Shown in pieces: positions 1 to 42,157 of a stretch of DNA of 42,157 nt. The number at the start of each line of letters is the position of its first letter. Position 1 is the first letter of the stretch. The notes under the pieces were generated by a model. That model ran no database searches, had not been told where the DNA came from, and worked only from the letters and a program-made list of their open reading frames with translations. This DNA comes from Gammaproteobacteria bacterium (lineage in GTDB: Bacteria; Pseudomonadota; Gammaproteobacteria; Pseudomonadales; Halieaceae), in the NCBI GenBank assembly GCA_030426545.1, contig JAUHYL010000033.1:1-42157 (forward strand), in the 5' to 3' direction. A program made the translations under genes and the position numbers.

Positions 1-969
1 GGAGAGAAAGAGGGTGTACCCCAACCAGCGCAGGTTGAACCCATTGGTGAGCGCCTCGCGGGCATAGAAAGCAGCGCGCGCATAGTCTGAGCGATTGACC
101 AGCAATTCGGTCAGGTGTTTCAGTTCGTAGGTCTTGCCCAGGCGACAGCGCTGCAATACCGATGGGTGTTTGCAGTGGCAGATGCCCTTATCGAATACGC
201 GTATCTGGTAGAGCTTCTTGTCCACCGCTGAAGCGGCGGTCGACATATTCAGACGCATGGTGCCGTCTGGAATATTGTGTCGGGACATGACGCGTGTGCT
301 GTACAGAATGACGTCGGCGGCGTCGATCGAGCGCAGAAAAATGTCGCGATCGTTTTCGTAGCGAATGCTTTCGTCCATGCCGCCAATGGCCTGGTAGAAG
401 TCCCGCGAAAAAATGCTGCAATTGAGGTGGGCAAAGCCCTCGCTCAACAACAGAAAATCAGCATCGACGTAGAATGAGTCGTTGATATGCGGCGATCCCG
501 CCTCAACTTCACTGACAAGATCCTCCAGCCAGAGGGGCGCCGCGTGCTCGCTTCCATCGGCGTAAAAAGCGCGCTGGTTGCTGTAGTGGACGTCGATGGT
601 TTGTTGACTGCCGACAATGCAGGCATGGGCCCGTTGCAGGTAGTCGTTGTCCGTCCAGTGGTCGTCGTCATCGAGAAAGCACAGGTAGCGGCCCTCTGAA
701 TGAGCCACGCCATGGTTCATGGTATAGCTCTGGCCGTGTCCGTCGGCGCGGTGCTGAAGCCACAGAAAGCTTACCTGGTCGTAGTCCTGCTCCAACTGTT
801 GGTAGGCCTGGAGGTATTCTTCGTCGCAGCCATCCACGATGGCGAAAATCTCACGATCAGCGAACCCCTGTTGGACCACGGAATCCAGAGCGCGTCGAAA
901 CAGGACCGGGCGATTTCGAGTGGAGATGATAACAGTGAAAAAGGGGCTGGAATCCGCTGCTGGTGCCAC
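1..969 (-). CDS. Family 2 glycosyltransferase, C-terminus cut by the window edge
   Basis: The minus strand is open from a GTG at 969-967 to base 1, giving 323 codons with no stop, so the C-terminus lies outside the window. The start follows an in-frame TAG upstream and has AGAGG about 8 nt before the GTG. The protein begins with the GT-A signature FFTVIISTRNRP, followed by an acidic DDDDHW stretch (the DXD nucleotide-sugar/metal site) and a GGMDE motif near the acceptor side. It should transfer a sugar from a nucleotide donor to a glycan or lipid-linked acceptor at the cytoplasmic membrane face. It is divergent from the ATP-grasp gene. The donor sugar cannot be read from sequence. The GT2 fold call is strong; the role in exopolysaccharide assembly is inferred from context. 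Confidence 0.85.
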   Translation of the reverse strand, partial: MAPAADSSPFFTVIISTRNRPVLFRRALDSVVQQGFADREIFAIVDGCDEEYLQAYQQLEQDYDQVSFLWLQHRADGHGQSYTMNHGVAHSEGRYLCFLDDDDHWTDNDYLQRAHACIVGSQQTIDVHYSNQRAFYADGSEHAAPLWLEDLVSEVEAGSPHINDSFYVDADFLLLSEGFAHLNCSIFSRDFYQAIGGMDESIRYENDRDIFLRSIDAADVILYSTRVMSRHNIPDGTMRLNMSTAASAVDKKLYQIRVFDKGICHCKHPSVLQRCRLGKTYELKHLTELLVNRSDYARAAFYAREALTNGFNLRWLGYTLFLS

Positions 970-1367
970 TAAACCGACCTCTGTCTGTATGCTGACACCT
1001 GTGTGCTCCTACTGCCTGAGCGGAAAACCGCAGCGTGGGGTGGGTTCGCGCCGCGGCTGTTAAAGCCCGATATCCGGACGCCGACTCTTCGTTATCTGGC
1101 TATCATAGAAAGGTGGCTGTATCCCGGTCAACACGGACTGGCGTGAATGTGAACTGCATCCTGCCGTGCGGGCGTCCTCTTGTCCAGTGGCTATGATGCC
1201 GCTCACATTTTTACTGTTCACCGGTGTGAAACAGGTGCATAAGTGTATTCAAAACAATAAGATGGCGACTTAATTGGGCACTGCGTGCCGCGCTCTCTGT
1301 GCGGGAACAGCGCGGCGCACTGTCGCCGAGAGCATTGGGCTGCGTACAACTTGAATATGCACTGGTT
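970..1367. other. Divergent intergenic region between GT2 and ATP-grasp genes
   Basis: About 400 bases without a convincing gene. An upstream GTG at 1299 is in frame with the ATP-grasp gene, but the codons before 1368 show no family sequence. The region must hold the promoters of both divergent genes. I see no strong -35/-10 pair. The only clear structure is an inverted repeat at 1217-1230, listed separately. Confidence 0.5.
1217..1230. promoter_or_regulatory. Inverted repeat, possible operator
   Basis: TTCAC-CGGT-GTGAA is a perfect 5-bp inverted repeat with a 4-nt centre. It extends outwards as CTG...CAG if one extra A is allowed. It lies about 140 bp before the ATP-grasp start in a divergent intergenic region, a usual place for a regulator site. 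No regulator is assigned; this is pattern only. Confidence 0.25.
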
Positions 1368-3113
1368 ATGAAAACTGCATCCGGTATAGAGGTGCTCGTT
1401 CTCGATGCGGATATGGTGCCAGCCCTGACCATCTCAAGGTCTCTGGCGCGTCGCGGCTGCCGTGTCACCGTCGCCAGCCATATCGCCAAGCCTGTCGCCA
1501 GTCGTTCCCGCACCAGCGCTGCCTGTTTCACCTATCCCGACCCTTTGTCCCGCGCTGAAGATTTCATCCGCTGGCTGCAGGAGCACACGCAGACGCACGA
1601 CTATCAACTGGTGATGCCGGTGACGGAGCGCACGCTGGTGCCCTTGTCGCGCAGTCGGGCCTTGTTTGAGCATGTAAACTTGGCCATGCCGGAAGCGCGC
1701 AGCCTGGAACTGGTGCTCGACAAGTCGCAGACACTGGCGATGGCAGAAGAACTGGGGGTGCCCATCCCCAAGGGCATCCATGTGCGCTCCCTGGAGCAGT
1801 TATATGAACTGGGTGAGACGCTGCATTACCCGGTCGTTATCAAACCCAGCCGATCTATCGGCTCTGGAGAGCAGGGCGCCAGTCATTTGCAGGTTAGCTA
1901 TGCCTTCGATGCCGTTGGCCTGGTGTCGGGTTGTCGGCACGCACTGCGCTTTGGCTCGGTTGTGCTGCAGGAGTATTTCAGGGGCGATGGCGTGGGTGTC
2001 GAACTCATCGCACAACACGGAGAAGTTTTTTACGCCTTCCAGCATCGGCGCCTGCACGAAGTGCCGTTGACCGGGGGTGGTAGCAGCCTGCGCAAGAGCG
2101 AGCCGCTGCGACCCGAGCTGCTGGAGGCATCGCGCGCCTTGGTGCGTGCGATGAACTGGCACGGCGTTGCCATGGTGGAGTTCAAACTGGATCGGGCCAC
2201 CGGCGCATTCTGCCTCATGGAAATCAATGGTCGATTCTGGGGGTCCTTGCCCCTGGCTGACGCGGCGGGAGCGGATTTTCCAGGCATGTTGCTACACCTT
2301 GAACTGGAGAACGAACGAAGGCCCGTACCCGACTACCGCGAGAATATGCATTGCAGATTGCTGTCGCGCGATCTGCTCTGGTACGAGTCGGTTCTGCGTG
2401 GTGAGGCGGATGAGCGGATTGTCGAATTGCCCGACAGAAAGGCGATTTTGCGGGAGCTAGGGCTGTTTCTGTCGCCGCGACATCGTTTTGACGTGCAGAA
2501 ACTGTCCGATCCGTGGCCGGGCATTGTTGATATCGGAACCATCATCAACACCTACTGGCAGCGTATATCAACATTGCTGGAGGACAAACGCTTCCTGCGC
2601 CGCCAGCGCAGTGTCTGGCGCTCCGGGCAGGTGGCGAAAGCCATTGGGTCGGCGGAATCCATGCTGTTCATGTGTTACGGCAATATCAATCGCAGCGCAC
2701 TGGCTGATGTCATGGTGCGAGCGTACGCCGAGGATACCGGACTGAGCATACACTCAGCCGGATTTCACCAGGAGAGCGGGCGGCCTGCAGACCCGGTCAT
2801 GGTGGAAATTGCGGCCGATCACGGTGTTGATATGAGCGCCCTGCGCTCAACGGCGGTGACGGAGGAACAACTGCGCAGGAGCGACATTATTTTCGTCATG
2901 GAGAAACGTCATTTCGATCGAATCGTTGAGATGCGCCCTGACGTCGCGAACAAGACCTTTCTTCTCGGCGCCTATCCCGGTGCGGAAGCCGGGCCGGCGG
3001 AGATCGAAGATCCTTACGGCCGTTCGCGAGCAGCCTACCTGCGCTGCTTTGAGCACATCTCCGGGGCGATCGATCACGTCAAATCGCTGCTTGCCGTCAG
3101 AAGTGCTGATTAA
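1368..3113 (+). CDS. ATP-grasp ligase fused to low-molecular-weight protein tyrosine phosphatase
   Basis: The protein has 581 residues from ATG 1368. GTG 1299 is an in-frame alternative; the ATG is chosen because the fold begins at VLVLDADMVPALTISRSL. Residues 1-330 form an ATP-grasp enzyme of the carbamoyl-phosphate-synthase-like type. IKPS near 158 is the ATP-binding lysine strand, and MEINGRFWGSLPLA near 284-297 carries the metal-binding Glu and Asn. Such enzymes make an acyl phosphate and join it to an amine or other nucleophile. Residues about 430-581 are a low-molecular-weight tyrosine phosphatase: the CYGNINR P-loop (Cys436, Arg442) fits CX5R, and the EDPYGRS segment carries the general-acid Asp. 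Both halves look active. Exopolysaccharide loci often carry LMW-PTPs acting on tyrosine kinases, which suggests a cytoplasmic regulatory or biosynthetic role. The ligase substrate is unknown. Confidence 0.88.
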   Translation: MKTASGIEVLVLDADMVPALTISRSLARRGCRVTVASHIAKPVASRSRTSAACFTYPDPLSRAEDFIRWLQEHTQTHDYQLVMPVTERTLVPLSRSRALFEHVNLAMPEARSLELVLDKSQTLAMAEELGVPIPKGIHVRSLEQLYELGETLHYPVVIKPSRSIGSGEQGASHLQVSYAFDAVGLVSGCRHALRFGSVVLQEYFRGDGVGVELIAQHGEVFYAFQHRRLHEVPLTGGGSSLRKSEPLRPELLEASRALVRAMNWHGVAMVEFKLDRATGAFCLMEINGRFWGSLPLADAAGADFPGMLLHLELENERRPVPDYRENMHCRLLSRDLLWYESVLRGEADERIVELPDRKAILRELGLFLSPRHRFDVQKLSDPWPGIVDIGTIINTYWQRISTLLEDKRFLRRQRSVWRSGQVAKAIGSAESMLFMCYGNINRSALADVMVRAYAEDTGLSIHSAGFHQESGRPADPVMVEIAADHGVDMSALRSTAVTEEQLRRSDIIFVMEKRHFDRIVEMRPDVANKTFLLGAYPGAEAGPAEIEDPYGRSRAAYLRCFEHISGAIDHVKSLLAVRSAD

Positions 3114-3215
3114 GCCGGGTATGTTCAGCCGCCTCTGCAGCCCCTGCACCGTTTGCCCGCGAGCAGGTAGTGCTGCTTGTAACAGTGGGTCCCATTTTTC
3201 AGGTGAGGTTTTGCA

Positions 3216-4004
3216 ATGAGCGAACTTCCTCCGGGTAAATTCCTTGTCATCGGGCTGGGTTCGGGTCGCTCAGGTACAGCCTCCCTGACGAGCCTGTTTA
3301 ACCGGCAACAGGGTGGCCTGTGTTTTCACGAGATGAATCCCTCCTGCGCTGTGTTCGAGGGCAACCCGCAATCCCAGCTGAATACCATTGCCGAATTCAG
3401 CGCTATTCTCAGGGGCGGTGACCGCGCACGTCTTTCCATCGATTATTCGCGACAGATGTCAGTGGATAGCTACGCCCAACTGCAACAGATGCAGGCGGTG
3501 AACCTGATCGGGGATATTGCTTTTTACTATTTGAGCTACGTCGAGGAAATTCTCAGGCTTTTCCCGCAGTGCAAATTTGTCTGTATCCAGCGCGACCGCG
3601 AGGAAACCGTTCAGAGTTGGTTGAAAAAGTCTGCAATCCAGCGCTGGCCCAGCCTCTGGCTTGGCGATCGTATACGCGCGCTGCTGACGCGAACGCCGTT
3701 TCACACCTCGCACAATTACTGGCAGGACCACGATGGCAGCGTATGGAAACCCGATCCGGTCTGGGACAGTGCGTTCCCGACGTTCGATGCGCCCTCCAGA
3801 GTGGAGGCGATTCGACAGTACTGGGATTTCTACTATCGCGAGGCAGAGCGGCTGCAGCGCGAGTTCGCAGGCAGTTTCCGTATCTTCGACGTTCAGGCCC
3901 TCAGCAATGCCGACGGGCAGCGCGAGATACTGGGGTTCATCGGTCTGGATGAGCAGAGCATGGTAGTGGGTGAGGCAGCTCATCTACACAAATCCGGCGC
4001 ATAG
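3216..4004 (+). CDS. Sulfotransferase family protein
   Basis: The protein has 262 residues. ATG 3216 is preceded by AGGTGAGG at 3201-3208, a good ribosome site. The N-terminal FLVIGLGSGRSGTASL segment is the P-loop-like 5'-phosphosulfate binding loop of PAPS-dependent sulfotransferases. FVCIQRDREETVQSW in the middle matches the strand and helix that bind the 3'-phosphate. The family moves a sulfuryl group from PAPS to hydroxyl or amino groups of sugars, lipids or proteins. Between an ATP-grasp gene and exosortase-associated hydrolases it probably sulfates an envelope glycan or the product of this module, but the acceptor is not visible in the sequence. It follows the ATP-grasp gene by about 100 nt on the same strand. 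Confidence 0.8.
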   Translation: MSELPPGKFLVIGLGSGRSGTASLTSLFNRQQGGLCFHEMNPSCAVFEGNPQSQLNTIAEFSAILRGGDRARLSIDYSRQMSVDSYAQLQQMQAVNLIGDIAFYYLSYVEEILRLFPQCKFVCIQRDREETVQSWLKKSAIQRWPSLWLGDRIRALLTRTPFHTSHNYWQDHDGSVWKPDPVWDSAFPTFDAPSRVEAIRQYWDFYYREAERLQREFAGSFRIFDVQALSNADGQREILGFIGLDEQSMVVGEAAHLHKSGA

Positions 4005-4119
4005 CCGTTCCTGAGCAGTTGATGCAGAGCGAGATGATCGACAGATTCGAAGCCAGTAGTGGAATGTGCCGCCAGGCCGCCAAGGCAGGGGAAACCACAA
4101 TCCGGGAGTGCAATGGTCA

Positions 4120-5019
4120 ATGAGTAGTCCAGCCAGAGGAAATGCAGGTTTGGAGGTTCCCGTCGTAATGGATTGCCACGGGGATACGCTGGTTGCCATG
4201 GTACACAAGCCGCAGCAAGCGCTTTCGACCGGGATTGTCTGCGTCATCGCCGGTGGTCCGCAGTACCGTGCAGGGGTGGCACGAAATATGGTGTCCATGG
4301 CGCGCACTTTGAGTGCGCAAGGTGTGGCAGTAATACGTTTTGATCACCGTGGCCTGGGGGATAGTTCGGGCAACTTTGCCGGCTTTGAGCACACCCGTGA
4401 GGACATCCAGGTTGCAGTCAACACCTTGCGCGCTGAGGTGCCCGAGGTTACCGACGTGGTGCTCTGGGGCGGTTGCGATGCCGCTTCCGGCTGTATGATC
4501 CACGGCTGCGATATCGACGGGGTATCGAGTATGGTGCTGGGAAACCCGTGGATAACCACCGACGCTACACAGGCCGCTGTACAAAAGAAGCACTATCTCA
4601 AGCGCCTGGGAGAATGGTCGTTCTGGCGCAAATTGCTGCGCTTTGAATACAATCTGCTCGATTACGCCCGTGCGTTACTTGCGCGTATCACCGCGAAGTT
4701 GAGTGCCAAAGTGGGCGACGATGCGGCGATTTCCGCTACAGCGCAGCGGTCAGAACCCGCTGCAGCGGGTAACTGGATCGAACGCATGCTGGATGGGCTG
4801 CGCCGCTTTGATGGCCCTGTCCTGTTTATCATGAGTGGCCAAAGCATGATCAGCCAGGAGTTTGATCAACTGGTGAGAACCGACAAAGCGTGGGCGGCTG
4901 CCTACGACAAGCCAGATCATCAACGCATTGACCTGCCAGAGGCAGACCAGACCTTTTCCAGCGTGGATGCCCGTGAGCGCGTGAATCGCGCCCTGCTGGA
5001 CTGGGTTCGTTCGCGTTGA
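4120..5019 (+). CDS. Exosortase A system-associated hydrolase 1-type protein, paralog A (His changed to Gln)
   Basis: The protein has 299 residues from ATG 4120 (GTG 4108 is an alternative). It is an alpha/beta-hydrolase-fold protein. VCVIAGGPQYRAGVARN and FDHRGLGDSSGNF match paralog B at 7434-8291 and the exosortase A-associated hydrolase 1 family. The nucleophile elbow reads LWGGCDAASG, so Cys occupies the Ser position, as in paralog B. Near the C-terminus, where paralog B has ADHTFSS, this protein has ADQTFSS, so the expected catalytic His is Gln. It may therefore be an inactive or acyl-binding partner, or use another His nearby (KPDHQR). It follows the sulfotransferase by 115 nt and converges with the next gene. 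Family membership is clear; the reaction is unknown. Confidence 0.82.
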   Translation: MSSPARGNAGLEVPVVMDCHGDTLVAMVHKPQQALSTGIVCVIAGGPQYRAGVARNMVSMARTLSAQGVAVIRFDHRGLGDSSGNFAGFEHTREDIQVAVNTLRAEVPEVTDVVLWGGCDAASGCMIHGCDIDGVSSMVLGNPWITTDATQAAVQKKHYLKRLGEWSFWRKLLRFEYNLLDYARALLARITAKLSAKVGDDAAISATAQRSEPAAAGNWIERMLDGLRRFDGPVLFIMSGQSMISQEFDQLVRTDKAWAAAYDKPDHQRIDLPEADQTFSSVDARERVNRALLDWVRSR

Positions 5020-5069
5020 TGGGTCACTGTGGTGGCCTGCCACCCTGTCGGGTCGGTTGAAACAGTCAC

Positions 5070-6140
5070 TCAATCCGCATCGCGCCTGACGGTGCGTTTC
5101 AGCAGATGCCAGCATAACTGCGCCAGCCCGCGCACTGTCCTCGGGTTATAAGCCGCCAGACCGTGACGTTCGCGCCGCTCGGACATCCAGTCTCGCTTGT
5201 AGGCATCGTCACCGGACAGGTAGTCAATGCACGTTACGCCGTCGTTTTCCAGGGCGTGTTGCAGCAGGTGTGCGGTCAGCACCGTGCCAGGGGATAGCTC
5301 GGAATAATCCCCGTCATAGGCGAGCTTGAAAATATACGCTGCGCGGCCGTTAATCAGCCATATCTGCGCGGCGATCGGCTTGCCGTCGTAATGCGCCAGA
5401 CCCAGCCGCAACCAGCCGCGCTCTGCGGCCAACCGAATTAAGGCAGGCGTAAACTCGGTGTAGGGTTCATCGCGCTTCCAGCTGCGGTTGTAGATGGCGG
5501 TATACGCTGAGATGGCCTCTTCCAGCTCCCCACCACCGGTGATGATACTCAAGGCGCCGCGCTCGTCGCGCAACAGCTTGCGGGTCTTCCGGGATAGTGT
5601 GTTGCGCAGCCGCGAGGGGCGGGTGCGCAGGTAGCTGTCCCAGTCGTTGGTGTCGGTATTGTGTATCCAGTTGCCAAAGCAGAAGTAGGGGTGCACGCCG
5701 CGCCATCCCGCCTCGGCGAGTGCCCGCTGCAGTGAATTGAACGTGTCATGCTCCGCGTCCATCGGCGCCAGCGTCAGGCTGTCGCTGCGCAGATCTTTGG
5801 CCAGGTGGCGCAAGGCCGCAGTGTAAAGAGGCAGTGATTCAGCGGCAGTGCAGCCCGGCTGGTAAAAGGACGTGTAAAAATTCCCCAGTGCATGCGCGCT
5901 GCCATTGGCGGACAGCTTTAGCGGCACCACGGCCATGTCTGACCCCGAGCCCCGCGCGACGAGCACGATAGCCCTGTCGCCCACCTCGAGCGCGTGTCGT
6001 GAGAGGTTGAGCAGCCAGTCCAGCCCCAATTGCGGGTGCTGGCCTTCAAGTGTTTTGAATAGCTGCTCTACCGACGAATCGACCGCGTCTTCCAGCAGCT
6101 CAATGCACTCAACGTTGATGTTGCCGGAGGCCGTGTCCAA
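5070..6140 (-). CDS. BioF2/FemAB-like GNAT-fold acyltransferase
   Basis: The protein has 356 residues from a TTG start at 6140; no better in-frame ATG exists nearby and the Shine-Dalgarno is weak. It matches the Acetyltransf_6 (BioF2-like, CelD) group related to FemAB peptidyl/aminoacyl transferases: a split GNAT fold with LRNTLSRKTRKLL in the centre, then YTAIYNRSWKRDEPY, AQIWLINGRAAYIFKLAY and the terminal DYLSGDDAYKRDW. Members of this group in PEP-CTERM/exosortase loci are thought to transfer an acyl or aminoacyl group during envelope glycan or lipid modification; the substrate is not known. It is divergent from the ACP operon and could use acyl-ACP as donor, which is inference. It is the only minus-strand gene between the two hydrolase 1 paralogs. 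Confidence 0.75.
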   Translation of the reverse strand: MDTASGNINVECIELLEDAVDSSVEQLFKTLEGQHPQLGLDWLLNLSRHALEVGDRAIVLVARGSGSDMAVVPLKLSANGSAHALGNFYTSFYQPGCTAAESLPLYTAALRHLAKDLRSDSLTLAPMDAEHDTFNSLQRALAEAGWRGVHPYFCFGNWIHNTDTNDWDSYLRTRPSRLRNTLSRKTRKLLRDERGALSIITGGGELEEAISAYTAIYNRSWKRDEPYTEFTPALIRLAAERGWLRLGLAHYDGKPIAAQIWLINGRAAYIFKLAYDGDYSELSPGTVLTAHLLQHALENDGVTCIDYLSGDDAYKRDWMSERRERHGLAAYNPRTVRGLAQLCWHLLKRTVRRDAD

Positions 6141-6236
6141 GGTTTATTCGTCTCATTGCGGGCAGACTGCACTATCGAGCAAATGCAGGTGGCTGGCAAT
6201 ACCCCTCAAACTGTCGCGATCATCACAAAATCGACC

Positions 6237-6265
6237 TTGAGTCGTCTTTGACGGGGGGGTAGCAT
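6237..6265 (+). promoter_or_regulatory. Possible sigma70 promoter for the ACP operon
   Basis: TTGAGT at 6237-6242 and TAGCAT at 6260-6265 are separated by exactly 17 nt, about 75 bp before the chosen ACP start and in the divergent gap. The -10 matches four of six consensus positions. This is a pattern call only. Confidence 0.3.
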
Positions 6266-6338
6266 TGGCGCAATTACAGGGGCTTGGCAGGCTGTTGGGC
6301 ACTTATTCACCTTGCACTCCATTCGGGGCGACATCGCG

Positions 6339-6593
6339 TTGAACACGGATATTCAGTCGGAAGTGGTTTCCATACTGCAGTCCACGCTCGGCCTGCCCGA
6401 CGGCAGCATTTCAGCCGATCCATCGACGCGCATACTCGGTGCGATCCCCGAGATGGATTCCATGTCGGTAGTCGGCGTCCTTACTTCAATGGAAGAGCGC
6501 TACGGCATCATGATCGATGACGACGAGGTGGACGCCGATGTATTCGCTACGGTGGGTAGCCTCAGCGAGTTCCTTGCGTCCAAGCTGGTCTGA
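6339..6593 (+). CDS. Acyl carrier protein, exosortase-cluster type
   Basis: The protein has 84 residues from TTG 6339, preceded by GGGG about 9 nt upstream. TTG 6312 is in frame and would add nine residues; 6339 is preferred because family members start just before the first helix. PEMDSMSVVG holds the serine that takes 4'-phosphopantetheine in acyl carrier proteins, followed by the acidic helix EERYGIMIDDDEVDAD. It should carry an acyl or aminoacyl thioester in the cytoplasm. No ketosynthase, AMP-forming ligase or phosphopantetheinyl transferase is in the window, so loading is done by genes elsewhere or by the nearby ATP-grasp enzyme (inference). Its TGA overlaps the next ATG by one base, so the two are translationally coupled. 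Confidence 0.85.
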   Translation: MNTDIQSEVVSILQSTLGLPDGSISADPSTRILGAIPEMDSMSVVGVLTSMEERYGIMIDDDEVDADVFATVGSLSEFLASKLV

Positions 6594-7423
6594 TGGCGAG
6601 TCAAAACCATTCGGTCTCGATCGACTTCCTCGAACATCCCGATCGTCAGCTATTCCGTGTGCTGTACGGCCCTGAGAGTACCGATTCCTCTGTCAGTGCC
6701 CAGGGTTCGGTGCTTTTTTTACACGCGTTTGCCGAAGAAATGCACAAGGCCCGCCGCAACGTTGCCGCGCAGGCGCGCCGATTGGCGGCCAGCGGCTACT
6801 ACGTCATGCTGCTCGATCTTTCCGGCTGTGGTGATGGCGATGGCGATTTTGTTGAGGCCGACTGGGAACGCTGGAAGGAAGATGCTGCATTTGCGCTGCA
6901 AACCCTGCAGGCGCTGGACTCAGGCCCCATAACGCTTTGGGGATTGCGTCTGGGGGCGCTGCTGGCCTGCGAGCTCGCCCAGGGCCGGGACGACGTTGCC
7001 CAGCTACTGCTCTGGCAGCCCGTGCTCAACGGCGAGCAGCAGATTGATCAGTTTCTGCGCTTGCGCACTGCCGCGACGGCGATGACTAGCGGCGTGGCTT
7101 TCGATCGCAAGAGCCTTTGGGGCGAGTTGCGCGAGGGTCGCACACTGGAGATAGCAGGGTACGAATTGTCATCACAAATGGCACTGCAGATCGCGCGTGC
7201 GCGACTGCTGGATATGAGTCCTCCCTGTCCGGTGGGCTGGATTGAGGTCGGCGGCGGCGTGGAGGCAAGGCTCGCACTGCCCAGTCAGAACGTTATCGCG
7301 CACTGGCAGGATCACGGGGTGCAGGTTGATTCCCGCTGTATTGCCGGCGAGCCCTTCTGGCGCAATCACGATGCGACTGTGAACACCGATTTGCAGCGCG
7401 CCACGATGGAAGTACTGCTGTGA
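6593..7423 (+). CDS. Exosortase A system-associated hydrolase 2-type protein
   Basis: The protein has 276 residues. ATG 6593 overlaps the ACP stop. It is an alpha/beta-hydrolase fold: FLHAFAEEMHKARRNVAAQA is the oxyanion-side signature of the exosortase A-associated hydrolase 2 family, and LDLSGCGDGDGDF follows. The nucleophile elbow is TLWGLRLGALLA, i.e. GLRLG, with Arg where hydrolases have Ser. A standard Ser-hydrolase reaction is therefore unlikely, and a role as a carrier-protein partner, acyl-binding scaffold or altered-chemistry enzyme is possible. The tight coupling with the ACP upstream and hydrolase 1 paralog B ten bases downstream argues that the three act on one thioester intermediate; this is inference. 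Family call is good, function unknown. Confidence 0.85.
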   Translation: MASQNHSVSIDFLEHPDRQLFRVLYGPESTDSSVSAQGSVLFLHAFAEEMHKARRNVAAQARRLAASGYYVMLLDLSGCGDGDGDFVEADWERWKEDAAFALQTLQALDSGPITLWGLRLGALLACELAQGRDDVAQLLLWQPVLNGEQQIDQFLRLRTAATAMTSGVAFDRKSLWGELREGRTLEIAGYELSSQMALQIARARLLDMSPPCPVGWIEVGGGVEARLALPSQNVIAHWQDHGVQVDSRCIAGEPFWRNHDATVNTDLQRATMEVLL

Positions 7424-7433
7424 AAGGTCTGTC

Positions 7434-8291
7434 GTGAAAGGCGCGGGCTGGCGGGAGCAGGGTGCTGTATTTCAGTGCGGCGACAATCGCCTCACGGGAA
7501 TTCTTGCGCTGCCGGACGAGTCGGCAGCCGTTGGCGTTGTATTACTGGTAGGTGGGCCGCAATACCGGGTAGGAAGCCATCGGCAGTTCACCCTGCTGTG
7601 CCGTGATCTCGCCGCGGCGAATATTCCCTCCCTGCGCTTCGATTACTCGGGCATGGGTGATAGCGAGGGGGATCACCGTGAGTTTTATGATGTTGAGGAA
7701 GATCTCGCAGCGGCTATCGATGCCCTGAAACTCGCCAGTGGCGTTACCCGGGTCGTGTTATGGGGCCTTTGTGATGCGGCGTCCACCGCGATGCTCTATG
7801 CGCATCAGCATGCGGACGTCAGCGGGCTCGTACTGCTAAACCCCTGGGTGCATGGGGATGAATACTCGGCGAAAGTAAAGTTTTCCCATTACTATCGCCC
7901 ACTGTTGAAGGGTCGGGAAAACTGGAGCCGGCTAATCTCGGGCGAGGTTGATCTGTTTCCGGCGATGAAAGAGTTCCTCGGCAGTTCGGCGCGTACCGTG
8001 GCAGGGCTGATCGGTATTACTTCTGCCGCCGCATCCCGACATTCTTTCGTTCAGCAAATGCTCAAGGGCTTCGGGCAGTTCGATAACGACAGCCTGATTA
8101 TACTCAGCGAAGATGATCTGACCGCGCGCGAATTTTCCTCGCTGGTAGAGGGTGATAAAGCCTGGCAGGGACTAGTAGGCCGTGACGGTGTGCAAACAGT
8201 GACTATAGCGGGCGCGGATCATACGTTTTCATCCGGGACCTGGATGCGTGAAGTTTCAAACTTGACCATTGAATGGATAAAACAGCGTTAA
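7434..8291 (+). CDS. Exosortase A system-associated hydrolase 1-type protein, paralog B
   Basis: The protein has 285 residues from GTG 7434 with AAAGG about 6 nt upstream, ten bases after hydrolase 2. It has the typical family features: VVLLVGGPQYRVGSHRQF, FDYSGMGDSEGDHREF, the elbow VVLWGLCDAAST with Cys as presumed nucleophile, an LLNPWVHGDEYSAK segment, and a C-terminal ADHTFSS with the catalytic His. Unlike paralog A, the Cys-His pair is complete, so this copy is the likely active thioesterase or acyltransferase of the pair. It converges with the asparagine-synthetase-like gene with seven bases between stops. The substrate is unknown; the adjacent ACP suggests an acyl-ACP thioester. Confidence 0.86.
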   Translation: MKGAGWREQGAVFQCGDNRLTGILALPDESAAVGVVLLVGGPQYRVGSHRQFTLLCRDLAAANIPSLRFDYSGMGDSEGDHREFYDVEEDLAAAIDALKLASGVTRVVLWGLCDAASTAMLYAHQHADVSGLVLLNPWVHGDEYSAKVKFSHYYRPLLKGRENWSRLISGEVDLFPAMKEFLGSSARTVAGLIGITSAAASRHSFVQQMLKGFGQFDNDSLIILSEDDLTAREFSSLVEGDKAWQGLVGRDGVQTVTIAGADHTFSSGTWMREVSNLTIEWIKQR

Positions 8292-8298
8292 CAGATTG

Positions 8299-10143
8299 CT
8301 ACGCGGACGTTACATCCAGCTCACTTTCTGATTTTGCCTCTAGCCAAAGCTCAAACACTGTCAGTATCCACACCAGTTCGCCGTAGTAGGCGGCGTGTTC
8401 GCTCTGGTGCATCTCTATAGCGCGGTCAATAAACTCTGGGCGTATGAAATCCCGCTGCTTCAGTTTGAGCATGTGGTCGTAGGCCATCTCTCTGAGAGGA
8501 GCGTAACTTCGCATCCATACGCCAAAGGGCAGGCCAAAGCCCTGTTTGGTTTTGTTGATGGTCTCCTGCGGTAACCAGTTGTCCAGGGCTCGCTTGTAGA
8601 AATGTCTGAGGTCCTGCCCCCGGATTTTCCAATCGCCTGGCACGTTACAGGATAACGCCAGTAAATCGTCGTCCAGCATGGGGTAGGTGACGTCCACGCC
8701 TGCCAGGGCGCACATGTGTGATACCTTGCGCAGGTCGTTGTCGGCCAGTGTGATCTGCCAGTCCAGATAGAGCATGCGGTTCAAGTCGCTGGCGGTTTCA
8801 GGCCCGTGGTAGACAGCGCGTTGAATTTCCAGCGGTTCTTCCGTATCGACACTGGCCAGAAAATCCGTGGAAAAAATTTCCTCTGCGGCGTGGCGATTTA
8901 GAAAGTTATAACTCTGTAGTCGGTCCGGGAGAGGCGTATTTCCCTGCTGGATGTAACTGCGCGCTTTCGATACCAGCGGCAATGTTGCCGGCAGCAGCCT
9001 GGCCACTGGCTCTATCAGGCCCTTGCGGAATACGCCCGGTATGCGGGCATAGTGGTCAAACACACGCTGGCGCAGGTACCGTTCGTTCCCGGCAAACAGC
9101 TCATCGCCACCATCGCCTGCCAACAACGTTTGTACACCGTTGTCGGCCGCCATGCGCGCGCAAAAATAGGCTGGCAGGGCGGAGGAATTGCCAAACGGTT
9201 CATCGTAACTGGTCGCGACTACCGGCAGCGCATCAACCACATCTTCCGGCGTCACATAGTATTCGTTGAGTTGCACGCCGAAGTGTTTCGCCGTGATGCG
9301 GGCAAAAGCCATCTCGTCGTAGCCCTCAGCGGCAAAGCCAATGGAGTAAGCCTCGGCGGAACTGTCACATACCTCAGCCATAAACCCGGTGACCGTGGAG
9401 CTGTCCAGCCCGCCACTGAGAAACGCGCCTGTTTTACCCTCATCTGGCACGCTGTTGCGAACCGCCTCGCGCAAGGTGCTCTTGAGTTCCTCACCCATGG
9501 CCTCGAAGCGCTTGCCTTGCGCGTCCTCTGAGAACTGCGGTTGCCAGTACTTGCGCTGTTTCAGTCCGCTGTAATCAAACTCTATGAAATGTGCGGCGGA
9601 CAGCTTTTTTACGCCCGGGTAGACGCTGCCCGGGCTGGGCACCATGTGAAAATAGACGTAGTTGTAGATGCCCTGCTCGGCGAGCCTGGTGTCTCGTACG
9701 TCTGCCGGGAGCGCGCCGCGTGCTTCACTGCTGATGAGCAACCGGTCGCTGTCCTGGTGGTAATACAGGGCGTACTGCCCAAGCCGGTCAATGCCGGCAA
9801 GCAACTTGCCCGCCGTGTTGTCGATCACGCAGATCGCGAAGGCGCCGAAGACGTGGTTGAACAGCCCGCTGCCGTGCTGCAGGTACGCTTTTGCCACCGC
9901 CGCTGCGGCGCCCTCGGCTTGTGCAGTCGCTGCCAGGCTCGAATCGCGAAACCTCGGGCGACCCGCAATCGATACAGCGCCGCCATCGGGCAGGGGGCTG
10001 GAACCGGTTGTGCAGGCCATCTGGAAATTCTCGGCGCCGGCTGTGAAAACCGGGAGGGCGGTTTGCAGTTCCGGTGCCGTTGGCGTGGATCTGACGGCAT
10101 TTTTGTCCGCCTGAAACCAGCCCAGCAAGCCGTGGCGTCGCAT
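8299..10143 (-). CDS. Asparagine-synthetase-like protein lacking the glutaminase cysteine
   Basis: About 614 residues from ATG 10143; ATG 10182 (after AAGGGAAG) would add 13. The C-terminal half is an ATP-pyrophosphatase synthetase: the PP-loop SGGLDSS is near 243-249, SYDEPFGNSSALPAY near 312, and AGDGGDELFAGNERY near 342. It would adenylate a carboxylate and form an amide. The N-terminal half has the shape of a class II glutamine amidotransferase (AGIDRLGQYALYY, then YFHMVPSPGSVYPGVKKL), but it begins MRRHGLLGWF where active enzymes have MCGI-G-F. The Cys nucleophile is missing and no RGPDD-like motif is visible. It probably uses ammonia or another amine, as beta-lactam synthetase does after losing the same Cys. 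Exosortase A loci often carry such proteins. Substrate unknown. Confidence 0.82.
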   Translation of the reverse strand: MRRHGLLGWFQADKNAVRSTPTAPELQTALPVFTAGAENFQMACTTGSSPLPDGGAVSIAGRPRFRDSSLAATAQAEGAAAAVAKAYLQHGSGLFNHVFGAFAICVIDNTAGKLLAGIDRLGQYALYYHQDSDRLLISSEARGALPADVRDTRLAEQGIYNYVYFHMVPSPGSVYPGVKKLSAAHFIEFDYSGLKQRKYWQPQFSEDAQGKRFEAMGEELKSTLREAVRNSVPDEGKTGAFLSGGLDSSTVTGFMAEVCDSSAEAYSIGFAAEGYDEMAFARITAKHFGVQLNEYYVTPEDVVDALPVVATSYDEPFGNSSALPAYFCARMAADNGVQTLLAGDGGDELFAGNERYLRQRVFDHYARIPGVFRKGLIEPVARLLPATLPLVSKARSYIQQGNTPLPDRLQSYNFLNRHAAEEIFSTDFLASVDTEEPLEIQRAVYHGPETASDLNRMLYLDWQITLADNDLRKVSHMCALAGVDVTYPMLDDDLLALSCNVPGDWKIRGQDLRHFYKRALDNWLPQETINKTKQGFGLPFGVWMRSYAPLREMAYDHMLKLKQRDFIRPEFIDRAIEMHQSEHAAYYGELVWILTVFELWLEAKSESELDVTSA

Positions 10144-10385
10144 CGTTGTTGTAGCCTTGTCGTGGTGATTTTCGCCCTGCATTGTGCGCGAACTTCCCTT
10201 GCGTTCTGGACTCCAAATGCTAACACCCCAGGCTGGCGCAGAGTAGGCTGGGCGCTTTAAGCTGCTGCGATCAACGGCACTTCTGCGACCTGGTTCTACA
10301 AATAGCGGGCACTTGTTATGCTGTTGCGTAGGCAAAACGGTAAACCCACCTGCTTCAAGTACATACAAAGGCTACTGGTTTCGAA

Positions 10386-11771
10386 ATGAGTGATAGAGGC
10401 GCAACAGATCTACTCCGTGTAGCGATACTTGCCATCGCAACCGTGACGCTGCTTGCGCAGGCTGAATCGTCGCAGGCCAGGGACAAGCGCTTTCAGGGCA
10501 AAGCCAGCGCTGCTCCTGTCAGTGCGCCCAGGCAGCCCACGGAGACGGGCGGCAACTGGGCCTATTACCTGGGCGCGCTGGATATCGACAGCAAGCCGTT
10601 CTACGGTAACTACGGCAGAGATTTCAAGTGGGCGTATTCCCATCGTGTACCCCTGCCGGCTGATCCTCGCGTGGTGGTAAGCATGCACGGCTCTGGCGCA
10701 GGCGAAGGAGCCATGCGTGTCTTCGGCCCCAGTGCCCTGGGCGACATTGAAGTACGTAACCAGGATGCCGAAGCCTACAGTACCGACTGGCGTGAGTGGT
10801 GGACTTTCGGGCCCGGTGGCGTGCCTGCTCCCGGACGGCGCATCGCGGCAACGCTGGAGTTTCTACTCAAGCGCTACTCGTTCGACCCCGATGGGCGCGG
10901 CCTGGTGCTGGAAGGGCCATCCATGGGCGGAGCCGGCGCTGTCATGCAAACCATGCTCCTGCCCGATCCCTGGCGACAGCGCATCGCATACTCGTCAGCA
11001 CGCGTGGGTGTAATCATGCCGCGTCGCATCTACATCAGTAATCCCGGCCAGTACCGTACCTTCCCGCCTGATGCCGGCGCGGCTCGCTGGCTGTGGGACA
11101 AGATCGATTTTTCCATTCAGGCGGCCAGTGATCCCGTCGTGCGTGGCATACACTATCGCCATGCTTTCGGCAGTAATGATCAGTTCAGCGCAGGCCCCGC
11201 TGGCAATACCCAGCTGGAGTTCGTAAACCTGATCGAACAGCACAAAATCGGCGGTGCATTCAGTTGGGTGCGCGGGGGGCACAGTTCTGCTGAAGCGGGC
11301 GTGAACATTCCCCAGCTCAATCGATTCGAAGTGGCCGAACAGGACGTGACGCTGGACAGGGTGCACCCGGCCATCACCAATTCGACGGGTAATTTTCCGC
11401 TGACCGCCAAGCAGCGCGTCGATGAGGCGAAGTACCCGCGTGGACACTACAACCTCGGCATCAGGTGGCATCACGGCAAGATTGTCGATACCCCGGATAA
11501 GATCGTACTCCCTCTGCGCTACAAGCAGCACACAGGCCTGGGAAAAGGCGTGCCCGATCAACCTGCTGCCATCACGGTGAGCGTGACGCCAAGAAGAGCG
11601 CGAAATTTCGAGCTGCGCGACGGGGAGACGCTGCACTGGAACTGGGCCAGGGGGCAACTCGAAGGGACGGCCACGGTGCAGGGAGATACGCTGACCATCG
11701 ACGGCATTCCACTCGTTTCAGGCGAACCCTACAAAATGCTGAAAATCTACCGGCCTCCCGGTCGGGGCTAG
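10386..11771 (+). CDS. Secreted alpha/beta-hydrolase-like (esterase/depolymerase-like) protein
   Basis: The protein has 461 residues. The N-terminus has a charged start, a hydrophobic stretch (VAILAIATVTLLAQA) and an AQA or SQA cleavage site, so it is probably exported. PRVVVSMHGSGAGEG looks like the oxyanion-hole strand and LVLEGPSMGGAGA like a nucleophile elbow (G-x-S-x-G, Ser). GSNDQFS and WVRGGHSSAE are plausible Asp and His positions. The C-terminal 100 residues (ITVSVTPRRARNFEL onward) look like a small beta domain. It resembles secreted esterases and polymer depolymerases and could trim or deacylate the exported glycan, which is inference. It is divergent from the asparagine-synthetase-like gene and followed after 173 nt by the MBOAT gene. 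No exact family was recognised. Confidence 0.6.
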   Translation: MSDRGATDLLRVAILAIATVTLLAQAESSQARDKRFQGKASAAPVSAPRQPTETGGNWAYYLGALDIDSKPFYGNYGRDFKWAYSHRVPLPADPRVVVSMHGSGAGEGAMRVFGPSALGDIEVRNQDAEAYSTDWREWWTFGPGGVPAPGRRIAATLEFLLKRYSFDPDGRGLVLEGPSMGGAGAVMQTMLLPDPWRQRIAYSSARVGVIMPRRIYISNPGQYRTFPPDAGAARWLWDKIDFSIQAASDPVVRGIHYRHAFGSNDQFSAGPAGNTQLEFVNLIEQHKIGGAFSWVRGGHSSAEAGVNIPQLNRFEVAEQDVTLDRVHPAITNSTGNFPLTAKQRVDEAKYPRGHYNLGIRWHHGKIVDTPDKIVLPLRYKQHTGLGKGVPDQPAAITVSVTPRRARNFELRDGETLHWNWARGQLEGTATVQGDTLTIDGIPLVSGEPYKMLKIYRPPGRG

Positions 11772-11854
11772 TCTGCCAGCTTGCAAAGGCCTGTCCTAAA
11801 GGGTTAGTAGGCTGCGGCCGGGGGCCTCAGGCCGAGACCCGCCCAAGGTGTGAC

Positions 11855-11885
11855 GTGGTTAATAATAACCACCCTTTGCGGTGGT
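11855..11885 (+). promoter_or_regulatory. Two mutually exclusive hairpins before the MBOAT gene
   Basis: GTGGTTA (11855-11861) pairs perfectly with TAACCAC (11866-11872) across a 4-nt loop. ACCACC (11868-11873) can instead pair with GGTGGT (11880-11885) across CTTTGC. The two structures share the middle arm, so they compete, as in leader attenuators. They lie 60-90 nt before the start codon in a 173-nt gap. No U-tract follows, so any effect would be on RNA stability or translation. Low confidence. Confidence 0.3.
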
Positions 11886-11944
11886 CTCCATCGGTTGAAT
11901 TTGAGACAGTGGGCGTATAAGAAAGCGTCGTTCGGGGCCTCGCC

Positions 11945-13507
11945 TTGCTGTTCAACTCCTACGAATTTATCTTCGTGTTTATGCCGATCTGTGTGTTCGG
12001 CTATTACATTTGCACCCGCTTTCTGACGCTCGAGTTCGCCCTCGGATTTCTGGTGTTGTGTTCGCTGTGCTTCTACGCCTACTGGAAGCCGGAATACATT
12101 CTGCTCATTCTGTTCTCCATTGCGTTCAACTTTGCAGTGGGAAGACTGCTGGAGGAGGGCAACCGCTGGCGCCAGCGCAGCGTGTTGGTGTTTGGCGTCA
12201 CGGTAAACCTTGGCTTGTTGGCTTATTTCAAGTACGCCAACTTCTTTATCGATAACGTTAACGCGACCATTGGCACTCAATGGGATATCGGCCAGATCTT
12301 TCTTCCGCTGGCGATCTCGTTCTTCACCTTCCAGCAAATTTCCTACCTGGTGGACAACTATCGCGGGCTGACCAGTGAGCACAACTTCCTGCACTACGCC
12401 CTGTTTGTGTGCTTCTTTCCGCAACTGATCGCCGGCCCGATCGTGCATCACAAAGAGATTCTGCCGCAGTTTGTAGACCGCGCTACCATGCGCCTGCGTT
12501 CGTCCAATGTTGCCGTCGGACTTTCGATTTTTGCGATCGGGCTGTTCAAAAAAACTGTACTCGCGGACAGCCTGTCAGCCTATGTCGGCCCGGTGTTTGA
12601 TTCACCGGAAGCCAGCGCGAATGTGGATTTCTTTCGCGCCTGGGGCAGCACGCTGGCTTACACGTTTCAGTTGTACTTTGATTTCTCCGGCTACTCGGAC
12701 ATGGCGATAGGTGCAGCGCGTATTTTCGGCGTGCGCCTGCCCATCAATTTTTTCTCGCCCCTTAAGTCGACCAGCATTGTCGAGTTCTGGCGTCGCTGGC
12801 ACATCACTTTGTCCCGTTTTCTGCGGGAGTACCTGTACTTTGCCCTTGGGGGGAACCGCGTCGGCTCCTTCCGTCGTTACATGAACCTGTTCCTTACCAT
12901 GTTGTTGGGCGGACTCTGGCATGGAGCAGGATGGCCCTTTGTCATCTGGGGAGCGCTGCATGGCTCCTACCTGATTATCAATCATGGCTGGCGCAACCTG
13001 TTGCAGCGGATTGGCTGGCAACTGTCGGGAAATCCTGTCTACAAAGTGGTCTGCTGGGGTCTGACTTTCGCTGCCTGGGTATTTTCAATGGTGTTTTTCC
13101 GTGCGCCCAGTCTCGAACAGGGCATGGATATAACGCGAGCAATGTTCGGGCTTTCCGGCTTCCAGCTTCCCGCCGGAATCATGGTACGTCTTGGTGGCCT
13201 GGGCGACTGGTTGAGGACGGGGCTGGGTATCGAAGCCGCCCACGGCGGTGGGTTGGTTCTGGTTACCAATTATCTATGGGTGATTGGCTGCCTGTTGATT
13301 GCAGTCGCACTGCCCAATGTGGCGCAGATTTTTCACCGCGAGGAGCCGGTGTTGTATGAGGATGAGCGTGTGTTTGCCGGGCAGAGACAGTCCGCAATAC
13401 TGGTGTGGCGTGCGGGCCTTGCCTGGGCGCTGGTGATTGCTGTAGCTGCTGTGGCGGGCATTATGACGCTGCAGCAGGTATCCGAATTTCTCTACTTCCA
13501 ATTCTGA
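11945..13507 (+). CDS. MBOAT family O-acyltransferase (AlgI-like)
   Basis: The protein has 520 residues from TTG 11945, chosen because the family N-terminus is LLFNSYEFIFVFMP. It is a polytopic inner-membrane protein with about ten hydrophobic segments. The MBOAT core is visible: FFTFQQISYLVDNYRG near 126-141, the FWRRWHITLSRFLREY motif with His286, and GGLWHGAGW with the invariant catalytic His326. AlgI/PatA-type MBOATs move acetyl or acyl groups across the membrane for O-acylation of exported polysaccharide, and usually work with a periplasmic SGNH/AlgJ-like partner, here the next gene. The stop (TGA 13505-13507) overlaps the ATG of that partner by one base, so the two are coupled. It probably acylates the glycan made by the surrounding genes. 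Confidence 0.92.
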   Translation: MLFNSYEFIFVFMPICVFGYYICTRFLTLEFALGFLVLCSLCFYAYWKPEYILLILFSIAFNFAVGRLLEEGNRWRQRSVLVFGVTVNLGLLAYFKYANFFIDNVNATIGTQWDIGQIFLPLAISFFTFQQISYLVDNYRGLTSEHNFLHYALFVCFFPQLIAGPIVHHKEILPQFVDRATMRLRSSNVAVGLSIFAIGLFKKTVLADSLSAYVGPVFDSPEASANVDFFRAWGSTLAYTFQLYFDFSGYSDMAIGAARIFGVRLPINFFSPLKSTSIVEFWRRWHITLSRFLREYLYFALGGNRVGSFRRYMNLFLTMLLGGLWHGAGWPFVIWGALHGSYLIINHGWRNLLQRIGWQLSGNPVYKVVCWGLTFAAWVFSMVFFRAPSLEQGMDITRAMFGLSGFQLPAGIMVRLGGLGDWLRTGLGIEAAHGGGLVLVTNYLWVIGCLLIAVALPNVAQIFHREEPVLYEDERVFAGQRQSAILVWRAGLAWALVIAVAAVAGIMTLQQVSEFLYFQF

Positions 13508-14637
13508 TGAAAGCGAACCGATACCTTTTTCAACTGCTTGTCTGCCTTCTGCTGGTATCGGCACTGGCGGCGGGTATCAATTTTTTTGTGGATCCCTACG
13601 GCGTCAACAATGCACGTCGCATCGATGGCTTCAATGCGTTCAAGGTTGATATCAACGCACATGCGCGCCTGTTGAAGAAGTATCAGCCGGCATTCAATGA
13701 ATACAACGCGCTGATCCTGGGCAATTCCCGGGTAGAAATGGGGCTTGATCCGGCGCATCAGTGTTTTACCCGGGCTGGCATGCAGGTCTACAACCTGGGG
13801 GTGCCGGGCGCGGGCCTGGCGCGGCAGCTTGCCTACGCCATGAACGTGATCCATGAGCAACCTGTTGAGCATGTCCTGCTCAGCGTGGACTTCATTGACT
13901 ATCTTTCCACCAGTCAGTCCCGTGTTACAGAACGGCCGATCTACATGCGGGACGGAGAAGGCAGTCTGAAATACTTCCCCAGTGGCGAAGTGAACGAGGC
14001 CTTTGCGTCGGTGAAGTTGAAAGACTATTTTCGCGCGCTGTTTTCGCTGGATGCACTGATCAGCTCCGTCAAAACGGTTGCGCTGCAGGGCAGGGCGGCG
14101 ACCGATCGCGATGAGCGTGGATTTAACCCGGGCCTCGATTTTGCCTCGATGGTGAAAGTGGAGGGCGCGCACGCGCTGTTCGATCAGAAGCTGGGAGATT
14201 TGAGAGGCAAGTACGGCAGGCCACGGTATTTTCGCGATGCCCACGGGCAAACGTCTAATGTGATGCGGGATCTGGAGGCTTTCCTGGACTTTGCCACCGC
14301 CCGTGGCATGGCGGTTACGGTATTCGTTAATCCGCTGCATCAGGCGTTTTGGCAGCTAATGGAAAGCAACGGCCATATGCCGCTATACGAGGATTGGCTG
14401 CAGGAGACCAGGAAACTGCTGGAAAAGTATGCTGATAGTGGCGTGGCTTTCTGGGATTTCTCGCAGCCGTCAGCCTATAACAGCGAACCGGTTCCTACCG
14501 CGGGAGGTGAAGCTGGCGCCCTGCAATGGTTCTGGGAGCCCTCCCACTATCGCCGCGAGCTGGGCGACCTGATGATAGAAGCCATGTTGGCCGATCGCTG
14601 TGCAACACAGGCGGTGTTCGGGGAGCGTTTACAGTAG
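13507..14637 (+). CDS. AlgJ/SGNH-like periplasmic partner of the MBOAT acyltransferase
   Basis: The protein has 376 residues from ATG 13507. An N-terminal membrane anchor (YLFQLLVCLLLVSALAAGINFFV) and a DPYGVNN segment follow the start. NALILGNSRVEMGLDP is the SGNH-like block I with the GNSR serine, seen in MBOAT partner proteins. LSVDFIDYLS and a C-terminal WEPSHYRRELGDLM, with the His of the expected catalytic pair, complete the picture. It should sit in the inner membrane facing the periplasm and complete transfer of the acyl group to polysaccharide. The one-base overlap with the MBOAT gene supports a single functional unit. It converges with the glrR-like gene, with seven bases between stops. 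No exact family name was recognised. Confidence 0.75.
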   Translation: MKANRYLFQLLVCLLLVSALAAGINFFVDPYGVNNARRIDGFNAFKVDINAHARLLKKYQPAFNEYNALILGNSRVEMGLDPAHQCFTRAGMQVYNLGVPGAGLARQLAYAMNVIHEQPVEHVLLSVDFIDYLSTSQSRVTERPIYMRDGEGSLKYFPSGEVNEAFASVKLKDYFRALFSLDALISSVKTVALQGRAATDRDERGFNPGLDFASMVKVEGAHALFDQKLGDLRGKYGRPRYFRDAHGQTSNVMRDLEAFLDFATARGMAVTVFVNPLHQAFWQLMESNGHMPLYEDWLQETRKLLEKYADSGVAFWDFSQPSAYNSEPVPTAGGEAGALQWFWEPSHYRRELGDLMIEAMLADRCATQAVFGERLQ

Positions 14638-14644
14638 CGTTACT

Positions 14645-15985
14645 TCAAGGGTTATTCTTGAACGGCTCCGGGTTGATGTTGTGGCGTTTAAGCAGTTTGT
14701 AGAAATCTGTCCGGTTGCGCTGCGCCAGCAGTGCGGCATTGGCCACCGAGCCCTCGGTCAGACGCAGGACCTTGACCAGGTAGTCGTGTTCGAACTGTTC
14801 CCGCGCCTGGCTCAGTGAGGGCAGGTAGTGGTCTTCTACCGTGAGCGCTTCTCGCACCAGCGCTTCCGGAATCACAGGGGTAGTCGATAAGGCAGCAGTA
14901 CGCTGCACCACGTTCTCCAACTGCCTGACGTTGCCGGGCCACGGTGCGCTGATCATTACTTCCATCGCCGTTGGCGCGAAACTGGTGACATTGCCGCTCT
15001 TGTGCGCCCCGGTAGAGCGCAGAAAGTGATTGGCCAGCGGGGGAATGTCCTCTACCCGTTCAGCGAGCGAAGGCAGGTGGAAATTCACCACGTTGAGGCG
15101 GTAAAACAAGTCCTCGCGAAACAGCCCGTCACGCATGTCGTGTTCCAGATCGCGGTTGGTTGCCGAGATGATGCGCACATCAACGGGCAGGCTCTCGGTA
15201 CTGCCAATGGGCCGAATTCTCCGCTCCTGCAGGGCGCGCAGCAGCTTCACTTGAAGGGGCAGCGGAATATCGCCAATTTCATCCAGGAACAGCGTGCCAC
15301 CGGCGGCCGCCCGAAACAGGCCAATGTGTTCGTTGATCGCGCCGGTAAATGCGCCCTTGGTGTGTCCGAATAATTCCGATTCCAGCAATTGCTCTGGCAG
15401 GGCGCCACAGTTCACCGCGACCAACGGGCCCTCGCGTTGTTCATCCGCTTCGTGTACCGCGCGGGCGAGCAACTCCTTGCCGGTGCCGCTGTCCCCGGTA
15501 ATCAGCACGCTGACGTCCGACGTGGCAATCTGTTTGACCTGGTTGAGGATATGCGCCATCGCGGGGCTGCGCGTAACGATGTGCTCGCGCCAGTCCTCGA
15601 AGATTTCCTTTTGCACACCGCCTGACTGCTGTAGCGCGGCCCTGATGGTGGTGAGGAGCAAGGTCTTGTCGACGGGTTTGGTGAGAAACTCAAATACCCC
15701 TTTCTGTGTCGCGGTAACCGCCTCGGGTATGGTCCCCTGTGCCGACATGATGATCACGGGCAAGCCGGGGTAGAAATGCCGAATCTGTTCGAACAGTTCA
15801 AGGCCGCTGGCTCCCTCCATGCGCAAGTCGGTGATCACCAGGTCCGCTGGTGTGTTGCGCAGGCACTGCAGGGCCAGCTCTGCCGATTCCACGGTCTCTA
15901 CTGCGAAACCCTCGGCTTCCAGCCGTATCGACAACAGCTTCAGCAGGTTGGTGTCGTCATCTACCAGCAGCAAGCGATCCTGCAT
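14645..15985 (-). CDS. glrR: Sigma54-dependent response regulator, GlrR/QseF-like
   Basis: The protein has 446 residues. The receiver domain at 1-120 has acidic residues at LLVDDD, phospho-acceptor Asp53 in VITDLRM, and Lys in LTKPVD. The AAA+ sigma54-interaction domain has Walker A GDSGTGK (164-170) and the GAFTGA loop (211-216), which contacts sigma54. A Fis-type helix-turn-helix ends the protein ([20 protein letters not shown]). It is the last gene of the kinase-lipoprotein-regulator set glrK-qseG-glrR on the minus strand, the enterobacterial order. There it controls glmY and envelope functions with sigma54; here its targets are unknown, but it stands among polysaccharide and PEP-CTERM genes. 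A PrsR-type regulator is less likely given the neighbouring lipoprotein. Confidence 0.9.
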
Positions 15986-15988
15986 CCG

Positions 15989-16522
15989 CTATTCTTCCCT
16001 GCGTGTGCTGATGTCGGCTTCAAGCTCGGTCAGCGCCTGGATTTTTTGTTCCAGTAGCAGGCGCTGCTCTTCGGTGCTACGCAGTTCCTGCTGCAGCTGA
16101 GCACTTTCCCGGATCAGATCGCGAACGCGCAGATAGCTGTTAATGCGGTTCTGGTTATACTCGCGCATGATCAGCGTAAGTTGACGTTGTCCCGGGAAGA
16201 GCTGCTGGCGCTTCTCCAACTCACTGAAGGCATCCCTGGCCAACACCCAGGCGCCGTAAGACTGCAATTGCTGGTTCAGCAGGCCGTAGTAGAACAGTGC
16301 GTCTTCGTCGGTAGGGCGTTCGATCTCTACCAGCTTTTTCACCGCCTCATCGGGTGTGATCGCGGCAACTTCGCCATGCCGCAGCAGCCAGCGTTGTACC
16401 GCTTCTGCAGGGCTTTCCACAACTTCTGAATCGACAATGGGCGCCGGCTCAGTCATCACACAGCCCGGCAGCATAGTTGCCATTGCAGCCATTAGCAGCA
16501 GGCGTGTCAGTGCGCGGGACAT
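15989..16522 (-). CDS. qseG: QseG-like outer-membrane lipoprotein
   Basis: The protein has 177 residues from ATG 16522; a longer in-frame start at 16594 is rejected because the lipoprotein signal begins at MSRALTRLLLMAAMAT. The lipobox MLPGC puts the lipidated Cys near residue 21. The rest is helical and charged, with a long coiled-coil-like C-terminus (RESAQLQQELRSTEEQRLLL). Its position between the kinase and the response regulator is that of QseG/YfhG, which helps signal to GlrK/QseE. It overlaps the kinase gene end by 16 nt and stops three bases before the glrR start, so the three are cotranscribed. Assignment rests on lipobox, size and synteny, not on a conserved motif. Confidence 0.7.
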   Translation of the reverse strand: MSRALTRLLLMAAMATMLPGCVMTEPAPIVDSEVVESPAEAVQRWLLRHGEVAAITPDEAVKKLVEIERPTDEDALFYYGLLNQQLQSYGAWVLARDAFSELEKRQQLFPGQRQLTLIMREYNQNRINSYLRVRDLIRESAQLQQELRSTEEQRLLLEQKIQALTELEADISTRREE

Positions 16523-17934
16523 GTCAGCCGGAAACACACCGGTAAGCTGGGGTGGGCAACAAGCGTCAGGCTGCCGCCCTGCGCTTCTATGCATTCGCGC
16601 GCAACGCTGAGGCCGATACCTGAACCTTTTATCGGCCCGGAGCGCTTTGCAGCACTCTGAAAAAAGGGTTCGAACACGCGCTCTGCATCCTCGCGGGGGA
16701 TGGGGTCGCCGGAATTGGCGACGTCAATAACGAGCGTAGCATCCTCCCTTCGCCAGGCAATATCAATACATCCTCCTTCCGGGGTATAGCTCACCGCATT
16801 GGACAGGAGATTGTCCAGGGTCGTCCTGAGCTTGTCGCGATCAGCAACCCAGTGCGTGACTTCGCCTTCCTTGACCAGCCATAGCGATTTTTTGTCCATG
16901 CTTAGCCCATAGTTGTTCAGCAGGTCCCGCCACAGCTCCTCTAGCTCTAGCTCCTCGTAATTCAGTAGCTGGGCGGGTTGTCGGTTGTAGTCAAGCAGGT
17001 TTTCGATCAGGCGCTGCAGTTCGATGCCGTTCTGGCGCACAATCTCGACGATTTCCAGTTGTTGCTGCGACAGGTGCCCTGTCACCTGGTCCGCCAGCAG
17101 GTCCGCGCCCTCGCGCAGACTTGCCAGTGGTGTCTTCAGCTCGTGCGAGATATGACGCAGAAACTGTTCCTTCTGTTGTTCCGATTCGTGCAGGCCGCGG
17201 CGCAGCCATTCCAGTTCGCTGCCCAGTGCCTGCAACTCCCGGGGCCCGGAGATTTCAATGGAGTGGCTGAGCCCCGCGGTGCCCAGTTGGTGAATTTCGT
17301 TGGTGAGGTCGCGCACCGGCTTGTTGATCCAGCGCGCCAGGAACAGGAGTAAGGCCAGGGTCGCCGCCGCCAGGGCAGACAGTTCCAGCGTCAGGTTCTC
17401 TATCAGTGAGTCGGCCTCGAGGGAGTTGGCCTCCAGCACCTGATCGACCGAGGACAGCAACCAGGTCTTGATCGCCCGGTTTTGCTCGTTGATCACGGAA
17501 AACTCATGATCCAGCCGGCCCAGCAGGGAGTCAGGTGCGTTGGCGTCCTCCGTGCCCAGTGCGGCGGGCAATTCCAGCATCGACAGCGAGCCGCGCAGGC
17601 CTTTGATATCGGGACTTCGGGAGGGAAGGGCGCCCTGCAGCTCAGCCAGCTTCTGAACCAGGATGTCGCGTTCGCGTTGGAACAGGTCTGCCAGTTCGGC
17701 GTCTCCCAGGGCCACGTACTGCCGGGCCCTGCGCTCCAGCTCGAGCACGTCGCGCTGAATCTCCTGCCCGAGTCGGGTGGCCTTGACGACCGTCTGTGTG
17801 ATCTGTCGGTTCTTGTCGTTGAGCTCCGCCAGCGTGTCGAGGGTGAACCAGATGGCCAGACACAGCGGGGCCAGCGCCGCCACGATGCTGATAATGACGA
17901 GCTGCTGGAGCGACCTGGGCTGCCAGAAGGACAT
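16507..17934 (-). CDS. glrK: Sensor histidine kinase, GlrK/QseE-like
   Basis: The protein has 475 residues from ATG 17934; an upstream start at 18003 is less likely because the first membrane helix begins at SLQQLVIISIVAALAPL. TM1 is about 8-30 and TM2 about 185-203, with a roughly 155-residue helical periplasmic domain between. A HAMP-like linker follows, then the HisKA box FLRHISHELKTPLAS with phospho-acceptor His264, and an HATPase domain with DNLLSNAVSYTP (N box) and GSGIGLSV (G2 box). It senses an envelope signal and phosphorylates the GlrR-type regulator encoded two genes downstream. Promoter elements at 17970-17997 lie directly upstream. Kinase identity is certain; the GlrK name rests on the QseG-like gene in between. 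Confidence 0.9.
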   Translation of the reverse strand: MSFWQPRSLQQLVIISIVAALAPLCLAIWFTLDTLAELNDKNRQITQTVVKATRLGQEIQRDVLELERRARQYVALGDAELADLFQRERDILVQKLAELQGALPSRSPDIKGLRGSLSMLELPAALGTEDANAPDSLLGRLDHEFSVINEQNRAIKTWLLSSVDQVLEANSLEADSLIENLTLELSALAAATLALLLFLARWINKPVRDLTNEIHQLGTAGLSHSIEISGPRELQALGSELEWLRRGLHESEQQKEQFLRHISHELKTPLASLREGADLLADQVTGHLSQQQLEIVEIVRQNGIELQRLIENLLDYNRQPAQLLNYEELELEELWRDLLNNYGLSMDKKSLWLVKEGEVTHWVADRDKLRTTLDNLLSNAVSYTPEGGCIDIAWRREDATLVIDVANSGDPIPREDAERVFEPFFQSAAKRSGPIKGSGIGLSVARECIEAQGGSLTLVAHPSLPVCFRLTCPAH

Positions 17935-17969
17935 GTTGGTTGTGTTGCACCGGGGTTGAAGGGGGCCAG

Positions 17970-17997
17970 ATTGTAGCGTGGCGCGCTGGCACTGCAA
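17970..17997 (-). promoter_or_regulatory. Possible sigma70 promoter of glrK-qseG-glrR
   Basis: On the minus strand TTGCAG (17997-17992) and TACAAT (17975-17970) are 16 nt apart, about 36 bp before the glrK start. The -10 matches five of six consensus positions. Visual call only. Confidence 0.4.
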
Positions 17998-18096
17998 ACT
18001 CACACGCGGCGGGTTCGGGGGGCGGCGCGCTGCACCGCTCCAGATGGCCTGGCTGTGCGCCAGGGCTGCAGTCGGCGGTTGTGTCGGAATTCTTTA

Positions 18097-18138
18097 CAAA
18101 CGACCGTTTGAACGAGTGCAGAAATAAGTTAACTTATT
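18097..18138. promoter_or_regulatory. Two perfect palindromes in the glrK/PEP-CTERM divergent region
   Basis: CAAACG-AC-CGTTTG (18097-18110) is a perfect inverted repeat with a 2-nt centre. AATAAGTT-AACTTATT (18123-18138) is a perfect 16-bp palindrome. They lie 12 nt apart in an AT-richer part of a 456-base gap between glrK and the PEP-CTERM-like gene. Paired symmetrical sites suggest dimeric regulators of the TetR, LuxR or MarR kind; none can be named. No clear promoter box is seen next to them. Confidence 0.4.
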
Positions 18139-18173
18139 GATTCACATAAACTAAACTCCTCAGGGTATAGAAA

Positions 18174-18278
18174 TTGCTGTATAAGATATTCAAGGTCAGA
18201 AAGTTTGACTCGCGCGTTAATGTGGCCCAGGAGATGCGCGCGCGGCGCTACGCCCAGCTGAATTCGACGTCAGTTTGA
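18174..18278 (+). CDS. Possible small basic protein, 34 residues
   Basis: TTG 18174 follows CAGGG by about 8 nt and is open for 34 codons to TGA 18276. The peptide starts LLYKIFKVRKFDSRVNVAQ and continues EMRARRYAQL; it is basic and could form an amphipathic helix. It lies downstream of two palindromes and 113 nt before the PEP-CTERM-like gene. Such short ORFs can arise by chance and the TTG start weakens the case. Not recognised; no function is proposed. Confidence 0.25.
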   Translation: MLYKIFKVRKFDSRVNVAQEMRARRYAQLNSTSV

Positions 18279-18390
18279 TTTCGGGGGCAGGCAGAGCTAT
18301 CGGTAAGCTGGAAGCTCTGGTACAGCGGCGCGAAGGCCCGTGGTTCAAGGCGGCAGGGATTGCGCCTGGTTATTGGAGAGAGTCCTCTAG

Positions 18391-19050
18391 ATGTTGCATC
18401 GTGTGTTCTATCGTTCGTCAGTATGCTTGCTGTCAATTGGCGCAGGGCTGTGTTTTGGCCTTTTGTCGCTGGGCGCCCAGGCGGCCGTCGTTACGGATGT
18501 CAGTGTGGTGAGCGGCGCAGGTGTGCATGCCGATGCGGCCTACCTGGCGCCGGGCTCTGAATCTCTCCAGGACCTGAACGCCCTTGAAGGCGCGTTCGCC
18601 GGGGGAGACTGGTCCTTCCTGGAGATTACCGACGATGCAATGGCTTCAACGTCCTTTGGCGCGGCCAGTTTTACGCTGACAGGTTCCGTGGGTGCCCCCG
18701 CGGGCGACTGGCGTATTCGGTGGGAGGGCGCTGCTTCGGCGCTGCAAATGGATCTGGTGATTGTTGTTAAAGCTGCCGATCAGTGGGGAGCTTACCTGTT
18801 CAACGGCGTCGACATGAATGCCGGCCAGGGCTCAATTGAAGGTGGTTTCGACGTATCCTGGTTTCCAACGGGTGTTGCTGTCCCCAGTTTTCGCTACATG
18901 GCAGTCTATGGCCGCACTACGCCAAGTGGTACGGGAGTCATCGACGAAGAAGCACCACCGGTGGAAACACCTGTCCCGGGAACGCCGCTGTTGTTGGGTC
19001 TCGCACTGCTGGGCCTCGCCCGGATGGGAAGCCGCCAGCTTCGCCGATAA
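18391..19050 (+). CDS. PEP-CTERM-like secreted protein with variant sorting motif
   Basis: The protein has 219 residues. ATG 18391 has GGAGAG about 10 nt upstream. The N-terminal signal peptide ends near LSLGAQA. The mature part is beta-rich, with no catalytic motif visible. The C-terminus is a tripartite sorting signal: short motif PVPGTP, hydrophobic helix LLLGLALLGLA, basic tail RMGSRQLRR. This is the PEP-CTERM arrangement cut by exosortase, but the motif reads VPGTP where the usual form is VPEP. It would be exported, processed at the membrane, and attached to or released with exopolysaccharide. The neighbouring exosortase-associated glycosyltransferases support this. A rhombosortase substrate or plain membrane tail is possible. 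No exosortase gene lies in the window. Confidence 0.75.
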   Translation: MLHRVFYRSSVCLLSIGAGLCFGLLSLGAQAAVVTDVSVVSGAGVHADAAYLAPGSESLQDLNALEGAFAGGDWSFLEITDDAMASTSFGAASFTLTGSVGAPAGDWRIRWEGAASALQMDLVIVVKAADQWGAYLFNGVDMNAGQGSIEGGFDVSWFPTGVAVPSFRYMAVYGRTTPSGTGVIDEEAPPVETPVPGTPLLLGLALLGLARMGSRQLRR

Positions 19051-19101
19051 TGGCTAGCTGATACCTGGCGGCTTGAAACCGGGCCGTCGCGCCAGTGGCC
19101 G

Positions 19102-20334
19102 TCAGCCTTCGAACCTCTTCGCCCTCTCAGTCGCGCGATCCAGAAGATCGCCTGGCGCAACCTTTGCCCCTTCGATCCCCACGCCGATTGCGGCTTCCAC
19201 ATCCTTGTCAGCATCCCCCAGCATAAAACTGTGCGTGAGATCCGGCTGCCAGCGTTCTATCAGGCTGGTGAGCATTCCCGTGGCCGGTTTACGGCAATCG
19301 CATTGCACCGCAAGCTCCGGCACTGATCCGTCCGGGTGGTGGGGGCAATAACGTACATCGTCAAAATGCGCGCCGTGGGCATGCAGTTGTTCCTGCATCC
19401 ACCCGTGCAGCGCTTCCACGTCCTCCGGCCCATAAAAGCCCCGCGCAATGCCGGCCTGATTGGTGACGATAAAAACCAGGAAGCCACTGTCGTTCAACAG
19501 TTTGATGGCCTCTATGGCGCCATCCATCCAGCGAAAGCCCTCGACTTTGTGCGTGTAGCCGTCGTCGTGATTCAGGGTTCCGTCGCGATCCAGGAACGCG
19601 GCGGGTTTTTGCAGACGCTCGCACAATTCCAGGCGCGCCCGTTGCAAATCCTCCGGGATGCCGATGTCGATGAAGTAGCCCTGGTAGGGCCGGCCCACTA
19701 GCAGGCCTTCCTCTGCCAGCGCCGGAAACACCGCCTGTTCCAGCGAGCAGGGCAGGTTATCGATACGATCGAGTATTTGTGATTTGAGCCAGTACACACC
19801 GCTATTGATCAAGCCGCTCTGCGGACTGGACGGCTTCTCTCTGAACGCGCTGATCTTGCCGTCCCGCAGGTCAACGAAGCCATAGCGATCAGCGTTTTCC
19901 ACGGGCAGCAATGCCACCCGGCCCAGCCAGTTGTCATCGTCTGAGGGTTGGCTGCAGGCGACGAGATCGAGATAGTTGAAGTCGAAGATTGAATCGCCGT
20001 TGATGAGTAGAAACGTTTCCTGCAGATCATCCGCTGCGACACTAAGCGCGCCGGCGGTACCCAGCGGCTCGGGCTCCACGATGACCTTAACGCTGGCGCC
20101 CAGGGTTGCCACGAACGCCGAATCAGGGCCATAACAGTCACGCACTACATCGGCCCGGTAGCCCGCGAGCAGCAGAAACTCGTTAAATCCAAAGCGACGC
20201 AGATTGAGCATGATGTGCTCTACAAAGGGACGGCCCTGCACCTCCAGAAGCGGTTTTGGGGTCTCGGCAACGGCGTCACCCAGACGGGTCCCCCTGCCGC
20301 CGATGAGAATGGCGGCTTGCATCACAATTTCCAT
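19102..20334 (-). CDS. Heptose nucleotidyltransferase (HddC-like) fused to heptose bisphosphate phosphatase (GmhB-like)
   Basis: The protein has 410 residues. The start at 20334 has AAGGA about 10 nt upstream; a second ATG lies 12 nt later. Residues about 5-235 form a sugar-phosphate nucleotidyltransferase with the AAILIGGRGTRLG loop, TPKPLLEV and INGDS, like HddC guanylyltransferase. Residues about 240-400 are a GmhB-type HAD phosphatase: FLDRDGTLN holds the nucleophile Asp, VTNQAGIARG follows, the Cys/His zinc site is CPHHP...CDCRKP, and GDADKDVEAA is the metal-binding end. Together they remove the 7-phosphate from heptose 1,7-bisphosphate and couple the product to GTP. With HddA and GmhA nearby, all four GDP-heptose steps are present. 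It is divergent from the glycosyltransferase operon. GTP as donor is inferred from HddA, not from a motif. Confidence 0.85.
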   Translation of the reverse strand: MEIVMQAAILIGGRGTRLGDAVAETPKPLLEVQGRPFVEHIMLNLRRFGFNEFLLLAGYRADVVRDCYGPDSAFVATLGASVKVIVEPEPLGTAGALSVAADDLQETFLLINGDSIFDFNYLDLVACSQPSDDDNWLGRVALLPVENADRYGFVDLRDGKISAFREKPSSPQSGLINSGVYWLKSQILDRIDNLPCSLEQAVFPALAEEGLLVGRPYQGYFIDIGIPEDLQRARLELCERLQKPAAFLDRDGTLNHDDGYTHKVEGFRWMDGAIEAIKLLNDSGFLVFIVTNQAGIARGFYGPEDVEALHGWMQEQLHAHGAHFDDVRYCPHHPDGSVPELAVQCDCRKPATGMLTSLIERWQPDLTHSFMLGDADKDVEAAIGVGIEGAKVAPGDLLDRATERAKRFEG

Positions 20335-20393
20335 GAAAATACGGTCCTTGGCGGGCCTATGTACTTTATCTGCCGTGCATTGCCCTTTAGTAT

Positions 20394-20422
20394 CAGCAGC
20401 AGTTCCGGATGATGTGCTGCTG
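20394..20422. repeat. Inverted repeat in the hddC-gmhB/glycosyltransferase gap
   Basis: CAGCAGCA (20394-20401) is the exact reverse complement of TGCTGCTG (20415-20422), with a 13-nt loop, in the 217-base divergent gap. It may be a regulatory hairpin or chance in a CAG-rich stretch. No T-tract follows. Confidence 0.2.
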
Positions 20423-20551
20423 CCTCACAGACGCAGCGCCTTGTCTGCACTGAGCAAGATTGGAATATAACCGTGCCCCCATCACTGAGCAAGCGGTGAA
20501 CGCGGGGTGACTCTGCTGCAACTGCCCGAACTCTCATTTTGAACCCCCATA

Positions 20552-21763
20552 ATGAAAAAGTTGCTGTACCTCGTCCATCGTCTGCCGTATCCCCCGAACA
20601 AGGGCGACAAGATATCCTCGCACAACATGCTGAAGTTTTTTTCGGCGAACTGGCGCGTGCATCTTGGTACGTTTGTTGATGACCCGGACGACTGGCAGCA
20701 TGTAGAGTTTGTTCGGCAGTTCTGCGAAGACAGTTGCATTGTCGGCCTGCCCGCGCACCGCAAGCTCACCGGCTCGATGAAAGGCCTGCTCAGCGGCGGA
20801 GCGCTCAGCCTGAGCTATTACGCCAACGCCGAGTTGCAGAACTGGGTGCGAGCAACGATCGAGAAAGAATGTCCCGATGCGGTGCTGGTGTTCAGCGGCG
20901 TGATGGGCCGTTTTGTGCGCGGATTGTTACCCGACTCGGTGCCGGTGGTCTTCGATGCTGAGGATGTCGATAGCGAGAAGTTCCGCAGCTATGCTGCTTC
21001 GCGCAGTTGGCCGATGTCCTGGTTATATGAGCGCGAGGCCGACAAACTGCTGGCCTACGAACGCGCGATGGCGGCATCCACTGACGTCAGTATTTTTGTA
21101 TCGCAGGAAGAGGCGAACCTGTTCAAGCAGCTTGCCCCGGAGAGCGCCAACAAGGCCCATTTCAGAACGCAGGGCGTGGATAGCAGCTACTTCGATCCGC
21201 AGCTGGCGTTTCCCAATCCCTATGAGAAGGGGCAGCGCGTACTGGTCTTTACCGGCGCGATGGATTACTGGCCCAACGTAGAGGCGGTCACCTGGTTTTG
21301 CGAGCATGCGCTCAGCGAGATTCGGCGGCGCCAACCCGATTTCCTGTTCTGCATTGTGGGCATGAAACCGGGCGAAGAGGTGCAGCAGTTGGGCAAACTA
21401 CCCGGTGTGCGTGTGACCGGCGCGGTCGACGATGTACGCCCGTACCTGGCACATGCACTGGCAGCTTGCCTGCCGTTGCAACTTGCACGCGGTATTCAGA
21501 ACAAGGCGCTGGAAGCCATGGCGATGGAACTGCCAGTGCTGGCCACGTCGGATGCGTTGGTTGGTATTCTCGAGCACGGTGAATCCATGTCGGTAGTGGC
21601 TGATGCGCCCGATGCCATGATTGAGGGCGCTTTGGATATACTATCGCAGCCACGCCGGTACAATAGGGCGGGGCGCGCATGCGTCGTTGAGCACTATAAC
21701 TGGGATACCAATCTAAGACGTATGGAGCAGTTCCTCACCAGGGAAGCGGGGCCGGCGCAGTGA
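20552..21763 (+). CDS. PEP-CTERM/exosortase A-associated glycosyltransferase (TIGR03087-type)
   Basis: The protein has 403 residues from ATG 20552, with little Shine-Dalgarno. It is a GT-B fold family 4/1 glycosyltransferase. LLYLVHRLPYPPNKGDKISS is the N-terminal signature of the sugar transferase family linked to PEP-CTERM/EpsH1 systems. VFDAEDVDSEK, VLVFTGAMDYWPNVEAV and the C-terminal PLQLARGIQNKALEAMAMEL match the Rossmann nucleotide-sugar site. It should add one sugar to a lipid-linked repeat unit at the inner membrane. Its GTG-TGA overlap with the next gene (4 nt) and the heptokinase and isomerase downstream place it in one operon; heptose as its donor sugar is plausible but inferred. 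Confidence 0.88.
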   Translation: MKKLLYLVHRLPYPPNKGDKISSHNMLKFFSANWRVHLGTFVDDPDDWQHVEFVRQFCEDSCIVGLPAHRKLTGSMKGLLSGGALSLSYYANAELQNWVRATIEKECPDAVLVFSGVMGRFVRGLLPDSVPVVFDAEDVDSEKFRSYAASRSWPMSWLYEREADKLLAYERAMAASTDVSIFVSQEEANLFKQLAPESANKAHFRTQGVDSSYFDPQLAFPNPYEKGQRVLVFTGAMDYWPNVEAVTWFCEHALSEIRRRQPDFLFCIVGMKPGEEVQQLGKLPGVRVTGAVDDVRPYLAHALAACLPLQLARGIQNKALEAMAMELPVLATSDALVGILEHGESMSVVADAPDAMIEGALDILSQPRRYNRAGRACVVEHYNWDTNLRRMEQFLTREAGPAQ

Positions 21764-22974
21764 AAGTACTGCACGTTCTCGACCACTCTATTCCGCTGCA
21801 AAGCGGGTACACGTTTCGCAGCCGAGCCATTTTGCGCGAGCAGCATGCACTGGGTTGGGAAACGGTGCAGTTAACGGGCCCCAAGCATAATACCGGCCAC
21901 GCAGTGCCTCCCTCGGAGGAGGTGGACGGTATTCGATTCTATCGGTGCACGGGTAAGACCGGCGTGCTGGGCAAGCTCCCTGTGCTCGGCCAGCTCAGCG
22001 TCATCCAGGTGCTGACAAAACGCCTGATCGAGGTCGCTGCCGAGGAGCGCCCCGATGTGATCCATGCGCATTCGCCAGCCCTGAACGGTGTTGCCGCCAT
22101 TCGCGCCGGCCGCGCACTGGGCATTCCCGTGGTGTATGAAGTGCGCGGCTTCTGGGAAGACGCGGCGGTGAGCCATGGCACCAGCAGCGAGGGCGGATTG
22201 CGCTACCGCTTGACCCGCGCGATGGAAACCTGGGCATTGAAACGTGCCGACGCGGTGACCTGCATTTGCGAGGGAATACGCGCTGACCTGGTAAAACGCG
22301 GTATATCCGCGGAGAAAATCACCATCGTGCCCAACGCGGTCGATGCGGCCCGGTTCCAGCCCGTGGGCGAACCGAACGCTGACATCGTCAATCGCTACGC
22401 CCTGGCGGGGAAGAAAGTCATCGCTTTCATCGGCTCATTTTATGCGTATGAAGGGCTGGACCTTCTCGTAGACGCGATGCCACGCCTGCTGGCAGCGCGG
22501 CCGGATGTGCGTCTGCTGATGGTGGGCGGAGGGCAGGTTGCCGATGAATTGAAATCGCGGGTCGCCCAACTGGGAATCCAGGACAAGGTCATCATGACGG
22601 GCAGGGTGCCGCATGAGGAAGTAGAGGCCTACTACTCCGTGACCGACGTATTGGTCTACCCGCGAAAGTCCATGCGCCTGACGGATCTCGTTACTCCACT
22701 GAAGCCGCTGGAGGCGATGGCGCAAAAGAGCATGTTCGTGGCCTCGGATGTGGGTGGCCACCGCGAATTGGTACGCGATGGGGTTACCGGCACGCTGTTT
22801 CGTGCCGACGACATCGAGGATCTAGTGCGCTGCCTGCTGCGCCTGCTGGATGAAGAGCATCGCTGGCCCGCAATGCGCGATGCAGGGCGGGCCTTTGTGG
22901 AGCATGAGCGCACCTGGACAACCAGTGTGGCCAATCTCAAACCGGTCTATCAACGTCTGACGGGAGAGGCGTAA
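21760..22974 (+). CDS. PEP-CTERM/exosortase A-associated glycosyltransferase (Daro_2409-type)
   Basis: The protein has 404 residues from GTG 21760, overlapping the previous stop by four bases. It is a GT4 family GT-B fold: [20 protein letters not shown] at the start is the signature of the exosortase A-associated Daro_2409 group. [15 protein letters not shown], a central [12 protein letters not shown], and MLMVGGG-like and [15 protein letters not shown] segments carry the donor-site Glu region. It likely extends the same lipid-linked glycan as the upstream transferase. Three bases separate it from the heptose kinase gene, so expression is coupled. The substrate is inferred only. Confidence 0.88.
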
Positions 22975-22976
22975 TT

Positions 22977-24011
22977 GTGGAATTGATTCGTTCGAAGGCC
23001 CCACTGCGGCTTGGTCTTGCCGGTGGTGGCAGCGACGTTGCGCCCTACTGCGATCTTTACGGCGGTGCGGTGTTAAACGCCACGATCAACCTCAGCTCGT
23101 ACTGCACGATAGAGCCTTTGCAGGATGGCAGTGTGCAGTTCGAAGCGCACGACAGGGATGAACGTTTCCAGGCCGATGCCGGCGAGGTGTTTGCCTATGA
23201 TGGCCTGCTGGACCTGCACAAGGGTGTGTACAACCGCGTGGTACGCGAGTTCAACCATGGTGAGCCTCTGTCACTGCGGGTGAGCACCTGGTCGGATGCA
23301 CCGGCTGGCTCCGGGCTTGGCTCATCCTCCACCATGGTAGTTGCCATTCTCACCGCCTATGCGGAGCTGCTGCGACTGCCTCTGGGGGAATACGATGTTG
23401 CCCACCTGGCTTTTGAGATAGAACGCCAGGATATCGGCCTGCGCGGTGGCGCGCAGGATCAGTACGCCGCGACGTTTGGCGGTGTGAACTACATGGAGTT
23501 TCACGAACAGACCCGCGTGACTGTTAATCCCCTGCGGATAAAACAGTGGATTCTAAGCGAGCTGGAAGCTTCTACGGTGCTCTACTACACCGGCGTCTCG
23601 CGTTCCTCCGACAAAATTATTGCGCAACAAATCGAAAGCTATAAATCCGGTAGCGGCAAGTCAGTCGAGGCGGTACACCAGCTGAAACTTGACGCGCTGG
23701 CGATGAAAGAAGCCCTTTTGCGAGGCAATATTCGCCGCTTTGGCGAAATACTCGGTAGCAGCTGGCAGGCCAAGCGTCAGCTGGCTGACCAGATCAGCAA
23801 CCCGGAGATAGAGGCGGTAATGGAGGCTGCTCTGGCGGCCGGTGCCTGGGCGGGTAAAGTCTCCGGCGCGGGTGGCGGCGGCTTCATCGTATTTGTGGTG
23901 GACCCGGTGGAGCGGGTTAAACTCATCAGAGTACTGAGTGAAATGGAGGGCCGGGTTGTGCCCTTTCAGTTTGAACCCCACGGAGCTGCGGCATGGAACG
24001 TCCCGATCTGA
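22977..24011 (+). CDS. hddA: D-glycero-D-manno-heptose 7-phosphate kinase (GHMP family)
   Basis: The protein has 344 residues from GTG 22977, preceded by GGGAGAGG. It is a GHMP kinase: [20 protein letters not shown] is the substrate-binding start typical of Hdd[19 protein letters not shown] is the GHMP ATP loop, and [15 protein letters not shown] is the C-terminal motif 3. It phosphorylates heptose 7-phosphate at C1 to the 1,7-bisphosphate, the second step of GDP-D-glycero-alpha-D-manno-heptose synthesis. The isomerase GmhA follows with a 19-base overlap, and the GmhB/HddC fusion is encoded upstream on the other strand, so the pathway is complete here. Fucose kinase-type GHMP members are similar, but the gmhA neighbour decides. 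Confidence 0.88.
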
Positions 24012-24592
24012 ACTACGTGCGCGACGAGTTTGCGAACTCGATCGCGGTAAAACAGGCGATTCTGGAAGACGACGCCATGACGACCCAGATCCGCGATCTG
24101 GGCCACCTGCTGATCGACCGCTACGAGCAGGGCCATAAATTGTTGATCGCCGGTAACGGTGGCAGTGCCGCTGATGCTCAGCATATTGCCGCAGAATTTG
24201 TCAGTCGATTTAACTTTGACCGCCCGGGATTGCCGGCGCTGGCGCTGACCACCGACACGTCCATTCTCACCGCAGTCGGCAATGACTATGGCTACGATCA
24301 GCTGTTCCGCCGCCAGGTCGAGGCTAACGCGTTACCCGGTGATGTGTTTCTGGGCATATCTACATCGGGGAACAGTGCGAATATCCTGGAGGCCCTGGCA
24401 GCCTGTCAGCAGGCGGGCATTACCTCCATTGGAATGACAGGCCGCTCGGGCGGCAAGATGCGTGAGCTTTGCGATCACTGCCTGTGCGTGCCCAGCGACG
24501 ATACTCCGCGTATTCAGGAAGCGCATATCGTGATCGGGCATACCTTGTGCGCCATGGTGGAACTCGGGCTGTTCGAAGACCCGCGGAACTGA
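23993..24592 (+). CDS. gmhA: Sedoheptulose 7-phosphate isomerase
   Basis: The protein has 199 residues from ATG 23993, starting inside the hddA end (19-nt overlap). It is a SIS-domain isomerase. [20 protein letters not shown], with the Ser-rich phosphosugar loop, and [16 protein letters not shown] are typical GmhA motifs. [11 protein letters not shown] and the catalytic-region [11 protein letters not shown] follow. It converts sedoheptulose 7-phosphate to D-glycero-D-manno-heptose 7-phosphate in the cytoplasm, the first committed heptose step, for LPS core or for a heptose-containing surface glycan. Here the GDP branch is implied by HddA. It ends 40 nt before a convergent gene. Confidence 0.93.
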
Positions 24593-24631
24593 TCGTCGCA
24601 GAAGGCCCTGCCTCGCAAGGCGCGCCAGGTG

Positions 24632-26227
24632 TCAGGAGCCCAGCGATTGGCCTGATTGTGGTGAAGGCTCGCTGTGCCTCGCGTGCCCGCGAAGCTCCGC
24701 CAGCGCCTTATCCTGCCGCTGCTTTAACACCTTTTCCAGTTCACGGAGTTCCGCCAGTGCTTCCTCCGTGCGCTCGCGCAGCTGTGCGCAGGCTTCCTCC
24801 ATATCGACTTCGCGATCCGTATTGCTCGATTGGATTTTTCGTTCACGATCGTCCAGTTCATCGAGCTCGCGCTGTAGATGGCAACGGATTTCCTCCTGTT
24901 TGATGCGCAGCGCATCCGTTTCTTCGGTTATGCGCCGTTGCACCTCATCCTGCTCGGCCAGTAGCGCCTGCTCTTCTGTCGCTTGCCGAGCAGTCAGTTC
25001 TTCGCGCTGTCTGCGCAGGTTCTGCACTTCATCGGCGACGCTATTGCGACTGGCTTCTATCTGCTGCGCCAGTTCAGCGGCGTCGGCTTCGGCGCTGGCT
25101 TTGACATCGCGTAATTGCTGCTCGAGGCGCTGAATTTCTGCCTCGGCTTCAGCGCGAAGCTGTTGCAGTTGCTCTTCCAGTTGCGCGGTATTCTGCGCCT
25201 GCGTAGATTTTTCCCCTTCTTCGCGCTGCTGAAGCTGCTCTAATGCCTGCTCCCTTTCTGTTTTGGCATCCATGTGTTGTTCAAGCATGGCTTCCAGTTC
25301 GGCCTGCGCTGCCTCGCGTATGCGCTGTTCTTCAGCCCATAGCGCTTCTATATCTTCTTCGGCCTTGCTTTCGGCTTCCGCCCTGGCCTTGAGAATTTTT
25401 TCCGTTTCTTCCGCTATTTCCCGCTCCTGGCGCGCGTGATGCTGACGCAACTGGGAGATTTCGCGGATCGATTCTGCGCGGGTTTCCGCGGCCTTGGATT
25501 CCAGTCGCGCCAGTTCTTTGCCGGTACTGGTGAGAATCAGGTTTGCGCGGGTCAGTTCAAGAGAGACGGCAGGGTCGCTGCACCGAGACTGACCATTGGC
25601 GGGCGCATCGCCCTGGCATGCTGTTCTGGCGCCGCCTTTCCCTTTGGTGGATCCGCCCGACTTTTTACTGTCGGAGTGTTTGGACGCTGCTTGCGCCCCC
25701 GGGCCTTTTGCTCGCTTGCTGCTGCTGACCGCCCAGATTTGATCTGCGGCCCTGGCCTGCGCTTCCTCTTCGGGCGCGTCCGATGCTGCTGCCATTCCCG
25801 TATGCACAATGCGCGCAGGTCTGCACTTCTGCTGCTTCAATATGGCGTGGCTGGCCTCGCTATCGCGCAACCGCTCCCGCGAGGATACGAGGTAGGCCTT
25901 GCCGCCCATCTCGGTAATCTCGCGGAAATAGCTGGCCGCTGTCTTACGATCCAGGTCGCAGCGCAGGTGGACAGTTTCCCCGGAAAATAGCGCGTCGATG
26001 ACCGCTGCCTCGTCGATGCAGAACAGTCGAGCGAGATTCTCCTTCACCTGGCCCACTACGTGGCCCGGCAGGGCTTCTCCCCGGAATGTGAGGTCGAAGG
26101 TCTTCATCTGGACCTCTGCGTCTTCCCCCAAGTGGAACCTGGCCTTTGGGCGCGAGCCGAACTCGTCGTCCATCACAGGTTCATTTGTCCCATCGGCGGC
26201 AGGCTCCGAACCGCTCAGATAGCGCAC
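24632..26227 (-). CDS. Long coiled-coil protein with an N-terminal conserved small domain
   Basis: 531 residues from GTG 26227 (AGGA upstream). In-frame ATGs at 26173 and 26107 (AGAGG upstream) are also possible. Residues about 43-112 (FDLTFRGEALPGHVVGQVKE ... GGKAYLV) resemble a small domain of unknown function found at the N-terminus of many gammaproteobacterial proteins, with a G-x-L-x-G and an LFSG pattern. A low-complexity Ser/Lys/Gly linker follows at about 165-215. From about 225 to 515 it is a nearly continuous coiled coil rich in Glu, Gln, Ala and Arg (AEAEIQRLEQQLRDVKASAE). No signal peptide or membrane helix is seen. It may be a cytoplasmic scaffold or a chromosome- or envelope-associated filament protein. 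The gene is convergent with gmhA. Function unknown. Confidence 0.75.
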   Translation of the reverse strand: MRYLSGSEPAADGTNEPVMDDEFGSRPKARFHLGEDAEVQMKTFDLTFRGEALPGHVVGQVKENLARLFCIDEAAVIDALFSGETVHLRCDLDRKTAASYFREITEMGGKAYLVSSRERLRDSEASHAILKQQKCRPARIVHTGMAAASDAPEEEAQARAADQIWAVSSSKRAKGPGAQAASKHSDSKKSGGSTKGKGGARTACQGDAPANGQSRCSDPAVSLELTRANLILTSTGKELARLESKAAETRAESIREISQLRQHHARQEREIAEETEKILKARAEAESKAEEDIEALWAEEQRIREAAQAELEAMLEQHMDAKTEREQALEQLQQREEGEKSTQAQNTAQLEEQLQQLRAEAEAEIQRLEQQLRDVKASAEADAAELAQQIEASRNSVADEVQNLRRQREELTARQATEEQALLAEQDEVQRRITEETDALRIKQEEIRCHLQRELDELDDRERKIQSSNTDREVDMEEACAQLRERTEEALAELRELEKVLKQRQDKALAELRGHARHSEPSPQSGQSLGS

Positions 26228-26324
26228 CTTGTGCAGTCCTGACTATCGCCGACCCGGGAATATGCTAGCAATCGGCCCAGGCATGTATAACAAGAAATCT
26301 ACAAAATATGAGTAATTACAAAGA

Positions 26325-26342
26325 GTTATATCAAGATATAAC
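26325..26342. promoter_or_regulatory. Perfect palindrome upstream of the coiled-coil gene
   Basis: GTTATATC-AA-GATATAAC is an 18-bp perfect inverted repeat with a 2-nt centre, about 100 bp upstream of the coiled-coil gene start in an AT-rich stretch that stands out from its GC-rich flanks. Its form suits a dimeric repressor site. No regulator gene adjoins it. Confidence 0.35.
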
Positions 26343-26404
26343 CGGGCGCAGTTGCCGGGGTCGGCGGTGTGGTGGATTGCCGGTTCAGGTAGAGAGACGG
26401 GCAA

Positions 26405-26422
26405 GCCCGGCGTTTGCCGGGC
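26405..26422 (-). terminator. GC hairpin downstream of the beta-barrel gene
   Basis: GCCCGGC-GTTT-GCCGGGC is a perfect 7-bp stem with a 4-nt loop, 57 nt beyond the stop of the beta-barrel gene on the minus strand. There is no T-tract, so intrinsic termination would be weak; a Rho-dependent or RNA-stabilising role is possible. Confidence 0.25.
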
Positions 26423-26478
26423 CACGGGAGCCGGTGGATGAGGAGTGGACCCGCCAGGGGGGGTGCGGCAGGGCTATC

Positions 26479-27054
26479 TCAGAAAGTGAAGCGCAGCCCG
26501 AGATTTGCCGTGTCGAGATCGGTTCCCAGGTCGAAGCGCACTACCTCAAGATAAAGATCAATGCTGCTAAATACATTCAGCGCGGCGCCGACGCCGTAGT
26601 AGATATCTTCACCGTCATCATCCGCCGCGTTCACCTGCGCATCGGTTTCCCAGAAGGCCAGGCCGCCCCGGGCGTATACGTCGAACAACCAGAGCGGAAC
26701 CGAAACCATCGCGCCGGCGGTAATGGCGCCCGTATCGATCTTGGCTTTTTCACCAATAATCAGTGAGTCTGATTTGAATTCACCAAAGTCCCAGTAACCT
26801 GCGTCAACGGATAACCAGTTGTTAAAACGCCAGCCGATGCCCGCATTGAAGCCGAGGCTCTGGTCATCAAATACCGCTTTGAAGTCGTCTTCATCCTCTA
26901 TCTCATTGTTGTCCAGGCCGAAATCGTCATCGATCTGCGCATAGTTGAAGGCACCGGAAACAAACAGGCCCGCGTCAGCCAGTGTTGCCGGGGCGAAGGT
27001 GAGCAGTACCGCGAGCAGCGCAGAGTATAGTGCGCGCGTGATAGAGGTTTTCAT
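26479..27054 (-). CDS. Small outer-membrane beta-barrel protein
   Basis: The protein has 191 residues from ATG 27054, which has GGGAG 8 nt upstream; an earlier in-frame start at 27090 is less likely. The signal peptide is KTSITRALYSALLAVLLTFA ending near TLADA. The mature part alternates hydrophobic and polar residues in about eight amphipathic strands (SLGFNAGIGWRFNNWLSVDA), and the last residue is Phe in LGLRFTF, the typical BAM recognition end. It resembles OmpA/OmpW-like 8-stranded barrels with acidic loops (DDDFGLDNNEIEDEDD). No ligand site is identified. A transporter or adhesin role would be guesswork. Confidence 0.8.
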   Translation of the reverse strand: MKTSITRALYSALLAVLLTFAPATLADAGLFVSGAFNYAQIDDDFGLDNNEIEDEDDFKAVFDDQSLGFNAGIGWRFNNWLSVDAGYWDFGEFKSDSLIIGEKAKIDTGAITAGAMVSVPLWLFDVYARGGLAFWETDAQVNAADDDGEDIYYGVGAALNVFSSIDLYLEVVRFDLGTDLDTANLGLRFTF

Positions 27055-27289
27055 GTTGTAGTCTCCCGTTAGGTCATTGGTGTGCTGCAATACCGGCCCA
27101 CCTCAAAAGCTGTGTGTTAACAGGCGCTGCCTGTGACTCACGCAGCGCCGCAGCGAAAGCCCCGCAAGGTGGCCAGCCGCAGCGCACAGTTAAAACGAAG
27201 GGTCGACGTTTGCCCAGCCATTTGTTCGCGAGATTTTCACGGAGTTACTTGCAGGCGAGTGCAACGGTAGCTGTCTGGAGCGACTGCCG

Positions 27290-27787
27290 CTATTGAAGCT
27301 GTTTTGGCCAGAGCGATCGTGCTATTTCGCCGCAGGCAGGCTCAAGGGCGGACCAGTTATCGATGGCCAGCGAAAGCTGCACGTAACCTGCAGTCGGTAA
27401 ATTTTCCAGCGGCGTAGCAGGGCATAGCCAATTAACCAGTTCAGTGAGAGCCGGGTTGTGTCCGATGAGAAAGCGTTCGCCCACTGTTGCGGGCTGTTCT
27501 GCCAGCCATCCCAGCAGGTCGTTACAGGAAAACGTATAGAGTTCATCTGTGGCGTAGTGGGGTATGGCATTCAGTTCGGGCCAGCCCTCGCACAGGCCCT
27601 GCAGCGTTAATTGCGCACGGCGTGCAGGACTTGCGTTGATGCTGACGGGCTCCAACCAGTGTCGTAACGCATTGCCCATTCGCGGTGCATCCCGCGTGCC
27701 GCGCTTGTTCAACGGCCGGTCGAAGTCTGCCAGGTTGTCATCCTGCCAGGAGGACTTGGCATGGCGCAGAAGGTGGAGCGATTTCAC
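27290..27787 (-). CDS. sixA: SixA-like phosphohistidine phosphatase
   Basis: The protein has 165 residues. It is a histidine phosphatase superfamily (RHG) protein: LHLLRHAKSSWQDDN carries the RH catalytic His, DRPLNKRG the conserved phosphate pocket, and FLIGHNPAL the second His. SixA dephosphorylates phosphohistidine on histidine-containing phosphotransfer proteins or on the nitrogen PTS. Here it follows a secreted Rap1a-like gene on the same strand after 11 bases. Other small RHG phosphatases cannot be excluded, but length and the RHAKS start fit SixA. Confidence 0.85.
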   Translation of the reverse strand: MKSLHLLRHAKSSWQDDNLADFDRPLNKRGTRDAPRMGNALRHWLEPVSINASPARRAQLTLQGLCEGWPELNAIPHYATDELYTFSCNDLLGWLAEQPATVGERFLIGHNPALTELVNWLCPATPLENLPTAGYVQLSLAIDNWSALEPACGEIARSLWPKQLQ

Positions 27788-27798
27788 TCGCTATCGTG

Positions 27799-28140
27799 CT
27801 ATTGGCAGGGAAAATCGGCGTACAAAAGTTTCCACACCTGCCCCGCGGCATTCATTTGCAGGCTGTCCGGTGCACCTTCCAATCCCTTGATAACAAATTT
27901 GGACAGGTGACTTGAGGACATGTTCTCAGGGATGCAGATGGTCTTTCGCACGGAACCCCATTCCTGCGCCGTGTTGATGGTATCTCGCACGCCCATTATG
28001 ACGCCCAGGCACATGGACTTTTCCCCATCATCTGCGGACTGGCAGTAGTTCAGGAGTTCTTCGCCGGTCACGAATTGCGCCATCGAAACCGGGGAGCAAA
28101 CCAGAAGCAGCGGTAGCAGCGTTGTCAGAATCGTTTTCAT
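27799..28140 (-). CDS. Secreted Rap1a/Tai-like small protein
   Basis: The protein has 113 residues from ATG 28140. The upstream extension of the same frame has no support; the signal peptide starts at MKTILTTLLPLLLVC and ends near PVSMA. The mature sequence (LLNYCQSADDGEKSMCLGVI, then KTICIPEN, and a final Cys) has the four conserved Cys and the G-x-I-x-G pattern of the Rap1a/Tai family. Tai and Rap proteins are periplasmic immunity proteins against type VI amidase effectors in Serratia and relatives, but many genomes carry members with no linked effector. No T6SS gene is in the window. It is cotranscribed with sixA downstream. Family assignment is from memory of the motif and is moderate. 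Confidence 0.65.
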   Translation of the reverse strand: MKTILTTLLPLLLVCSPVSMAQFVTGEELLNYCQSADDGEKSMCLGVIMGVRDTINTAQEWGSVRKTICIPENMSSSHLSKFVIKGLEGAPDSLQMNAAGQVWKLLYADFPCQ

Positions 28141-28477
28141 TATTGAATCTCGTCTTGGCAGATACGACGATGATAGACCAACAAGGACGCTGAACGAAAC
28201 GCTTGTCGACGTAGAGTGGGACGTAGTCCAGACATTCAACTCGCGCGGGAATGGCCATCCCGGACCCGGGTCTGAAGGATTGAGCCTTGCGAAACGGCGA
28301 AGACTCATTGGTGCTCGGCCGTGGATGTTCTGACCTTTGCCACCGGAGCGTGTTAAGGTGTGCGCGTTTCTCCTGCTGGGAACAGCGACATCAGCGCAAG
28401 CGTCGCTCTTTTCTTCCTCTTTCACCGTTGGATTTCCAGGCCTGTCACGCCTGCCAAACTCTACCCTGCGAGAATGA
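28141..28477. other. Divergent intergenic region, no gene seen
   Basis: This 337-base gap lies between the Rap1a-like gene (minus) and the VCBS-repeat gene (plus) and must hold both promoters. I see no convincing promoter boxes, hairpin with T-tract or tRNA-like structure. Confidence 0.4.
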
Positions 28478-29785
28478 TTGAAATACTTCCTGCGCCATAG
28501 AATCCTGTTTACGATCGTTGTAGGCGCTTTTGTAGCCAACTCAAGTTACGCGCCTGACATCTACTGGCAACAGTGGCTCATCGACGCCAGCGGGAATGGC
28601 GCCGATGGCGTCCATACCGGGGATATCAATCAGGACGGGCTCGCCGATGTAGTGTCCGGCTGGGAAGAGTCGGGCGACCTCATGCTTTACCTCAACCCCG
28701 GGCCACGCAACGTGAGAGAGACCGCAGCGTGGTCCCGCATTGATGTCAGCGGCGGCATCGCCATGGAGGGCATAGAGGATGCCGCCTTTGCGGACCTGGA
28801 CCTGGATGGCTTCGACGATGCGATTATCTCCAGCACCGAGGGTGACACGCAGCACCTGGGTATTCACTGGCTGGACGGCGACAACATCGCCAGCGCCGCA
28901 GACTGGCGCGGTGCGGTCCTGGCGCCCGCTGAACGTTCCGGGTATATGAAGGCCAGGAGTGCCCAGATCGATGGGGTAGCAGGCGCGGATATTGTGGTGG
29001 GTACGCGTGATGTTCGCGGTGAAAATGCAGGCATATACTGGTTCAGGGCGCCCACGGGTTCTCATCCGCAAAATACCGGCCACTGGCAACGGTTCTACAT
29101 CGGCGCCGTGGACATCAAGACGGTGACACTGGTCATCAGGGACATGGATGCGGATGGTATCGCCGACATCGTGTTCGCCGGGCGAAACGGGATAGGCTGG
29201 TTCAGGAACCCCGGTGCCGCGGCGCTCGCGGAAGCTCCCTCAGCCAGCTCCTGGGAACGCATCATGATTGCCGCCACCGGAAGCGAATTCGCGTTTTGTA
29301 ACCAGTTGGCTGATGGCACCAGCGATATCATCGTCGCGACGTCTCACCGGTCGGGCATGGTCGCGAAATGGCTCAAACGCCTGGACGCAACCGGGCGCCA
29401 CTGGGAGGAATACCCCATTCTCTCAGACACCCTGCGCAATGAAAGTAGCAGCCGCAAGTTTGTCATCAAGGGCGTGGCCTGTGGTTATGTGGATGCCGAC
29501 GATAAAATCGACGTGGTATTTACCGGCAGCGGCCACGGTCACGGCGTATTCATGATGAGCCCCCGCACCGATATCGCCAGCGGCCTCACCTGGGACACGG
29601 TGAACCTGACGCCCCATGCAGCCTATATGAAGTACGACAACCTGATCCTGCTGGATATGGATGCGGACGGCGACCTGGATATTCTGACCACGGAAGAGGG
29701 CCAGGGCGTATTCACCTCAGGCCAGGGCGTGCTCTGGCTGGAAAACCCTTTAAAAATATTACCTGCTTTAACCACGGCCCATTAG
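28478..29785 (+). CDS. Secreted FG-GAP/VCBS repeat protein
   Basis: The protein has 435 residues from TTG 28478. A signal peptide FLRHRILFTIVVGAFVANSS ends near SYA. Several Asp-rich calcium-binding-type repeats follow: GDINQDGLADVVSG, DLDLDGFDDAIIS, DMDADGIADIVFAG, YVDADDKIDVVFT and LDMDADGDLDILTTEEGQG. FG-GAP/VCBS repeats fold as beta-propeller blades, here with DxDxDGxxD loops. The predicted protein is periplasmic or extracellular, perhaps a surface or polymer-binding protein. No enzyme motif, anchor or sorting signal is seen at its C-terminus. It stands alone on the plus strand and is not clearly in an operon. Confidence 0.8.
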   Translation: MKYFLRHRILFTIVVGAFVANSSYAPDIYWQQWLIDASGNGADGVHTGDINQDGLADVVSGWEESGDLMLYLNPGPRNVRETAAWSRIDVSGGIAMEGIEDAAFADLDLDGFDDAIISSTEGDTQHLGIHWLDGDNIASAADWRGAVLAPAERSGYMKARSAQIDGVAGADIVVGTRDVRGENAGIYWFRAPTGSHPQNTGHWQRFYIGAVDIKTVTLVIRDMDADGIADIVFAGRNGIGWFRNPGAAALAEAPSASSWERIMIAATGSEFAFCNQLADGTSDIIVATSHRSGMVAKWLKRLDATGRHWEEYPILSDTLRNESSSRKFVIKGVACGYVDADDKIDVVFTGSGHGHGVFMMSPRTDIASGLTWDTVNLTPHAAYMKYDNLILLDMDADGDLDILTTEEGQGVFTSGQGVLWLENPLKILPALTTAH

Positions 29786-29939
29786 GGTTGCTCGAAAATA
29801 GCTCGCGCTACGCTGCAGTGCGTCTAAAGTCATCAGTCGGTTTTGGTGTCTGAGGCGTGGGTTGAGAACTGCAAGCGGCAGCCCGTGTTGCAAGGGCCGG
29901 TGCAACTATGTCGAAAGCGGGAAACGGCTGCAGTAATAG

Positions 29940-30026
29940 TGGTACCGGAGGCCGGACTTGAACCGGCACGCTATTTCTAGCATCGGATTTTGAATCCGAC
30001 GTGTCTACCAATTTCACCACTCCGGC
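29940..30026 (-). tRNA. tRNA-Leu (anticodon CAA)
   Basis: The minus strand folds as an 87-nt tRNA with encoded CCA. The acceptor stem is GCCGGAG with CTCCGGT, the anticodon stem is TCGGA/TCCGA with loop TTCAAAA (anticodon CAA, reads UUG), and the T arm contains GGTTCAAGTCC. A variable arm typical of Leu (TGCTAGAAATAGCG) is present. It stands alone. Confidence 0.96.
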
Positions 30027-30077
30027 ACGAAGAAGAGGCGTGAAGGCTGCAAAATGCGCCCCTTTGGAGAGCGCGGG

Positions 30078-30105
30078 ATTATAACAATGAGTCCCGAAAC
30101 TGCAA
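30078..30105 (-). promoter_or_regulatory. Promoter of tRNA-Leu
   Basis: On the minus strand TTGCAG (30105-30100) is followed by 16 nt and a perfect TATAAT (30083-30078), about 50 nt before the mature tRNA 5' end. This is a likely sigma70 promoter. Confidence 0.65.
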
Positions 30106-30241
30106 TTCTTTTGCCTGCTCGGGCACTTAACCTCGGCTTGCTTTGCCTGTAAACTTCGCGCCGATTGCTGACACATCAGCTCATTCAATACATCGCCCTG
30201 ATCCCTGGGGCGGTGATCTGAGTATCCAAGGAGAAAAGAGC

Positions 30242-30592
30242 ATGGCCATGAAACTGGTTAAGAAGACCGACGAATACACAATCTATCAGCGCGGCGATGA
30301 GCGCTACGCAGTAAAAGATGCCAACAAGAAGGCCGTCAACGGCGACGCCAAGGCGCGTATCCTCGTAGCCGAGGGCCTGATCAAGGTAACCTTGCCGGCG
30401 GAAAAGCCCGAAGAAGAGGCCGTAGAGGAAGCAGCGGCTGAAGAAGCTTCCGCTGAAGAGGCGGTAGCCGAAGAAGCTGTGGCCGAGGAAGCGCCGGCAG
30501 AAGAAACGCCCGCCGAGGAAGCGCCGGCAGAGGAGGCAGCGGAAGAAGAGTCGCCCGCCGAAGCCCCTGCGGACGAAGAAGAAGCGAAGTAA
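30242..30592 (+). CDS. Small conserved protein with acidic Ala/Glu-repeat tail
   Basis: The protein has 116 residues from ATG 30242, which has AAGGAG 8 nt upstream; an in-frame upstream start is not needed. Residues 3-50 (MKLVKKTDEYTIYQRGDERY ... LVAEGLIKV) form a small conserved domain seen in hypothetical proteins of gammaproteobacteria. From about residue 52 the chain is a run of Ala-Glu-rich units (AEEA, PAEE) that makes the tail very acidic. No signal peptide or membrane helix is seen, so it is probably cytoplasmic. Function unknown. A strong terminator lies directly after it and the divergent tRNA-Leu upstream. Confidence 0.8.
   Translation: MAMKLVKKTDEYTIYQRGDERYAVKDANKKAVNGDAKARILVAEGLIKVTLPAEKPEEEAVEEAAAEEASAEEAVAEEAVAEEAPAEETPAEEAPAEEAAEEESPAEAPADEEEAK
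30420..30590 (+). repeat. Degenerate GAA/GCG-rich repeat encoding the Ala/Glu tail
   Basis: The tail codons cycle through GAA, GAG, GCG, GCC and GCA in about fifteen units of 4-5 residues of the pattern AEE-A/P. Unit order varies, so slippage length variants are likely between strains. Confidence 0.7.
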
Positions 30593-30611
30593 ACCTGGAT
30601 TCGCGCAATCA

Positions 30612-30636
30612 AGCCGGCCGTGTGCCGGCTTTTTTG
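30612..30636 (+). terminator. Intrinsic terminator after the acidic-tail gene
   Basis: AGCCGGC-CGTGT-GCCGGCT forms a perfect 7-bp stem, followed by TTTTTG. It ends about 17 nt before the queA start. Confidence 0.85.
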
Positions 30637-30652
30637 TCGACTTTTTCCGCCC

Positions 30653-32835
<2,183 letters not shown>

Positions 32836-32836
32836 C

Positions 32837-33157
32837 ATGTATCGCCTGAACTTCTATGTGCCTGAAACCCACCTCGAAATTGTGAAGGACGCTGCGTTTG
32901 CAGCGGGTGGTGGGAGGATCGGTGACTACGACAACTGTTGCTGGCAGGTTGCCGGGCAGGGCCAGTTTCGTCCGCTGGATGGCAGCCAGCCCTACATTGG
33001 CCGGTCTGGAGAGGTTGAGCGGGTGGCTGAGTATAAGGTAGAGATGGTGTGCAGTGAAGAATCCGTTGCCGCGGTTGTCGCAGCGATGATCGCGGCACAC
33101 CCCTATGAAGAGCCGGCCTGGGATGTGGTGCGAACGGTGACTGATTTGCCGCAATGA
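32837..33157 (+). CDS. Small NIF3/YqfO-like protein
   Basis: The protein has 106 residues from ATG 32837, one base after the tgt stop, with AAGGTG upstream. It matches the short NGG1p-interacting factor/YqfO-C-terminal group: YRLNFYVPETHLEIVKDA, GGGRIGDYDNCCWQ and HPYEEPAWDV are the family motifs. Its biochemical role is not established; the fold is CutA/PII-like. The stop is overlapped by the next ATG by four bases. Confidence 0.85.
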   Translation: MYRLNFYVPETHLEIVKDAAFAAGGGRIGDYDNCCWQVAGQGQFRPLDGSQPYIGRSGEVERVAEYKVEMVCSEESVAAVVAAMIAAHPYEEPAWDVVRTVTDLPQ

Positions 33158-33774
33158 GCGCATGTGTAAATCCAATGCTTGAAAAAATTTACGCCGCTCT
33201 GCCGCTGCAGCGGGACCCGTGGCGTGCGCCTTTCGGGGGGGCGGGATTTCCGGAGGCCGCGGTGCTTACGGCGATCACGAATGAGTCTGACCCCAGAGTA
33301 TTGTTGGGCAGGCGGGCTCTACATCTTTCTAATCACCCCGGGGAGGTTGCCTTTGCCGGGGGCAAACGCGAGCCGGAGGATTCCGCGCCCTGGGACACGG
33401 CGCTGCGCGAGGCCGAAGAGGAGGTCGGAATCGCGCCACACCAGGTGCGGCCCCTGGGCGAATTACCGCCCTTGATGACACGCACGGGCTTTCAGGTGCA
33501 TGCCTGCGTGGGCAGTATCGAGGCGAATCCGGAACTCATCGTCGACGCTGCCGAGTTCGACAGTGTGTTCATGGCGCCGCTGGCGACGTTTGCCGACAGC
33601 CGCATTTTCCGACTTGAGAAAATGTTCGATGGCGAGCGCCATCGCATGGTGCCCCACTATCAGGTGGAGGATGACAACGTGTGGGGCGTCACCGCGGCGA
33701 TACTGGCGATGTTGGCCAATGTCGCCTACGATGCGGGGCTGGATTTGCAACGCGACTGGAAAGAAAAACCATGA
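33154..33774 (+). CDS. Nudix hydrolase, CoA pyrophosphatase-like
   Basis: The protein has 206 residues. ATG 33154 overlaps the previous stop. The segment [19 protein letters not shown] is the CoA-specific motif found before the Nudix box in NudL/Nudt7 proteins, and [20 protein letters not shown] is the slightly extended Nudix box typical of that group, with its REAEEEVG metal-binding end. It should cleave the pyrophosphate of CoA or CoA esters with Mg or Mn. The ATG of the next gene overlaps its stop by four bases, so the run of small genes is one operon. Confidence 0.88.
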
Positions 33775-34301
33775 AATACCGGCTCGGAGAAACAAGCGTG
33801 ACGATGATCGGCGGCGGCCAGTACATAGCGCCAGGCGCGGCTGTGATCGGCAACGTCACCCTGCACCAGGATGCGAGCGTCTGGTTTAATTGCGTGCTGC
33901 GCGGTGACGCGGAGCGTATCGAGGTGGGCGCCGGGAGTAACATCCAGGACGGGACCGTGATGCATGCAGACCCGGGCTTTCCCATGGTGGTGGGGGAGAA
34001 TGTCACCGTGGGTCACAACGCCATGCTGCATGGCTGCACCATCGGCGATGGTTCGCTGGTGGGTATCGGTGCGGTGGTGCTAAACGGCGCGCGCGTTGGC
34101 AAGGGTTGTCTGATCGGCGCCAACGCGCTGGTCACTGAGGGTATGGAAATTCCTGACGGCTCGCTGGTGCTGGGCATGCCCGCCAAAATCAAGGCTCAAC
34201 TGACGGAAGCACAACAGGCTGACCTGCAGATTAACGCCATACACTATATGTCCAATGCGGCCCGGTACGCGCGTGAACTGCAGCCTGAGGATGATGCCTA
34301 G
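33771..34301 (+). CDS. Gamma-carbonic anhydrase family hexapeptide protein (YrdA-like)
   Basis: The protein has 176 residues from ATG 33771, overlapping the Nudix stop. It is a left-handed beta-helix built from hexapeptide repeats ([40 protein letters not shown]). The His set HADPG and [12 protein letters not shown] matches the zinc ligands of gamma-carbonic anhydrases of the YrdA/CaiE type. Whether it hydrates CO2 is not known for most members. It is cytoplasmic. It ends three bases before the DUF1289 start. Confidence 0.9.
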
Positions 34302-34303
34302 GC

Positions 34304-34495
34304 ATGGCCGCAGAAGAACCAAAATCACCCTGCGTCTCTATCTGTGTACTGGATGACAACGACGTCTGTGCGGGCTGTTACCGCAGCGCGTGCGAGATTA
34401 CCGATTGGTTCATGGCGGATGCGGACGAAAAACGCGCGATACTGGAACGGGCTGAAAAGCGGCGTGAAGCCAGCATGCCGGTGCGGCTGAACTGA
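34304..34495 (+). CDS. DUF1289 small protein
   Basis: The protein has 63 residues. SPCVSICVLDDNDVCAGCYR is the four-Cys motif of DUF1289, and ITDWFMADADEKRAIL follows. The Cys may bind metal or an Fe-S cluster; function unknown. It ends the operon and converges with the corB-like gene with five bases between stops. Confidence 0.92.
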   Translation: MAAEEPKSPCVSICVLDDNDVCAGCYRSACEITDWFMADADEKRAILERAEKRREASMPVRLN

Positions 34496-34500
34496 AATAC

Positions 34501-35760
34501 TCAGGCCGAAGCGAGTTTGGCTCGCACGGCCTTGACCACGTTACCTTCCAGTTCCAGAATTTCCAGGCGGTAACGGTCAATGGTCAGGCCGGCGCTGGCG
34601 TCCGGGAATGACTCCAGGTACTCAAGAATGAGCCCGCTCAGTGTTTTTGGCCCGTCAGTCGGCAGTTCCCAGTCCAGGTGTTTGTTGATGTCGCGCACGG
34701 TCGCGGTGCCGGCGATGATATAGCTGCCGTCGCGCTGCGCGTAGATGTTTTCTTCAGACTCTGTGACGTTCGATGTAAATTCGCCGACAATTTCTTCCAG
34801 AATATCTTCCAGTGCGGCAAGCCCCATGACTTCACCGTACTCGTCAACCACCACGGCGAAGGGGTTTTTGCGTTGCTGGAAGTTCATCAGCTGGGTGTGC
34901 AGTGGTGTACTTTCGGGGACGAAGTACGGCTTTTCCATTTCGCGTTCCAGCGCTTCCCTGTCCAGCCCGTCGGCAGCAAGAACACGGCTGGCGCTGCGCA
35001 TATGCAGAATGCCAACGATGTTGTTGATGTCGTCGCGCCATACCGGCAGGCGGGTGTGGGTGCTGGATTGAATACACTCGAGGATATCCGCATCGGCGTC
35101 ATTGAGGTCGATACCGGACACTTCGTTGCGCGGCACCATGATGTCGTCCACCGTCACTTCCTCGAGGTCGAGGATGTTCAGCAACATGCCCCGGTGGCGC
35201 GCGGGAATCAGCCGGCCGGCTTCAGTCACAATGGTGCGCAGTTCGTCGGATGAAACGTGCTCGTCCTTGCCGTTTACCGGGTCGAAGCCCAGCAGGTGCA
35301 ACAAGCCGTTGGTAACGCTGTTGACGAGGACCACCACGGGGTAGAGCGCCCACATCAGCGGTTTGAGTATCAGGCTGGCCGGGAAGGCGATTTTCTCCGG
35401 GTGCAAGGCCGCGATGGTTTTGGGCGTGATCTCGGCGAAGACCAGCAGCACCAGCGTGAGCAGTATCGAAGCGATAACCACCCCCGCATCGCCCCAGAGC
35501 CTGATAGCGATCACCGTGGCAATGGATGCCGCCAGAATATTCACCAGGTTGTTGCCGATCAGGATGAGGCCGATCAGGCGGTCTGGCCTTTCGAGCAGGC
35601 TGGCCGCGCGCAGCGCGCCGCGGTGCTGATTCTTCTGCAGATGCTTCAGGCGGTAGCGGTTGAGAGACATCATGCCCGTTTCCGAACTTGAGAAGAAGCC
35701 GGAGAGGACGATGAGTGCAGCGAGAATGGAAAAGAGTAAACCCAGCGGTGCTTCGTTCAA
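34501..35760 (-). CDS. CNNM/CorB-type membrane protein with CBS domains
   Basis: The protein has 419 residues from TTG 35760, with GAGGTG upstream. Residues about 1-180 are the DUF21/CNNM membrane domain with three to four helices (LSGFFSSSETGMMSLNRYRL is the family start). Two CBS domains follow (VDDIMVPRNEVSGIDL and FAVVVDEYGEVMGLAALEDI), then the CorC/HlyC C-terminal domain (YIIAGTATVRDINKHLDWEL). Family members are linked to magnesium efflux or resistance (CorB/YfjD). It precedes ypjD/ccsA-like and divergent ffh, the E. coli yfjD-ypjD-ffh order. Confidence 0.92.
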   Translation of the reverse strand: MNEAPLGLLFSILAALIVLSGFFSSSETGMMSLNRYRLKHLQKNQHRGALRAASLLERPDRLIGLILIGNNLVNILAASIATVIAIRLWGDAGVVIASILLTLVLLVFAEITPKTIAALHPEKIAFPASLILKPLMWALYPVVVLVNSVTNGLLHLLGFDPVNGKDEHVSSDELRTIVTEAGRLIPARHRGMLLNILDLEEVTVDDIMVPRNEVSGIDLNDADADILECIQSSTHTRLPVWRDDINNIVGILHMRSASRVLAADGLDREALEREMEKPYFVPESTPLHTQLMNFQQRKNPFAVVVDEYGEVMGLAALEDILEEIVGEFTSNVTESEENIYAQRDGSYIIAGTATVRDINKHLDWELPTDGPKTLSGLILEYLESFPDASAGLTIDRYRLEILELEGNVVKAVRAKLASA

Positions 35761-35847
35761 GGCCGGGGAACACCTCGTATAGGTTATGAACGGGTATCTT
35801 GAAGAAAAAGCCTGACAGGGGCAAGACCTGCCGTTGCCTGTGTGTTG

Positions 35848-36651
35848 CTAGGGCTTTTGCAACACCAACTCCAGCACCAGCTTGGAGCCAAAAAAAGCCA
35901 GCATCAGCAGTGCGAAACCGGCCAGCGTGAAACGGACCGCCGTGTTCGCGCGCCAACCCAGCCGATAGTGCCCCCAAAGCAGCACCGAAAACATCAGCCA
36001 GGCGAGGATAGTCAGTACGGTCTTGTGCACCAGGTGCTGGGCAAAAATGTCCTCGATAAAAATGAAACCCGTCACGATGGCCAGTGTGAGCAGGGCAACG
36101 CCTACCCACAGCAGCTCGAACAGCATGGTTTCCATGAGCTGCAGCGGTGGCAGTATCTGTACGATGCCCCGCGTGTGCCGGTGGCGCAGTTGGTAGTTCT
36201 GGATAGCCAGCAGCGCGGACTGTGCCGCGGCCAGCGTCAGCACGGCATAGGAAACGATCGACGCACCGATGTGGAACAGCATGCCCACAGGCATGTCGCC
36301 CTGAATGCCCGCGGTATCCGGCGCGAAAGAAGAGACCAGTACGGACAGCGCGGAAAGCGGAAAAAGGATGACGATCAGGTTCTGTAACGGCCTGCGCGCC
36401 AATGAAGCGATGCAGGCTACATTCACCACCAGGAAGATCAGCGCGGATACCTTGAAGAATCCGAAACTCACGGTGCCGCCCTGCCACATGCTCTCCCAGG
36501 CAACGATGCTGTGCAGCAACAATGCCACCAGCCCTGTGCCCAGTACGCCGCGTCCCAGCTTCTGGCCGCGCTGCGAAATATGCAACAGTTGCAGGCCGGT
36601 AGCGACGAGGTACAACAGCGCGCATAGCGGTGCGAAGAGCGAGGGAGGCAT
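35848..36651 (-). CDS. ypjD: CcsA/YpjD-like inner-membrane protein
   Basis: The protein has 267 residues with about eight hydrophobic helices. It belongs to the cytochrome c assembly (CcsA/YpjD) family: WQGGTVSFGFFKVSALIFLV near the third helix, MLFHIGASIVSYAVLTLAAA with a conserved His, and HLVHKTVLTILAWLMFSVLLW with another. YpjD has been linked to magnesium handling with CorB in E. coli, and here the two are adjacent on the same strand, 87 bases apart. The intergenic gap to ffh holds a promoter candidate. Heme-handling activity is unproven. Confidence 0.9.
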   Translation of the reverse strand: MPPSLFAPLCALLYLVATGLQLLHISQRGQKLGRGVLGTGLVALLLHSIVAWESMWQGGTVSFGFFKVSALIFLVVNVACIASLARRPLQNLIVILFPLSALSVLVSSFAPDTAGIQGDMPVGMLFHIGASIVSYAVLTLAAAQSALLAIQNYQLRHRHTRGIVQILPPLQLMETMLFELLWVGVALLTLAIVTGFIFIEDIFAQHLVHKTVLTILAWLMFSVLLWGHYRLGWRANTAVRFTLAGFALLMLAFFGSKLVLELVLQKP

Positions 36652-36690
36652 AGGTTTGGGGCTTGGCCGTGGGTAACGTATACTGCCTTC

Positions 36691-36719
36691 TTTGTACCGA
36701 CTTGTCCCCCCGGAATCAA
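36691..36719 (-). promoter_or_regulatory. Possible promoter of the ypjD-corB-like pair
   Basis: On the minus strand TTGATT (36719-36714), 17 nt, and TACAAA (36696-36691) lie about 40 bp upstream of the ypjD start. Visual match only. Confidence 0.4.
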
Positions 36720-36895
36720 TAGCGCGCCGTGGTGCCGCCGCGTTCGATGGAACGCAATCCGGCTAACCTTGTCTGCCAGGCGAATGGGTCGGTCAGCCGC
36801 GGGCCACGCTTTGGGCTGGTCGTTAGCGCAACCGGTAGTAACCTGCAAAATTAAATTTATTGTAAATCGCCACTGAGTATTGAGAGAGTCCCCGC

Positions 36896-38278
36896 ATGTT
36901 CCAGAGCCTGAGTGATCGCCTGTCCAGCACGCTGCGCAATATCAGCGGCAAGTCCAGGCTGAGCGAAGACAACATTCAGGAGACCATGCGTGAAGTGCGC
37001 ATGGCCTTGCTTGAGGCCGATGTCGCACTGCCGGTGGTCAAGGATTTTGTCGACAGCGTCAAGCAGCGCGCGCTGGGCCAGGAGGTGATGCAGAGCCTGA
37101 GTCCGGGCCAGGCCTTCCTTAAAATTGTGCAGGCCGAACTACAGGACACCATGGGTGTTGCAAACGAGGGCCTTAACCTGGCCACCGCGCCACCGGCAGT
37201 GATACTGATGGCCGGCCTGCAGGGCGCGGGTAAGACCACCACCGTCGCCAAGCTGGCGAAACTCCTGGCCGAGCGGGATAAGAAGAAGGTCACCGTGGTC
37301 AGCGCCGACGTCTACCGGCCGGCCGCCATCAAGCAGCTCGAAACACTGGCTGGCGAGGTGGGCGCAGACTTTTTCCCCAGCGATGTATCACAGAAGCCGG
37401 TCGCGATTGTTCAGGCTGCCATCGAGCACGCCAGAATCCAGTTCAGCGATGTCCTGATCGTGGATACTGCAGGTCGTCTGGCGATTGACGAGGCGATGAT
37501 GGCCGAGATCGCCGAGTTGCATGCCGCTGTAAAACCGGTGGAGACGCTGTTCGTTGTCGATGCGATGACAGGGCAGGATGCCGCCAACACCGCGCGGGCA
37601 TTCGGTGAGGCACTCCCGCTCACCGGTGTCGTGCTGACCAAGGTAGATGCCGACACTCGCGGGGGCGCTGCGCTTTCGGTACGCGCCGTCACCGGCAAGC
37701 CGATTAAATTCCTGGGTGTGGGTGAAAAAACCGCCGCCCTGGATCCGTTCCATCCGGATCGACTGGCCTCGCGCATTCTCGGCATGGGCGACGTGATGTC
37801 GCTGATCGAGGAGGCCGAACAGAAGGTCGACAAGAAAAAAGCCGAGCGACTGGCGAAGAAGGTCAAGAAGGGAGGTCGCTTTGACCTCGAGGATTTCCGC
37901 GACCAGTTGCAGCAGATGAACAACATGGGCGGCATCACCAACATGCTCGACAAGTTGCCCGGTATGGGCAACATGGCGCAGATGGCACAACAGAATCTGG
38001 ATACCAGGATGTTTGCCCGCATGGAGGCGATGATCAATTCCATGACCCCGGACGAGCGCCGTCGCCCGGAGACCATCCAGGGCTCGCGTAAACGCCGCAT
38101 CACGCAGGGCTCCGGCACGCAGGTGCAGGAACTCAACCGCCTGCTGAAACAGCACAAGCAGATGCAGAAAATGATGAAGAAAATGAAGGGCGGCGGTATG
38201 CAGAAAATGATGCGCGGCCTGGGTGGGATGACGGGGCAGGGCGGTGCGGGCGGTCCCGGGGGCTTCCCATTCCAGTAA
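36896..38278 (+). CDS. ffh: Signal recognition particle protein Ffh
   Basis: The protein has 460 residues from ATG 36896, with a GAGAGAG ribosome site about 8 nt upstream. The N domain is followed by the GTPase G domain (AGLQGAGKTTTVAKLA is G1, VSADVYRPAAIKQL the G2 region, VDTAGRL G3, TKVDAD G4, GVGEKTAALDPF the end). The Met-rich M domain at the C-terminus has MINSMTPDERR and a run of MQKMMKKMKGGGMQKMM. It binds signal peptides and 4.5S RNA and targets nascent membrane proteins to FtsY. Standard length and motifs; it precedes rpsP. Confidence 0.98.
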   Translation: MFQSLSDRLSSTLRNISGKSRLSEDNIQETMREVRMALLEADVALPVVKDFVDSVKQRALGQEVMQSLSPGQAFLKIVQAELQDTMGVANEGLNLATAPPAVILMAGLQGAGKTTTVAKLAKLLAERDKKKVTVVSADVYRPAAIKQLETLAGEVGADFFPSDVSQKPVAIVQAAIEHARIQFSDVLIVDTAGRLAIDEAMMAEIAELHAAVKPVETLFVVDAMTGQDAANTARAFGEALPLTGVVLTKVDADTRGGAALSVRAVTGKPIKFLGVGEKTAALDPFHPDRLASRILGMGDVMSLIEEAEQKVDKKKAERLAKKVKKGGRFDLEDFRDQLQQMNNMGGITNMLDKLPGMGNMAQMAQQNLDTRMFARMEAMINSMTPDERRRPETIQGSRKRRITQGSGTQVQELNRLLKQHKQMQKMMKKMKGGGMQKMMRGLGGMTGQGGAGGPGGFPFQ

Positions 38279-38335
38279 CGGCCACCTGCCGCGCCTAAGG
38301 CCCGGTTTTTCCTATAAAAATATCGCCGGCGGGGC

Positions 38336-38364
38336 TTTAAACTCCGCACCAATTTCCGTATGAT
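38336..38364 (+). promoter_or_regulatory. Promoter of the rpsP-rimM-trmD-rplS operon
   Basis: TTTAAA at 38336-38341, 17 nt, and TATGAT at 38359-38364 lie in the ffh-rpsP gap, leaving a leader of about 90 nt before the rpsP start. The -10 matches five of six consensus positions. Confidence 0.55.
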
Positions 38365-38457
38365 ACGCCACCTTTGCGGCACCTGTGTCGCGTTTTGTCG
38401 TGCGCGTTTAGGCTGTTTCGCAGCAGATCGCCGCTAAATTTCAGGAAATCGCCGAAC

Positions 38458-38709
38458 ATGGTAACAATTCGTCTTGCTCGTGGTGGCGCCAAGAAGCGTC
38501 CCTTCTACCACCTTACGGTGACTGACAGCCGCAATGCCCGCAATGGCCGGTTCATCGAGCGCGTGGGCTTTTTCAACCCCGTGGCCCGTGGCCAGGAAGA
38601 GCGTCTGCGTGTCGACGTGGAGCGCATCGCCTATTGGCAGGGTCAGGGCGCACAGTTGTCTGACCGTGTCGCCAAGCTGGTCAGCCAAGCCGGCGCAAAC
38701 GCGGCTTAA
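38458..38709 (+). CDS. rpsP: 30S ribosomal protein bS16
   Basis: The protein has 83 residues from ATG 38458, with AGGA upstream. [20 protein letters not shown] is the canonical start and [18 protein letters not shown] the middle. It is a small-subunit assembly protein and heads the rpsP-rimM-trmD-rplS operon. Normal length. Confidence 0.98.
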
Positions 38710-38741
38710 GCGTTTGCCGTCTGCCGCGGCAGACGAACGCA

Positions 38742-39284
38742 ATGCCTGAAGAGGCATCTGACGTCACGCTGGTGGTGGGCAAAATCACCGGCTGTTATGG
38801 CATCAAGGGCTGGGTGCGTGTGCATGCCTACACGGAGCCGCCGGAGAATTTCCTGCAGCTGGGCCAGTGGCAGATAAAGCGCCGTGGCGTGCTCGAGCCG
38901 GTGTGTTTCGATCGCGGCAAGCGTCATGGCAAGGGCCTGGTGGCTCACATCGAGGGAGTGGATGACCGCACCCTCGCCGAGACCTTCAACGGGCTGGAAG
39001 TGCTGGCGCCGGAATCTGTGATTCCAGCGCTGGAGGAAGGAGAGTTTTACTGGCGCGATCTTGTCGGTTTGTCAGTCTGGTGCCTGCAGGGCAGTGATCG
39101 TGTGCTGCTGGGCAAGGTCGACTACCTGATTGAGACTGGCGCCAATGATGTACTGGTGGTCAAAGCCTGTGCGGGCAGTGTCGACAACCGGGAGCGATTG
39201 ATTCCCTATTTGCCCGGTCAGACGGTACGGCGAGTGGATACGGACGAGGCGCTGATTGAAGTCGACTGGTTTGTCGATGAATAG
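38742..39284 (+). CDS. rimM: Ribosome maturation factor RimM
   Basis: The protein has 180 residues from ATG 38742. VVGKITGCYGIKGWVRVHAY is the N-terminal barrel signature. EGEFYWRDLVGLSVW and ANDVLVVKA mark the PRC-barrel C-terminal domain, ending IPYLPGQTVRRVD. It binds bS16/uS19 and helps 30S maturation. It sits in the standard place between rpsP and trmD. Confidence 0.97.
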   Translation: MPEEASDVTLVVGKITGCYGIKGWVRVHAYTEPPENFLQLGQWQIKRRGVLEPVCFDRGKRHGKGLVAHIEGVDDRTLAETFNGLEVLAPESVIPALEEGEFYWRDLVGLSVWCLQGSDRVLLGKVDYLIETGANDVLVVKACAGSVDNRERLIPYLPGQTVRRVDTDEALIEVDWFVDE

Positions 39285-39377
39285 GGCGATCTGACAGCCG
39301 AATCGTTTAAGGTGGTTCGGCTGGAACAAGCAGCCGTTGAGTAGTCAACGGCTGTGCTGTTGAGGAGGCGGCAACCC

Positions 39378-40133
39378 ATGCATTTGGCGCTGGTGAGCCT
39401 GTTTCCCGAGATGTTCAGCGCTGTCACCGGCCATGGCGTTACCGGCAGGGCAGTGCGTGAAGCGCTGGTGACGGTGAGCCATCACAACCCCAGGGATTTC
39501 ACTGCCGATGTGCATCGCACGGTAGATGACAGGCCCTACGGCGGTGGCCCGGGCATGTTGATGAAAACAGCGCCGTTGCAGCAGGCGATCGGTGCCGCGC
39601 GCCTCGCGGTGAAAGAGACTGTAAAGGCAGATGCACGCGTCATCTACCTGTCGCCCCAGGGGCGCAGACTGGATCACGAAAAGGTGTTGGAGTTGTCGCG
39701 ACTTGAGGCTTTGATCCTGGTCGCGGGTCGGTACGAGGGCATCGATGAGCGCCTCGTGGCGGCGGAGGTAGACGAGGAAGTGTCTATCGGAGACTACGTG
39801 TTGAGTGGCGGTGAATTGCCCGCCATGGTGGTAATGGATGCCGTGGTGAGGCAGCTGTCCGGCGTACTTGGACATGCATTGTCGGCGCAGGAGGATTCCT
39901 TCGCAGACGGGTTGCTGGATTGCCCGCACTACACGCGGCCGGAACACTGGCAGGGAATGCCGGTGCCGGAGATTTTACTGGGCGGAAACCACGCGGCGAT
40001 TCGTCGCTGGCGCCTGAAGCAGTCACTGGGCAGAACCTATGAGCGTCGCCCGGAGCTGCTGGCGGAACGGCAGACCACTGCCGAGGAAGATGAACTGTTG
40101 GCGGAGTATCTCCGCGAGCGCAACGAACATTAA
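39378..40133 (+). CDS. trmD: tRNA (guanine-N1)-methyltransferase
   Basis: The protein has 251 residues from ATG 39378, with GAGGAGG 9 nt upstream. Knotted SPOUT methyltransferase: [44 protein letters not shown] and [20 protein letters not shown] contain the SAM trefoil knot and the catalytic region; [20 protein letters not shown] follows. It methylates G37 of tRNAs for Leu, Pro and Arg. A 93-base gap separates it from rimM, with no structure I can assign. Confidence 0.98.
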
Positions 40134-40184
40134 GAGCGAGCAGCTCGCTGTGAAGCGACTGCGTGGGACAGCAAGGAGAAAACC

Positions 40185-40538
40185 ATGAGCACCAACAAGA
40201 TCATTGCACAGATTGAAGCCGAGCAGATGGAGAAAGAAATTCCTGAGTTCGGTCCGGGTGACACGGTGGTGGTGCAGGTAAAAGTGAAGGAAGGGTCGCG
40301 CGAGCGTCTGCAGGCCTTTGAAGGTGTGTGCATTGCGAAACGTAATCGCGCGCTGAATTCCTCCTTCACCGTGCGCAAGATTTCGCATGGCGTCGGTGTT
40401 GAACGGACTTTCCAGACCTACAGCCCCATGGTCGACAGTATCAGTGTCAAGCGCCGCGGCGACGTGCGCCAGGCCAAGCTTTACTACCTGCGTGAGCGCA
40501 GCGGTCGTGCGGCACGAATCAAGGAAAAGTTGGACTAG
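40185..40538 (+). CDS. rplS: 50S ribosomal protein bL19
   Basis: The protein has 117 residues from ATG 40185, with AAGGAG upstream. [40 protein letters not shown] and [15 protein letters not shown] are typical of bL19, ending with a basic tail. It sits at the 30S-50S interface. The IS1182-like element begins 34 bp after its stop, and the only terminator-like hairpin downstream lies inside that element. Confidence 0.98.
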
Positions 40539-40572
40539 CACGCAGTCTGCATTCCCTCGAAAGGCGGCCTAT

Positions 40573-40590
40573 GGAGACTGTGTAAAAACA
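40573..40590 (+). repeat. Left terminal inverted repeat of the IS
   Basis: GGAGACTGTGTAAAAACA; matches the complement of the right end at 17 of 18 positions. Confidence 0.85.
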
Positions 40591-40613
40591 CACTCCAGTG
40601 GCCCAAATCAGGA

Positions 40614-40639
40614 AGCCCAGCTAATTTAGCTGGGCTTTT
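40614..40639 (+). terminator. Hairpin with T-rich tail inside the IS left end
   Basis: AGCCCAGCTA-ATT-TAGCTGGGCT is a perfect 10-bp stem with a 3-nt loop, followed by TTTCTGTTTTTG. In the plus direction it can end rplS operon transcripts that enter the element before they run antisense through the transposase. Confidence 0.85.
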
Positions 40640-40670
40640 CTGTTTTTGTGAACTGATTCCAGAGGTCGGA

Positions 40671-42089
40671 TCACCTCAAGACTGCCAGCAATCTCGGTAC
40701 ACCCACTTCACTCACTATCCTTGCTAGGTTGTAGCTGAAGATCCCGAGCCCCATCTCTGCTCTAGCACCCTCCATGCCTTTGCAAAGAAACCGCCTGAGC
40801 CCCATTACTTGCTTTAAAACTGCAAATGGGCGTTCGACTGCGGCCATTCTGATCACCATCAATCCCGGATTTTCAGCAAGGCGTGCCTCGGAAAGAGCAA
40901 AAGCTTCTTCGTGGAAGTGTCGACTCACCCAGCGACGATCCGCCTTGGTACATTTGGACTGCAATGCGCAGCCGTTACAGCCTGTTCGGCTGTAAAGGTA
41001 ACTCTTGTCCTTGCTGCTGTAGGTTGTGTAGCTCAGCTCCTCTCCTGCCGGGCAGGTGAAGCTGTTCCTCTGTTCATCGTAGTGGAATGCCGATTTCTGG
41101 AAGAAATCCGGTGATTGATTGTTGACTGCTCTGCGGCTTGGCACCGCCAATTCAATACCTTGCGACTCACAAGCTGCCTGCTGCTCGCCATTGGAGTAAC
41201 CCGCATCCGCAACCACTACTAGATTATCTGCCGCCAGGATGGCCTTGGCGCCTTCTGCCATCGGTTGCAAATCTTGGCTATCGGCGCTGCGGTCGGTCAC
41301 CTCATGGTGCACAATCAAGCCACTATCCGCATCGACCGCTGTCTGCACGTTGTAGCCCAGCACGGTACCCTCGCGCCCGGAACGCATCAGCTTCGCCTCA
41401 GGCTCAGTCGCACAATGTTGGTTGCTGTCGCGCGCATCCATCTCCGATTCAATATCATCCAGTTGCACACCCTCTACCTCCAGGCGCTGCAAAGCGCGCT
41501 GGACGTGGTCGCTTTCCATCTCGACGTTAACGTCCTCACCATCGGCTTTGGCGAGTTGGTTCAGATACGTGTCGACCAACCACTCCACACGTTTGCGTCG
41601 CTCCCGCAACTGCTTGCGGGTCAATGCACGGTCTTTACTGGCTGCTGCTTTGAATTTACTACCATCGATGGCCACCAGGCGCCCGGTCAGCAGATCCGCC
41701 TGGCGGCAGAACTGAATAAAGGCTTGGCAAGCTCCTTTTATGGCAGAAGCATTCTCTTTGCGGAAGTCCGCTATGGTTTTAAAGTCAGGAGACAAACGCT
41801 TTATCAACCAAATAACTTCAAGGTTGCGGTGACATTCTTTTTCCAGTCTGCGACTGGAGCGAACCTGATTGAGATAGCCGTAAACGTAGAGCTTAAGCAG
41901 GTCGGCTGGGTTGTAGGGCTTGCGACCGGTTGTCTTGGTGGTGGCCTTTGAAAAACCCAGCTCTACCAGATCCAGGTTATCAATAAAGGCATCGATTACC
42001 CTAACGGGGTGGTCTTCATCGACGTAGTCATCGAGTGTATCTGGCAGCAAGCTGCCTTGGTCACGCGACTCTCCATCCAAATGGCGCAT
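40671..42089 (-). CDS. IS1182-family transposase
   Basis: The protein has 472 residues from ATG 42089, the start expected for the family (MRHLDGESRDQGSLLPDTLD). DDE transposase: Asp142 in VAIDGSKF, Asp295 in VVVADAGYSNGEQ and Glu419 in AAVERPFAVLKQ are the likely catalytic triad. A Cys-rich segment (CNGCALQSKC) follows the insertion domain. An N-terminal helix-rich DNA-binding part precedes it. It cuts and joins the element's inverted repeats. No ribosome site precedes the ATG; a terminator-like hairpin ends three bases upstream. The reading frame is intact. Confidence 0.93.
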   Translation of the reverse strand: MRHLDGESRDQGSLLPDTLDDYVDEDHPVRVIDAFIDNLDLVELGFSKATTKTTGRKPYNPADLLKLYVYGYLNQVRSSRRLEKECHRNLEVIWLIKRLSPDFKTIADFRKENASAIKGACQAFIQFCRQADLLTGRLVAIDGSKFKAAASKDRALTRKQLRERRKRVEWLVDTYLNQLAKADGEDVNVEMESDHVQRALQRLEVEGVQLDDIESEMDARDSNQHCATEPEAKLMRSGREGTVLGYNVQTAVDADSGLIVHHEVTDRSADSQDLQPMAEGAKAILAADNLVVVADAGYSNGEQQAACESQGIELAVPSRRAVNNQSPDFFQKSAFHYDEQRNSFTCPAGEELSYTTYSSKDKSYLYSRTGCNGCALQSKCTKADRRWVSRHFHEEAFALSEARLAENPGLMVIRMAAVERPFAVLKQVMGLRRFLCKGMEGARAEMGLGIFSYNLARIVSEVGVPRLLAVLR

Positions 42090-42124
42090 AAAAAAATACC
42101 CGTATCTCGCGATACGGGTATTTT
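42090..42124 (-). terminator. Perfect hairpin and U-tract abutting the transposase start
   Basis: On the minus strand a perfect 14-bp stem (AAAATACCCGTATC with GATACGGGTATTTT, loop 4 nt) ends in seven Ts, and the next bases are the ATG. In form it is an intrinsic terminator for transcripts entering from outside, and it would also hide the translation start. Confidence 0.75.
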
Positions 42125-42139
42125 GTCAGAGCCGGGAGA

Positions 42140-42157
42140 TGTTTTCACACAGTCTCC
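42140..42157 (-). repeat. Right terminal inverted repeat of the IS
   Basis: Reads GGAGACTGTGTGAAAACA on the minus strand and ends at the last base of the window. Confidence 0.85.

Follow-up and report, generated by a model that had tools for sequence, protein, structure and literature searches.

The left part of the stretch of DNA analysed here, hereafter the window (42,157 nucleotides from a gammaproteobacterium of the family Halieaceae), carries a conserved gene block whose core is formed by an acyl carrier protein (ACP), hydrolase 2 and hydrolase 1. We give an even chance to the reading that this block serves as the transfer half of an aminoacyl-carrier pathway, in which the two hydrolases would hand the beta-alanyl- or GABA-type group of an aminoacyl-ACP on to an acceptor, probably a surface sugar. 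The features on which the argument draws are the following.

1..969, minus strand: family 2 glycosyltransferase (Pfam PF00535, 5.5e-14), truncated at the 3' side by the contig border, the remainder on contig C29
1299..3113, plus strand: ATP-grasp protein fused to a low-molecular-weight phosphotyrosine phosphatase (PF15632, 2.3e-12; PF01451, 1.2e-25)
3216..4004, plus strand: sulfotransferase with a GLGSGRSGT loop (PF17784, 4.7e-7)
4066..5019, plus strand: hydrolase 1 copy A (TIGR03100, 251 bits), Cys-Ser-Gln
5070..6140, minus strand: BioF2-like GNAT acyltransferase (PF13480, 1.3e-29)
about 6312..6593, plus strand: ACP, motif EMDSMS (PF00550, 2.3e-6), start codon uncertain
6593..7423, plus strand: hydrolase 2 (TIGR03101, 234 bits), alpha/beta-hydrolase fold, nucleophile position occupied by Arg119
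7434..8291, plus strand: hydrolase 1 copy B (TIGR03100, 292 bits), Cys113-Asp228-His263
8299..about 10143, minus strand: AsnB-like protein without the glutaminase Cys2 (PF00733, 9.6e-77), beginning MRRHGLLGWF at an inferred start
10386..11771, plus strand: secreted esterase-like protein (GPSMG), no Pfam or NCBIfam match
11945..13507, plus strand: MBOAT O-acyltransferase (GLWHG; PF03062, 7.5e-34)
13507..14637, plus strand: MBOAT partner, named AlgJ-like in an earlier note on this DNA, no NCBIfam or Pfam match
18391..19050, plus strand: secreted protein with a PEP-CTERM-like tail, VPGTPLLLGLALLGLARMGSRQLRR, recognised by eye
19102..24592: GDP-heptose enzymes (HddC/GmhB-like, HddA, GmhA) and XrtA-type glycosyltransferases (TIGR03087, TIGR04063), by profile matches

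The window is a complete contig and the block is cut at its left end, where contig C29 overlaps it by 136 bases, 135 of them identical; just left of the window, C29 holds an ACP, a ligase of family TIGR03098 and a hydrolase 2. The earlier note had described a module packed in 14 kb, and all the genes that it named do lie at or near the places it gave, in an order that recurs, apart from minor gains or losses and to the limits of the contigs, in the eight nearest loci (L075-L082). The glycosyltransferase at the left border is likewise syntenic in L075, L077, L078 and L080.

Conservation was followed in two sets of loci. The named loci are the best 80 of at least 560 confirmed, chosen by hydrolase 1, and the second set comprises 27 loci from class genomes, chosen by hydrolase 2; since two contigs are common to both (L146/L049 and L133/L054), counts across both sets hold small duplicates. 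Labels of neighbouring genes are best blast matches to reference proteins, not curated families. Partial matches were removed before counting (AsnB-like, 7 of 46; hydrolase 1, 1 of 117; hydrolase 2, 2 of 115; ligase, 3 of 55), a further hydrolase 1 (copy A of L079) was left out as unaligned at the Cys, Asp and His sites, alignment A3 comprises 21 of the 48 ligases, and alignment A4 comprises 21 of the 50 decarboxylases. The neighbourhood analysis that the earlier note had called for gave the order ACP-hydrolase 2-hydrolase 1, with the ACP as first gene, in 73 of the named loci (the best 80 of at least 560), and the same order in 24 of the 27 class-genome loci, two of the three misses being cut by a contig end. 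Such a fixed order, together with the co-occurrence of ligase and decarboxylase in 23 of 23 genomes described below, speaks against the genes being independent accessories of a polysaccharide locus with no joint pathway, a view that draws on the lineage-specific esterase, sulfotransferase and ATP-grasp fusion and that we regard as very improbable.

Both hydrolase 1 copies exceed the curated cut-off of TIGR03100 (168.45), and hydrolase 2 exceeds that of TIGR03101 (202.75). The three altered hydrolases of the earlier note are present, but they are not alike: copy B is Cys-Asp-His, copy A is Cys-Ser-Gln and hydrolase 2 has Arg in place of the nucleophile. In particular, the cysteine is found in 115 of 115 aligned hydrolase 1 proteins, and Asp and His as well in 107 of them, copy B having this usual triad; the eight Cys-only proteins are copy A and seven relatives, in which the catalytic Asp has become Ser and the His Gln. 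The Arg of hydrolase 2 is invariant (113 of 113). Judged from sequence, the Halieaceae group has two copies of the gene triad, and in the first of them hydrolase 1 has diverged to Cys-Ser-Gln; the genome studied here has this first copy split between C29 and the window, with ACP, ligase and hydrolase 2 to the left of the window and copy A inside it. The predicted structures (pLDDT 91.2 for hydrolase 2 and 86.5 for copy B) find esterases and lipases as best PDB matches for both hydrolases, and for hydrolase 1 plain thioester hydrolysis is accordingly possible. The idea that PhaC is related in fold to hydrolase 1 was set aside, PhaC being absent among the 50 PDB matches listed, and a literature search for the thioesterases GrgF and DcsB found no paper.

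An activating enzyme, which the scheme of the earlier note would need, exists as the TIGR03098 ligase of C29 and is absent from the window itself. Its substrate-binding half is nearest to the structures 3wv4/3wvn (101 bits, the next 71), which we take to be VinN, as the spacing of residues agrees. According to the accessible text of PMC7756342, Asp230, Ser299 and Arg331 of VinN bind the amino acid; they correspond to Asp219, Ser/Thr287 and Arg319 of the ligase. Among 52 ligase matches, Asp is found in 51, Ser/Thr in 48 and Arg in 49, the three proteins without Arg being relatives at 25-27% identity. The genome has two TIGR03098 ligases, with D, S, R on C29 and D, T, R on C58, whereas six further AMP ligases from this genome, taken as controls, have none of the three residues. 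The family that is labelled acyl-CoA ligase thus keeps the three pocket residues of a VinN-type acidic amino acid ligase. The position of VinN Lys330 is Phe in 49 of the 52 ligases, so that the substrate may not be Asp.

The second enzyme that points to amino acid chemistry is the decarboxylase TIGR03099, represented by one protein over the cut-off, on C58 and away from the window contig. Its nearest solved structure is BtrK, with 290 bits versus 160 for the best diaminopimelate decarboxylase; profile comparison gives 368 versus 236, and a BtrK-like GPLCTPxD stretch is present. BtrK is described in the accessible text of PMC7857480 as a decarboxylase acting on a glutamyl-carrier, glutamyl-ACP. 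Hydrolase 2 over the cut-off occurs in 23 of 360 class genomes; the decarboxylase is found in all 23 of them versus 18 of the 337 others (p 2e-25), and the TIGR03098 ligase, which occurs in 45 of the 360 class genomes overall, is likewise present in 23 of 23. At loose thresholds TIGR03099 matches 13 and TIGR03098 12 of 14 control genomes, and at the thresholds used for co-occurrence neither matches any of the 14. In the 56 long named loci (from the best 80 of at least 560), the ligase lies within the 20 kb of the triad in only 28, the decarboxylase in only 28 and both enzymes in 26, which weakens the case. The proposal of the earlier note that an aminoacyl group is built on the ACP gains support from the kinship of ligase and decarboxylase to VinN and BtrK and from their presence in all 23 hydrolase-2 genomes.

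The same two enzymes bear on an ordinary fatty-acyl pathway, in which the ligase would charge the ACP with a fatty acid and either the hydrolases or the BioF2-like protein would put the acyl group on an amine, giving a lipid or an N-acyl amino acid. The NCBIfam name of TIGR03098 would favour it, and N-acyl amino acid synthases are linked to PEP-CTERM genomes. Fatty-acyl loading was nonetheless set aside on the pocket residues of the ligase, whose binding half is nearest an amino-acid enzyme and whose three pocket residues are all lacking in the six control AMP ligases of the genome; moreover, a BtrK-like decarboxylase in 23 of 23 genomes would be left unexplained, and we consider this pathway quite unlikely.

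For the aminoacyl-carrier pathway the following sequence of events can be envisaged, whose substrate, transfer and acceptor we infer. Judging from its conserved residues, the TIGR03098 ligase would activate an acidic amino acid (Asp, Glu or a relative) by adenylating its side-chain carboxylate, and would attach it to the ACP. By analogy with its closest solved relative, TIGR03099 would then strip the alpha-carboxylate from the ACP-bound substrate; the product would be a beta-alanyl- or GABA-type group whose amine is free. The Cys-His-Asp hydrolase 1 might accept this group on its cysteine and pass it to the acceptor, with the nucleophile-less hydrolase 2 as a partner that would dock or shape the substrate. 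In the weakest step, the BioF2-like transferase and the Cys-less AsnB may form further amides, and the final acceptor would probably be an amino sugar or uronic acid of an XrtA-linked surface polysaccharide.

A comparable route, the BtrI-BtrK route of butirosin, ends on an amino sugar; there an ATP-grasp enzyme loads the glutamate, whereas the ligase here is AMP-forming, and the transferase is of a family different from the hydrolases of the block. The likeness lies in the nearest solved decarboxylase and in a carrier-bound substrate (PMC7857480, accessible text). In vicenistatin formation, VinN, VinL and VinO carry out loading of an amino acid on an ACP and decarboxylation, as the accessible text of PMC11284099 has it. 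This system, and BolO-BolC-BolN of bolagladin, appear from the accessible descriptions to share with the present one an adenylating enzyme with an Asp, Ser/Thr, Arg pocket, a free-standing ACP and a PLP decarboxylase that acts after loading. Unlike them, where the output is a polyketide or peptide synthase, the genes described here lead to two altered hydrolases in exosortase-type loci, in addition to the replacement of VinN Lys330 mentioned above.

The connection with exosortases is strong, not strict. Exosortase is present in 22 of the 23 hydrolase-2 genomes (p 1e-11); the exception, G197, is 99% complete and has the triad and no exosortase, which corresponds to half of the situation, genes without exosortase or polysaccharide locus, that the earlier note had named as contrary to its reading. 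Conversely, 86 of 108 exosortase genomes are without hydrolase 2 over the cut-off, and four named genomes have no exosortase over the cut-off (49 of 80 named genomes examined; completeness of the four unrecorded). As for the exosortase-type glycan neighbours claimed before, TIGR03087, TIGR04063 and the GDP-heptose genes are in the window, in an order that is the same in L075, L077, L078 and L080, and in L081 as far as the contig reaches; the exosortase itself, XrtA (TIGR03109, 337 bits), lies with its usual partners on contig C112, outside the window. The tail of the secreted protein preceding the heptose genes had no sorting-signal family match in profile searches. A kinase and regulator of the window were tried as a PEP-CTERM pair and rejected, the regulator scoring 616 bits against the GlrR model and 362 against that for PEP-CTERM, both below cut-off.

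These distributions also bear on the possibility that the aminoacyl group on the ACP ends up in a secreted small molecule or in a lipid and not on a glycan, the exosortase link reflecting no more than shared regulation or habitat. In G197 an NRPS-like protein (partial condensation, adenylation and carrier domains) precedes hydrolases 2 and 1; 11 of the 41 decarboxylase genomes are without exosortase over the cut-off; and the characterised relatives VinN, VinO and BtrK belong to antibiotic pathways. The two enzymes, ligase and decarboxylase, are also found where hydrolases or exosortase are lacking, so that loading and decarboxylation need not end in transfer by the hydrolase pair. Of 8 stretches from exosortase-free genomes where hydrolases 1 and 2 were not found, 4 have a related ACP at a distance of 0.1 to 6 kb from the decarboxylase, a link to a carrier that, with the carrier domain of the NRPS-like protein in G197, also counts for the aminoacyl-carrier pathway. 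Against this stand the exosortase in 22 of 23 genomes and a block that runs into heptose and XrtA-type glycosyltransferase genes, and we therefore hold a small-molecule product to be rather unlikely. Returning to the glycan-directed pathway, a more ambitious version is possible but doubtful: a dedicated exosortase A system would attach an omega-amino acyl group, derived from an acidic amino acid by carrier-bound decarboxylation, to a glycan that is exported, and the enzyme responsible would be an acyltransferase of a new type in which a Cys-His-Asp hydrolase and a nucleophile-free Arg hydrolase form a heterodimer; the Halieaceae group would run two of these systems, the first with a Cys-only hydrolase. 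If the pathway were true, genera such as Nitrosospira, Massilia and Halioglobus would be predicted to bear an amine of beta-alanyl or GABA type as a chemical mark, and the two hydrolases would represent an unusual catalytic pair.

The families TIGR03098, TIGR03099, TIGR03100 and TIGR03101, of which the proteins described here are members by score, are named in NCBIfam by their association with exosortase A alone. The present reading differs in proposing a chemistry that assigns to ligase, decarboxylase and hydrolases a testable reaction each, and copy A with the tandem triad is a variant of the Halieaceae group. A proposal of this pathway for exosortase loci was not found in the titles and abstract starts of open-licence PMC papers, a confined search that is weak evidence of absence. 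In its main text, the 2006 PEP-CTERM paper (PMC1569441) has no hydrolase, decarboxylase, ligase, acyl carrier, amidotransferase or asparagine synthetase; PMC8205485, the sole paper that the family names retrieved, does not mention exosortase in the main text, and its reference list contains a single 'hydrolase' that is unrelated; and the accessible parts of PMC2907700 and PMC9850573 do not mention these enzymes.

Among the remaining genes, the AsnB-like protein belongs to the same family as the XrtA amidotransferase TIGR03108 and is found in similar loci, but it reaches 266 bits against a cut-off of 816.9 and is without Cys2, whereas a true TIGR03108 member on C112 scores 1061 bits. Met-Cys-Gly is absent in 39 of 39 proteins checked, the window protein included, and the PP-loop (SGGLDS in the window) is kept in all 39, a count that left out proteins closer to TIGR03108. 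A normal glutamine-dependent amidotransferase was discarded on the missing Met-Cys-Gly, an absence that fits the amide formation suggested in the earlier note if this proceeds without glutamine hydrolysis. Several further loci, for example L062, L071, L073, L104 and L152, likewise have the BioF2-like gene next to ACP or hydrolase 1.

The MBOAT/AlgJ-like genes and the secreted esterase, which had been counted as members of the module, are outside the conserved core. The MBOAT and its partner are found in 7 of the 56 long named loci (from the best 80 of at least 560), four of the seven in the nearest group, with the partner directly after the MBOAT in L075, L077, L078, L080 and L081; a relative of the esterase occurs solely in L081 of the named loci (the best 80 of at least 560). 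The Dlt system consists of an AMP-forming ligase, a carrier, an MBOAT and a partner, and the composition found here is similar. The MBOAT and its partner might on this model move the ACP-bound aminoacyl group to a periplasmic glycan, as ACP, MBOAT and partner are together in the Halieaceae group and the MBOAT matches the DltB model. This match, however, is 164 bits against a cut-off of 375, and the MBOAT was not found in 49 of the 56 long loci just mentioned; such an export was set aside and appears highly unlikely, and the MBOAT more likely O-acetylates the same glycan. Relatives of the sulfotransferase are found in 7 of the best 80 of at least 560 named loci, all in the nearest group. Finally, the phosphatase part of the ATP-grasp fusion has a CYGNINRS P-loop, and relatives of the fusion in L075-L078, L080 and L082 are 57-61% identical to it.

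The genome to which the window belongs measures 4.35 Mb in 141 contigs, and the window is one entire contig of these. The earlier note had described a compact gene block in its first 14.6 kb, and this observation holds, with the named genes present as follows.

Leftmost: glycosyltransferase, cut by the contig end
Next: ATP-grasp/LMW-PTP fusion, then sulfotransferase, then hydrolase 1 (TIGR03100) copy A
Right of copy A, opposite strand: BioF2-like transferase
Right of the BioF2-like transferase: ACP, hydrolase 2 (TIGR03101) and hydrolase 1 copy B, in sequence
Right of copy B, opposite strand: AsnB-like protein
Right end of the first 14.6 kb: secreted esterase-like protein, MBOAT and MBOAT partner
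Beyond 14.6 kb: GlrR-nearest regulator with histidine kinase, possible PEP-CTERM protein, GDP-heptose genes
Beyond 14.6 kb: XrtA-type glycosyltransferases TIGR03087 and TIGR04063

The regulatory genes at 14645-18003 (minus strand), comprising the GlrR-nearest response regulator, a small lipoprotein-like gene and the histidine kinase, resemble an ordinary GlrK/GlrR-type set. An FG-GAP repeat protein (28478-29785, plus strand) is found close to a tRNA-Leu gene, and an IS1182-family transposase (40671-42089, minus strand) at the right contig end. Elsewhere in the genome, contig C112 carries an exosortase (TIGR03109), FemAB, a deacetylase and a true TIGR03108 amidotransferase, and contig C58 a TIGR03098 ligase together with a TIGR03099 decarboxylase.

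Contig C29 (6130 bases) very probably adjoins the window directly on the left. In particular, positions 1-136 of the window overlap positions 5995-6130 of C29 with one mismatch, within the glycosyltransferase gene, and neighbours (labelled L15y, L15x, GT2 and ATP-grasp) are partly matched in relatives. C29 contains a cut TPR-type protein (so labelled after its relative in locus L075) and a KamA-family radical SAM protein. Also on it are an ACP and second copies of the TIGR03098 ligase (733 bits) and of hydrolase 2 (228 bits); a sulfotransferase match is weak and under the Pfam cut-off. As C29 carries a ligase and overlaps the left end of the window, the activating enzyme needed by the scheme of the earlier note is near at hand.

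Conservation of gene order was examined in the best 80 of at least 560 confirmed loci, chosen by hydrolase 1. ACP, hydrolase 2 and hydrolase 1 follow each other in 73 of these 80, and the two hydrolases in 77. The eight loci nearest to the window (L075-L082), of which six bear the names Halioglobus, Haliea or Halieaceae and two only Gammaproteobacteria, share within contig limits the order ATP-grasp, sulfotransferase, hydrolase 2', hydrolase 1 A, BioF2, ACP, hydrolase 2, hydrolase 1 B, AsnB. An additional ACP is present in the first half of L076 and L079, with ligase and decarboxylase also there in L076. We read this block as a tandem pair of triads, the first of which is divided between C29 and the window. 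In the 56 of the 80 loci that reach at least 20 kb, with neighbours labelled by best blast hit to reference proteins, ligase and decarboxylase each occur in 28 and both in 26, AsnB in 22, BioF2 in 13, MBOAT in 7 and sulfotransferase in 4. Relatives of a secreted TPR protein (L075 218-985, minus strand; label L15y) occur in 24/56.

The solved structure nearest to the C58 decarboxylase is BtrK (7ru7, 2j66; 290 bits), with diaminopimelate decarboxylases at 160 bits; a profile of 21 TIGR03099 sequences gives 368 bits for BtrK versus 236. For full-length TIGR03098 the first match is linear gramicidin synthetase, by a score summed across several stretches. Its substrate half finds first 3wv4/3wvn (101 bits; next 71), whose database name is non-ribosomal peptide synthetase and which we take to be VinN, as residue spacing agrees. 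According to PMC11284099, VinN loads methylaspartate onto VinL and VinO then decarboxylates it on the carrier; PMC7857480 describes decarboxylation of the glutamyl-BtrI carrier to GABA-BtrI by BtrK. The VinN residues Asp230, Ser299 and Arg331, named in PMC7756342, correspond to D, S and R in the 3wv4/3wvn chain at an offset of 16 residues, as aligned by eye. Their equivalents among 52 ligase hits are Asp in 51, Ser/Thr in 48 and Arg in 49; the three hits devoid of Arg are 25-27% relatives, including an NRPS-like protein of genome G197. As a control, all three residues are missing from six further AMP ligases of the genome to which the window belongs. The position of VinN Lys330 is Phe in 49/52 ligases, so that the substrate may be other than Asp.

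Hydrolase 2 exceeds its cut-off in 23 of 360 gammaproteobacterial genomes. TIGR03098 is over cut-off in 23/23 of them (44-45/360 overall), and TIGR03099 is found at E <1e-90 in 23/23 (41/360 overall) and over cut-off in 22/23, the G094 copy being partial. Exosortase is over cut-off in 22/23, versus 86/337 other genomes. The hydrolases thus track decarboxylase and ligase more closely than exosortase. The exosortase link is strong but not strict: 28 genomes chosen for a hydrolase 2 match (23 over and 5 under cut-off) include 26 with exosortase, which is absent from G197 (99% complete) and G104 (85%). When 49 genomes out of the 80 named ones were checked, exosortase was over cut-off in 45 and the decarboxylase present in 47.

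Hydrolase 1 has Cys at the nucleophile elbow in 115/115 aligned proteins, and Asp plus His in 107/115. All eight exceptions, namely copy A of the window and seven copies A from the nearest loci, have Cys-Ser-Gln; loss of Asp and His common to eight genomes, with Cys retained, speaks for an altered role of copy A rather than decay. Hydrolase 2 has Arg at the nucleophile site in 113/113, and His is not among its invariant or nearly invariant alignment columns. AsnB-like proteins above 500 residues, the window's included and those closer to TIGR03108 set apart, have no Met-Cys-Gly near the start (39/39) and carry SGGxDS (39/39). Both hydrolases are predicted to be good alpha/beta hydrolases (pLDDT 86.5 for hydrolase 1, 91.2 for hydrolase 2). 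The top PDB matches of both models are esterases and lipases, and hydrolysis instead of transfer is a possible reading of the hydrolase step. DcsB stands lower in both lists, and GrgF lower in that of hydrolase 2 and in the hydrolase 1 profile search; both of these enzymes work on substrates attached to a carrier.

The simplest account of gene order, residues, family nearness and co-occurrence is an aminoacyl-carrier pathway with VinN/VinO/BtrK-type chemistry and the hydrolase pair as output enzymes. An acidic amino acid would be the substrate and a beta-alanyl- or GABA-type group the product, which hydrolase 1 would transfer with hydrolase 2 as partner; position and exosortase association suggest a glycan as the putative acceptor. 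The earlier proposal, an acyl or aminoacyl group built on the ACP and transferred to an exported acceptor, is broadly correct; the aminoacyl branch is preferred, and MBOAT/AlgJ (MBOAT in 7/56 long loci) and the esterase are demoted. Besides the Phe in place of VinN Lys330 and the possible hydrolysis, two observations run counter to the pathway. About half of the long loci have no ligase or decarboxylase inside the same 20 kb, and 11 of the 41 genomes with the decarboxylase lack an exosortase above cut-off. In eight decarboxylase stretches, five of them reaching a contig end, from 8 of these 11 genomes, neither hydrolase was found; a related ACP lies 0.1, 0.5, 5 and 6 kb from the decarboxylase in four, and in G185 an exosortase-type FemAB adjoins it. 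In exosortase-free G197, the NRPS-like protein (locus L048, 10545-13256, minus strand) comprises partial condensation, adenylation and carrier domains and is encoded immediately ahead of hydrolases 2 and 1.

Relatives of the KamA-family protein of C29 (402-1862, minus strand; motif CHSYCTFC) are absent, by best-blast-hit labels, from the 80 named loci (best of at least 560) and from 27 class loci chosen by hydrolase 2. Lying near the ACP and the VinN-type ligase, this protein could supply a beta-amino acid.
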